Below are positions 1-64,000 of a stretch of DNA of 64,000 nucleotides, piece after piece. Every line of letters starts with the position of its first letter. Within the stretch, counting starts at the first letter, position 1. The notes under the pieces are model-generated. The model was not told the origin of the DNA. It worked only from the letters and a program-made list of their open reading frames with translations, and searched no databases. This DNA comes from Chondrosia reniformis (Eukaryota > Porifera > Demospongiae > Chondrillida > Chondrillidae): positions 3,906,001-3,970,000 of the forward strand of contig OX359191.1 of assembly GCA_947172415.1 (NCBI GenBank), given 5' to 3'. The position numbers and the translations under genes are program-made.

Positions 1-220
1 CCGAGCATCAGTAGATACAACCTGAGCCATGTTCTCATACTGAGCTAGCTCGGAGGAGAGTACTATCTAGTAGACATTCAATTAAAAACTTTTAAAACAA
101 TTGGTGTAACTGCTAGCCGAGCATCAGTAGATACAACATGAGCCATGTTCTCATACTGAGCTAGCTCAGAGGAGAATATTAACTACATAGTAGACATTCA
201 TTGACAATTAATTGTAATTA
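1..220. repeat. 116-bp tandem repeat, two copies, first cut by window edge
   Basis: The block starting CCGAGCATCAGTAGATACAA begins at base 1 and again at base 117, a spacing of 116 bp. It continues through a shared segment (GAGCCATGTTCTCATACTGA) and a shared TAGTAGACATTCA. The copies differ at a few bases and in the AT-rich tail. Since an EnSpm/CACTA transposase lies 2-5 kb to the right, these could be subterminal repeats of that transposon, a usual feature of CACTA elements. This is inference, because the transposon's left end is not in the window. Confidence 0.8.
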
Positions 221-432
221 CTTTGCTATATATAAATTCTAAATGCCTGCCACTAACCCTAATTTTCCATTAAATAGGTTTGGAGCATTTGAGTGCAAGT
301 GCTTTATTTCACCCTGTTTATGACAGGCAGGAGGAAGTATAATAAATCCAGCTGTTGTACATATATCAAACCAGTTGATTTAATATAATTTTATTTCAAT
401 TTTTGTAGTTATATATATACAAATTTACTTAC
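221..432. other. AT-rich non-coding stretch, probably intron of the minus-strand remnant
   Basis: No ORF or recognisable repeat is seen. On the minus strand a good splice donor (GTAAGT, reverse complement of 427-432) sits at its right edge, so at least the right part is probably intronic to the gene remnant at 433-752. The acceptor and downstream exon could not be found by eye. Confidence 0.4.
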
Positions 433-752
433 AGAGAGCTCCTTAGGAATAAGTGTTTTTCCTTTATTGTGGTTTTCCTGCATAGCAGTTAAAATATTGG
501 TCTTATCCTCCAGAGCTTGAAACTTTTCTGAAGCATCTTCTGCTGCTCAACCACCTTCTCTAAAGAAGTTAAAACCTGTTGTTGAAATGGTTGTCTGCTC
601 CCTGCCTGAATACTTTGCAGCTCATGATGTTGATTTTGAGGTGTTGTGGGGCGATTGAACGCTGATTGTCTACCGATTGTGGGTCTCGTAGTTGACCTAG
701 GAGTACTAGTAGAAGAATAAAATCCGTTTAAGCGACGACCAGAACTTGTCAT
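433..752 (-). pseudogene. Frameshifted first exon of an unrecognised gene
   Basis: The frame opens with ATG at 750-752 and encodes a Ser/Thr/Gln-rich, low-complexity N terminus followed by a short helical stretch (LTSLEKVVEQQKMLQ). The literal frame stops at 489-491. Near 521-530, at a run of A, moving by one base opens a second frame that reads on through an acidic/polar helix and a KELS-like end, and meets a consensus splice donor at 431-432. The simplest reading is one exon broken by a single-base frameshift; the alternative is a short protein ending at 489. It is divergent from the gene at 932, and the 180-bp gap between them is a plausible shared promoter. Function is unknown, and it may belong to the transposon whose transposase lies at 1976-5141. 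Confidence 0.45.
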
Positions 753-931
753 GTTTGCCTATGAAGTCGTTGTCTTCGGCAGCTGCTCCCAAATGCGACG
801 TGATTGATGACGTCGTAGTGGTGAAATCACGCTCAAATATCTTGACGTAATTTATTATAATATCATCGAGAAGCCATTATATATAAGGCGACAGCTGAAC
901 GATTCCTTTAATTGAAAAGATTATCGAAAAG
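753..931. promoter_or_regulatory. Probable bidirectional promoter with TATA box and CRE-like sites
   Basis: This gap separates divergent start codons at 752 (minus) and 932 (plus). It contains TGACGTC at 808-814 and TGACGTAA at 843-850, both close to the ATF/CREB consensus, and a TATA box TATATAAGG at 878-886, about 46 bp before the plus-strand ATG. Spacing and order suit a compact RNA polymerase II promoter for the 932 gene. Activity towards the minus strand is inferred only from gene orientation. Confidence 0.5.
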
Positions 932-1777
932 ATGAGGTTTTCCCGCGAGAATACATTAGAAGAGAAGAAGCAAAGAAGAAAGAAGCAGTGTGAAAGAAAT
1001 CGTCAAAAGAAAAGAGCATGTCGTAAGCTTTTTGTCACCGATCAATCGCCAAAACGAGAACCAGCGCCCCGTTGCTCTACCCCACTTTCCGAGAATTCGA
1101 TTGTAGTCAATCTTTCTGAACTTGACAACGCTGCTAAATCAAATACAGTAAGTTTTACAAACTGGCCATGGAGTGTCTCTCCTGAAGTTTCCGCGAATGA
1201 ATCCTATGTTCAGCGGAAGACTTTAGAGTGGTGTGATGAATTGGATAATGATAGGGATAAGATGAAAAATGACCTAACCAGGCTTAAGAATCAGGCTGAG
1301 TCAGCTCTTAAAGAAGTAAAAGAAAAAATGCTGGAGCTCACAAAGAACTGTAAAGTGATTGAGGACATGCAAGAGGATGCTATTGCAACTGAGGAGGATT
1401 TGGGTACACAGACTGCATTTTCTCAAAGGAATTGCAAGTATTTTAGCATTGCACAACCGACAGAAAGTCTGAAATTCACTGAGTCTCTAGAGACTAATAT
1501 GTGGGGCATGGAAAAGCATGATGTTATAAAACATGTAAGGAAACTAGAACAAAGGGAAAGAAAGGCTCTGGTATTTGCTAAAACAATTTCATTGAAGGCT
1601 GAAACATTGGAGATGGAGTTAAAAAGTCAGAGGTCAGAAGCAGAAAAGACAATTGCAGAAGTTAGGCAATTTAGGAGAGATAAAGTTCATTCCAAACACA
1701 CCAGAGGCGGAATGATGCTAATGAACTCTCTACATAAGACTATACACCAATTTGACTCATACTTGGAGGACAATTAG
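932..1777 (+). CDS. Hypothetical basic/coiled-coil protein, 281 aa
   Basis: This is an intact ORF with ATG at 932 and TAG at 1775-1777. The first 35 residues are very basic (KKQRRKKQCERNRQKKRACRK), looking like a nuclear-localisation or DNA-contact patch. Residues about 35-95 are polar and probably disordered. Residues about 98-150 and 200-265 are rich in Glu/Lys/Arg with spaced hydrophobics and read as two coiled-coil segments. No enzyme motif, signal peptide or membrane segment is seen. The start is supported by a TATA box about 46 bp upstream, and an AATAAA at 1920-1925 could be the poly-A signal. It converges with the EnSpm transposase at 1976-5141, with only about 200 bp between the stops. 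It could be an accessory DNA-binding protein of that transposon (CACTA elements often carry two genes) or a host gene. I do not recognise the family. Confidence 0.6.
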   Translation: MRFSRENTLEEKKQRRKKQCERNRQKKRACRKLFVTDQSPKREPAPRCSTPLSENSIVVNLSELDNAAKSNTVSFTNWPWSVSPEVSANESYVQRKTLEWCDELDNDRDKMKNDLTRLKNQAESALKEVKEKMLELTKNCKVIEDMQEDAIATEEDLGTQTAFSQRNCKYFSIAQPTESLKFTESLETNMWGMEKHDVIKHVRKLEQRERKALVFAKTISLKAETLEMELKSQRSEAEKTIAEVRQFRRDKVHSKHTRGGMMLMNSLHKTIHQFDSYLEDN

Positions 1778-1975
1778 CTATTAATATCTTATTGATATTA
1801 TAATCAGTAGAAGTCTTGTTATATAATGCAATTATTATAATTATGAAAAAACAGCTGTGGTCTGGTGGTAATTAAGATGAATGTGAGGGGAAACATGAAA
1901 TTAAAAAGAAAAGGACTATAATAAACTGTCCATATTATTCTATATAATATATATATGCATTGTATGCAATACTAT
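1778..1975. other. Convergent intergenic region with poly-A signal
   Basis: This short AT-rich gap lies between the convergent stops of the 281-aa gene and the transposase remnant. AATAAA at 1920-1925 is correctly placed for the plus-strand transcript. No ORF or repeat is seen apart from a short TA-rich run near 1941-1957. Confidence 0.5.
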
Positions 1976-4900
1976 TTATAAAACTGAGAAGTTAAATGGC
2001 ATAGGATTCACAACAATAACTTCATCTTCAGGATAAGGTGGAATAGTGATGGTTAGTTTTGCATATGCACATCTTGCTATTATCCTTTGTCGAGGAATGT
2101 ATTGGTGGTTAGACAAAGCAGGGTCATACACATTCTCTACAACTATGCATGGAGATCCAAAATAGTTTGGTTGAGGGTGGAATTTATACCACCAAATTTC
2201 AAGAGCTATGTGGTCCAATGCTAGCTCTTCTCTAGATTCATTGGTGAAGAGTATCTTATGTTTCAGTATGTTCCTGACCTCACCTATCCTTTCAGAATTG
2301 TCTCCAAGAGGCCACTTTGCTGTAACTATCTGTCCTTTCTTTATCTTCTCCCCTGCATAAACCATATTCTTCGATGTCTCTGCATATGCACTTGAGGTAT
2401 TAATAAGGACAGTCTGGCCATACAGAGATTTGTACATGGTAGATAGCCCAGTCTGCTCATCCAGCCTAAATACTGATGTGGTACTGTGCTTCAGTTGCAT
2501 CAAATAAATTTCATGTTCTTGCAAGGCATACTGTAATTGTTGACTGGGTGAAAGATAATTTTGAAGAGTTTCAATTCTATGTAACTGACTTACTGAGATC
2601 ACAGTAGAACAGTCATCAATGAAGACATCATTAACATATGACTTCAAATGTTCATAACCTGGTGGTACAGACATTGTACCAATAAATTGTCCTTTCAAAA
2701 ATATTTTGGCTAGTTGTTTTTCAAAGCTTTTGCGATTTGTCGAATAAGCAGCAATTGTTCCATTATACCTTTCAAAGGGAAAACACCAATAGCCATAGAG
2801 AGGGCCATAATCAAGTACACATGATGTTAGATGGAGATGTAAATGCATGTTCATTGTGCATGACTGTTTTCCAAAATAATTTTGCACGCCTTCACAAAAT
2901 GCTTGCAGTCTCAACCCTGCCTCTTCATTCATATCTTTCTTGATAGCTCTTCGGCACAACAAGCAACAAGCATGAACAAAGTTCATCCAAATATCATAAA
3001 GTTCTGGTGTAATAGAATCTTTCAGGACTATTGGACTGTATATTATTGTCCAGTTCCTCCATTAATCAGCAGTAAAACCACTGTAATTGGAATCAATTTT
3101 CATTGGTAAACGGCCAATCTTCACAGGAGTAACAATTGCTTTAGAAACATTTTTAACTATACCCATATTAATCAAGTTGTTTTCCAAGAGTAGCTTCATG
3201 AAGTACTTGGCAGAACCCTCAAATAGGTTGTGCATAGGATCAATAACATGATATCGGATGATATCAAAATATGGTAGGTCAAGCAGCTGACAAAACCTTA
3301 GGCCATGTTCCACTTCAAAGGCTCTCTGCCTAGAATTGTTAGGTAACTCTTTGTATTTATAAGCAAGTTCCCTATGAAGAGAAGAATCACGTTTAGGCCA
3401 AATGCTAATGTCAAATCCTGAAAAATCTGGCTTTTCTCCAAAATGATTTACCTTAAATGATTTTAGGCATTTTGAACATCCTAAAGTAGCTGAATGTCCT
3501 GGAAGAGCAAGAACTTTCCGAGTCGCGGGAATGTCACAAGCAATTAGATTTATTACAGCATGTAACTTCAAGGACACACTGCCAACTTCAATTTCATAAC
3601 CTTCATATAATGTTATTAGTTCTGATGCCAATGGTTGTAAAAAGGAATTAAGATTTAAAGGTGGCTCCTTGGGACCTGGAATTATTCCTATAAGTATAGC
3701 ATTTTCCTCTTTAAATCTGAGGGCCCTGGATAGATTTAAAATCGACAGGTATATTGCACCAACAGAATACTGTGTGTGTTTAAATGGTTGGAACCAGTCT
3801 ACATTTAAGGCTAAGTACAACCATAAGGCGTCATCATCATCTAAAGTACTGGAAAATTCTTTCCAAACCAGTCCATCATGTATATCACATAACAAATTGG
3901 CATCATCATTTTTCCTTTGCTTCCAAGAGAAGCATAATTCTAGCATACAAGGCCTTGAAAGCATAGCCTCTAATGATGAACATAGTGAAATGTATGGAAA
4001 TGTCAATTTAGGATAAATGCTTCCTTCAAAGAATAGGCTATTACCACATATGCCTCTCCGTGAAGCCTGTGAATGTACAGGAGCCTCCTGATGAATACAC
4101 TGATTTAATTGTGGGTTACGGCTATCAGTGTCATATACAGAGTAACATTTGTCACACACAGTAAATAATTTTGGTTGCAATTCTTCTTTTTGCTTAAGAA
4201 ATTTGTAGCCATTTACCAAAGAAGTTGGAAAAGCAGCAGAAAACTGTGAAAATATTTCGGAAGAAACAGCTGCTTCCATTTTGGCAAACAATGACTTTAA
4301 ACTTTTTAACAAGGATGTCATTGCATTGTCTCCAATATTATTCAGCACAGACCAGAGCAGCAGGATGTGCATGAATTAAGAAAAGTGTGGAATCCTCTCA
4401 TCTGACCTTAAGTCACCAATTTCTTCACTTTCTTCATCAGAGTCAAAGTCTTCCAAATTGATATCACATTGAGAAATCTACAACAATACAAATGAGTACA
4501 TAATTATCTATCTATCTATCTATCTAACTATATATATATGCGATTGTGCATATGATTATGTTCACATTAGTAAAAACAAGGTGCGGTGTGAACATTGCAG
4601 GAAGGCTACTCATTAATTCATAAATCATATACCGTGGGAAGATCATGCTGGTACAGAAAGTAGTTTAAGGGCTGAATTATGGCAGTGCAATTAAGCTTTT
4701 AGTGAATTGGATTATAGAGATAGTCATTGGGTACCTAGTATAAAATTCATTGAGGTGAAGTGGGTTGAATAGTAAAAACACTGTAAAAAATAAATTATGT
4801 CTAAATAAAGTCCACAACACATGCAAAGTGGGAACTATATAATTATGATAAGCACTCCTGCACAGGTCCTTGTTACATACCTCTGTGGATGTGTCTGAAA

Positions 4901-5141
4901 AATTTTTTATTTCTTCAGGATGATCAGCTTCAGTATATTCAAAATTGTCCAATAATTCTGATTCTTCAAAGTCATTCTGTATGGTTATCTCACCAGTCTC
5001 CATTAATTGATAGCGAAGGCAAGCTGATAAAGCTTCGCTTGAACTACCTCGCCTTGAAACCGTATCATTGACTTGTGACTCGTGCATTTCGCTGCTTGAA
5101 GATGAAGAACACAATAGTGTATCTGCTAGATGATCGCTCAT
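1976..5141 (-). pseudogene. EnSpm/CACTA transposase, two exons, two in-frame stops
   Basis: The gene model runs from ATG 5139-5141, exon 1 5141-4881 (87 codons, Ser/acidic-rich), a phase-0 intron 4880-4478 with GTATGT donor and TTGTTGTAG acceptor, then exon 2 4477-1976. Exon 2 carries TAA at 4376-4378 and at 3062-3064; reading through both gives one frame of about 920 codons ending at TAA 1976-1978. Visible landmarks in order are a Cys/His cluster (CDKC...C...H), the NVDWFQPF block with the first likely catalytic Asp, IIPGPKEPP, a Cys pair region (LGCSKC), VIDPMHNLFEG with a second Asp, TAD-stop-WRNW, and a C-terminal block with FVHACCLLC and YGYWCFPFERYNG typical of the domain following tnp2-type transposases. 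The protein would excise and move a CACTA element by DDE chemistry. Both stops sit inside otherwise conserved motifs, so the copy is inactive unless the stops are bypassed or assembly errors. Confidence 0.85.
4507..4530. repeat. (ATCT)n microsatellite in transposase intron
   Basis: About five ATCT units, followed by a short TA run, lie inside the 403-bp intron of the EnSpm transposase gene. This is a simple-sequence repeat with no further role visible. Confidence 0.8.
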
Positions 5142-5249
5142 GATTCTCACAAACGCGCAACCGTATCGACAGCTGGAGTGAATGACTTCAAATCCTATCA
5201 TAATATCATTATTACACAATGAAGTGATATAATAATTATATAAACCCAT

Positions 5250-5420
5250 GCATATTAATGATTTCAGTAAAGGGGCCGGCGAAATACGGTATCCGTTCTC
5301 TTTTTGATTAAATACGGCACCATCATTCTCCCGTATATTTTTTTTCCGTCTTCGTCACGTCCAATTTCAATAACACGGATTCTGTGATCTACCGTCTTTC
5401 CTTACGTAATTTCCTGTGTA
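5250..5420. other. Non-satellite boundary segment with clustered ACGG/CCGT motifs
   Basis: Upstream of the transposase start, this 170-bp stretch carries repeated short motifs in both orientations (ATACGG at two places, CCGTAT, CCGTCTT twice, TTACGTAA). Clustered short motifs in both orientations are common in subterminal regions of CACTA elements, so this may be the element's right subterminal region. No clear terminal inverted repeat was found. The 13-bp satellite begins at about 5421. Confidence 0.35.
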
Positions 5421-7015
5421 TTCATATATACTAGTTATATGTAGTAGGTGTGTGTATTTGTTATATGTAGTAGGTGTGTGTACTTGTTATATGTACTAGT
5501 TGAAAGTACAAGTTGTTTGTCCTAATTGTATGTACACATTCTGTGTACCAGTTGTATGTTGATACTGGTTGTATGTACCTAGTTGTATGTACTAGTTGTA
5601 TGTACTAGTGTTTTGAACTAGTTGTGGGTTCTGGTACAAGTTATACTAAGAACTAGGAAGGAACTCGTTCTCTATGCTACTTGTTTCTTTGTTTGAACTA
5701 GTTTTATCTACTAATTGTATGTACTAGTTGTATGTACTAGTTTTAGGTTCAAGTCCTAGGTACTAGGGAGGGGCTAGTTGTATGTACTAGATTCTAATTG
5801 TATGTACTAGCTGTATGTACTAGTCGCATGCACTAATTATATTTACTTTTTACAAATTTATGATCTAGTTGTTCCTTGTATGTACTAGTTGTATATACTA
5901 GTTGTATATATACACTAGTTGTATGTACTAGTTTCTAGTTGTGTGCAGTATGTGTATGTACTATTCATATATACTAGTTATATGTTTAGGTATTAGTTAT
6001 ATGTAGTAAGGTGTGTGTACTTGTTATATGTACTAGTTGAAGGTACTAGTTGTATATCCTAATTGTATGTACACATTCTGTGTACTAGTTGTATGTTTAT
6101 ACTAGTTGTATGTACTAGCTTTATCTTAGTTGTATGTACTAGTTGTATGTACTAGTTTTTTGAACTAGTTGTAGCTTCTGGTACAAGTTATACTAGGAAC
6201 TAGGAAGGAACTCGTTCTATATACTACTTGTTTGTTTGTTTGAACTAGTTTTTGTACTAAATGTATGTACTAGTTGTAGGTTCAAGTCCTAGTTATATTA
6301 GGTACTAGGGAGGGGCTAGTTGTATGTACTAGATACTAATTGTATGTACTACTTGTATGTACTATTTATATGTATTATTTATATTTTTATGTACTAGGTA
6401 TATGTACTATTTGTATGTACTTGCTGTATGTTCTGGTTGTATGTGCTAATTGTATCTACTATTGTATGTACTAATACTATATAGTTATATTAAATAGTTG
6501 CTGGTGCCACATGTTTGTACAACTTGTATGTGGTAGTTGTAATTAGTAATAATTGTAGGTACTAGTTGCATGTACTAGTTGTATGTACTAGTTGTATGTA
6601 CTAGAAATGAGCCTGTTGTATGTACAAGATGTATCCACTAGTTGTTTGTGCTAGCTGTATACTTGTTTTATGAAGTTATTGTATGTTCTAGTTGTATGTA
6701 CTAGTTGTATGTAATATTCGCATGTACTAGTTATATGTACTAGTTACTAGTTAAGTGAACTAGTTGCATGTACTATTTATAATTACTAGGTATATGTGTA
6801 TGTACTAGTTGTATGTAGTAGGTGTATGTACTAGTTATATGTCCTAGTTGTTTGTACTAGTTGTATGTTCTAGTTGAATGTACTAGTTGCATGTACTAGT
6901 ATTTGTGTGTACTATTAGGATGTATTAGTTTTATGTACTAATTGCATGTACTAGTTGTATGCACTAGTTTTATGAACTAGTTCTATTTATATTTACTAGT
7001 TGTATAAAACTGGTA
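5421..7015 (+). repeat. 13-bp minisatellite array, + orientation, first block
   Basis: Degenerate tandem copies of TAGTTGTATGTAC (13 bp) read on the plus strand. Two longer units are visible: the segment from about 5501 to 5800 recurs at about 6038-6340, with anchors spaced 537-547 bp apart. Each longer unit includes a non-monomer motif (TTCTGGTACAAGTTATACTA then AGGAAGGAACTCGTTCT and TTGTTTGTTTG). The period is not divisible by 3 and CTAG supplies stop codons in every frame, so no coding capacity is expected. The block ends in an orientation switch near 7015. Confidence 0.95.
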
Positions 7016-10000
7016 TCTATATACAACTAGTGCATACATCTAGTATATACAAGTAGTACATAAAATTCGTAGGTACAACTAGTTCATAAAATTAGTAACT
7101 AGTAAATATAATTAGTACATGCGACTAGTACATACAACTAGGACATATAACTAGTAGATAAAACTTCTACATAGAACTAGTACACACACGTATACCTAGT
7201 AAATGTAAGCAGTAAATACATCTAGTACATACAACTAGTACCTACAACTAGTACATACAACTAGTATCTAGTACATACAACTAGAACATACAACTAGTAC
7301 ATAGCTAGTACATACAACTGGTATATATATACAACTAGTACACAGAACTTGTACACACAATTAGCACATGCAACTACTACATACATCTAATACATACAAC
7401 TAGTACCTAAAACTAGTAAATTAAGCTAGTTCTAGTACATACAACTAGTACATACAACTAGTACTTTCAACTAGTACATATAACTAGTACAAACATCTAC
7501 TACATATAACTATTACATAAAAATATAACTAGTTCAAATAAATAGTGCATCCACATAGTACATACAACTAGCACATAAACGTAGTAAATACAACTAGAAA
7601 CTAGTAGATACAATTAGTATATATATAAAATTAGTACATATAACTAGTACATACAACTGGTACATACATACAAGTAGTACATGCAACTAGTACATAAAAT
7701 TAATAGGTACAACTACTTTATACAACTAGTAACTAGTACATATAACTAGTACATGTGACTAGTACATAGAAGTAGTACATATACCTAGTACATACATATA
7801 TATATAGTACATATAAATAGTACGTACAACTAGTATATATAACTAGTACAAACAACTAGTACATTCACCCAGTACATACAAATGTAACGAGTACATACAA
7901 GTAGTACATACAACTAGTACATATAACTAGTACATATAAATAGTACATACAACTAGTACATACAACAATTACACAAAACTGATATATACAACTAGTACAT
8001 ATAACTAGTACATATGACCAGTACATACACATATAATTAGAACATAAATATAGTACATACCACTAATACAGAAAACTAGTTCACACAAACAAACAAGTAG
8101 TTCATAGAACTAGATCATTCCTAGTACCTAGTATAACTTGTACTACAACCTAAAATTAGTTCAAACATCTAGTACATACAACTAGTACATACAATTAGGC
8201 AATAGTACGTATAACTAGTACACACAACTAGTACATACAACTAGTTCATAAAACCAGTACATATAACTAGTACATACAACAATTACCCACTACTTATACA
8301 TTCAACTAGTACAACTAACAACTACATTCGACTAGTACATACAAATAGTATTGCGTACGTACAACTAGTGCATACAACTAGGACAAACACCTAGGACGTA
8401 TAACTAGTACATACATCTACTACATATAACTAATAAATACACATATAACTAGTAATTATGAATAGTACATACAACTAGTACATACAGCTAGTGCACACAA
8501 CTAGCACACAACTAGCACATATAACTAGTACACAAACATATTACCAGTAAATACAAATATAACTGGCACATATAAATAGTACATACAAATAGTTCATACA
8601 ATAACTACATACAACTAATACATGCAACTATAAAATAGTACATATAACTAGTTCATAGAACGAGTACATAATACTAGAACGTACAACTTGTATATACAAC
8701 TAGTGCATAGCTGTTATTTATAACTAGTATATACATACAACTTATACATACAACTGGTATATAACTGGTACATACAACTAGTATATACAAATACAACAAA
8801 CAATTAGTACATACAACTATTACATACAACTTTTACATACAGCTAGTACCTACAACTACTAAATAGAAGTAGGTCTAGTAAATAAAACTAGTCCATGCAA
8901 CTTGTACCTACAACTGGTAAATATAACTAGTACTAGTCCATACAACTAGTACATAAAACTAGTACTTGCAATTAGTACCTATAACTAATACACAATCTAC
9001 CACATATAACTAATACAGAAAAATATAACTAGTACGTATAAATAGTACACACAAGTAGTTCAATCAACTACTAGTACATAGAACGTGTACAAGGACCTAT
9101 AACTAGTAGACACCTACTACATATAATTAGTATATAAATATATAACTAGTACATATGAATAGTGCATCCATATAGTATATATCACTAGCACATTTAACTA
9201 GTTCATACAACTGTTATATACAAACAACTAGTTCATACAACTAGTAATTACAATTAGGTCGTACAACTAGTTCACACAACTATTAACTAGTACATATAAC
9301 TAGTACATTCAACTAGTACATACAACTAGGACAAACAACTAGGATATATAACTAGTACATACACCAACTACATATAACTAGTAAATACACATATACCTTG
9401 TAATTATAAATAGTACACACAACTTGTACATACAGCTAGTGCATACAACTAGTATATATAACTAGTTCACAAATATAACTACTACATACATATAACTGGT
9501 ACTTATAAATAGTACATACACATAGTACATACAAATAGTAGATACAAATAGTACAAACATCTGCTACATATAACTAGCACCTACAACTAGTAAATAAAAA
9601 TAGAACTACTTCATAAACCTTGTGCATACAACTAGTACATGCAATTAGTACACACAACTAGTACATCCTAACCGTACACACAAATAGTACATACAACTAG
9701 TACATACAAGTAGTACAATCACCTAGAACATACAACTAGTACAAACCAACTAGGACATATAACTAGTACATACACCTACTACATACAACTAGTACATACA
9801 CATATACCTAATAATTATAAATAGTACATACAAAGAGTACATAGAACGGGTACATAAAACTAGTACACACAACTAGAAACTAGTCCATACAACTAGTATA
9901 TATATAACACTAGTACATTTTACTAGTACATAAAACTAGGATATACATACAAAGAGTACATACAACTAGTAAATAAAATTAGTAGGTACAACTAGTTCAC

Positions 10001-11213
10001 ACAACTAGTAACTAGTACATATAACTAGTACATACAACTAGTGTCTAGTATATACAACTAGTAACTCCCTAATTCCTGGTATAATTAGGAATAGAACCTA
10101 CAACTAGTATATACTATTAGTAAATACAACTGGTACATGCAACTAGTACATGCAACTAGTACATATAATTAGTACATAAATATAGTACATACAACTAGTA
10201 CAGAAAACTAGTTCACACAAAAAAAACAAGTAGTTCGTAGAACTAGTTCATTCCTAGTACCTAGTATAACTTGTATTAGAACCTAAAACTAGTTCAAACA
10301 TCTTGTACATTCAACTAGTACATACAATTAGGCAATAGTACATACAACTAGTACATACAACTAGTACATCCTAACAGTACATACAAATAGTACATACAAC
10401 TAGTGCATACAACTTGGACATATAACTAGAACAAACACCTACTATATATTACTAATGCATAAAAATGTAACTAGTTCAGTAGTGCATCCACATAGTACAT
10501 ACAACTAGTACATGAAACTAGTAAATACAACTAGAAACTAGTACATACAACTAGTATATATATACAACTAGTACATACAACTAGTACATACAATTAGATC
10601 ATAAAACTAGTATATAGTTGTACCAAGAACTAGTGCATACATCTTTTACATACAACTAGTACATACAAATTGTACATACAACTAGTACATACCAAATAGT
10701 GCACACACCTAACACATACAATTAGTACATACTACAAGTACATTCAACTAGTCCATACAACTAGGACAAACAACTAGGACATATAACTAGTACATACATC
10801 TACTACATATAACTAGTAAATACATATATACCTAGTATTTATGAATAGTACATACAACTAGTACATACAGCTAGTGCATACAATTAGTACATACAACTAG
10901 TACATACAGCTATACACTTGAACATATAACTAGTTCATAGAACAAGTAAATAATACTAGAAAGTACGACTTGTATATACAACTAGTGCATAGCTATTATT
11001 TATAACTGGTATATACTAACAACTAGTATATACAACTGGTACAAAACTAGTACGTACAACTAGTACATGCAACTAGTACATACAACTAGTACATAACAAA
11101 TAATACCCACAACTAGTACATACTATTTAGTACATACAACTAGTACATTCAACTAGTCCATACAACTACGACAAACAGCTAGGACATATAATTAGTACAT
11201 ACACCTACTACAT
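7016..11213 (-). repeat. 13-bp minisatellite array, - orientation (left arm, outer part)
   Basis: The satellite continues as its reverse complement (GTACATACAACTA on the plus strand). The junction TTGTATAAAACTGGTATCT near 7005-7025 is the reverse complement of the junction near 43925-43945. Punctuation motifs of the longer unit occur in reverse complement near 8080-8150 and 10205-10290. No gene is seen. The block is interrupted at 11213/11214 by the Penelope element. Confidence 0.95.
11201..11213. repeat. Left target-site duplication of the Penelope dimer (13 bp)
   Basis: ACACCTACTACAT at 11201-11213 is repeated exactly at 15046-15058, flanking the whole inverted pair. It is satellite sequence, so the unit inserted into the array as a single event. 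Confidence 0.85.
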
Positions 11214-11322
11214 GGAATAAGGATTTCTTCTAACTGCGTCGAACTTATCTTTGTAAAGGTTCATCTTTCGACTTTTAGAGCGTCTAGAGACGCAGTTTTT
11301 TCGATTCTTCTGTCTGCCAAAC

Positions 11323-11348
11323 GTTTCGACCCTGGGGGTCTTCTTCAG
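11323..11348 (-). ncRNA. Hammerhead-ribozyme-like core, minus-strand Penelope copy
   Basis: On the minus strand the sequence reads CTGAAGA, a short GACCC/GGGTC stem with a CCA loop, then GAAAC. This matches the order of the hammerhead core (CUGANGA, stem II, GAAA). Penelope-like elements are known to carry hammerhead motifs with very short helices in their terminal repeats. Stem III and the cleavage site were not modelled with confidence, so activity is unproven. Confidence 0.5.
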
Positions 11349-11379
11349 TGACTGGTGTTGGTCTTCAAGGTGTCTTCAT

Positions 11380-13629
11380 TTATAGGCATCTTTTCCCGCC
11401 ATTTTCGATTACCTCATCAGTGATGTCATCGGTTACATCATTTCCGGAGGAAGGAGAGGTGAAGGGAGTATTCATAAAAAAGGGTTTCCAACCACTTCTT
11501 AGTACAATTCCTTGATCTAAGTTCATTCTTACCTGACATTGTTGGATCTTCAGGGCTTCCTTAATTCTTCTTCTGTACCAGTTCTCTTCCCTCTCCACCA
11601 CTCTGGCTTGGCTCCACTCAATTGGATGACCAGTTTTTAGGGAGTGACCAGCTAAACCATTGTTCACATCCCCCATCCTGACGGCACGTTTGTGCTCCGC
11701 CATCCTGACTTTTAGTGTTCTTCCAGTTTCTCCAGTGTACACTGCAGGGCAACTAGAACAGGGAATCTGGTAAACGACACCTTTAATATCCATGGTAGGC
11801 TGGGGTTGTTTAGGCCTAGAGAGGATACTCCTCAGTGATCTCTGCTTTGTGAAAATGGTTTCGATGTTCATCTTCCGGCATGTTCTGGAGATCATTTCAC
11901 TGAGGCCTTTCACATATGGAATAAAAAGTTTACGTTTACCATCTTCCCTACTTCCCTGGTTCCGTTGTCTCTTCTTCATGTGCCTAGCAGCAACCTTACT
12001 GGGGTATCCGTTGGCCTGGAGAACCCCTTTCAGGTGCTCTTTTTCCTCTTGGAGGACACTGGATCCAGCACCACAGATCTTCTCCGCTCTGTCCCTGAGG
12101 CAGAGGGCAATGCCAGCTTTCACCCTAGGATGGTGATGAGACGAGAAGTGAAGGTATCTATCCGTGTGGGTTGGTTTTCTGTACACGGATGTACTCAAAC
12201 TTCCTTTGTTCTTCTTCACTAGCACGTCAAGAAACGGGATAGAGCCATCTGTCTCCTCCTCCATGGTGAACTGAATGTTTCCGTGTCTTCCATTAAGGAA
12301 AGACAGAAAATCCTCCAGCTGATCCCTACCTTGGCTCCAGATGACAAAGGTGTCGTCTACATAACGTAGCCAGAGCCTAGGTTTGGAGCCAGCCTCCTGG
12401 AGGGCTTCGTTTTCAAACTCTTCCATGAAGATGTTTGCCACCACTGGAGAGAGAGGAGAGCCCATGGCTGCCCCATCCTTCTGCTCAAAGAACTCGTTAC
12501 CGTACTGGAAGTACGTTGTCCTAAGACAGAGTTCTGTGAGCATTGTGATGGTGGGAGGGTCCAGAGTGGTCCGGTCTGATAGGGTGTTGTCTTCCCTCAG
12601 CCTCCTATCAATGATCTGTAAGGAGAGATCTATAGGTACCTTCGTAAACAAGCTCTTCACATCAAAACTGATTAACTTATCTTCATTCTCTACTTGTAAT
12701 CCCCTGATTTTCTTCACAAAGTCCTCCGAGTTCCTCACAAAGTGAGGAGTGTTCCCCCACAAGGGTGACGGGATAGTCGCCAGATATCTGGATAGGTGGT
12801 AGGTAGGGGAGTTTATAGAGGAAACAATAGGTCTCAAGGGACAACTGGCCTTATGGATCTTTGGGAGTCCATATAACTGGGGGGTCGAGCTCTGTTGGTT
12901 CTGAACCCTCTTCCTCAGATCATTAGGGAGTTTGCCATTCTTTTCCAGTGACCGGAGAACTTCAGTTACCTTCCGTTCTATTTTCAATGTTGGGTTCTTT
13001 TTGATTGGTTGATAGCTCGTATCATCCAAAAGTTCCCTTACTTTGCGGTCGTACTCTTCTTTGTCCAGGAGGACTGTGGCATTTCCCTTGTCTGCTGGAA
13101 GAATGATGGTATCAGAGTTCACCTTGAGCTCCTTGATGGCCGCTGTCTGACGTTTGGTCAGATTAGGGCTCGGGACCCCAGCTTTTGACAGGCATCGTTG
13201 GACTTCACTCCTGAGTTGTTCTCCCTGGTGACCAGGTAAGTAACGAGCTAAGGATTCTGTCCCCGCAATGATGTCAACCTGTGGAATGTGACGAGGAGTT
13301 GGTATAAAATTAAGGCCAAGGGTAAGAACCTGTCTCTGTTGTGGTGTCAACTCCCTCTTAGAAAGGTTGATGATCACTTTTTCTGGGTCAATGGGAGTGA
13401 ACCTGTTGACCTTGATGTTCCTGTCTAACAGAGACTGGAACTTCACCCTATGCCTCTCCTTGGTTTCCTGGAAGGTCCTTTCAGCAATGTTGTCACTCCA
13501 TTCCTTCAGTTTAGAGAAGGATTCCCTGCTGACCAACTTCATTAAGGAAGCTTCACAGGGTTCCAACAGCATTCGGGAGTGATGTAATGTCCTACGATCC
13601 GCGCCAATACCTTCACGTACTAAAGCCAT
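11380..13629 (-). CDS. Penelope-like reverse transcriptase with GIY-YIG endonuclease, 749 aa
   Basis: This intact ORF reads from ATG at 13629. Residues about 1-200 are the basic/helical N-terminal region of Penelope proteins. The reverse transcriptase includes the YGLPKIHK block (about 250), LISFDVKSLFTKVP (motif A, first catalytic Asp, about 320), AAMGSPLSPVVAN (motif B, about 390) and LRYVDDTFVIW (motif C with the Asp pair, about 423). The C-terminal GIY-YIG nuclease includes VYQIPCSSC, VYTGETGRTLKVRMAEHKR (about 625-660) and a downstream REENWYRRRIKEAL with the expected Glu. The enzyme would nick target DNA and reverse-transcribe the element RNA. At about 750 residues it is normal length for the family with all key residues present, so it may be functional. 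Only about 55 bp of its 5' leader remain before the junction with the second copy. Confidence 0.93.
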   Translation of the reverse strand: MALVREGIGADRRTLHHSRMLLEPCEASLMKLVSRESFSKLKEWSDNIAERTFQETKERHRVKFQSLLDRNIKVNRFTPIDPEKVIINLSKRELTPQQRQVLTLGLNFIPTPRHIPQVDIIAGTESLARYLPGHQGEQLRSEVQRCLSKAGVPSPNLTKRQTAAIKELKVNSDTIILPADKGNATVLLDKEEYDRKVRELLDDTSYQPIKKNPTLKIERKVTEVLRSLEKNGKLPNDLRKRVQNQQSSTPQLYGLPKIHKASCPLRPIVSSINSPTYHLSRYLATIPSPLWGNTPHFVRNSEDFVKKIRGLQVENEDKLISFDVKSLFTKVPIDLSLQIIDRRLREDNTLSDRTTLDPPTITMLTELCLRTTYFQYGNEFFEQKDGAAMGSPLSPVVANIFMEEFENEALQEAGSKPRLWLRYVDDTFVIWSQGRDQLEDFLSFLNGRHGNIQFTMEEETDGSIPFLDVLVKKNKGSLSTSVYRKPTHTDRYLHFSSHHHPRVKAGIALCLRDRAEKICGAGSSVLQEEKEHLKGVLQANGYPSKVAARHMKKRQRNQGSREDGKRKLFIPYVKGLSEMISRTCRKMNIETIFTKQRSLRSILSRPKQPQPTMDIKGVVYQIPCSSCPAVYTGETGRTLKVRMAEHKRAVRMGDVNNGLAGHSLKTGHPIEWSQARVVEREENWYRRRIKEALKIQQCQVRMNLDQGIVLRSGWKPFFMNTPFTSPSSGNDVTDDITDEVIENGGKRCL

Positions 13630-13633
13630 TGAC

Positions 13634-14914
13634 GTGCGAAACGCTAGTCGTTTAGCCTTTTCCGTGACGATTGGGAGCCGTATTCAAAGGAGGCTGAGGG
13701 AAGACAACACCCTATCAGACCGGACCACTCTGGACCCTCCCACCATCACAATGCTCACAGAACTCTGTCTTAGGACAACGTACTTCCAGTACGGTAACGA
13801 GTTCTTTGAGCAGAAGGATGGGGCAGCCATGAGCTCTCCTCTCTCTCCAGTGGTGGCAAACATCTTCATGGAAGAGTTTGAAAACGAAGCCCTCCAGGAG
13901 GCTGGCTCCAAACCTAGGCTCTGGCTACGTTATGTAGACGACACCTTTGTCATCTGGAGCCAAGGTAGGGATCAGCTGGAGGATTTTCTGTCTTTCCTTA
14001 ATGGAAGACACGGAAACATTCAGTTCACCATGGAGGAGGAGACAGATGGCTCTATCCCGTTTCTTGACGTGCTAGTGAAGAAGAACAAAGGAAGTTTGAG
14101 TACATCCGTGTACAGAAAACCAACCCACACGGATAGATACCTTCACTTCTCGTCTCATCACCATCCTAGGGTGAAAGCTGGCATTGCCCTCTGCCTCAGG
14201 GACAGAGCGGAGAAGATCTGTGGTGCTGGATCCAGTGTCCTCCAAGAGGAAAAAGAGCACCTGAAAGGGGTTCTCCAGGCCAACGGATACCCCAGTAAGG
14301 TTGCTGCTAGGCACATGAAGAAGAGACAACGGAACCAGGGAAGTAGGGAAGATGGTAAACGTAAACTTTTTATTCCATATGTGAAAGGCCTCAGTGAAAT
14401 GATCTCCAGAACATGCCGGAAGATGAACATCGAAACCATTTTCACAAAGCAGAGATCACTGAGGAGTATCCTCTCTAGGACTAAACAACCCCAGCCTACC
14501 ATGGATATTAAAGGTGTCGTTTACCAGATTCCCTGTTCTAGTTGTCCTGCAGTGTACACTGGAGAAACTGGAAGAACACTAAAAGTCAGGATGGCGGAGC
14601 ACAAACGTGCCGTCAGGATGGGGGATGTGAACAATGGTTTAGCTGTTCACTCCCTAAAAACTGGTCATCCAATTGAGTGGAGCCAAGCCAGAGTGGTGGA
14701 GAGGGAAGAGAACTGGTACAGAAGAAGAATTAAGGAAGCCCTGAAGATCCAACAATGTCAGGTAAGAATGAACTTAGATCAAGGAATTGTACTAAGAAGT
14801 GGTTGGAAACCCTTTTTTATGAATACTCCCTTCACCTCTCCTTCCTCCGGAAATGATGTAACCGATGACATCACTGATGAGGTAATCGAAAATGGCGGGA
14901 AAAGATGCCTATAA
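13634..14914 (+). pseudogene. 5'-truncated second Penelope copy, 426-codon frame
   Basis: From about 13686 this frame is nearly identical to the last ~410 residues of the neighbouring minus-strand copy. The first ~18 codons come from the inverted leader sequence at the junction, so the ATG at 13634 is not the native start. The N-terminal third and RT motif A are missing. Motif B carries Ser for the usual Gly (AMSSPLSP), and further differences are P to T (RPKQ/RTKQ) and G to V before HSLKTGHP. YVDD and the GIY-YIG residues are kept. Without motif A it cannot be an active polymerase; it is the truncated partner of the inverted dimer. Confidence 0.9.
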
Positions 14915-14945
14915 ATGAAGACACCTTGAAGACCAACACCAGTCA

Positions 14946-14971
14946 CTGAAGAAGACCCCCAGGGTCGAAAC
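14946..14971 (+). ncRNA. Hammerhead-ribozyme-like core, plus-strand Penelope copy
   Basis: CTGAAGA, a GACCC-CCA-GGGTC hairpin and GAAAC occur in hammerhead order and are identical to the motif in the minus copy at 11323-11348. The sequence after GAAAC (GTTTGGCAGAC) could form a weak short stem III. Folding was judged by eye only. Confidence 0.5.
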
Positions 14972-15045
14972 GTTTGGCAGACAGAAGAATCGAAAAAACT
15001 GCGTCTCTAGACGCTCTAAAAGTCGAAAGATGAACCTTTACAAAG

Positions 15046-15058
15046 ACACCTACTACAT
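15046..15058. repeat. Right target-site duplication of the Penelope dimer (13 bp)
   Basis: ACACCTACTACAT exactly matches 11201-11213; satellite sequence resumes directly after it. Confidence 0.85.
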
Positions 15059-16485
15059 ATAACTAGTAACTACACATAAATTGTAATTATAAATAGTACA
15101 TACAAATAGTACATAAAACTAGTACATAAGATTAGTTCACACAACTAGAACACACAACTAGAAACTAGTATATACAACTAGCTCACAGAATGAGTACATA
15201 ATACTAGAATGTCCAACTTGTATATTCAACTAGTACATAACCACTACACACAACTAGGAAAAAACAACTAGGACATATAAATGGTACATACACTTTTACC
15301 TAATTATCTTAATTAGTACATACAACTATTACATACAAATAGTACTTGCAATTAGTACATATAACTAGTACACACATCTACCAGGTATAACTAAAACAGA
15401 AATATATAACTATTACATAAACATAGTACATACAAGTAGTTCATGCAACTACTAGTACATAGACCGAGTACATAAAACTAGGACCTATAACTAGTAAACA
15501 CCTACCACATATAATTAGTACATAAGTATATAACTAGAACATATGAATAGTGCATCCATATAGTACATATAACTTGTACATAAAACTAGTGCATTTAACT
15601 AGTTCATACAACTATTATATACAAACAACCAGCCAAAATACATCTAGTATTTACAATTTGGTTGTACAACTACACACAACTATTAACTAGTACATATAAC
15701 CAGTATATGCAACTAGTACAATACGACTGGAACATACAACTAGTTCATACAACTAGTAACAAGTACATATAACTAGTACATTCAACTAGTACATACAACT
15801 AGGACAAACAACTAGGATATATAACTAGAACATCCACCAACTACATATAACTAGTAAATACACATATACCTTGTAATTATAAATAGTACATACAACTAGT
15901 ACATACAGCTAGACCATACAACTAGTCTATATAACTAATTCACAAACATATAACTACTACATACATATAACAGGTACTTATAAATAGTACATACACATAG
16001 TACATACAGATAGTACATACAAATAGTACATACATCTGCTACATTTAACTAGTACCTACAACTAGTAAATAAAAATAGAACTACTTCATAAAACTAGTGC
16101 ATACAACTAGTACATGCAATTAGTACATACAACTAGTACATCCTAACAGTACACACAAACAGAACATACAACTAGTACATACAACTAGTACATTGAACTA
16201 GAACATACAACTAGTACAAACAACTAGGACATATAACTAATACATGCACCTACTACACACAACTAGTAAATACACATATACCTAGTTATTATAAAAAGTA
16301 CATCCAACAAGTACATAGAACGGGTACATAAAACTAGTACATACAACTAGAAACTAGTCCATACAACTAGTATATATATAACACTAGTACATTTAACTAG
16401 TACATAAAACTAGGATATACATACAAAGAGTACATACAACTAGTACATAAAATTAGTAGGTACAACTAGTTCACACAACTAGTCT
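15059..16485 (-). repeat. 13-bp minisatellite array, - orientation (left arm, middle part)
   Basis: Degenerate GTACATACAACTA copies on the plus strand. The last ~100 bp before 16486 match, in reverse complement and with one ~40-bp length difference, the satellite just after 38426, giving one of the anchors of the large inverted duplication. No gene is seen. Confidence 0.95.
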
Positions 16486-17312
16486 ACAAGTAAATAAAAA
16501 CATTTAAAAAATGAAATGAGAAGTAGGGTTGGCAGTCTCTGCAACAGTATCTATCACATCTAGAAAAAGTAACGAAACAAGAAAGTGATCATATGGTAAG
16601 GCTATCATTGCAGAAGTGGCATACTGAAACTTAACTATGCACATCACCACTATGTTTGGGCGCATCATGGATATACTAGAAGTAGGGATCGATGCGCCCA
16701 AACATAGACTGCCATACCTATTTCTCATTTCATTTTTTAAATGTTTTTATTTACTTGTATTCCTTCTTTTTTGTAATGTTATATAATTATTAAAATTAGT
16801 TTTGTAATTTTTTTGGCGAAAACTCGAAATATAACATCGTAGTCGAAGGCAATCAGGAGATGACTAAGAACTCCTAATTGGAAAATGGCGACAAAAGGTT
16901 CCAATTTCCTTACGCGACACAGAAAACCGTCTTTGCACAAATCGTTTGAAGACAGATAGGTAGCTATTCCCTAGTTTCTAAAAATTTTAGACGATATGCC
17001 CCTAAAATGTATTTATCTACAAGCGCATTTATGCACTAGCGTGAAATAAAAGGAAGAATAATAATAATAATAAGAAGAAGAAAATGAGGAAAACCGGAAG
17101 TAGGCCTGAAACCGATTTACAAACTTGGAGTCTTTATGCGCACTTGAAAACAGCTTCCCTCAATTGAAATTGTACAAAAAAGACACATTATGAGTTTAAA
17201 AAAGGTAAAAACGCATTAGCTGCCTACTTATAAAGTGTTAACCCGTAATACATTGAATACGGCATCCATTTTTTGGGCCATCCCTACTAAGAGAGTACTA
17301 CCGTACTCTCTG
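16486..17312. mobile_element. Foldback/MITE insert with 37-bp inverted repeats plus ~550 bp of unique sequence
   Basis: A perfect 37-bp inverted repeat occurs at 16486-16522 and 16722-16758 (starting ACAAGTAAATAAAAACATTT). Inside it lies a second hairpin around ATGTTTGGGCGCATC. Bases 16759-17312 hold non-satellite AT-rich sequence with an (AAT)n run near 17060 and a short palindrome AGAGAGTAC/GTACTCTCT near 17290-17312. No credible protein is encoded. An inverted, internally deleted copy is at 38150-38426 with matching satellite flanks on both sides. The flanks suggest TA at both borders. The family was not recognised. Confidence 0.7.
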
Positions 17313-18512
17313 ATAGCTACTACAAAAAACTTGTGCCCATATCTTGTACATACAACTTGCTCATATCTAGTACACACAACTAGTACATACAACTAGTACA
17401 TCCAACTAGTACATAAAATTAGTACATACAACTACCACACACAACTTGTACATACAACTAGCACCTACAACTAGTGAATATAACTAGTATTAGTACATCC
17501 AACAAGTACATACAACTAGTCCATACAACTAGTACATACAATTAGTACATAAAACTAGTTCAAACAAACAACACAAGTAGTATAGAGAACGACTTCCTTC
17601 CTAGTTCCTAGTATAACTTGTACCAGAACCTACAACTAATTCAAAAAACTAGTACATACAACTAGTACATACAACTAGTACAAAGCTAGTACCTACAACG
17701 AAAATAAACATACAACTAGTATAAACATGCAACTAGTACACAGAACGTGTACATACAATTTGCAGGTACAACTAGTACTTTCAACTAGTACATATAACAA
17801 GTACACACACCTACTACATATAACAAGTACACACACCTATCACATATAACTAATGCATAAACATATAACTAGTATATGTGAATAGTACATGCACATAATA
17901 CATACAACTAGTATGCATATAAAACTAGTAGATTTAACTAGTACATACAACTGGTATATACATACAACTAGTACAGACAACTAGTACATACAAGTAGTAC
18001 ATAAAATTCTTAGGTAAAACTAGTTCATAGAATTAGTAACTAGTAAATATAATTAGTACATGTGACTAGTACATACAACTAGTACATGCAACAAGAACAT
18101 ATAACTAGTACACACAAGTATACCTAGTAAATGTAAATAGTACATACAACTAGTATATACAGCTAGGGCTACAACTAGTACATATAACTAGTGCAAAGAC
18201 ATATAAATAGAACATACAAATAGTAAATACAACTAGTATATACAACTAGTACGTACAGCTAGTACATGCAACTAGTATATACATACAATTAGTACACAGA
18301 ACCTGTACATACAATTACTACATGCAACTACTACATACAACTAATACCCCCAACTAGTACCTAAAACTAGTAAATATAGCTAGTTCTAGTACATACAACT
18401 AGTACGTACATACAACTAGTACGTATATACAACTAGTACTTGCAACTAGTACTTTCAACTAGTACATATAACTAGTACACGCACCTACTGCATATAACTA
18501 ATATATTAAACA
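17313..18512 (-). repeat. 13-bp minisatellite array, - orientation (left arm)
   Basis: Reverse-orientation satellite. The first ~50 bp (TAGCTACTACAAAAAACTTG onward) match the reverse complement of 38100-38149. A punctuation motif of the longer unit occurs in reverse complement near 17560-17640. No gene is seen. Confidence 0.95.
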
Positions 18513-18805
18513 AGTATTTTGAGTTTAAAAACTCGTGGAGCGCCAGGCACCCCTAAGTAAACTCGAACTACTTGGCATGTTCCCATAGATAGCCGGTTAA
18601 CTGATTTCCGATCGACTCTTGTTGGTCGTCAATTTTTCAAGGCCATATCTCGTAGAAAACGTTTTTCGCAAGCTTCACTTTACAAAGTATTAGTAAGGGT
18701 GGTTTTTAAGTCCATTTTGTTCGTTCAATGTTCTACGCTAAGGAAGAGAAAGCTAATTTTAAGCTAGAAAACGGAAGCTAGCCGAACGTCCGCCATTTTT
18801 TTACA

Positions 18806-18834
18806 GATATATATATATATATATATATATATAA
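18806..18834. repeat. (AT)n microsatellite
   Basis: About 14 AT units lie between the conserved end of the insert and its internal inverted repeat; a counterpart is at about 36599-36621. Confidence 0.85.
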
Positions 18835-18941
18835 TAAAACTTTGGTAATTGAAGCTCTGTCTTCTCTTCTTACGCTTTTTGTTCATATTTTAACTTGTCC
18901 ATGTGTAGGAATTAGGAGTGTTTGTTGCGATCATTATGAGA

Positions 18942-19084
18942 ATAAAGCCTTGTTGAGCTTCAGGGACACGAATTTACTAATTTACTACTTGATATTCCCT
19001 TTCCTGTATTACTGATGAAGACTTCCGGGTTGAAACGTCCAGAACTAGTAAATTTATGTTACTGATGTTCAACAAGGCTTTATT
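18942..19084. repeat. Hairpin with ~39-bp arms around a hammerhead-like core
   Basis: The arm AATAAAGCCTTGTTGA... at about 18942-18980 is mirrored by ...TCAACAAGGCTTTATT at about 19046-19084 with several mismatches. The segment between the arms holds the hammerhead-like motif at 19012-19040. Confidence 0.75.
19012..19040 (+). ncRNA. Hammerhead-ribozyme-like core in the 18.5-kb insert
   Basis: CTGATGA at 19012-19018, a short G-U-rich stem (GACUUCCGGGUU) and GAAAC followed by GTCC reproduce the hammerhead core with the canonical CUGAUGA box. GAAAC running directly into GUC leaves almost no stem III, so a single-copy fold looks impossible. A dimeric fold, as known for satellite hammerheads with tiny stem III, would be needed. 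Activity is unproven. Confidence 0.5.
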
Positions 19085-19498
19085 CTTATCCATGTGTGTA
19101 TGTTTTCCATGTGTACAGTAGAATCTCATAACAAAATTGCTCATAGTGAATGTCTTAAGTATAGTGAGGCTAATTACACTCAAGTACACTACGCAGTGAA
19201 AGTTACTGGCAATATTAAAATTACTATCAAATACTACACAGTATAAGTTACAAGTTTAAGAGGGCCAAGTGACTATACAATATTAAAGTTACAATCAAGT
19301 ACTAGCTACACATGCAGTGCAAGTTACAAATTTAAAGAGATCCAAGTGACCCCTAGGATAATCAGTATTTTAAACAGCACAAGACTTTAGTCACACTAGT
19401 ACTGTTGCAGGTTTTGAAATCCTCAACTACTGCCTTGTGAGGGAGCTAAGAACACCGACGGTTGGTTGCATGCATTGGCATAATCAACAGGGTTAGAG

Positions 19499-19588
19499 AC
19501 CATTTTGTAACTTGTACACAAAGGACATTAAAGGCCAAGGCCTTTATATACGTATATGATGTCCCTTGTGTACAAGTTACAAAATGGT
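19499..19588. repeat. Palindrome with ~28-bp arms
   Basis: CCATTTTGTAACTTGTACAC at the left arm is the reverse complement of GTGTACAAGTTACAAAATGG at the right arm. The loop contains AAGGCCAAGGCCTT and TATACGTATA, themselves palindromic. The same structure is at about 35679-35761. Confidence 0.85.
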
Positions 19589-20321
19589 ATTGGTATGATA
19601 TGGCTACACATGGACAAGTAAAAATATGAACAAAAAGCGTAAGAAGAGAAGACAGAGCTTCAATTACCAAAGTTTTATTAAGGTCGACTAAACCAATTTC
19701 TTTTGCATCAATATAGGGACAATTCTGCCTCAAACTTAACGGAAACGTACACAAATACGCTTTATCTAACCTTCGCTACAACTCGTTTATTCCGTAGCTC
19801 CTTCTCGTAGTAGAGCGTCGACTTGTCATAGCCGTTCTCGAAAGGATGATCTTCTTTTGCAACGAGCCGTGACGTTTTCCCAACGTCACATGATAATCCA
19901 TTAAATATGTACCGAGCAACAAACGAGGTGTTGGTGACGCACTAGGGAAACATCATAATACATCACCAGATTCCACAATAGTAAACTTGTATTCTTCATT
20001 ATATCTTGATTGTTTTGCAACTTTAATTAAGCAAAACTTCGCCAGACGTTTGTCATACACATGTACCATGATATATATCGGTTTCACAGTGATCTGATCA
20101 ATTGATAATTTTTATTAATATAACACTTGGTTTCAATATAAATTTCACATAGGTTTTCTATAGTCCTATGGCATTTTATATACAGACTTTGTCCTCCGTT
20201 TTCTACCAAACCAAGACCTAAATAAAAAATCCTTTGATTAAAAATTAGTTTTATACCCTAAACTTTATGATACTATACCCATTCTGTTGCTAGGTCCTTT
20301 CCTGGAGTCATATGAATTATT

Positions 20322-20360
20322 TATATTATATTATATTATATTATATTATTTATTTATTTA
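20322..20360. repeat. (TATTA)n microsatellite
   Basis: About five to six TATTA units near the inner end of the insert; the counterpart in the other arm is near 34910-34945. Confidence 0.8.
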
Positions 20361-20490
20361 TATTAATTACCTTAGTATATTGTAACTTGTACTGCATATA
20401 TATATATGTATATGTATACAAGACTACGAACAGGAAACCATACGTTAACATAATTTCTTAAAATAATATAGGGGAACCTGCGGCGCCCCA

Positions 20491-20660
20491 AAAATGTAAC
20501 TAGTTCAAACAAATCGTGCATCCACATAGTCCACACAACTAGTACAAAACACTAGTAAATACAACTAGAAACTAGTACATACAATTGGTATATACATACA
20601 ACTGGTATATACATTCAACTAGTACATAAAATTAATAGGTACAACTAGTTCATACAACTA
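20491..20660 (-). repeat. Short - orientation satellite segment
   Basis: It matches the reverse complement of about 34600-34775, including ACTAGTTCAAACAAATCGTG and CATCCACATAGTCCACACAA. This continues the inverted duplication inward until an orientation switch at about 20660. Confidence 0.9.
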
Positions 20661-21435
20661 GATGTATATTTAAGTTGTATGTTCTATATAGTATTATGTA
20701 CTCGTTCTATGAACTAGTAGTAGTTACTAGTTGTATGTACTCAATACTATTTGTATGTACTAGTCGACTGTAGTAGTTATTTGTACTAGTTGAATGTATG
20801 AGTAGTGTGTAATTGTTGTATGTACTAGTTATATATAGTAGGTTATGTACTATTTGTATGGACTAACTATATGTACTAGTGTTATGTGCTATTGCCTAAT
20901 TGTATGTACTAGTTGTAGGTACTAGATGTTTGAACAAGTTTTAGGTTCTAGTACAAGTTATACTAGGTACTAGGAATGAATTAGTTCTATAAATTACTTG
21001 ATTGTTTGTGTGAACTAGTTTTCTGTACTAGTTTTTTGTATTATATTTATGTACTAATTATATGTGTATGTACTAGTCATATTTAATAGTTATATGTACT
21101 ATTTATATGTACTAGTTGCATGTTCTAGTTGCATGTACTAGTAGTATATACTAGTTGTACGTACTATATATATGTACTATATATATATGTAAGAACTAGG
21201 GATATGTACTACTCTTATGTACTAGCTGTATTAGCTGGTTGTATACTCTAATTCTATGTAATAATTGAATGTACTAGTTGTATGTACTAGATATAAACCA
21301 TTTGTATGTATAAGATGTATGCACTAGTTCTCTGGACTAGCTATATACAAGTTTAATGAACTAGTTGTATATACTAGTTGTATGTACTAGTTGTATATAC
21401 TTGTCGCATGTACTAGTTATATGTACTAGTTACTA
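20661..21435 (+). repeat. Inverted island of + satellite inside the left arm
   Basis: About 775 bp of TAGTTGTATGTAC-orientation repeats sit between reverse-orientation blocks. They include the longer-unit landmarks (CTCAATACTATTTGTATG, then CTAGTACAAGTTATACTA and GGAATGAATTAGTTCTA), matching in direct orientation the units near 32.0-32.3 kb and 57.9-58.2 kb. Its right border reads TAGTTACTAGTACATAGC. No counterpart was found at the matching place in the right arm, so this is a secondary rearrangement. Confidence 0.85.
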
Positions 21436-23291
21436 GTACATAGCTTATATTAACAACGACTATATACATACAACTATTATGTAAAACTAGTACATACCAA
21501 ATAATACCCACAACTATTACATACAATTAGTACATACAACTAGTACATTCAACTAGTCCATACAACTACGATAAACAGCTAGGACATATAACTAGTACAT
21601 ACACCTACTACATATAACTAGTAAATAAACATCCATTGTAATTATAAATAGTACATACAACTAGTAAATACAACTAGTAAATAAAAGTAGTACATACAAC
21701 TAGTACATACAACTAGAAACTAGGATATAAAACTAGCTCACAGAATGAGTACATAATACTAGAACGTACAACTCGTATAATCAACTAGTACATAACTACT
21801 ACACACAACTAGGAAAAAAAATGGGTACATACAACTACTACATATAACTAGTATATAGACGTTTACCTAATAATTATAAATAGTATATACAACTAGTATC
21901 TACTACATAGAACTAGTACCTTCTTAGCCCCTAGTATAACTAGTACAAGAACCTACCACTTGTACATACAACTAGTACATACTACTAGAACATACAACCA
22001 GTACATAGCTAGTACATACAACTAGTATATACACACAACTAGTACATACAACTAGTTTTTGCAATTAGTACATATAACTAGTACACACATCTACAACAAA
22101 TAACTAATACATAAAAATATAACTAGTACAAATAAATGGTACATAAACATAGTACATACAAGTAGTTCATACAACTACTAGTATATAGAACGAGTAAATA
22201 AAACTAGGATCTATAACTAGTAAATACCAACCACATATAATTAGTACATAAATATATAACTAGAACATATGAATAGTGCATCCATATAGTATATATAACT
22301 AGTACATAAAACTAGTACATGCAACTAGAAACTACTACATACAACTATTATATACAAACAACAAGTTCACACAACTAGTATTTACAACTAGTATTTACAA
22401 TTAGGTCATACAACTAGTTCACACAACTATTAACTAGTACATATAACCAGTACATGTAAATTAGTGGGTACAACTAGTTCATAAAATTAGTAACTAGTAA
22501 ATATAATTAGTACATGTGACTAGTACATACAACTAGTACATACAACTAGTGCATTAAACTAGTACATACAACTAGGACATATAACTAGTACATAAACCTA
22601 CTACATATAACTAGAACATACACGTAAACCTAGTAAATGTAAATAGTACGTACAACTAGTACATACAGCTAGGGCATACAACTAGTACATATGACTAGTA
22701 CACACAAATAAATAGTACATACAAATAGTAAATATAACTAGTACCTACAACTAGTACGTACAACTAGTATCTAGTAGATACAATTAGAACATACAACTAG
22801 TACATAGCTGGTACATACAACTAGCATATACATACAACTAGTACACAGAACTTGTGTATACAATTAGCACATGCAACTACTACATAGAACTAATACATAC
22901 AACTAGTACCTAAAACTAGTAAATATAGCTAGTTCTCGTTCATACAACTAGTACATACAACTAGAACTTTCAATAGTACATATAACTAGTACACACACCT
23001 ACTACATAAAACTAATACATAAAAATATAACTTGTTCAAAGAAATAGTGCATCCACAGAGTACATAAAACTAGTATATAAAACTAGTAAATACAACTAGA
23101 AACTAGTACACACAACTAGTATATATATAAAATTAGTACATTTAACTAGTACATACATCTGGTGTATACATACAACTAGTACATACTAGTAGTACATTAA
23201 ACTAGTTCATAAAACTAGTATATAGCTAGTACAAAGAACTAGTGCATACATCTTCTACATACAACTGGTTGATATCGATTACATACAACTA
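21436..23291 (-). repeat. 13-bp minisatellite array, - orientation (left arm, inner part)
   Basis: Reverse-orientation satellite leading to the TA-flanked MITE at 23292. The last ~100 bp (TATATAGCTAGTACAAAGAA... onward) match the reverse complement of 33170-33240 with a small length difference. No gene is seen. Confidence 0.95.
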
Positions 23292-23798
23292 CAGTGCAGT
23301 CCACTTAATTCGAATCCGTTTTTGACGAAATTTCACCTATTTCGAATAGAACTCCGGTTCCCTGTACAGTCCCAGTATATCAAATTCTTTGGGAATTTTA
23401 GTTTGCTACGTAGAGAATACGGAAGTATTTCAACACAAATAAGCAAGCTCATAGTTATTAAGGAGGTAATCACACTTTTAACGGTTAAGAAATTTAGTTA
23501 AATTGTCATTAATCATTCTCAGTACAGTGTTATTCTCTAGTTATGCAACGTTCACTGTACCAATCGCTTATTCTGGAACGAAAACTAGAGATTATCCATC
23601 TCGTGGACAACGCTCCATCTGAAAGGAAAAAGGGACATTGCTACTACTACTTGGCTGCATAATCTTCTCTTTTTCATTATATTTCAAATCTATATTTGGT
23701 GTTTAGACATCACTTTGCTATTTTGTACATAAACCTGATAATTCAAAATTCCTGTTATTTCAAATTCCCTAGAGATTCGGATTAGGTGGACTGCCCTG
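23292..23798. mobile_element. 507-bp TA-flanked MITE (pogo/Tc1-mariner-like), left-arm copy
   Basis: Terminal inverted repeats: the left end reads CAGTGCAGTCCACTTAAT and the right end is the complement of CAGGGCAGTCCACCTAAT. TA dinucleotides flank both ends (23290-23291 and 23799-23800). No transposase is encoded, so this is non-autonomous. TA target and CAG-type ends suit the Tc1/mariner-pogo superfamily. The copy at 32662-33167 is its reverse complement with matching satellite flanks on both sides. Confidence 0.85.
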
Positions 23799-26245
23799 TA
23801 GTACATAAAACTAGTACATAGAATTAGTAAATACAACCAGCTAATACAGCTAGTACACACAAGTAGTACATATACCTAGTACATACACACATATATAGTA
23901 CATATAAATAGTACGTACAACTAGTATATATAACTAGTACAAACAACTAGTACATACACCCATTACACACAAACGTAACGAATACATATAAGTAGTACAT
24001 ACAACTAGTACATGTAACTAGTACATACAACAATCACACACTACTTATACATTCAACTAGTACAAATAACTACTACATTCGACTAGTACATACAAATGGT
24101 ATTGAGTTCATACAACTAGTAAATAAAACTAGTGTATACAATTAGTACACACAAATAGTAAATACAGCTGGTAAATATAACTAGTACATACTATTAGTAC
24201 ATATAACTGGTACATATAACTAGTACTTATAAAGAGTACATAAAACTAGTTCATAAAACTAGTTCATACAACTAGTACATGCCACAAGTATCTAGTACAT
24301 ACAAATAGAACCTACCTAGTACATAGTATAACTGGTACAAGAATCAACATCTGGTAAATACACATTGTACATACAACAAGTACTTACAAGTAGGACATAC
24401 AACTGGAAACTAGTAAATACTACTAGTTTTTAGAAGGAGTATATAATACTTTATAGAGAATACAACTTGAATATACATCTAGTATTTAGCTAATATTAAC
24501 AATTGGTATATACATACAACTATTACGTTCAACTGGTACATAACTTGTACATACAAATAGTATATACAACTAGTACATGCAACTAGTACATACAACTAGT
24601 ACATACCAAATAGTACCCACAACTAGTAAATACAATTAGTACATTCAACTAGTCCATACAACTACGACAAACAGCTAGGACATATAACTAATACATACAC
24701 CTACTACATATAACTAGTAAATACACATACCTTGTAATTATAAATAGTACATACAACTAGTACATATAACTAGAAAGTAGTATATACAACTAGCTCACAG
24801 AATGAGTACATAATACTAGAACATCCAACTTGAATATTCAACTAGTAAATAACTACTACACACAACTAGGAAACACAACTAGGACATACAAATATTACAT
24901 ACACCTACCACATATAACTAAAACATACACTTTTACCTAATAATAATAAATAGGACATACAACTAGTACATACAACTAGTACATAAAACTAGTATCTCCA
25001 ACAAGTAAATATAACCAGTACTAGTCCATACAACTAGTACATACAACTAGTCCTTGCAACTAGTACATAGCTAGTCCATACAACTAGTACTTGCAACTAG
25101 TACATATAACTAGTACACACATCTACCACATATAACTAATACATAAAAATATAACTTGTACATATAAATAGTATATAAAGATAGTACATACAAGTAGTTC
25201 ATACAACTACTAGTACATACAACTAGTACATAAAACTAGTATCCCCAACAAGTAAATTTAACTAGTACTAGTCCATACAACTAGTACATACAACTAGTCC
25301 TTGCAACTAGTACATAGCTAGTCCATACAACTAGTACTTGCAACTAGTACATATAACTAGTACACACATCTACCACATATAACTAATACATAAAAATATA
25401 ACTTGTACATATAAATAGTATATAAAGATAGTACATACAAGTAGTTCATAAAACTACTAGTACATACAACTAGTACATAAAACTAGTATCTCTAACAAGT
25501 AAATTTAACTAGTACTAGTCCATACAACTAGTACATACAACTAGTCCTTGCAACTAGTACATAGCTAGTCCATACAACTAGTACTTGCAACTAGTACATA
25601 TAACTAGTACACACATCTACAACATATAACTAATACATAAAAATATAACTTGTACATATAAATAGTATATAAAGATAGTACATACAAGTAGTTCATACAA
25701 CTACTAGTATATAGAACGAGTACATAAAACTAGGACCTATAACTAATACACACCTACTACATATAATTAGTACATAAATATATAACTAGTACATATGATT
25801 AGTGCATCCATATAGTATAGTACATGCAACTAGAAACTAGTACATACAACTAATATATACACAAAACTAGCACATGTAATTAGTTCATACAACTATTATA
25901 TACAAACAACTAGTTCATACAACTAGTATTTACAATTAGGTCGTCAAACTAGTTGACACAACTGTTAACTAGTACATATAACCAGTACATGCAACTAGTA
26001 CATACAACTAGAACATACAACTAGTTCATTTAACTAGTACATCCAACTAGTTCATACAACTAGTATTTGCAATTAGTACGTACAACTAGTTCATACAACT
26101 AGTAACTAGTACATATAACTAGTACATTCAACTAGTACATACAACTAGGACAAACAACTAGGATATATAACCAGTACATATTCCAACTACATATAACTAG
26201 TAAATAAACATATACATTGTAATTATAAATAGTACATACAACTAG
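23799..26245 (-). repeat. 13-bp minisatellite array, - orientation, with 247-bp higher-order units
   Basis: The first ~200 bp after the MITE match the reverse complement of 32450-32660. From about 24991 a 247-bp unit is repeated three times (described separately). The block ends at an orientation switch near 26245 (ACTAGAGCATACATGAAATA). No gene is seen. Confidence 0.95.
24991..25710 (-). repeat. Three tandem 247-bp higher-order units (19 x 13 bp)
   Basis: The marker AGTATC(T/C)C(C/T)A starts at 24991, 25238 and 25485, exactly 247 bp apart each time, which is nineteen 13-bp monomers. Units share private variants such as AGTCCTTGCAACTAG, TATAAAGATAG and GTAGTTCATA(C/A)AACTACTAG and differ at only a few bases, so the amplification is recent compared with the diverged monomers. 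Confidence 0.92.
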
Positions 26246-29200
26246 AGCATACATGAAATAGTTGTACCTATTAATTTTATGAACTAGGTGTATATTAGTT
26301 TTATGTATATACCAGATGTATGTAATAGTTAAATGTACTAATTTTTATATATATACTAGTTGTATGTACCGGTTTCTAGTTGCATTTACTAGTTTTAGGT
26401 AATAGTTGCATGTACTATTTGGATGCACTATTTATTTGAACTAGTTATATTTTATGTATTTGTTATATGTAGTAGGTGTGGGTATTAGTTATATGTACTA
26501 GTTGAAAGTACTAGTTGTATGTACTAGTTGTATGTACTAGAACTAGCTATATTTACTAGTTTTAGGTACTCGTTGTATGTTTCAGTTGTATACAATAATT
26601 GCATATGCTAATTGTATTTACAAGTTCGGTGTACTAGTTGTATGTATATACTAGTTGTATGTATTAACTATGTACTAGTTGTATGTTCTAGTTGTATGTA
26701 CTAGATACTAGTTGTATGTACTAGTTGTATTTACTTTTTGCATGTACTATTTATATGTGTGTGAACTAGTTATGTGTACTAGTTGTATGCGCTAGCTGTA
26801 TGTACTAGTTGTATGTACTATTTACATTTACTAGGTATAGGTGTATGAACTAGTTATATGTAGTAGGTGTATGTACTAGGTATAATGTCCTAGTTGCATG
26901 TACTAGTTGCATTCACTAGTCGCATTTACTAATCATATTTACTAGTTACTAATTTATGAACTAGTTGTACCTACAAATTTAATTACTACTTGTATGTACT
27001 AGTTGTATGTACTAATTGTATGTATATACCAGTTGTATGTACTAGTTAAATGTACTAGTTTCTAGTTGTATGTACTATGTTTATGTACTATTCATATATA
27101 CTAGTTATATGTTAATATATGAGTTATATGTAGTAAGTGTGTGTACTTGTTATATGTACTAGTTGAAAGTACTAGTTGTATTTGCTAATTGTATGTACTA
27201 TTTGTAGGTTCTAGAACTAGTTATAGAAGGTACTAAGTAGGAATTAGTTGGTTGTAATAGTTGTTAGTACCATTTTAACGTTCTAGTTGTATATACTAGT
27301 TCTATGTACTAGTACTAGTTATATTTACTAGATGTTGGTATCGGTTGTATGTAGTAGTTGTATGTACTAATTGTTTGTACTAGTTGTATGTACTAGGTGT
27401 ATGTATATACTAATTGTAAGTACTAGCTATGTACTAGTTGTATGTATATACTAGTTTGCTGTTTATGTAGTAGTTGTATATGCTAGTTTAATGTACTCAT
27501 ACAATGTACAAGTTGTATGTATTAGTTATGTTCAAGTTGTATGTATTAATTATAACCCAGTTGTACGTACTAGTTGTATGTATATACTAGTTGTATGTAG
27601 TTGCTATGTACTAGTTGTATATACAAGTTGTATGTTCTAGTATTATGCACTCGTTCTATAAACTAGGTGTATGTACTAGTTTCTAGTTGTGTGTACTAGT
27701 TGTATGTACTAGTTTTATGTACGTTTTGTATGTACTTGTTGTATGTACTAGGTGTATGTACTATTTTTATATACTAGTTATATGTGTATGTACTGGTTAT
27801 ATGTAGTAGTTGTATGTAACAGTTGTATGTACAAGTTGCCTATACTACGTGTATGCGCCAGCTGTATGTACTAGTTGTAGGTTCTAGTACTAGTTATATT
27901 AGGTACTAAGTAGGCATTAGGTGTATATACTAGTTGTTAGTACTACATTAACGTATTAATTGTATGTACTAGTTCTATGTACTAGTACTAGTTATATTTA
28001 CTAGTTGTAGGTACTGGTTGTATGTAGTAGTTTGATGTAGTAGTTGTATGTACTAATTGTATGTATTAGTTGTATACACTAGTTGTATGTGTATACTAAT
28101 TGTATGTAGTAGCTATGTACTAGTTGTATGTACTGGTTTCCTGTTCATGTAGTAGTTGTATATACTAGTTGAATGTACTAGCTGTATATACTAGTTGTAT
28201 GTACTCGATACTATTTGTATGTACCAATCAAATGTAGTATTTATATGTACTAGTTGTATGTATTAGTTGTATGTACTAGTGACTAATTGTTTGTACTAGT
28301 TGTATGTACTAGCTTTTTGAAGTAAGTGTAGGTTCTAGTAAAAGTTATACTAGGAACTAGGAAGGAACTCGTTATATATACTACTTGTTTGTTTGTTTGA
28401 ACTAGTTTTATGTACTAATTGTATGTACTAGTTGTAAGTCACAGTCTCATGTACTAGTTATATGTACTAATTACTAGATGTGCGAACTAGTTGTACCTAC
28501 TAATTTTATGTACTAGTTGTATGTACTCTTTGTATGTATATACTAGTTTTATGTACTAGTTAAATGTACTAGTGTTATATAGATACTAGTTGTATGGACT
28601 AGTTGTATGTAGTAGGTGTATGTACTAGTTATATGTCCTAGTTGTTTGTACTAGTTGTATGTTCTGGTTGAATGTACTAGTTGTATGTACTAGTTGTATG
28701 TACTATTTGTGTGTACTGTTAGGATGTACTAGTTGTATGTACTAGTTGCATGTACTAGCTGTATGCACTAGCTTTATGAACTTGTTCTATTTATATTTAC
28801 TCGTTGTAGGTACTAGTTATGTGTAGCAGATGTATGTACTATTTGAATCTACAATTTGTATGTACTATGTGTATGAACTATTTATAAGTACCAGTTATAT
28901 GTATGTAGTAATTATATGTTTGTGCACTAGTTATATATACTAGTTGTATGCACTAGCGGTATGCTCTAGTTGTATGTACTATTTTTAATTACAATGTATA
29001 TGTTTATTTACTAGTTATATGTAGTTGGAATATGTACTGGTTATATATCCTAGTTGTTTGTCCTAGTTGTATGTACTAGTTGAATGTACTAGTTATATGT
29101 ACTAGTTACTAGTTGTGTGAACTAGTTGGACGACCTAATTGTAAATACTAGTTGTATGAACTAGTTGTTTGTATATAATAGTTGTATGAACTAATTACAT

Positions 29201-30427
29201 GTGCTAGTTTTGTGTATATATTAGTTGTATGTACTAGTTTCTAGTTGCATGTACTATACTATATGGATGCACTAATCATATGTACTAGTTATATATTTAT
29301 GTACTAATTATATGTAGTAGGTGTGTATTAGTTATAGGTCCTAGTTTTATGTACTCGTTCTATATACTAGTAGTTGTATGAACTACTTGTATGTACTATC
29401 TTTATATACTATTTATATGTACAAGTTATATTTTTATGTATTAGTTATATGTTGTAGATGTGTGTACTAGTTATATGTACTAGTTGCAAGTACTAGTTGT
29501 ATGGACTAGCTATGTACTAGTTGCAAGGACTAGTTGTATGTACTAGTTGTATGGACTAGTACTGGTTATATTTGCTTGTTGGAGATACTAGTTTTATGTA
29601 CTAGTTGTATGTACTAGTTGTATGTCCTATTTATTATTATTAGGTAAAAGTGTATGTTTTAGTTATATGTGGTAGGTGTATGTAATATTTGTATGTCCTA
29701 GTTGTGTTTCCTAGTTGTGTGTAGTAGTTATTTACTAGTTGAATATTCAAGTTGGATGTTCTAGTATTATGTACTCATTCTGTGAGCTAGTTGTATATAC
29801 TACTTTCTAGTTATATGTACTAGTTGTATGTACTATTTATAATTACAAGGTATGTGTATTTACTAGTTATATGTAGTAGGTGTATGTATTAGTTATATGT
29901 CCTAGCTGTTTGTCGTAGTTGTATGGACTAGTTGAATGTACTAATTGTATTTACTAGTTGTGGGTACTATTTGGTATGTACTAGTTGTATGTACTAGTTG
30001 CATGTACTAGTTGTATATACTATTTGTATGTACAAGTTATGTACCAGTTGAACGTAATAGTTGTATGTATATACCAATTGTTAATATTAGCTAAATACTA
30101 GATGTATATTCAAGTTGTATTCTCTATAAAGTATTATATACTCCTTCTAAAAACTAGTAGTATTTACTAGTTTCCAGTTGTATGTCCTACTTGTAAGTAC
30201 TTGTTGTATGTACAATGTGTATTTACCAGATGTTGATTCTTGTACCAGTTATACTATGTACTAGGTAGGTTCTATTTGTATGTACTAGATACTTGTGGCA
30301 TGTACTAGTTGTATGAACTAGTTTTATGAACTAGTTTTATGTACTGTTTATAAGTACTAGTTATATGTACCAGTTATATGTACTAATAGTATGTACTAGT
30401 TATATTTACCAGCTGTATTTACTATTT
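26246..30427 (+). repeat. 13-bp minisatellite array, + orientation
   Basis: Long plus-orientation block with recurring longer-unit landmarks near 27225, 27890 and 28330. The uninterrupted sequence GTACTCATACAATGTACAAG at about 27495-27515 is the empty-site form of the locus carrying an 81-bp insert at 46.7 and 49.7 kb. No gene is seen. Confidence 0.95.
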
Positions 30428-31973
30428 CAGGATATCAGGAAATCTTATTTAAACTGGGGAGGCCAGTAGCCTGAGGCTACTACAAAGGCACCCAGTACAA
30501 AACCATATGTACAATAAATAAATAATAAATAAATAAATAAAATAGAATTGTCAATTCGGTTGTGTTAATATTGTTACATAATACAAATTGTCGCTCATGC
30601 ATTAGAATAAAAACGTTTACATAGTTCCGTAAAATTGTTGAGGCCGAGGTTAGGTGTTGCACGAATGGCTGTAGGTAGACTGCGCCAGAGGGAAGCACCG
30701 GCAAAACTGAATGCCCTCTGTCCGAATGAAGACCTGACCAAGGGAAGATTAAGTTGGGAAGTGGAAGAGGAGCGAGTGTTATGGTGGCAAGAAACATAAG
30801 AGGAGAGCCGAGACAGATAAGGTGGAGCCTGGGAGGATAGGCTGCAAAACATACACTGAGCCATGTGAAGTTTTCTTCTCAAGGTGAGAGTCGTTAATCC
30901 AAGTTCTTGAAAAGCAGCAGTGGAAGAAGAGTCACGACGCCTATGAAGCACAATCTTGCAACCAAAGTTCAGCCGCGATTCCAAGCGGCCAGATTCATCT
31001 TGAGTACAGCCAGACCAGACGACATCACAATAGTCAAAGTGGGGAAGGATGTATGATTTAAGATAAGTGAGGAGGAGAGAGTGAGGAAGAAACCAAGAGA
31101 GCCTAAGAAGAAGGTTGAGACGACAGCTTACTTTTCTACAAATCATGTCAACATGATCACTCCAAGTTAGGGTATCGTTTATAAGCACACCAAGATACTT
31201 GAACACTCGTACCTGATCAACAGTTACACCATCAACAAGAACGTCCAAGCCAGTCTCAATTTTTCTTCTACTAGAGTGAAAGAGCATACATTTTGTATTG
31301 CTTGCATTCAGTTGCAGTCCATTGCTGGCCATCCACAGGCTGGTTGCATCTAGACACTGTTGAAGTGAAGAGTTTAAAAAGGCAAGATTGCTACTCGTGA
31401 TGTAGATGGCAGTGTCATCAGCAAAGAGAACAACAGAATCAGCAGGCAGGACTGAAGGCTGGTCATTGATAAAGGCAGAGAAGAGAGAAGGACCAAGCAC
31501 AGAGCCTTGGGGAACACCAGTTGTGGGAAAACCAGGAGAGGAGAATGAATCACTGACATGAGTAACCTGGCAACGATCGGAAAGATAAGACTTAAACCAA
31601 GCAACTGTAGACGAGGAGAAACCAAGTTGGGAAAGCTTAGACAAAAGAAGATCATGGTTCACAGTGTCAAAAGCTTTGGAGATGTCAAGAAACACAACCC
31701 CGATGAACTGTCTTCTGTCCAGAGCCTTGTACCAGTCATCCAAGCAGTGAAGAAGAAGCGTTTGGGTAGAATGCTTGGGCCGAAATCCAGATTTATAAGG
31801 GAAGAGAAGGTCGTTTTGTATGAGGTGAGAAGAAAACTGCTCCTGGACACACCTTTCTAGAAGTTTACTGCAGACTGGAAGCAGAGAGATGGGTCGGTAA
31901 TTCGTGGGGGAGACACGATCACCGCCTTTGTGGAGTGGCTTAACTCAAGCACACTTCCAGGATTCAGGAAAGA
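30428..31973 (-). mobile_element. 5'-truncated CR1/L2-like LINE fragment
   Basis: A non-satellite insert of about 1.55 kb with coding on the minus strand. ATTT occurs on both sides (30424-30427 and 31974-31977), and joining the flanks restores a normal satellite stretch (ACTATTTGTGTGTACTAATT) seen uninterrupted elsewhere, for example at 48190 and 57850. The 3' region (30428-30594) has an (AAAT)n-type run near 30512-30542. It lies in the right arm of the inverted duplication and no matching insert is seen in the left arm. Confidence 0.85.
30595..31973 (-). pseudogene. LINE reverse transcriptase fragment, CR1/L2 type
   Basis: The frame can be followed from the insert's 5' edge near 31970 to its stop at 30595, but a TGA at 31945-31947 interrupts it just before VKPLHKGG. 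The codon at 31741-31743 is TTG and is unlikely to be a real start. RT blocks visible in order are YRPISLLPVCSKLLE, SGFRPKHST, FLDISKAFDTVNHDLL (motif A Asp), GVPQGSVLGPSLFS (motif B), LFADDTAIY (motif C Asp pair), FKYLGVLI, and the C-terminal FAGASLWRSLP block typical of CR1/L2/Jockey-group LINEs. The endonuclease half and RT start are missing. The polymerase core is intact but the protein is truncated and non-autonomous. Confidence 0.88.
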
Positions 31974-32661
31974 ATTTGTGTGTACTAATTGTATGCACTA
32001 GTTGTATTTACTAGTTGTATGTACTCAATACCATTTGTATGTACTAGTCGAATGTAGTAGTTATTTGTACTAGTTGAATGTACTATGGCCTAATTGTATG
32101 TACCAGCTGTATGTACTAGATATTCGAACTAGTATTAGGTTCTTATACAAGTTATACTAGGTACTAGGAATGAACTAGTTCTATGAACTACTTGATTCTT
32201 TGTGTGAACTAGTTTTCTGTACTAGTTGTATATACTAAATTTATGTAGTAGTTAGATGTATATGTAATAGTCATATGTAATAGTTGTATGTACTAGTTAT
32301 ATGTACTAGTTGCATGTACTAGTTGTATGTACTAGTAGTATATACTAGTTGTAGGGTCTAGTCCTAATTATGCTAGGTACTAGGGAGGTACTAGTTGTAT
32401 ATACTAGACACTAGTTGTATGTACTAGTTGTATATGTACTAGTTACATGTACTAGTTGTATGTACTACTTACATGTATTCGTTACGTTTGTGTGTAATGG
32501 GTGTATGTACTAGTTGTTTGTACTAGTTATATATACTAGTTGTACGTACTATTTATATGTACTATATATCTGTGTATGTACTAGGTATATTTACTACTTG
32601 TATGTACTAGCTGTATTAGCTGGTTGTATGTACTAATTCTATGTACTAGTTGTATGTACTA
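31974..32661 (+). repeat. 13-bp minisatellite array, + orientation (right arm)
   Basis: Plus-orientation satellite with one longer unit (about 32020-32240). Bases 32450-32660 are the reverse complement of 23799-24010. No gene is seen. Confidence 0.95.
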
Positions 32662-33167
32662 CAGGGCAGTCCACCTAATTCGAATCTCTAGGGAATTTGA
32701 AATAACAGGAATTTTGAATTATCAGGTTTATGTACAAAATAGCAAAGTGATGTCTAAACACCAAATATAGATTTGAAATATAATGAAAAAGAGAAGATTA
32801 TGCAGCCAAGTAGTAGTAGCAATGTCCCTTTTTCCTTCCAGATGGAGCGTTGTCCACGAGATGGATAATCTCTAGTTTTTGTTACAGAATAAGTGATTGG
32901 TACAGTGAACGTTGCATAACTAGAGAATAACACTGTACTGAGAATGATTAATGACGATTTAGTTCAAATTCTTAACCGTTAAAAGTGTGATTACCTCCTT
33001 AATAACTATGAACTTGCTTATTTGTGTTGAAATACTTCCGTATTCTCTACGTAGCAAACAAATATTACCAAAGAAATTGATATACTGGGACTATACAGGG
33101 AACCGGAGTTCTATTCGAAATAGGTGAAATTTCGTCAAAAAGGATTCGAATTAAGTGGACTGCACTG
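32662..33167. mobile_element. 506-bp TA-flanked MITE, right-arm copy (inverted)
   Basis: Reverse complement of 23292-23798 with a few substitutions; terminal repeats CAGGGCAGTCCACCTAAT and the complement of CAGTGCAGTCCACTTAAT, flanked by TA at 32660-32661 and 33168-33169. No coding capacity is seen. Satellite flanks match those of the left-arm copy, so it was duplicated with its surroundings. Confidence 0.85.
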
Positions 33168-34775
33168 TAGTTCTTTGTAATAGATACCAGATGTATGCAC
33201 TAGTTCTTTGTACTAGCTATATACTAGTTTTATGAATTAGTATAATGTACTAGTTGTATGTGCTAGTTGTATGTATATACCAGATGTATGTACTAGTTAA
33301 ATGTACTAATTTTATATATATACTAGTTGTGTGTACTAGTTTCTAGTTGTATTTACTAGTTTTATATACTAGTTTTATGTACTCTGTGGATGCACTATTT
33401 CTTTGAACAAGTTATATTTTTATGTATTAGTTTTATGTAGTAGGTGTGTGTACTAGTTATATGTACTATTGAAAGTTCTAGTTGTATGTACTAGTTGTAT
33501 GAACGAGAACTAGCTATATTTACTAGTTTTAGGTACTAGTTGTATGTATTAGTTCTATGTAGTAGTTGCATGTGCTAATTGTATACACAAGTTCTGTGTA
33601 CTAGTTGTATGTATATGCTAGTTGTATGTACCAGCTATGTACTAGTTGTATGTTCTAGTTGTATCTACTAGATACTAGTTGTACGTACTATTTGTAGGTA
33701 CTAGTTATATTTACTATTTGTATGTACTATTTATTTGTGTGTACTAGTTATATGTACTAGTTGTATGCCCTAGCTGTATGTACTAGTTGTATGTACTATT
33801 TACATTTACTAGGTTTACGTGTATGTTCTAGTTATATGTAGTAGGTTTATGTACTAGTTATATGTCCTAGTTGTATGTACTAGTTTAATGCACTAGTTGT
33901 ATGTACTAGTTGTATGTACTAGTCACATGTACTAATTATATTTACTAGTTACTAATTTTATGAACTAGTTGTACCCACTAATTTACATGTACTGGTTATA
34001 TGTACTAGTTAATAGTTGTGTGAACTAGTTGTATGACCTAATTGTAAATACTAGTTGTGTGAACTTGTTGTTTGTATATAATAGTTGTATGTAGTAGTTT
34101 CTAGTTGCATGTACTAGTTTTATGTACTAGTTATATATACTATATGGATGCACTATTCATATGTTCTAGTTATATATTTATGTACTAATTATATGTGGTA
34201 GGTATTTACTAGTTATAGGTCCTAGTTTTATTTACTCGTTCTATGTACTAGTAGTTGTATGAACTACTTGTATGTACTATGTTTATGTACTATTTATATG
34301 TACTAGTTATATTTTTATGTATTAGTTATTTGTTGTAGATGTGTGTACTAGTTATATGTACTAATTGCAAATACTAGTTGTATGTACTAGTTGTATGTAT
34401 ATACTAGTTGTATGTACTAGCTATGTACTGGTTGTATGTTCTAGTTGTATGTACTAGTTGTATGTACAAGTGGTAGGTTCTTGTACTAGTTATACTAGGG
34501 GCTAAGAAGGTACTAGTTCTATGTAGTAGATACTAGTTGTATGTGCTAGTTGTATGTACTAGTCGCATGTACTAGTTATATATACTAGTTACTAGTTGTA
34601 TGAACTAGTTGTACCTATTAATTTTATGTACTAGTTGTATGTACTAGTTGAATGTATATACCAGTTGTATGTATATACCAATTGTATGTACTAGTGTCTA
34701 GTTGTATTTACTAGTTTTTTGTACTAGTTGTGTGGACTATGTGGATGCACGATTTGTTTGAACTAGTTACATTTT
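33168..34775 (+). repeat. 13-bp minisatellite array, + orientation (right arm)
   Basis: Plus-orientation satellite between two inserts that occur in the opposite order and orientation in the left arm. The last ~170 bp match the reverse complement of 20491-20660. No gene is seen. Confidence 0.95.
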
Positions 34776-36921
34776 TGGGGCGCCGGAGGCTCCCCTATAT
34801 TATTGTCAAAAATTATGTTAACGTATGGTTTCCTGTTCGTAGTCTTGTATACATATATATATATGTATACAGTACAATTAACAATATACTAAGGTAATCT
34901 AATATAAATAAATAAATAATATAATATAATATAATATAATATAAATAATTCGTATGACTCCAGGAAAGGACCTAGCAACAGAATGGGCATAGTATCATAA
35001 AGTTTAGGCTATAAAAGGATTAATTAAGGGATTTTTTATTTAAGTCTCGGTTTGGTAGAAAACGGAGGACAAAGTCTGTATATAAAATGCCATAGGACTA
35101 TAGAAAACCTATGTGAAATTTATATTGAAACCAAGTGTTATATTAATAAAAATTATCAATTGATCAGATCACTGTGAAACCGATATATATCATGGTACAT
35201 GTGTATGACAAACGTCTGGCGAAGTTTTGCTTAATTAAAATTGCAACACCATCAAGATATAATGAAGAATGCAAGTTTACTATTGTGGAATCTGGTGATG
35301 TATTATGATGTTTCCCTAGTGCGTCACCAACACCTCGTTTGTTGCTCGGTACATATTTAATGGATTATCATGTGACGTTGGGAAAACGTCACGGCTCGTT
35401 GCAAAAGAAGATCATCCTTTCGAGAACGGCTATGACAAGTCGACGCTCTAGTACGAGAAGGAGCTACGGAATAAACGAGTTGTAGCGAAGGTTAGATAAA
35501 GCGTATTTGTGTACGTTTCCGTTAAGTTTGAGGTAGAATTGTCCCTATATTGATGCAAAAGAAATTCGTTTAGTCGACCTTAATAAAACGTTGGTAATTG
35601 AAGCTCTGTCTTCTCTTCTTACGCTTTTTGTTCATATTTTACTTGTCCATATGTAGCCATTCCTTACCAATACCATTTTGTAACTTGTACACAAGGGACA
35701 TCATATACGTATATAAAGGCCTTGGCCTTTTATGTCCCTTGTGTACAAGTTACAAAATGGTCTCTAACCCTGTTGATTATGCCAATGCATGCAACCAACC
35801 GTCGGTGTTCTTAGCTCCCTCACAAGGCAAATCAAATCTGTGTGGCTATTAGCTGAGACCCCTTTAATACTGGAGCCTTTGTTGATATATGGCATGCAGA
35901 TTCATCATCTTCAGTCTATACAAAGGTGTGAAAAGGTAATTGGTAGGCCATGTGTTCTACCTCGCAATTGGATGATCTGTATCAACTACTACTCTCTATG
36001 CAGTAGTTGAGGATTTCAAAACCTGCAACAGTACTAGTGTGACTAAAGTCTTGTGCTGTTTAAAATACTGATTATCCTAGGGGTCACTTGGATCTCTTTA
36101 AATTTGTAACTTGCACTGCATGTGTAGCTAGTACTTGATTGTAATTTTAATATTGTATAGTCACTTGGCCCTCTTAAATTTGTAACTTGTACTGTGTAGT
36201 ATTTGATAGTAATTTTAATATTGCCAGTAACTTTCACTGCGTAGTGTACTTGAGTGTAATTAGCCTCACTATACTTAAGACATTCACTATGAGCAATTTT
36301 GTTATGAGATTCTACTGTACACATGGAAAACATACACACATGGATAAGAATAAAGCCTTGTTGAACATCAGTAACATAAATTTACTAGTTCTGGACGTTT
36401 CAACCCGGAAGTCTTCATCAGTAATACAGGAAAGGGAATATCAAGTAGTAAATTAGTAAATTCGTGTTCCTGAAGCTCAACAAGGCTTTATTCTCATAAT
36501 GATCGCAACAAACACTCCTAATTCCTACACATGGACAAGTTAAAATATGAACAAAAAGCGTAAGAAGAGAAGACAGAGCTTCAATTACGAAAGTTTTATT
36601 ATATATATATATATATATATCTGTCAAAAAATGGCGGACGTTCGGCTAGCTTCCGTTTTCTAGCTTAAAATTAGCTTTCTCTTCCGTAGTGTAGAACATT
36701 GAACGAACGAAATGGACTTAAAAATCACCCTTACTAATACTTTGTAAAGTGAAGCTTGCGAAAAACGTTTTCTACGAGATATGGCCTTGAAAAATTGACG
36801 ACCAACAAGAGTCGATCGGAAATCAGTTAACCGGCTATCTATGGGAACATGCCAAGTAGTTCGAGTTTACTTAGGGGCGCCTGGCGCTCCACGAGTTTTT
36901 AAACTCGAAATACTTGTTTAA
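34776..36921 (+). mobile_element. Unclassified ~2.1-kb insert with GC-rich terminal hairpins, right-arm copy
   Basis: Reverse complement of 18513-20490, including the GGGGCGCCGGAGGCTCCCC foldback at the left end, the ~30-bp-arm palindrome (about 35679-35761), the hairpin with hammerhead-like core (about 36350-36490), the (AT)n run (36599-36621) and the AAACTCG end. It retains about 180 bp near 35830-36010 that the left copy lacks, so it is the more complete copy. ORFs of 73-98 codons inside it overlap the repeats and resemble no known protein. Confidence 0.6.
36393..36421 (-). ncRNA. Hammerhead-ribozyme-like core, right-arm insert copy
   Basis: On the minus strand it reads CTGATGA, short stem, GAAACGTCC, the same as 19012-19040. 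It lies between mirrored AATAAAGCCTTGTTGA arms. Folding was not computed. Confidence 0.5.
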
Positions 36922-38149
36922 TATATTAGTTATGTGTAGTAGGTGCGTGTACTAGTTATATGTACTAGTTGAAAGTACTAGTTGAAAGTACTAGTTGTAT
37001 ATACGTACTAGTTGTATGTACTAGAACTAACTATATTTACTAGTTTTAGGTACTAGTTGGGGGTATTGGTTGTATGTAGTAGTTGCATGTAGTAATTGTA
37101 TGTACAGGTTCTGTGTACTAATTGTATGTATATACTAGTTGCATGTACTAATTGTACGTACTATTTGTATCTACTAGTTGTATTTACTATTTGTATGTTC
37201 TATTTATATGTCTTTGCACTAGTTATATGTACTAGTTGTAGCCCTAGCTGTATGTACTAGTTGTATGTACTATTTACATTTACTAGGTATACTTGTGTGT
37301 ACTAGTTATATGTTCTTGTTGCATGTACCAGTTGCATGCACTAGTTGTATGTACTAGTTGTATGTACTCGTCACATGTACTAATTATATTTACTAGTTAC
37401 TAATTCTATGAACTAGTTTTAACTAAGAATTTTATGTACTACTTGTATGTACTAGTTGTCTGTACTAGTTGTATGTATATACCAGTTGTATGTACTAGTT
37501 AAATCTACTAGTTTTATATGTATACTAGTTGTATGTATTATGTGCATGTACTATTCACATATACTAGTTATATGTTTATGCATTAGTTATATGTGATAGG
37601 TGTGTGTACTTGTTATATGTAGTAGGTGGGTGTACTTGTTATATGTAGTAGGTGTGTGTACTTGTTATATGTACTAGTTGAAAGTACTAGTTGTACCTGC
37701 TAATTGTATGTACACGTTCTGTGTACTAGTTGCATGTTTATACTAGTTATATGTTTATTTTAGTTGTAGGTACTAGCTTTGTACTAGTTGTATGTACTAG
37801 TTGTATGTACTCATTTTTTGAATTAGTTGTAGGTTCTGGTACAAGTTATACTAGGAACTAGGAAGGAAGTCGTTCTCTATACTACTTGTGTTGTTTGTTT
37901 GAACTAGTTTTATGTACTAATTGTATGTACTAGTTGTATGGACTAGTTGTATGTACTTGTTGGATGTACTAATACTAGTTATATTCCTTAGTTGTAGGTG
38001 CTAGTTGTATGTACAAGTTGTGTGTGGTAGTTGTATGTACTAATTTTATGTACTAGTTAGATGTACTAGTTGTATGTACTAGTTGTGTGTACTAGATATG
38101 AACAAGTTGTATGTACAAGATACGGGCACAAGTTTTTTGTAGTAGCTAT
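36922..38149 (+). repeat. 13-bp minisatellite array, + orientation (right arm)
   Basis: Plus-orientation satellite. A longer-unit landmark occurs near 37830-37910 in the same relative place as its reverse complement near 17560-17640. The final ~50 bp match the reverse complement of 17313-17360. No gene is seen. Confidence 0.95.
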
Positions 38150-38426
38150 CAGAGAGTACGGTAGTACTCTCTAAGTAGGGAAGTAGGGACTATGCACATC
38201 ACTTCTATGTTTGGGAGCATCGATCCCTACTTCTAGTATATCCATGATGCGCCCAAACATAGAAGTGATGTGCATAGTTAAGTTTCAGTATGCCACTTCT
38301 GCAATGTTAGCCTTACCATATGATCACTTTCTTGTTTCGTTATTTTTTTTAGATATGATAGATACGGTTGCAGGGACTGCCACCCCTACTTCTCATTTCA
38401 TTTTTAAATGTTTTATTTACTTGTAG
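38150..38426. mobile_element. Internally deleted, inverted copy of the 16.49-kb insert
   Basis: It keeps the AGAGAGTACGGTAGTACTCT palindrome end, the ATGTTTGGGAGCATC/GATGCGCCCAAACAT hairpin and one terminal-repeat end (38391-38426). It lacks the ~550 bp corresponding to 16723-17280. Flanking satellite on both sides mirrors that of 16486-17312. Confidence 0.75.
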
Positions 38427-41400
38427 ACTAGTTGTGTGAACTAGTTGTACCTACTAATTTTATGTACTAGTTAAATGTGCTAGCGTTATATATATACTAG
38501 TTGTATGGACTAGTTTCTAGTTGTATGTACTAGTTTTATGTACCTGTTCTATGTACTAGTTGTATGTACTTTTTATAATAACTAGGTATATGTGTATGTA
38601 CTAGTTGTGTGCAGTAGGTGCATGTATTTGTTATATGTCTTAGTTGTTTGTACTAGTTGTATGTTCTAGTTCAATGTAATAGTTGTATGTTCTAGTTCAA
38701 TATAATAGTTGTATGTACTTGTTGTATGTTCTGTTTGTGTGTACTGTTAGGATGTACTAGTTGTATGTACTAATTGCATGTACTAGTTGTATGCACTAGT
38801 TTTATGAAGTAGTTCTATTTTTATTTACTAGTTGTAGGAGCTAGTTATATGTAGCAGCTGTATGTACTATTTGTATCTACTATTTGTATGTACTATGTGT
38901 ATGTACTATTTATAAGTACCAGTTACATGTATGTAGTAGTTATATGTTTGTGAATTAGTTATATAGACTAGTTGTTTGTCCTAGTTGTATGTACTAGTTG
39001 AATGTACTGGTTATATGTACTTGTTACTAGTTGTATGAACTAGTTGTATGTTCCAGTCGTATGTACTAGTTGCATATACTGGTTATATGTACTAGTTAAT
39101 AGTTGTGTGTAGTTGTACGACCTAATTGTAAATACTAGTTGTATTTTAGCTGGTTGTTTGTATATAATAGTTGTATGAACTAGTTAAATTCACTAGTTTT
39201 ATGTACTAGTTGTATGTACTATATTTATGTGCTAATTATATGTGTATGTACTAGTCATATGTAATAGTTATATGTACTAGTTATATGTACTAGTTGCATG
39301 TACTAGTTGCATGTACTAGTTGTATTTACTAATAGTATATACTAGTTGTAGGTTCTATTCCTAATTATACCAGGAACTAGGGAGTTACTAGTTGTATATA
39401 CTAGACACTAGTTGTATGTACTAGTTATATGTACTAGTTATATGTACTAGTTGTATGTACCAGTTTTGTGTAATTGTTGTATGTACTACTTTTATGTACT
39501 ATTTATATGTACTAGTTGTATATACTAGTTGTATGTACTACTTATATGTACTCGTTACATTTGTATGTACTGGGTGTATGTACTAGTTGTTTGTTCTAGT
39601 TATATAACCTAGTTGTACGTACTATTTGTATGTCCCATATATGTGTGTATGTGCTAGGTATATGTACTACTTGTATGTACTAGCTGTATTAGGTGGTTGT
39701 ATGTACTAATTCTATATACTAGTTGTATGTACTAGGTGTATGTACTAGATATGAACCAGTTGTATGTACAAGATGCATGCACTAGTTCTTAGTACAAGCT
39801 ATTATACTAGTTTTATGAACTAGTTGTATGTACTAGTTGTATGTACTAGTTTAATATACTAGTCACATGTACTGGTTATATATACTAGTTACTAATTGTT
39901 TGAACTAGTTGTAGCTATTAAGTTTATGTACTAGTTGGATGTATATACCAGTTGTATGTACTGGTTAAATGTACTAATTTTATATATATACTAGTTGTAT
40001 GTACTAGTTTCTAGTCGTATTTACTAGTTTCATGTACTAGTTGTATGTACTAGTTTCTAGTCGTATTTACTAGTTTCATGTACTAGTTGTATATACTATG
40101 TGGATGCACTATTTATTTGAATTAGTCACATTTTTATGTATTAGTTAGGTGTTTGTTCTAGTTATATGTCCAAGTTGTATGCACTAGCTGTATGTACTAT
40201 TTGCATGTACTGTTAGGATGTACTAGTTGTATGTACTAGTTGCATGTACTAGTTGCATGTACTAGTTGTATTTACTAATAGTATATACTAGTTGTAGGTT
40301 CTATTCCTAATTATACCAGGAACTAGGGAGTTACTAGTTGTATATACTAGACACTAGTTGTATGTACTAGTTATATGTACTAGTTACTAGTTGTGTGAAC
40401 TAGTTGTACCTACTAATTTTATGTACTAGTTGTATGTACTCTTTGTATGTATATCCTAGTTTTATGTACTAGTAAAATGTACTAGTGTTATATATATACT
40501 AGTTGTATGGACTAGTTTCTAGTTGTGTGTACTAGTTTTATGTACACGTTCTATGTACTAGTTGTATGTACTATTTATAATTACTAGGTATATGTGTATG
40601 TACTAGTTGTATGTAGTAGGTGTATGTACTAGTTATATGTCCTAGTTGGATTGTACTAGTTGTATGTTCTAGGTGATTGTACTAGTTGTATGTACTAGTT
40701 GTATGTACTATTTGTGTGTACTGTTAGGATGTACTAGTTGTATGTACTAATTGCATGTACTAGTTGTGTGCACAAGGTTTATGAAGTAGTTCTATTTTTA
40801 TTTACTAGTTGTAGGTGCTAGTTATATGTAGCAGATGTTTGTACTATTTGTATCTACTATTTGTATGTACTATGTGTCTGTACTATTTATAAGTACCAGT
40901 TATATGTATGTAGTAGTTATATTTGTGAACTAGTTATATATACTAGTTGTATGCACTAGCTGTATGTACAAGTTGTGTGTACTATTTATAATTACAAGGT
41001 ATATGTGTATTTACTAGTTATATGTAGTTGGTGTATGTACTAGTTATATATCCTAGTTGTTTGTCCTAGTTGTATGTACTAGTTGCCTGTACTAGTTATA
41101 TGTACTAGTTAATAGTTGTGTGAACTAGTTTTACGACCTAATTGTAATTACTAGTTGTATGAACTAGTTGTTTGTATATAATAGTTGTATGAACTAATTA
41201 AATGTGCTAGTGATATATACTATATGGATGCACTATTCATATGTACTAGTTATATATTTATATACTAATTATATGTGGTAGGTGTGTGCTAGTTATAGGT
41301 CCTAGTTTTTTGTACTCGTTCTATGTACTAGTAGTTGATTGAACTACTTGTGTATACAATTGATACGTACTAGTTATATTTTTCTGTATTAGTTATATGT

Positions 41401-43935
41401 GGCAGATTGTGTATTAGTTATAGGTACTAATTGCAAGTACTAGTTGTATGTACTAGTTGTATGGACTAGTACTAATTACATTTACCAGTTGTAGGTACTA
41501 GTTGTATATACTAGTTGTATGTATATACTAGTTGTATTTACTAGCTATGTACTGGTTGTATGTTCTAGTTGTATGTACCAGTTGTATGTACAAGTGGTAG
41601 GTTCTTGTACTAGTTATACTAGGTGCTAAAAAGGTACTAGTTGTATGTACTAGTTGTATGTACTATTTATAATTATTAGGTAAAAGTGTATAAACTAGTT
41701 ATATTTAGTATGTGTATGTACTATTTATATGTCCTAGTTGTTTTTCCTAGTTGTGTGTAGTAGTTATGTACTAGTTGAATATACAAGTTGTACGTTCTAA
41801 TATTAATGAGTACATAATATTAGAACGTACAACTTGTATAAGTGTGTGAGCTTGTATAAGTGTAACTTGTATAAGTGTGTGAGCTAGTTGTACAAACTTG
41901 TTTCTTGTTGTATGTACTAGTTGTATGTGCTAGTTTTATATACTAGTTTTTTATACTAGTTATATGCACTATTTATAATTACAAGGTATATGTATTTACT
42001 ACTTATTTGTAGTAGGTGTATGTCCTAGCTGTTTGTCGTAGTTGTATAGACTAGTTGAACGTACTAGTTGTATGTACTAATTGTTTGTGCTAGGTGTGGG
42101 TCCTATTTGGTATATATTAATTGTATGTACTAGTTGCATGGACTAGTTTTATGTACTAGACCTACTTATATTTAGTAGTTGTAGGTACTAGCTGTATGTA
42201 AAAGTTGTATGTAATAGTTGTATGTACTAATTGTATGTACCAGTTATATACCAGTTGTATGTATTAGTTGTATGTATATACTAGTTATAAATAATAGCTA
42301 TGCACTAGTTGTATATACAAGTTGTGCGTTCTAGTATTATGTACTCGTTCTGTGAACCAGTTATATGTACTAGTTTATATTTGTATGTATTAGTTGTATG
42401 TAGTTATTGTATGAACTATATGTATGTACTATTTATATGTGCCAGTTATATGTGTATTTACTGGTTATATGTTTGTGTACTAGTTATATGTACTAGTTGT
42501 ATGTACTATTCATAATTACTAGGTATATGTGTATTTATTAGTTATATGTAGTAGATGTATGTACTAGTTATACGTCCTAGTTGTTTGTCCTAGTTGTATG
42601 AACTAGTTGTACGTACTAAATACTATTTGTATGTACTAGTCGAATGTAGTAGTTATTTGTACTAGTTGAATGTATAAGTAGTGGGTAATTGTTGTATGTA
42701 CTAGTTATATGTACTGGTTTTATGTACTATATGCATGTACTAGTTGTGTGTACTAGTTATACGTACTATTGCCTAATTGTATGTACTAGTTGTATGTACT
42801 AGATGTTTGAACTAATTTTAGGTTCTAATACAAGTTATACTAGGTACTAGGAATGAAATAGTTCTATAAACTACTTGTTTGTTTGTGTGAACTAGTTTTC
42901 TGTACTAGTGGTATGTACTATATTTATGTACTAATTATAAGTGTATGAACTAGTCATATGTACTAGTTATATGTACAAGTTGTATATACCAGTTTTGTGT
43001 AATTGTTGCATGTACTAGTTGTGTGTACTATTTATATGTACTAGTTATATGTACTAGTTGTATGTACTACTTATATGTACTAGTTACATTTGTATGTACT
43101 GGGTGTATGTACTAGTTGTTTGTACTAGTTATATATACTAGTTGTACGTACTATTTATATGTACTATATATATGTTTATGTACTAGGTATATGTACTACT
43201 TTTATGTACTAGTCACAAGTACTAGTTATTTGTACTAGTTACTAGTTGTATGAACTAGTTGTACCTATTAATTTTATGTACTAGTTGCATGTACTACTTG
43301 TATGTATATACCAGTTGTATGTACTAGTTATATGTACTAATTTTATATATATACTTATTGTATCTACTAGTTTCTAGTTGTATTTACTACGTTTATGTGC
43401 TAGTTGTATGTACTACGTGGATGCACTATTTATTTGAACTAGTTATATTTTTATGTAATAGTTATATGTAGTAGATGTTTGTACTAGTTATATGTACTAG
43501 TTGAAAGTACTAGTTGTATGTACTAGTTGTATGTACTAGAACTAGCTTAATTTACTAGTTTTAGGGACTAGTTGTATGTATTAGATGTATGTAGTAGTTG
43601 CATGTGCTAATTGTGTGTACAAGTTCTGTGTACTAGTTGTATATATATACTAGTTGTATGTACTAGCTATGTACAAGTTGTATGTACTAGTTGTAGGTAC
43701 TAGTTGTATGTACTAGATGTATTTACTGTTTACATTTACTAGGTATACGTGTGTGTACTAGTTATATGTAAAAGTCTTATCTACTAGTTATATGTCCTAG
43801 TTGAATGTACTAGTCGCCTGTACTAATTATATTTACTAGTTACTAATTTATGAACTAGTTGTACCTACGAATTTTATGTACTACTTGTATATACTAGATG
43901 TATATACTAGTTGTATGTAGATACCAGTTTTATAC
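38427..43935 (+). repeat. 13-bp minisatellite array, + orientation (right arm, outer part)
   Basis: The longest uninterrupted satellite block in the right arm. It contains a 947-bp-spaced direct duplication (about 39.29 and 40.24 kb), a 23-bp perfect micro-hairpin (41783-41837) and longer-unit landmarks near 42830. The block ends at the orientation switch near 43935, the mirror of the 7015 junction. Short ORFs here are satellite translations, not genes. Confidence 0.95.
41783..41837. repeat. Perfect hairpin, 23-bp arms, 9-base loop
   Basis: Left arm 41783-41805 (ACAAGTTGTACGTTC...) and right arm 41815-41837 are exact reverse complements, separated by ATGAGTACA. It is a small foldback within the satellite, followed by a short tandem ACTTGTATAAGTGTGTGAGC (41832-41886). 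Confidence 0.9.
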
Positions 43936-44998
43936 AACTAGTAAATATAAATAGAACTAGTTCATAAAACTAGTGCATACAACTAGTACATGCAATTAGT
44001 ACATAAAACTAATACATCCTAATAGTACACACAGATAGTACATACAACTAGTACATACAACTAGTACATTCAACTAGAACATACAACTAGTACAAACAAC
44101 TAGGACATATAACTAGTACATACACCTACTACATACAACTAGTTCATACACATTTACCTTGTAATTATAAATAGTATATGCAACTAGTTTACACAACTAG
44201 TAACTAGTATATACAACTAGTACATACAATAACTTCATAAAACAAGTATATAGCTAGCACAAACAATTAGTGCATAAATCTTGTACATACAACAGGCTCA
44301 TTTCTAGTACATACAACTAGTACATGCAACCAGTATATCCAACTAGTACCTACAATTAGTAAATACAACTACCACATACAACTTGTACAAACAAGTAACA
44401 CCAACAAACTATTAAATATAACTATTTAGTATTAGTACATACAACAAGTAGATACAATTAGCACATACAATCAGAACATACAGCTAGTCCATACAAGTAG
44501 TACATATACATAGTACATAAACATATAAATAGTACATATAAATAGTTCATACAACTAGTAAAATTACACAGAATGGGTACATACTACTAGTACATACAAT
44601 TAGTATCTAGTACATACAACTAGCCCCTCCCTAGTACCTAATATAACTAGGACTTGAACCTACAACTAATACATACAACTAGTATATACAATTAATACAA
44701 AAAACTAGTTCAAACAAACAAACAAGTAGTATATAGAACGAGTTCCTTCCTAGTTCCTAGTATAACTTGTACCAGAACCTACAACTAATTCAAAAAACTA
44801 GTACATACAATTAGTATAAACATACAACTAGTACACAGAACGTGTACATACAATTAGCACATACAACTAGTACTTTCAACTAGTGCATATAACAAGTACA
44901 CACACCTACTACATATAACTAGTATATATGAATAGTACATACAACTAGAAACTAGTACATACAACTAGTATATATATAAAACTAGTACATTTAACAAG
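43936..44998 (-). repeat. 13-bp minisatellite array, - orientation (mirror of 5.9-7.0 kb)
   Basis: Reverse-orientation satellite mirroring the first + block: the junction at 43935, and the run from CTAGCCCCTCCCTAGTACCT (about 44620) through the AACAAACAAACAAG and GAACGAGTTCCTTCCTAG landmarks (about 44710-44790), are reverse complements of about 6170-6340. It ends at a switch near 44998, the outer end of the inverted duplication. Confidence 0.9.
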
Positions 44999-46738
44999 TA
45001 TATGTACTATCTATAATTACTAGGTATATGTTTATTTACTAGTTATATGTAGTTGGTGTATGTACTAGATATATATCCTAGTTTTTTGTCCTAGTTGTAT
45101 GGACTAATTGAATGTACTAATTGTGAATACTAGTTGTATGAACTAGTTGTATGTATATACTAGTTGTATGTACTAGTTTGATGTACTGGTTATATATATG
45201 TACTAGTTAATAGTTGTGTGAACTACTTGTACGACCTAATTGTCAATACTAGTTGTATGAACTAGTTGTTTGTATATAATAGTTGTATGAACTAGTTAAA
45301 CGTACTAGCTTTATGTATATATTAGTTGTATGTACTAGTTTCTAGTTGCATGTACTAGTTTTAAGTACTAGTTATATATACTATATGGATGCACTATTCA
45401 TATGTACTAGTTAAATATTTATGTACTAATTATATGTAGTAGGTGTTTACTAGTTATAAGTCCTAGTTTTATGGACTCGTTCTATGTACTAGTAGTTGTA
45501 TGAACTACTTGTATGTACTATGTTTATGTACTATTTATACGTACTAGTTATATTTTTATGTATTAGTTATATGTGGTAGATGTGTGTACTAGTTATATGT
45601 ACTAATTGCAAGTACTAGTTGTATGTACTAGTTGTATGGACTAGTACTAGGTATATTTACTAGTTGTAGATACTAGTTGTATGTACTAGTTGTGTGTATA
45701 TACTAGTTGTATGTACTAGCTATGTACTGGTTGTATGTTCTAGTTGTATGTACTAGTTGTATGTACAAATGGTAGGTTCTTTTACTAGTTATACTAGGTG
45801 CTAGGAAGGTACTAGTTGTATGTAGAAGATACTAGTTTTATGTACTACTTTTATGTACTAGTTGTATGTCCTATTTATAATTACAAGATGTGTGTATTTA
45901 CTAGTTATATGTAGTAGGTGTATGTGCTAGTTGCATGTATTAGTTGTATGTAATAATTGTATGTATTAGTTGTATTCACTAGTTTTATGTACTAGTCTTA
46001 GTTATATTTAGTAGCTGTAGGTACTAGTTATGTACCTGTTGTATGTACTAGTTGTATGTATATACTAGTTATAAATAATAGCTATGCACTAGTTGTATAT
46101 ACAAGTTTAACGTTCTAGTATTATGTACTCGTTCTATGAACCAGTTGTATGTGCTAGTTTATAGTTGTATTGTACTTGTTGTATGTACTAGTTTATAGTT
46201 GTATGTACTTGTTGTATGTACTAATTGTATGTACTATGCGTATGTACTATTTTTAAGTGCCAGTTATATATGTATTTACTGGTTATATGTTTGTTTACTA
46301 GTTATATGTACTAGTTGTATGCACCAGCTGTATGTACTAGTTGTATGTACTATTCATAATAACTAGGTATATGTGTATTTACTAGTTAAATGTAGTAGAT
46401 GTATGTACTAGATATATGTCCTAGTTGTTTGTCCTAGTTGTATGGACTAGTTGAATGTACTAGTTGTATGTACTAATTGTATATGCTAGGTGTGTGTACT
46501 ATTTGGTATGTACAAGTTGTATGTACTATTTCTATGTACTAGTTATGTACCAGTTGTACGTAATAGTTGTATCTATATACTAGTTGTTAATATTGTTTGT
46601 ACTAGTTGTATGTACCAGTTGTATGTATATATTAATTGTAAGTACTAGCTATGTTCTAGTTGTATGTATATACTAGTTTGTTGTTTATGTAGTAGTTGTA
46701 TATGCTAGTGTTATGTACTCACACTATGAAAAATCTAG

Positions 46739-46819
46739 GATACCATTTTCCTACGTGCTATATGCCTATTCTGTAAAAAGAGGCTATAGGGGAACTAAAC
46801 CTAAAGAGAGCTTTTGGTT
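46739..46819. mobile_element. 81-bp non-satellite insert flanked by 8-bp ACACTATG duplication, copy 1
   Basis: ACACTATG occurs at 46731-46738 and 46820-46827 on either side of 81 bp of unrelated sequence. The related satellite stretch at about 27495-27515 lacks it (GTACTCATACAATGTACAAG). No terminal inverted repeat or coding capacity is seen. Eight-base duplications are typical of hAT-type insertions, but the ends do not look like hAT. Confidence 0.7.
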
Positions 46820-49682
46820 ACACTATGTACAAGTTGTATGTACTAGTTATGTACAAGTTGTATGTACAAGTTATGTACCAGTTGAACATACTAGTTGTAT
46901 GTAGTTGCTATGTACTAGTTGTATATACAAGTTGTATGTTCTAGTATTATGCACTCTATGAACTAGGTGTATGTACTATTTGATATATATGTACTAGTTG
47001 TATGTACTATTTCGATGTACTATTTATGTACCATTTGTACGTAATAGTTGTATCTATATACTAGTTGTTAATATTTGCTATGTACTAGATGTATATTCAA
47101 GTTGTATGTTCTATATAGTATTATGTACTAGTTCTATGAACTAGTAGTATTTACTAGTTTCTAGTTGTAAGTACCAGTTATATGTACTAGTTGTATGTAC
47201 TATGTTATGTACCAGTTGTTGATTCTTGTACTAGTTATACTATGTACTAGGTAGATATTATTTGTATGTACTAGATACTTGTTGCATGTACTAATTGTAT
47301 GAACTAGTTTTATGAATTAGTTGTGTGTACTCTTTATATGTACTAGTTATATGTACCAGTTATATCTATAGTTTTATGTACTAGTGGTATGTACTAGTTA
47401 TATTTACTAGCTGTATGTACTATTTGTGTACTAATTGTATGCAATAATTGTATGTACTAGTTGTAGGTTCTAGTACTACTTAAACTAGGTACTAGGGAGG
47501 GACTATATAGTTATATGTACTAGAAACTACTTGTATGTACTTGTTATATAAAGTAGTTATATGACCTAGTTGTATATACTAGTTGTATGTCCTAGTTGTA
47601 TGTACCAGTTGTTTGTCCTAGCTGATTGTACTATTTACTAGTTATTTGTACTAATTTTATCTACTAATTGTATGTACAAGTTGCATGTACTAGTTGCATG
47701 GAAATGTTATGCGTTCTAGTTCAATGTACTAGTTGTACGTACTCGTTACTAGTTGTTAGTAGTAGTTGTATGTACTAGTTTTATGTACTAGTTCCAGTTA
47801 TATGTACTAGTTGTAGGTACTAGTTGTATTTATTAGTTGCAAGTACGATTCGTATGTCCTATTTCTATGTACTAGTTGTATGTACTAGTTAATAGTTGTA
47901 TAGTCTAGTTGTATGTACTAGTTGTATGTACTATTTGTATATACTAATTGAATGTACAAATTGTATATACTAGGTGTATGTAGTAGTTGTATGTTCTAAT
48001 TTTTTGAACTAGTTCTATGTACTAATTGTATTTACTAGTTATGTACTAGTTATATGAATTAGTTTTAAGTCCTAGTTCTGGGCACCAGTTGTATGTACCA
48101 GTCTTATGTACAACTTTTATGTACTATTTGTATGTACTATATGTAAGTACTAGTCGTATGAACTAGTAATATTAACTAGCTGTATGTACTATTTGTGTGT
48201 ACTACTTGTATGCACTAGTTGTATGTACTAGTTGTATGTACTCAATACTATTTGTATGTACTAGTCGAATGTAGTAGTCATTTGTACTAGTTGAATGTAT
48301 AAGTAGTGGGTAATTGTTGTATGTACTAGTTATATGTACTAGTTGTATGTACTATTTGTATGTACCAGTTGTATGTATTAGATGTTTAAACTAGTTTTAA
48401 GTTCTAGTACAAGTTTTACTAGGTACTAGGAATGAACTAGTTCTAAGAACTACTTCTTTGTTTGTGTGAACTAGTTTTCTGTACTAGTTGTATGTACTAT
48501 ATTTATGTACTAATTATATGTGTAGGTGCTAGTCAAATGTAATAGTTATATGTACTAGTTATATGTACTAGTTGAAAGTACCAGTCGCATGTACTAGTAG
48601 TATATACTAATTGTAGGTTCTAGTCCTAATTATACTAGGGACTAGGGAGGTACTAAATGTATATACTAGACATTAGTTGTATGTACTATTCATATGCACT
48701 AGTTGTATGTATATACTAGTTGTATATACTAGCCCTGTACTAGTTGTAGGTTCTCGTTGTATGTACTAGATACTAGTTGTATGTACTAGTTGTATGTACT
48801 AGGTGTATGTACCAGTTATATTTACTATTTGTATGAACTATTTATATGTGTGGTTACTAGTTATATGTACTAGTTGTATGCGCTAGCTATATGTACTAGT
48901 TGTATGTACTATTTACATTTACTAGGTATACGTGTATGTACCAGATATATGTAGTAGGTGTATGTGCTAGTTATATGTCATAGTTGTATGTACTAGTTGC
49001 ATGTACTAGTTGTTTGTACTAGTTGTATGTACTAGTTGCATGTACTAATTATATTTACTAGTTACTAATTTCATGAACTAGTGGTGCCTACGAATTTTAT
49101 GTACTTCTTGTATGTACTAGTTGTATGTACTAGTTGTATGTATATACCAGTTGTATGTACTAGTTAAATGTAGTAGGTGTGTGAACTTGTTATATGTACT
49201 AGTTGAAAGTACTAGTTGTATATATGTGCCAATTGTATGTACACGTTCTGTGTACTAGTCGTATGTTTATACTAGTTGAATGTACTAGCTTTCAAATAGA
49301 TGTATGTTCTAGTTGTATGTACTAGATACTAGTTGCATGTACTATTTGCATGTTCTAGTTGTATTTTCTAGGTATATGTGTATGTACTCGTTCTATGAAT
49401 TAGTTGTATGTACTAGTTTCTAGTTGTATATACTAGTTGTATGTAGTTTTTGTATGTACTAGTAGTATGTACTGGAACTAGTTATAATTACTAGATGTAG
49501 GTACTGGTTGTATGTAGTAGTTGGATGTAGTAGTTGTATGTACTATTTGTTAGTACTAGTTGTCTGAACCAGTTGTATGTATATACTAATTGTAAGTACT
49601 AGCTATGTTCTTGTTGTATGTATATATTAGTTTGTTGTATATGTAGTAGTTTTATATGCTAGTTTTATGTACTCACACTATG

Positions 49683-49773
49683 AAAAATCTAGGATACCAT
49701 TTTCCTACGTGCTATATGCCTATTCTGTAAAAAGAGGCTATAGGGGAACTAAACCTAAAGAGAGCTTTTGGTT
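49683..49773. mobile_element. Second copy of the 81-bp insert (with flanking duplications 49675-49682 and 49774-49781)
   Basis: The body is identical by eye to 46739-46819 and is flanked by the same ACACTATG and the same satellite context, 2,954 bp downstream in direct orientation. The shared flanks show that it was copied with the array by segmental duplication, not inserted independently. Its exact limits may shift by a few bases because the duplication is satellite-like. Confidence 0.7.
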
Positions 49774-52700
49774 ACACTATGTACAAGTTGTATGTACTAG
49801 TTATGTACCAGTTGAACGTACTAGTTGTATGTATATACTAGTTGTATGTAGTTGTGTGTACTAGTTGTATGTACTAGTTGTATGTACGTTTTGTATGTAC
49901 TTGTTGGTTGTACTAGGTGTATGTGCTATTTTTAAATACTAGTTATATGTGTATGTACTGGTTATATGTAGTAGTTGTATGTAACTTTTGTATATACAAG
50001 TTGCCTGTACTACGTGTATCCACTAGCTGTATGTACTAGTTGTAGGTTCTAGTCCTAGTTATATTAGGTACTACGTAGGCATTAGTTGTATGTACTAGTT
50101 TTTAGGACTATTTGAACATATTAGATGTATGTACTAGTTCTATGTACTAGTACTAGTAATATTAACTAGTTGTAGGTACTGGTTGTATGTAGTAGTTGGA
50201 TGTAGTAGTTGTATGTACTAACTGTATGTATTAGTTGTATGCACTAGTTTTATCTATATACTAGTTGTATGTAGTAGCTATGTACTAGTTGTATGTACTA
50301 GTTTCCTCTTTATGTAGTAGTTGTATATACTAGTTGAATGTTCTAGCTGTATATAGTAGTTGTATGAACTCGATACTATGTTCCAATCAAATGTAGTATT
50401 TATATGTACTAGTTGTATGTATTAGTTGTATGTACTAGTGACTAATTGTATGTACTAGTTGTATGTACTAGTTTTTTGAACTAGTTGTAGAAGTTATACT
50501 AGGAACTAGGAAGGAACTTGTTCTATATACTACTTGTTTGTTTGTTTGAATTAGTTTTTTGTACTAATCCTATATACTAGTTGTATGTACTAGTTGTATG
50601 TGCTAGTTGTAGGTTGAAGTCCTAGATACTAATTGTATGTACTAGTTGTATGTACCCGTTGTATGTAATTGTACTAGTTGTATGTACTATTTATATGTTT
50701 ATGTACTAGGTGTATGTACTACTTGTACGTACTAGCTGTATGTCCTGGTTGTACGTACTAATTCTATCTACTAGTTGTAAGTACTAATACTAGTTATATT
50801 TACTAGTTCTAGGTGCTAGTTGTATGTACACGTTGTATGTGGTAGTTGTATGTACTAATTGTATGTACTAGTTGGATGTACTAGTTGTATGTATTAGTTG
50901 TATGAACTAGATATGAACCAGTTGTAAGTACAAGATGTATGCACTAGTTGTTTGTACTAGCTATATACTAGGTTTATGAATTTGTTATATGTACTAGTTG
51001 CGTGAATTAGTTGTACATACTAATATTATGTACTAGTTGAATGTACTCTTTGTATGTATATACAAGTTTTATGTCTAGTTAAATGTACTAGTGTTATATA
51101 TATACTCGTTGTATGGACTAGTTGTATGGACTAATTTTCTTGTTGTATGTACTAGTTGTATGTACTCTTTATATTTACTAGGTATATGTGTATGAACTAG
51201 TTGTATATCCTACTTGTTTGTAATCGTTGTATGTTCACGTTGAATGTACGATTTGTATGTACTATGTGTATGTACTATTTATAAGTACCAATTATATGTA
51301 TGTAGTAGTTATATGTTTGTGAACCAGTTATATATACTAGTTGTATGCACTAGCTGTATGTACTAGTTGTATGTACTATTTATAATTACAAGGTATATGT
51401 GTATTTACTAGTTATATGTAGTTGGTGTATGTACTAGTTATATGTACTAGTTGTATGGACTAGTTGTATGTACTCAATACTATTCATATGTGCTAGTCGA
51501 ATATAGTAGTAATTTGTACTAGTTGAATGTATAAGTAGTGTGTAATTGTTGTATGTACTTATTAAATGAATGAACTAGTTCTATAAGCTACTTGTTTGTT
51601 AGTGTGAACTAGTTTTCTGCACTAGTTGCATGTACTCTATTTATGTGCTAATTATTTGTGTATGTACTAGTCATATGTACTAGTTATAAGTACTAGTTGT
51701 ATGTGCTAGTTGTATGTACTTGTGGTATATACTAGTTGTAGGTTCTAGTCCTAATTATACTAGGTACTAGGGAGGTACTAGTTGTATATACTAGACACTA
51801 GTTGTCTGTACTACTTGTATGTACTAGTTGTATGTACTAGTCGCATATACAAGTTATTTGTACTAGTGACTAGTTGTATGAACTAGGTGTACCTATTAAT
51901 TTTATGTACTAGTTGGATGAACTAGTTGTATGTATATACCAGTTGTATATACTAGCTAAATGTACTAATTTTATATATATACTAGTTGTATGTATTAGTT
52001 TCCAGTTGTATTTACTAGTTTTATGTACTTGTTGTGTGTACTATGTGGATTCACTATTTATTTGAACTAGTTATATTTTTATGCATTAGTTATATGTAAT
52101 AGGTGTGTGTACTAGTTATATGTACTAGAACTAGCTATATTTACTAGTTTTAGGTACTAGTAGTATGTATTAGTTGTATGGAGGAGTTGCATGTGCTAAT
52201 TGTATGTACAAGTTCTGTGTACTAGTTGTATGTATATACTAGTTGTTATTACTAGCTATGTACTAGTTGTATGTTCTAGTTGTATATACTAGATACTAGT
52301 TGAATGTACTAGTTGTAGGTACTAGTTGTATGTACTAGTTGTATTTACTATTTGTATGTTCTATTTATATATGTGTGTACTAGTTATATGTACTAGTTGT
52401 ATGCGCTAGCTGTATGTAGTAATTGTATGTACTATTTACATTTACTAGGTATACGTGTATGTACTAGATATATATAGTAGGTGTATGTACTAGTTATATG
52501 TCCTAGTTGTTTGTACTAGTTTTATGTTCTAGTTGTAGGTACTAGTTAAATGTAGCAAATGTATGTACTATTTTTATCTACTGTTTATATATATGTGCTA
52601 TGTGTATGTACAATATAAAAGTACCAGTTATATGAATGTAGTGGTTATATGTTTGTGAACTAGTTATATATACTAGTTGTATGCACTAGCTGTATGTACT

Positions 52701-55700
52701 AGTTGTATATATTATTTATAATTATAAGGTATATGTGTATTTACTAGTTATATGTAGTTGGTGTATGTACTAGTTATATATCCTAGTTGTTTGTCCTAGT
52801 TGTATGTACTAGTTGAATGTACTAGTTATATGTACTAGTTACTAGTTGTATGTACTGGTTATATGTACTGGTTAATGGTTGTGTGAACTAGTTGTACGAC
52901 CTAATTGTAAATAGTATGTACTAGTTGTATGTACTATTCATAATTACTAGGTATATATGTATGTACTAGTTATATGTAGTAGATGTATGTACTAGTTATA
53001 TATCCTAGTTGTTCGTCCTAGTTATATGGACTAGTTGAATGTATTAGTTGTATGTACTAATTGAATTGGCTAGGTGATTGTACTATTTGGTATGTACCAG
53101 TTGTATGTAATATTTCTATGTACTATTTCTATGTACTAGTTATGTACCAGTTGTACGTAATAGTTGTATGTATATTCTAGTTGTTAATATTAGCTATGTA
53201 CTAGATGTATATTCAAGCTGTATGTTCTATATAGTATTTTGTACTCGTTCTATGAACTAGTAGTATTTTCTAGTTTCTAGTTGTATGTACTAGTTGTTAG
53301 TACTAGTTTTATGTACTCTGTGTATGTACCAGTTGTTGATCCTTGTGCTAGTTATACTATGTACTAGGTAGGTTCTTTTTGTATGTACTAGATACTTGTT
53401 GTATGTGCTAGTTGTATGAACTAGTTTTATGAACTAGTTGTATGTACTGTTTATATGTACTAGTTATATGTACCAGTTATATGTACCATTTATATGTACT
53501 AGTAGTATGTACCAGTTATAATTACTAGCTTTATGTACTATTTGTGTGTATTAATTGTATGCACTTGTTGTATGTACTAGTTGTAGGTTCTAGTACTGGT
53601 TAAACTAGGTACTGGGTAGGTTCTTTTTAGTTATATGTACTAGAAACTACTTGTATGTACTTGTTATATAAAGTAGTTATATGACCTAGTTGTTTGTACC
53701 AGTTGTATGTCCTAGCTGATTGTATTATTTACTAGTTTTATGTACAAGTTGTGTGTAATAGTTCAATGTAATAGTTGTATGTTTTCATTCCAATTTGTAT
53801 GTACTAGTTATATGTACTAATTTTATCAACTAATTGTATGTACAAGTTGCATGTACTAGCTGCATGTACATGTTCTGCGTTCTAGTTCAATGTACTAGTT
53901 GTATGTACTCGTTAATAGTTGTTAGTAGTAGTTGCATGTTCTAGTTTTATGTTCTAGTTCCAGTTATATGTACTAGTTGTAGGTACTAGTTGTATATATT
54001 AGTTGCAAGTACGATTCGTATGTCCTATTTGCATATACTAGTTGTATGTACTAGTTAATAGTTGTATAGTCTAGTTGTATGTACTAGTTGCGTGCACTAG
54101 TTTAAAGTACTAGTTGTATGTACTATGTGCGTGTTCCAGTTGTTGATTCTTGTACTAGTTATACTATGTACTAGGTAGGTTCTAGTTGTATGTACTAAAT
54201 ACTTGTTGCATGTACTAGTTGTATGTACTAGTAGTATATACTAGTTGAAGGTTCTAATCCTAATTATAATAGGTACTAGGGAGGAACTAGTTGTATATAC
54301 TAGACACTAGTTGTATGTACTAGTTATGTGTACTAGTTATATGTACTAGTTGTATGCACTAGTTGCATGTACTGTTTATATGTATAGGTTGTATATACTA
54401 GCTGTATGTACTACTTATATGTACTAGTTACATTTGTATGTACTGGGTGTGGGTACCACTTGTTTGTACTAGTCATATATACTAGTTGTACGTACTATTT
54501 ATATATACTAAATATATGTGAATGTACTAGGTATATGTACTACTTGCATGTACAAGCTGTTTTAACTGGTTGTATGTACTAATTCTATGTACTAGTTGTA
54601 TGTACTTGTGATATGTATTAGATAGAACCAGATGTATGTACAAGATGTATGCACTAGTACTTTGTACTAGCTGTATACTAGTTTTAGGAACTAGTTGTAT
54701 GTACTATGTGTTTGGACTAGTTGTATGTTCTAGTCGCATGTACTAGTTATATGTACTAGTTACTAGTTGTATGAACTAGTTATAACTATTAAATTTTTGT
54801 ACTAGTTGTATGTACTAGTTAATAGTTGTATAGTCTAGTTGTATGTATTAGTTGTATGCACTAGATGTAAGTACTAGTTGTATGTACTATGTGTATGTAC
54901 CAGTTGTTGATTCTTTTAGTATTTATACTATGTACTAGGTAGGTTCTAGTTGTATGTACTAGATACTTGTTGCATGTACTAGTTGTATGAACTAGTTTTA
55001 TGAACTAGTTGGGTGTAGCCTTTATATGTACTAGGTTTATGTACCAGTTATATATACTAGTTATATTTACTAGCTGTATGTACTATTTGTGTGTTCTAAT
55101 TGTATGCACTAGTTGTATATACTACTTATATGTACTCGTTACAATTGTATGTACTGGGTGTATGTACTAGTTGTTTGTACTAGTTATATATACTAGTTGT
55201 TCGTACTATTTATATATACTATATATATATGTGTATGTACTAGGCATATGTACTACTTGTATGTACAAGCTGTATTAGCTGGTTGTAAGTACTAATTCTA
55301 CATACTAGTTATATGTACTAGTTTTATATAGTAGATATGAACCAGTTGTTTTTACAAGATGTATGCACTAGTTCTTAGTACTACCTATATACTAGTTTTA
55401 TGAACTTGTCGTATGTACTATGTGGATGCACTATTTATTTGAACTAGTTATTTTTTTAGGTATTATGTTATGTTTTATGTTATATGTACTAGTTGAAAGG
55501 ACTAGTTGTATGTACTAGTTGTAGGTACTAGAACTAGCTATATTTACTAGTTTTAGGTACTAGTTGTATGTATTCGTTGTATGTAGTAGTTGCATATGCT
55601 AATTGTAAGTACAAGTTCTGTGTACTATATAGTTGTATGTATATACTAGTTGTATGTACCAGTTGTACGTACTAGTTGTATGTTCTAGTTGTATTTACTA

Positions 55701-58700
55701 ATTGTATGTTCTATTTTTATGTGTGTGTACTAATTATATTTACTTGTTGTAGCGCTAGCTGTATGTACTATTTGTATGTACTATTTACATTTACTAGGTA
55801 TACGTGTATGTACTAGTTATATGTCCTAGTTCTATGTACTAGTTGCAAGCACTAGTTGTATGTTCCAGTTGTATGTACTAGTCACATGTAAGAATTATAT
55901 TTACTAGTTACTAATTTTAAAAACTGGTTGTACCTACGAATTTTATGTACTAGTTGTATGTACTCTTTGTATGTATATACTAGTTTTATGTACTAGTTAA
56001 ATTTACTAGTGTTATATATATATTAGTTGTATGGACTAGTTTCTAGTTTTATGTACTAGTTTTATGTACCCGTTCAAGGTACTAGTTGTAAGTACTGTTT
56101 ATAATTACTAGGTATATGTGTATGTACTAGTTGTATGTAGTAGGTGTATGTACTTGTTATATGTCCTAGTTGTTTGTACTAGTTATATGTTCTAGTTGAA
56201 TGTACTAGTTGTATGTACTAGTTGTATATTCTATTTGTTTGTATTGTTACGATGTACTAGTTGTATGTACTTATTGCATGTACTAGTTGTATGCACTAGT
56301 TTTATGAACTAGTTCTATTTATATTTACTAGTTGTTATATGTTTGTGAACTAGTATTATATACTAGTTGTTTGCACTAGCTGTATGTACTGGTTGTGTGT
56401 ACTATTTATAATTACAAGGTATATGTATATTTACTAGTTATATGTAGTTGGTGTATGTACTAGTTATCTATCCTTGTTGTTTGTCCTAGTTGTATCTACT
56501 CGTTTAATGGACTAGTTATATGTACTCGTTAATAGTTGTATGAACTAGTTGTACGTACTAATTGTCAATACTAGTTGTATGTACTAGTTGTATGTACTAG
56601 TTATATGTACTAGTTGCATGCACTGGTTATATGTACTAGTTAATAGTTGTGTGAACTAGTTGTAAAACCTAATTGTAAATACTAGTTGTATGAACTAGTT
56701 GTTTGTATATATTAGTTGTATGTACTAGTTTCTAGTTGCATGTACTAGTTTTATGAACTAGTTATATATACTATATGGATGCACTATTCATATGTGCTAG
56801 TTATATATTTATACTAATTTTATGTCGTAGGTGTGTACTAGTTTTAGGTCCTAGTTTTATGTACTACTTCCATGTACTAGTAGTTGTATGAACTACTTGT
56901 ATATACTATGTTAATGTACTATATATATGTGATAGTTATATTTTTAGGTATTAGTTATATGTGGTAGATGTGTGTACTAGTTAAATGAACAAGTTGCAAG
57001 TACTAGTTGTATGTACTAGTTGTATGGACTAGTACTAGTTATATTTACTAGTTGTAGATACTAGTTGTATGTACTTGTTGTATGTATACACTAGTTGTAT
57101 GTACTAATTGTATGTCCTAGGTGGGTGTACTAAATGGAATGTATTAGTTGTATGTACTCTTTGTATGTACTAGTTATATGTACTAATTTTATCTACTAAT
57201 TGTATGTTCAAGTTGCATGTACTAGTTGCATGAACATGTTGTGCATACTACTTCAATGTTCTAGTTCTGTGTACTCGTTACTAGTTGTTAGTAGTAGGTG
57301 TAAGTACTAGTTTTATGAACTAGTTGTGTGTACTAGTTGTAGGTTCAAGTCCTAGTTATATTAGATACTAGGGAAGTGCTAGTTCTATGTACTAGATACT
57401 AATTATATGTACATATTGTTTGTATCAGTTGTGTGTAATTGTACCAGTTGTATGTACTATTTGTATGTACGAGTTGCATGTACCAGTTGTATGTACTAGG
57501 TGTATGTAGTAGTTGTATGTTCTAATTGTTTGAACTAGTTCTATGTACTAATTGTATGTACAAGATATGTACTAGTTACTAGTTTCTAGTTGTATGTACT
57601 ATTTATAAGTACTAGTTGTATGTACTATGTGTATGTACCAGTTGTTGATTCTTGTACTACTTATACTTTGTACTAGGTAGGTTCTAGTTGTATGTACTAG
57701 ATACTTGTTGCATGTACTAGTTTTCTGAACTAGTTGTATGAACTAGTTGTATGTTCTGTTTATATGTACTAGTTATATGTACCAGTTATATGTACTAGTT
57801 TTATGTACTAGTAGTATGTACAAGTAATATTTACTAGCTGTATGTTCTATCTGTGTGTACTAATTGTATGCACTAGTTGTATGTACTAGTTGTATGTACT
57901 CAATACTATTTGTATGTACTAGTCGAATGTAGTAGTTATTTGTACTAGTTGAATGTATAAGTAGTGTGTAATTGTTGTATGTACTAGTTATATGTACTAG
58001 TTGTATGAACTAGTTGGATGTACTAGTTGGATGTACTAGTTGGATGTACTAGTTGTATGTACTAGATGTTTGAACTAGTTTTAGGTTCTAGAACAAGTTA
58101 TACTAAGTACTAGGAATGAACTGGTTCTATGAACTACTTGTTTGTTGGTGTGAACATGTTTTTTGTACTAGTTGCATGTACTATATTTATGTACTAATTA
58201 TATGTGTATGTACTAGTCATATGTACCAGTTATATGTACTAGTTGAATGTACCACTTTTGTGTAATTTTTGTATGTACTAGTTGTATGTACTACTTATAT
58301 GTACCCGTTACATTTGTATGTACTGGGTGTATGTACCAGTTGTTTGCACTAGATATGAACCAGTTGTATGTACAAGATGTATGCACTAGTTCTTTGTACT
58401 AGCTGTATACTAGTTTTATGAACTAGTTGTATGTACTAGTTGAATGTACTAGTTGTATGTACTAGTCGCATGTACTAGTTATACTTACTAGTTACTAGTT
58501 GTATGAACTAGTTGTACCTATTAATTTTATGTACTAGTTGTATGTATATACCAGTTGTATGTACTAGCTATGTACTTGTTGTATGTTCTAGTTTTATGTA
58601 CTAGTTTCTAGTTGTATGTACCATGTGTGTGTACTATTCATATATACTAGTTATATGTTTATGTATTAGTTATATGTAGTAGGTGTTTGAACTTGTTATA

Positions 58701-60279
58701 TGTACTAGTTGAAAGTACTAGATGTATGTGCTAATTGTATGTACACGTTCTGTGTACTAGTTGTATGTTTATACTAGTTGTATATACTAGCTTTGTACTA
58801 GTTGTATTAACTATTTGTATGTACTATTTGTATGTTTGTGTACTGGTTATATGTACTAGTTGTATGCGCAAGCTGTATGTACTAGTTGTATGTATTATTT
58901 ATATTTTCTAGATATATGTGTATGTGCTCGTTATATGTAGTAGGTGTATGTACTAGTTATATGTCCTAGTTGTTTGTGCTAGTTGTACATACGAGTTGAA
59001 TGTACTAGTTGTATGTTCAAGTATTTTGTACTCGTTCTATGAATTAGTTGTATATACTAGTTTCTAGTTGTATATACCAGTTGTATGTACTTTTTGTAAG
59101 TACTGGTTGTATGTACTAGGTGTATGTACTATTTTTATATAGTAGTTATATGTGTATGTACTGGTTATATGTAGTTGTTGTATGTTACAGTTGGATGTAC
59201 AAGTTGCCTGTACTACGTGTATGCGCTAGCTGTATGTATAAGTTGTAGGTGCTAGTACTAGTTTTATTAGGTACTGAGTAGGAATTAGTTGTTTGTACTA
59301 GTTGTTAGGATTACTTTAACCACCTTATTATTTGTATATACTGGTTCTATGAACCAGTACTAATTAATATTTACTAGTTGTAAGTACTGGTTTTAAGTAG
59401 TAGTTGGATGTAGTGGTTGTATGTACTAATTGTGTGTGTTAGTTGTATGCACTATTTGTATGTATATACTAGTTGTATGTAGTAGCTATGTATAGTTGTA
59501 TGTACTAGTTTCCTGTTTATGTAGTGGTTGTATATACTAGTTGAATGTACTAGCTGTATATACTACTTGTATGTACTTGATACTATTTGTATGTACCAAT
59601 CAAATGTAATAGTTATATGTACTAGTTGTATGTATTAGTTGTAGGTTCAAGTCCTAGTCATATTAGGTAATTGCGAATTGCTAGTTGTATGTGCTAGTTA
59701 CTAATTGTATGTACTAGTTGCATGTACCAGTTGTGTGTAATTGTACTAGTTGTATGTACTAATACTAGTTATATTTCCTAGTTGTAGGTGCTAGTTGTAT
59801 GTACTAGTTGTATGTTATAGTTGCATGTACTAGTTAGATGTACTAGTTACTAGTTGTGTGAACTAGTTGTACCTACTAATTCTATGTACTAATTGTATGT
59901 ACTCTTTGTATATATATATTAGTTTTATGTACTAGTTAAATGTACTAGTGTTTATATATATACTAATTGTATATACCAGTTTCTAGTTGAATATACTAGA
60001 TTTATGTAATATTTGTAATTACTAGGTATATGTGTATGTACTAGTTGTATGTAGTAGGTGTATGTACTAGTTGTATGTATTAGGTGTATGTACTAGTTAT
60101 ATGTCCTAGTTGTTTGTCCTAGTTATATGGACTAGTTGAATGTACTAGTTGTATGTACAAATTGTATGTGCTAGGTGTGTGTACTATTTGGTATGTACTA
60201 GTTGTATGTACTATTTGTATGTACTAGTTATGTACCAGTTGTACTTCATAGTTGTATGTACATACTAGTTGTTAATATT

Positions 60280-60290
60280 AGCTATGCTAG
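60280..60290. repeat. Left target-site duplication of the truncated LINE (11 bp)
   Basis: AGCTATGCTAG at 60280-60290 is repeated exactly at 61733-61743. Joining the flanks restores satellite resembling that near 47090 and 53200. Confidence 0.9.
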
Positions 60291-61732
60291 AATCTGGGAT
60301 CTGGGATCTGAGGCTTCAGTTCAGGACATGCTAAGAAGGGAGGTGAGGAAGTGGTCAGGAACCATGAAGAAGCTATCAGATATGGCCAACATTCAGCCCC
60401 ATGCTGCGTATGCAGCTTTTGCTCATGGGATCCGCAATCAATGGTCCTATCTAATGAGAACAACACCTGACCTGGAAGATTTGCTGCATCCCCTTGAGGA
60501 AACAATTGTGGGAGACTTCCTGCCAGCATTAATAGGAAGAGAAGTCACAGATGAAGTCAGAGAGCTATTGGCCCTACCTGCAAGATTGGGAGGACTTGAC
60601 ATCTCCATTCCCACTCGTAAATCAAGGGATGAATATGATGCCTCAACAACTGTTACTCAACCCTTGGTTGCAGCCATCATCAACAAAGAGTCGAATTATG
60701 ATGCACGGGTTGAAGCTGAGCAGAAAGAAGCTAAGAACAAACTAAGACAGCAAAGAAAAGTGAAACGTGAGCAAGAAGTTGCGGATGTTAGATTGAAGAT
60801 ACCCCAGGAGATGAAGCGAAACGTGGACATGGCACAGGAGAAGGGAGCATCAGCATGGCTAACAGCAATTCCAAGGGCAGACTATGACTTTGCTCTGCAC
60901 AAAGGCGATTTCAGGGATGCACTGTGCATTCGATACCAATGGACACCCCCTAGATTGCCCTCACAATGTGCTTGCGGGCAGGGCTTTAGTGTCTCACACG
61001 CCATGGACTGTCCAAGGGGAGGATTCCCAAGTAAGCGCCACAACCTCATTCATGACATAACAGCCAACCTTATGACAGAAGTGTGTGAGGGAGTTGCTAC
61101 TGAACCGCCATTGCAACCCCTGAGTGGCAAGAGGTTCTCCTACGCAAGTGCAATCACTGAGGACAATGCGAGATCAGACATCTGTGCCCAGGGCTTCTGG
61201 GGCAACGATAGTCAAAGGGCATTTTTTGACGTAAGGATTTGTAATCCAACTGCCCAAAGCTATCGCAAATCCTCCCTGGAAGCAGTATACCGATTGCAAG
61301 AGCGTGGAAAGCGTAGGCAATATGAAGAACGCATCAGAGAGGTAGAGATGAGCTCCTTCACCCCCCTTGTCTTCTCGATCTTTGGAGGGATGAGCAAGTC
61401 TACAGCAGTGGCATACAAGCATCTGGCTGACCTGATCTCAGCGAAGCGAGGCGAACCATATGGTCAGGTGATTTCATGGATTCGCATCAAGATCAACTTT
61501 GCCCTCCTCAAATCCTCGATCAATGCAATCAGAGGATACAGATCTCGTCAAGGGAGACCCATCAGATTTGACTCATTTACACTTGCCAATAATGACTGCA
61601 GGTCATGTGTCCTGCCTTCAATCTAACTATTGTAACTATGCTTGCATGGCTTTTATTGACTATACATAAAAACTAATTTTTTTTCTCTTATATGCATTGT
61701 TACGAAGTGTGTAGTTTATGATTAAAAAAAAA
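60291..61732 (+). mobile_element. 5'-truncated LINE insertion with poly-A tail
   Basis: About 1.44 kb of non-satellite sequence begins abruptly at 60291, carries the 3' end of a retrotransposon ORF, a ~100-bp 3' UTR and ends in a run of about ten A just before the repeated 11-bp target. 5' truncation, A tail and short target duplication together are diagnostic of target-primed reverse transcription. Confidence 0.92.
60292..61626 (+). pseudogene. C-terminal part of LINE ORF with zinc motif and restriction-like endonuclease
   Basis: The open frame technically begins at ATG 60202, but its first ~30 codons are satellite; element sequence starts at 60292 and ends at TAA 61624-61626, about 444 codons. 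The reverse transcriptase is missing. Visible parts are a helical RT-thumb/linker region (AAYAAFAHGIRNQWSYLMRT, LPARLGGLDIS), a Lys/Glu-rich segment, a CX1CX7HX3C knuckle (CACGQGFSVSHAMDC), then RHN, RSDI and FFDVRICNP, which fit the R...D...D pattern of the PD-(D/E)XK restriction-like endonuclease of R2/R4-type non-LTR elements, and a conserved YEERIREVEMSSFTPLVFS tail. In a full element this domain nicks the target. Here it is an orphan fragment without a native start, undamaged by stops. Confidence 0.85.
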
Positions 61733-63073
61733 AGCTATGCTAGATGTATATTCAAGTTGTATGTTCTATATTGTATTTTGTACTCGTTCTATAAACTAGT
61801 AGCATTTACTAGTTTCTAGTTGTAAGTATTAGTTATAAGTACTAGTTGTATGTACTATGTGTATGTACCAGTTGTTGTACTAGTTATACTATGTACTAGG
61901 TAGATTCTATTTGTATGTACTAGATACTTGTTTCATGTATTAGTAGTATGAACTAGTTTTATGTACAACTTGTATGGACTAGCTGTATGTACTATTTGTA
62001 TGTATTAGTTGTATTTACTAGGTGAATGTTGTAGTTGTACGTTCTAATTGTTTGAACTAGTTCTGTGTACTAATTGTATGTACTAGGTATGTACTAGTCG
62101 CTAGTTTCTAGTTGTATGTACTAGTTGTATGTACTAGTTGTTAGCACCCAATACTATTTGTATCTACTAGTCGAATGTAGTAGTTATTTGTACTAGTTGA
62201 ATGTATAAGTAATGTGTAATTGTTGTATGTACCATTTTTATGTACTAGTTGAATGTATAAGTAATGTGTAATTGTTGTATGTACCATTTTTATGTACTAG
62301 TTGTATGTACTAGTTGTATATACTAGATGTTTGAACTAATTTTAGGTTCTAGTGCAAGTTATACTAGGTACTAGGAATGAACGAGTTCTATGAACTACTT
62401 GTTTGTTTGTGTGAACTAGTTTTCTGTACTACTTGTATGTACTATATTTATGTGCTAATTATATGTGTATGTTTTAGTTATATGTAATACCTATATGTAC
62501 TAGTTATTTGTACTAGTTGCATGAACTAGTTGCTTGTACTAGTAGTATATACTAGTTGATGGTTCTAATCCTAATTATGCTAGGTACTAGGGAGGAACTA
62601 GTTGTATGTACTAGTTATATGTACTAGTTATATGTACTAGTTGTATTTACTACTTATATGTCTAGTTGTATGTACTAGTTGTATGTACTACGTATATGGA
62701 CTCGTTACATTTGTATGTATGTATGTACATGTATTACATACATGTATGTACTGGTTGTACGTACTAGTTGTTTGTACTAGTTGTATATACTAGTTTTACG
62801 TACTATTTCTATATACTATATATATTAATACATGTACTTGGTACATGTATTACTTGTATGTACTAGCTGTATTAGCTGGTTGTATGAACGAATTCTATGT
62901 ACTACTGGCATGTACTAGTTGTATTTACTAGTTGTATGTATTAGTCGCAAGTACTAGTTATATGTACTAGTTACTAGTTGTATGAACTAGTTGTACCTAT
63001 TAATTTTATGTACTAGTTGTATGTTCTATTTGTATGTATATACCAGTTGTATGTACTAGTTAAATGTACTTAT
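61733..63073 (+). repeat. 13-bp minisatellite array, + orientation
   Basis: It starts with the right target duplication AGCTATGCTAG (61733-61743). It includes a 53-bp direct duplication (62198-62303, roughly 4 x 13 bp), a longer-unit landmark near 62345-62430, and a short (TATG)n/palindromic run at about 62710-62750 (GTATTACATACATGTATG). No gene is seen. Confidence 0.95.
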
Positions 63074-63345
63074 TAGGGGCTGTATTATGTATAATATGAG
63101 TTCATACTCAAGTTTTGTAACACTTAATTTATACGTCAATACATCGTTTTTGCAAATGGCGGCGTTCAGGAAGTTTTGGTTAACGAAGCTTTTCCATCGT
63201 TATTTATAAAGTTCAGGACACTCAAGCGTCCTCAAATGTTAGTATTCCGAATGTATATATCAAATCCCAATGATGCGGCCAATTAGTTCGAGTTAATTCG
63301 GGGGGCGGCAGCCCCATGAGTTTTTAAACTCGAAATACTTCTTTT
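63074..63345 (+). mobile_element. ~270-bp insert sharing its end with the 18.5/36.9 kb elements
   Basis: Non-satellite DNA beginning AGGGGCTGTATTATG and ending with a GC foldback (GGGGGGCGGCAGCCCC) followed by GAGTTTTTAAACTCGAAATACTT. That end, the TTCGAGTTNA segment before it and an AATGGCGG motif are shared with 36640-36921, while the rest differs. It is probably a short non-autonomous member of the same family. No ORF is seen. Confidence 0.6.
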
Positions 63346-64000
63346 ATATATATACTAGTTGTATGTAATAGTTTCAAATTGTATTTACTAGTTTTATGTA
63401 CTAGTTGTATGTGCTATGTGGATGCACTATTTATTTGAACTAGTTAAATTTTTATGTAATAGTTATATGTAGAAGGTGTCTGTACCAGTTTTATGAACTA
63501 GTTGAAAGTACTAGTTGTATGTACTAGTTGTGTGTACTAGAACTAACTATAGTTATATGTACTATTTGTATGCACTAGTTTTATGAACTAGTTCTATTTA
63601 TATTTACTAGTTGTAGGTGCTAGTTATATGTAGCAGATGTATGTACTATTTGTATCTACTATTTGTATGTACTATGGGCATGTACTATTTATAAGTATCA
63701 GTTATATGTATGTAGTAGTTATATGTTTGTGATCTAGTTATATATACTAGTTGTATGCACTATCTGTATGTACTAGTTGTATGTACGGTTTATAATTACA
63801 AGGTATATGTGTATTTACTAGTTATATGTAGTTGGTGTATGTACTAGTTATATATACTAGTTGTTTGTCCTAGTTGTATGTACTAGTTGAATGTACTAGT
63901 TATATGCACTAGTTACTAGTTGTATGAACTGGTTGTACGTACTAATGGTAAATACTAGTTGTATAAACTAAATGTGTGTACTAGTTTTATGAACTAGTTG
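63346..64000 (+). repeat. 13-bp minisatellite array, + orientation, running off the window
   Basis: Plus-orientation satellite to the end of the window; the array's true right edge is not seen. Sequence resembles the units near 40.7-41.1 kb and 52.6-52.9 kb. Confidence 0.95.

What the first reader, a model, noticed from the sequence alone, without database searches (positions are those of the whole stretch)
5421..44998. Giant imperfect inverted duplication (~19-kb arms) built of satellite DNA
Four independent anchors occur in both halves as reverse complements in mirrored order: the orientation switch at 7015/43935, the foldback insert at 16486-17312/38150-38426, the ~2-kb insert at 18513-20490/34776-36921, and the MITE at 23292-23798/32662-33167. 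At each insert the satellite next to it also matches, with private variants, so the inserts predate the duplication. Coordinate sums of paired anchors rise from about 50,950 to 54,900 across the 3.83-kb Penelope insertion, as expected if that element entered one arm later. Such a palindrome could be a real fold-back amplification or an assembly artefact joining two strands or haplotypes.
Basis: partly seen in the sequence, partly recalled or inferred. Interest (0 to 1): 0.85.

Follow-up and report, generated by a model that had tools for sequence, protein, structure and literature searches.

The report
Recurring giant palindromes in sponge satellite DNA
A sponge chromosome carries huge mirror-image repeats inside the satellite DNA of its probable centromere region, and the same mirror unit recurs on several chromosomes, an arrangement that a 2026 paper described as documented only in one genus of beetles.

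Summary
It is neither a lone event nor an assembly join. The genome (matching Chondrosia reniformis odChoReni1.1 by size, sequence count and four contig lengths) holds about 18 such units on chromosomes 2, 3, 4 and 6, with traces on 14. The 40-bp centre junction occurs 17 times, the outer inversion junction 33 times; outer junctions on chromosome 3 alternate in orientation in 19 of 20 neighbouring pairs. On chromosome 3, left arms of different copies group together, apart from right arms, so one fold-back was amplified as a unit. In capped listings the 13-bp satellite marks one central block on each of 13 chromosomes, with thinner evidence for the 14th; none of 131 kinase matches falls inside. 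The closest known kind is Tribolium "macro-dyad symmetry", described in 2026 as documented only in that genus. A centromeric role is inferred, not shown.

The parts
1..5418 (-). Right part of a 7,483-bp CACTA/EnSpm-like DNA transposon (U) inserted in the left (X) arm; starts at C3:3903936, outside the window; ends CAC...GTG, apparent 3-bp target duplication TAT; ORFs 1976-4375 (-)
   Evidence: Pfam PF02992 tnp2 E 4.8e-13; ends and apparent empty sites in units I and J (the empty-site 24-mer occurs 8 times in the 260 kb, two of them right beside the outer junction); the part held of copy F is 99.1-99.6% identical. Superfamily name rests on recalled features
5421..7006 (-). Outer reversed satellite segment of X arm
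   Evidence: orientation map and switches; 5967-7006 pairs with about 43934-44975
7007..26249 (+). X (left) arm: 13-bp satellite with nested inserts
11214..15045 (-). Penelope-like retroelement (family name recalled), not in the other four units fetched; 13-bp target duplication 11201-11213/15046-15058; two inverted parts 99.56% identical
   Evidence: RVT_1 Pfam hit; inverted parts; empty site in copy F at C3:3449901; absence in H, I, J, F
16486..17312 (+). Foldback insert Fb in X arm; the Y arm keeps only a ~209-bp part
18513..20490 (+). 2-kb composite insert T, X arm
20665..21423 (-). Short reversed satellite segment beside T in X arm; recurs in H, I and F with conserved switch junctions
23289..23801 (+). 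MITE M (TA-flanked, ~24-bp imperfect terminal inverted repeats), X arm
26248..26287 (+). Centre inversion junction, the same 40-mer in 17 places genome-wide (11 exact)
26253..28397 (-). Unpaired spacer between the arms
   Evidence: only background-level satellite similarity inside the arm boundary
28398..45017 (-). Y (right) arm, inner part
30480..31970 (-). Non-LTR retroelement fragment (CR1-like, name recalled) in Y arm; at the matching place in H, F, I (partial) and mirrored in J
   Evidence: RVT_1 E 5.4e-33
32662..33167 (-). MITE M, Y arm
34776..36921 (-). T insert, Y arm
38150..38426 (-). Shortened foldback insert, Y arm
43934..44989 (+). Outer reversed satellite segment of Y arm
44981..45009 (-). 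Outer inversion junction (29-mer; 33 places genome-wide with at most 2 mismatches)
   Evidence: C3:3950981-3951009
45018..53468 (-). Outer extension of Y arm, pairing with C3:3894.6-3903.8 kb left of the window and with the left outer arm of unit I

Best explanation
The window holds one copy of a palindromic higher-order repeat of the 13-bp satellite that marks the central, probably (peri)centromeric block of the chromosomes of the sponge Chondrosia reniformis. A satellite segment already carrying the inserts Fb, T and M was duplicated in inverted orientation once, by a fold-back event that left a 2.1-kb unpaired spacer and one private centre junction. The palindrome was then copied as a unit along chromosome 3, in both orientations, and to chromosomes 2, 4 and 6, while arms of one copy exchanged short tracts by gene conversion. 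Shown: mirrored anatomy, recurrence, shared junctions, arm-type grouping on chromosome 3, order of insertions in the five units fetched. Inferred: fold-back replication as the founding step, recombination-based amplification, gene conversion, and heterochromatic or centromeric chromatin as the setting that keeps such arrays.
For: Mirror chain against two controls. Centre 40-mer at 17 places on C2, C3, C4 and C6, 11 exact, reversed-pattern control 0; outer 29-mer at 33 places, control 0. Orientation of outer junctions alternates in 19 of 20 neighbours on C3, binomial p 2e-5. X arms form one clade among chromosome-3 copies (support 0.997); with seven chromosome-3 palindromes the X/Y labelling gives the largest between-minus-within difference of 3,432 labellings (2 reach it, itself and its mirror), with 10 fixed X/Y differences. 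In 13 of 14 units where both were listed, the full-length Fb lies on the side that the centre junction predicts. Ordered insertions in the five units fetched: CR1-like in Y arm of all five, U in W and F only, PLE in W only. Within-unit X-Y divergence 2.39% against 2.71% between units, 2 of 5,040 pairings as low, the observed one included; arm-type differences are patchy, 0 of 1,775 columns in 18.2-20.0 kb against 21 of 1,538 beside it (bins chosen after seeing them). Satellite markers lie in one central block per chromosome in the capped listings, one outlier; 0 of 131 kinase matches inside.
Against: No reads, Hi-C, CENP-A or FISH data could be examined. The four arms of the two chromosome-2 copies group together in the tree instead of splitting by arm type, so homogenisation within a chromosome is a competing force there, although at the 10 diagnostic sites they mostly read X or Y as expected. 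In the unit at C4:3,227,888 the centre junction is forward but the full-length Fb lies on its right, against the usual order. The within-unit effect is small and W and F are sisters, so the permutations are not independent. The founding junction shows no clear microhomology, only satellite background. U, CR1 and PLE were checked in 5 of about 18 units only.
Confidence: 0.78

Rival explanations
1. Assembly artefact: two strands or two haplotypes wrongly joined at the centre.
For: Satellite arrays are error-prone and reads were not available.
Against: Same 40-bp centre junction at 17 places on four chromosomes; arms diverged, with private inserts shared with other copies; no N in the 260 kb around the window; mirrored order repeated in both orientations.
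Confidence: 0.03
2. The symmetry itself is functional: long inverted satellite arrays form hairpin or loop structures that help specify or organise the centromere, as proposed for Tribolium.
For: Inversion sites conserved across copies; both satellite orientations seen on C1-C13 and, through the outer junctions, on C14; central position; some junctions fold better than shuffles (z -5.0 and -5.0 at 7006 and 43934; -2.8, -2.1, -1.5 at three others).
Against: The palindrome centre does not fold better than shuffles (z 0.0); conserved junctions follow from common descent; this unit was found on 5 of 14 chromosomes only; inversion sites give hairpins by construction.
Confidence: 0.15
3. A giant mobile element with ~20-kb terminal inverted repeats that transposes as a unit.
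For: Copies on several chromosomes with constant anatomy.
Against: All 17 centre junctions found genome-wide lie within the central blocks (the block limits on C3 and C4 were partly set by T and Fb hits); outer parts vary between the units read, with no fixed end seen; the coding inserts identified are ordinary transposon families.
Confidence: 0.03

Closest known systems
Macro-dyad symmetries of satellite DNA in Tribolium (T. madens, T. freemani, T. castaneum; PMC13081366, abstract, section list and passages seen)
   Same: Megabase satellite regions in putative (peri)centromeres built of inverted subarrays, palindromes up to 75 kb, conserved inversion sites.
   Different: Different phylum, different (13-bp) satellite, no second intermingled satellite seen, palindromes tagged by transposons so that common origin and order of events can be read; tens of junction copies, not thousands.
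Centromeric inverted repeats of Schizosaccharomyces pombe and Candida tropicalis (recalled)
   Same: Large inverted repeats around a core at a centromere.
   Different: There a repeat pair per centromere flanks a core; here many palindromes, and the spacer is satellite.
Sex-chromosome palindromes with arm-to-arm gene conversion (human Y; recalled)
   Same: Large palindromes with signs of arm-to-arm homogenisation.
   Different: Arms 92% identical in aligned parts, not near-identical; only transposon genes recognised.
Origin-dependent inverted-repeat amplification (PMC4689423, search listing only)
   Same: Interstitial inverted duplication with novel inversion junctions.
   Different: Here an old event, amplified later; no adaptive copy-number effect known.

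Membership tests
Macro-dyad symmetry of satellite DNA (Tribolium type) | Inverted satellite subarrays forming palindromes of kilobases to tens of kilobases | tested here: met
Macro-dyad symmetry of satellite DNA (Tribolium type) | Conserved inversion sites | tested here: met
   17 centre and 33 outer junction copies
Macro-dyad symmetry of satellite DNA (Tribolium type) | Present on all chromosomes in putative (peri)centromeric regions | tested here: inconclusive
   Satellite markers central on C1-C13 in capped listings, C14 by one 901-base piece and two junctions; 0 of 131 kinase matches inside; this palindrome unit itself on 5 of 14; centromere identity untested
Macro-dyad symmetry of satellite DNA (Tribolium type) | Two intermingled satellites, major and minor | tested here: inconclusive
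   Only the 13-bp family recognised; no second satellite was looked for systematically
Functional centromere | CENP-A/CenH3 chromatin | not testable with these tools
   No chromatin data
Assembly-artefact palindrome | Near-identical arms, unique junction, no recurrence | tested here: not met
Giant transposon with long terminal inverted repeats | Fixed ends and target duplications in unrelated DNA | tested here: not met
   All 17 centre junctions lie within the central blocks; outer parts of H, W, I and J vary with no fixed end seen; the ends of the other units were not read

The most novel reading that the evidence does not exclude
Macro-dyad symmetry is a general, convergent design principle of animal (peri)centromeres: a sponge keeps alternating inverted satellite arms on all chromosomes because the symmetry, not the sequence, helps organise centromeric chromatin.
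Probability: 0.15. Interest if true: 0.88.

Novelty: new variant of a known kind. Interest (0 to 1): 0.62.

Why it matters
Satellite macro-dyad symmetry was described in 2026 as documented only in Tribolium (PMC13081366). Finding it in a sponge, with transposon insertions that allow the palindromes to be traced to one founding event, makes it testable whether such symmetry is a by-product of recombination in satellite DNA or a recurring feature of centromeres. It also gives candidate centromere regions for the chromosomes of a sponge. My searches of the open paper library gave no paper whose listing is about sponge centromeric satellites (none; four papers each, listings only, not read).

Tried and rejected
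Rfam and tRNA scans of the window found nothing. A sensitive all-by-all blastn timed out and was replaced by chained alignments with controls. Autocorrelation in four stretches found multiples of 13 bp and only weak peaks elsewhere (near 660 and 1,976 bases). Assembly artefact and giant-transposon readings were considered and set aside (see rivals). A hairpin at the palindrome centre was tested and not found (z 0.0). Literature: searches for sponge centromeres or satellites returned nothing or four papers each, seen as listings only; a six-term search on pericentromeric palindromes returned none; of eight papers on centromere dyad symmetry only PMC13081366 was opened, and of four none, so earlier reports of inverted satellite arrays elsewhere may exist. 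The C14 block was checked only through one 901-base piece (36 reverse units, 0 forward; fetched, counted), T and Fb hits and two outer-junction copies.

Rows dropped or capped: one search shows 60 of 2,486 hits; one search keeps identity over 90% and length over 200, and shows 80 of 167; one search keeps hits of 150 bp or more; chains only HSPs of 60 bp or more; searches with M, T and Fb scored 40 candidates each (of 100, 2,619 and 1,454), and the T listing was cut; the kinase search scored 126 of 1,147 candidates. The tree uses 20 arms of 10 palindromes (those of C4, C6, C14 and of units B and G were not fetched; J's right arm has M only, H's X arm has a partly deleted T); one search uses 7 of those 10. 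Satellite listings were cut at 100 rows by the tool (of 5,383 and 126), so block limits are minimal; some limits come from T, Fb and junction hits. An isolated perfect array at C3:7.00 Mb was left out of the block of chromosome 3.
Full report
Setting. The window is contig 3, positions 3,906,001-3,970,000, of a 117,379,552-base genome in 15 sequences. Size, sequence count and the contig lengths seen (C3 9,415,654; C2 10,288,994; C6 8,731,016; C14 6,754,398) match the kidney sponge Chondrosia reniformis, odChoReni1.1: 14 chromosomes plus mitochondrion, 117.37 Mb, with 9.42, 10.29, 8.73 and 6.75 Mb for chromosomes 3, 2, 6 and 14 (PMC12181767; outline, section 7 and a term search seen). A figure legend there gives 117,390,217 bp, 10.7 kb more than the genome held here. 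The species is inferred from these numbers. The main text holds no 'centromer' or 'satellite'.

Observation. The four anchors are mirrored as stated. A monotone mirrored chain of 28 pieces between 5421-26253 and 26254-44998 has 12,485 aligned columns at 92.2% identity and 18,015 bits. The same left arm against a neighbouring array of the same orientation gives 8,060 columns at 82.4% and 6,526 bits; against the right arm rotated by 9 kb, which keeps part of the order, 7,835 columns at 90.7% and 10,548 bits. So the signal is well above the background of a repeated 13-bp unit.

Anatomy. The satellite has a 13-bp period (autocorrelation 0.61-0.63 at lag 13 over a base of 0.31). It runs forward in the left (X) arm and reverse in the right (Y) arm, with small reversed segments, one of them (the outer) at mirrored places in both arms. 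The orientation switch is at 26249, but the main arm pairing resumes only at 28398, leaving a 2.1-kb spacer. Beyond it, C3:3,894,601-3,903,801 pairs with C3:3,951,066-3,959,468 at 80-94%; a chain of the same stretches has 7,494 columns at 88.5% and reaches C3:3,963,812. Without insertions the arms are therefore roughly 24-26 kb each.

Recurrence. Searches with M, T and Fb found the same order in many places, in both orientations. The 40-bp centre junction occurs at 17 places (11 exact, 1 with one mismatch, 5 with two) on C2, C3, C4 and C6. The outer 29-bp junction occurs at 33 places (22 exact, 8 with one mismatch, 3 with two) on C2, C3, C4, C6 and C14. The reversed-pattern control gave 0 for both. 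Three of the C4 centres are a tandem triplication at 7.65 kb, giving 15 separate centres; three further units on chromosome 3 (E, G, I) have the anchors without this junction, so I count about 18 units, some of them incomplete in the listings. In 13 of 14 units where both were listed the full-length Fb lies on the side that the centre junction predicts; the exception is C4:3,227,888. Outer junctions on chromosome 3 alternate in orientation in 19 of 20 neighbouring pairs (p 2e-5 for random orientation). In the 260 kb fetched, units H, W (window), I and J follow one another, and neighbours are again mirror-related at their outer parts (best pieces: W right/I left 95%; H right/W left 87-97%; I right/J left 89-94%).

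One origin, then amplification. T and M of 20 arms from 10 palindromes were aligned. On chromosome 3, X arms of different palindromes form one clade (support 0.997). In the seven chromosome-3 palindromes tested, mean divergence is 1.76% X-X, 1.84% Y-Y, 2.39% X-Y within a unit and 2.71% X-Y between units. The true X/Y labelling and its mirror are the only 2 of 3,432 labellings that reach the observed contrast, and 10 sites are fixed between arm types. The four chromosome-2 arms group together instead, although they mostly carry the expected X or Y state at those 10 sites; this speaks for some homogenisation within chromosome 2 and is the main result against a simple arm-type story. In the five units fetched (H, W, I, J, F) the CR1-like insert lies in the Y arm of all five, U only in W and F, the Penelope-like element only in W, with a 13-bp target duplication and an empty site in F. 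The order read from these is: palindrome, CR1-like, spread of units, U, W/F duplication, Penelope-like.

Arm-to-arm exchange. Only 2 of 5,040 possible X-Y pairings, the observed one included, give a mean divergence as low as the observed within-unit value. Arm-type differences between W and F are patchy: 0 of 1,775 columns at 18.2-20.0 kb, 21 of 1,538 in the rest of that segment, and 25 of 875 in the last three full bins around M (the bins were picked after inspection, so Fisher p 1e-7 is post hoc). The stretch 24153-25239 differs by 0.55% between the arms of W but by 1.24% from the same arm of F; in the other two segments tested, W's X arm is nearer to F's X arm in one (0.98 against 2.12%) and about equally far in the other (2.20 against 2.09%). 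I read this as gene conversion; variation in local mutation rate is not excluded.

Chromosomal setting. Long exact satellite runs lie in one central block on each of C1-C13 in the capped listings, apart from one isolated perfect array at C3:7.00 Mb; C14 has satellite at the one piece read (36 reverse units in 901 bases). Both orientations occur on C2-C12, on C1 by joining, on C13 and on C14 by its two outer junctions, which contain a switch. Block centres by marker limits lie at 0.36-0.55 of chromosome length. None of 131 protein-kinase matches (126 of 1,147 candidates scored) falls in the blocks, which are 11% of the genome by marker limits; after joining matches closer than 300 kb, 55 clusters give 6.0 expected and p 0.0017. 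This fits centromeric or pericentromeric heterochromatin. It is not proof.

Folding. Of six 120-base junction pieces, two fold much better than shuffles (z -5.0, -5.0), three moderately (-2.8, -2.1, -1.5) and the palindrome centre not at all (0.0); ten satellite controls range from -1.7 to 0.0. Hairpins at switches are expected by construction, so this says little about function.

Comparison. The nearest known kind is the macro-dyad symmetry of Tribolium satellites, with palindromes up to 75 kb and conserved inversion sites, which its authors call documented exclusively within that genus (PMC13081366; abstract and passages seen). The sponge case shares inverted satellite arms, conserved junctions and central position, and differs in satellite, phylum, lack of a seen second satellite, and transposon tags that point to a single origin. 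Comparisons with yeast centromeres and Y-chromosome palindromes are recalled. Other papers on inverted satellite arrays that my searches listed were not opened, so the claim of rarity rests on that one paper.

Noticed in passing
C4:3,973,194 / 3,980,845 / 3,988,496: The palindrome centre junction is triplicated in tandem with a 7.65-kb period.
   Followed up: no
C4:3,227,888: Centre junction forward but full-length Fb on its right side, the one exception among 14 units to the usual order.
   Followed up: no
C3:7,003,507-7,003,623: A short perfect run of the 13-bp unit far outside the central block, a possible seed array.
   Followed up: no
C3:3,973,918-4,008,358: A second axis at about 3,991 kb between W and I, with a direct repeat of a switch junction 22.4 kb apart.
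   Followed up: partly
window 60202-61626: A 474-aa open frame inside the satellite without any Pfam match at E 0.001.
   Followed up: no
window 24962-25733: Local 247-bp tandem amplification, about 3 copies at 97%, inside the diverged 13-bp array.
   Followed up: no
G000 C14:0.60-1.14 Mb and C9:5.04-5.30 Mb: Large clusters of protein-kinase matches, apparently tandem expansions.
   Followed up: no
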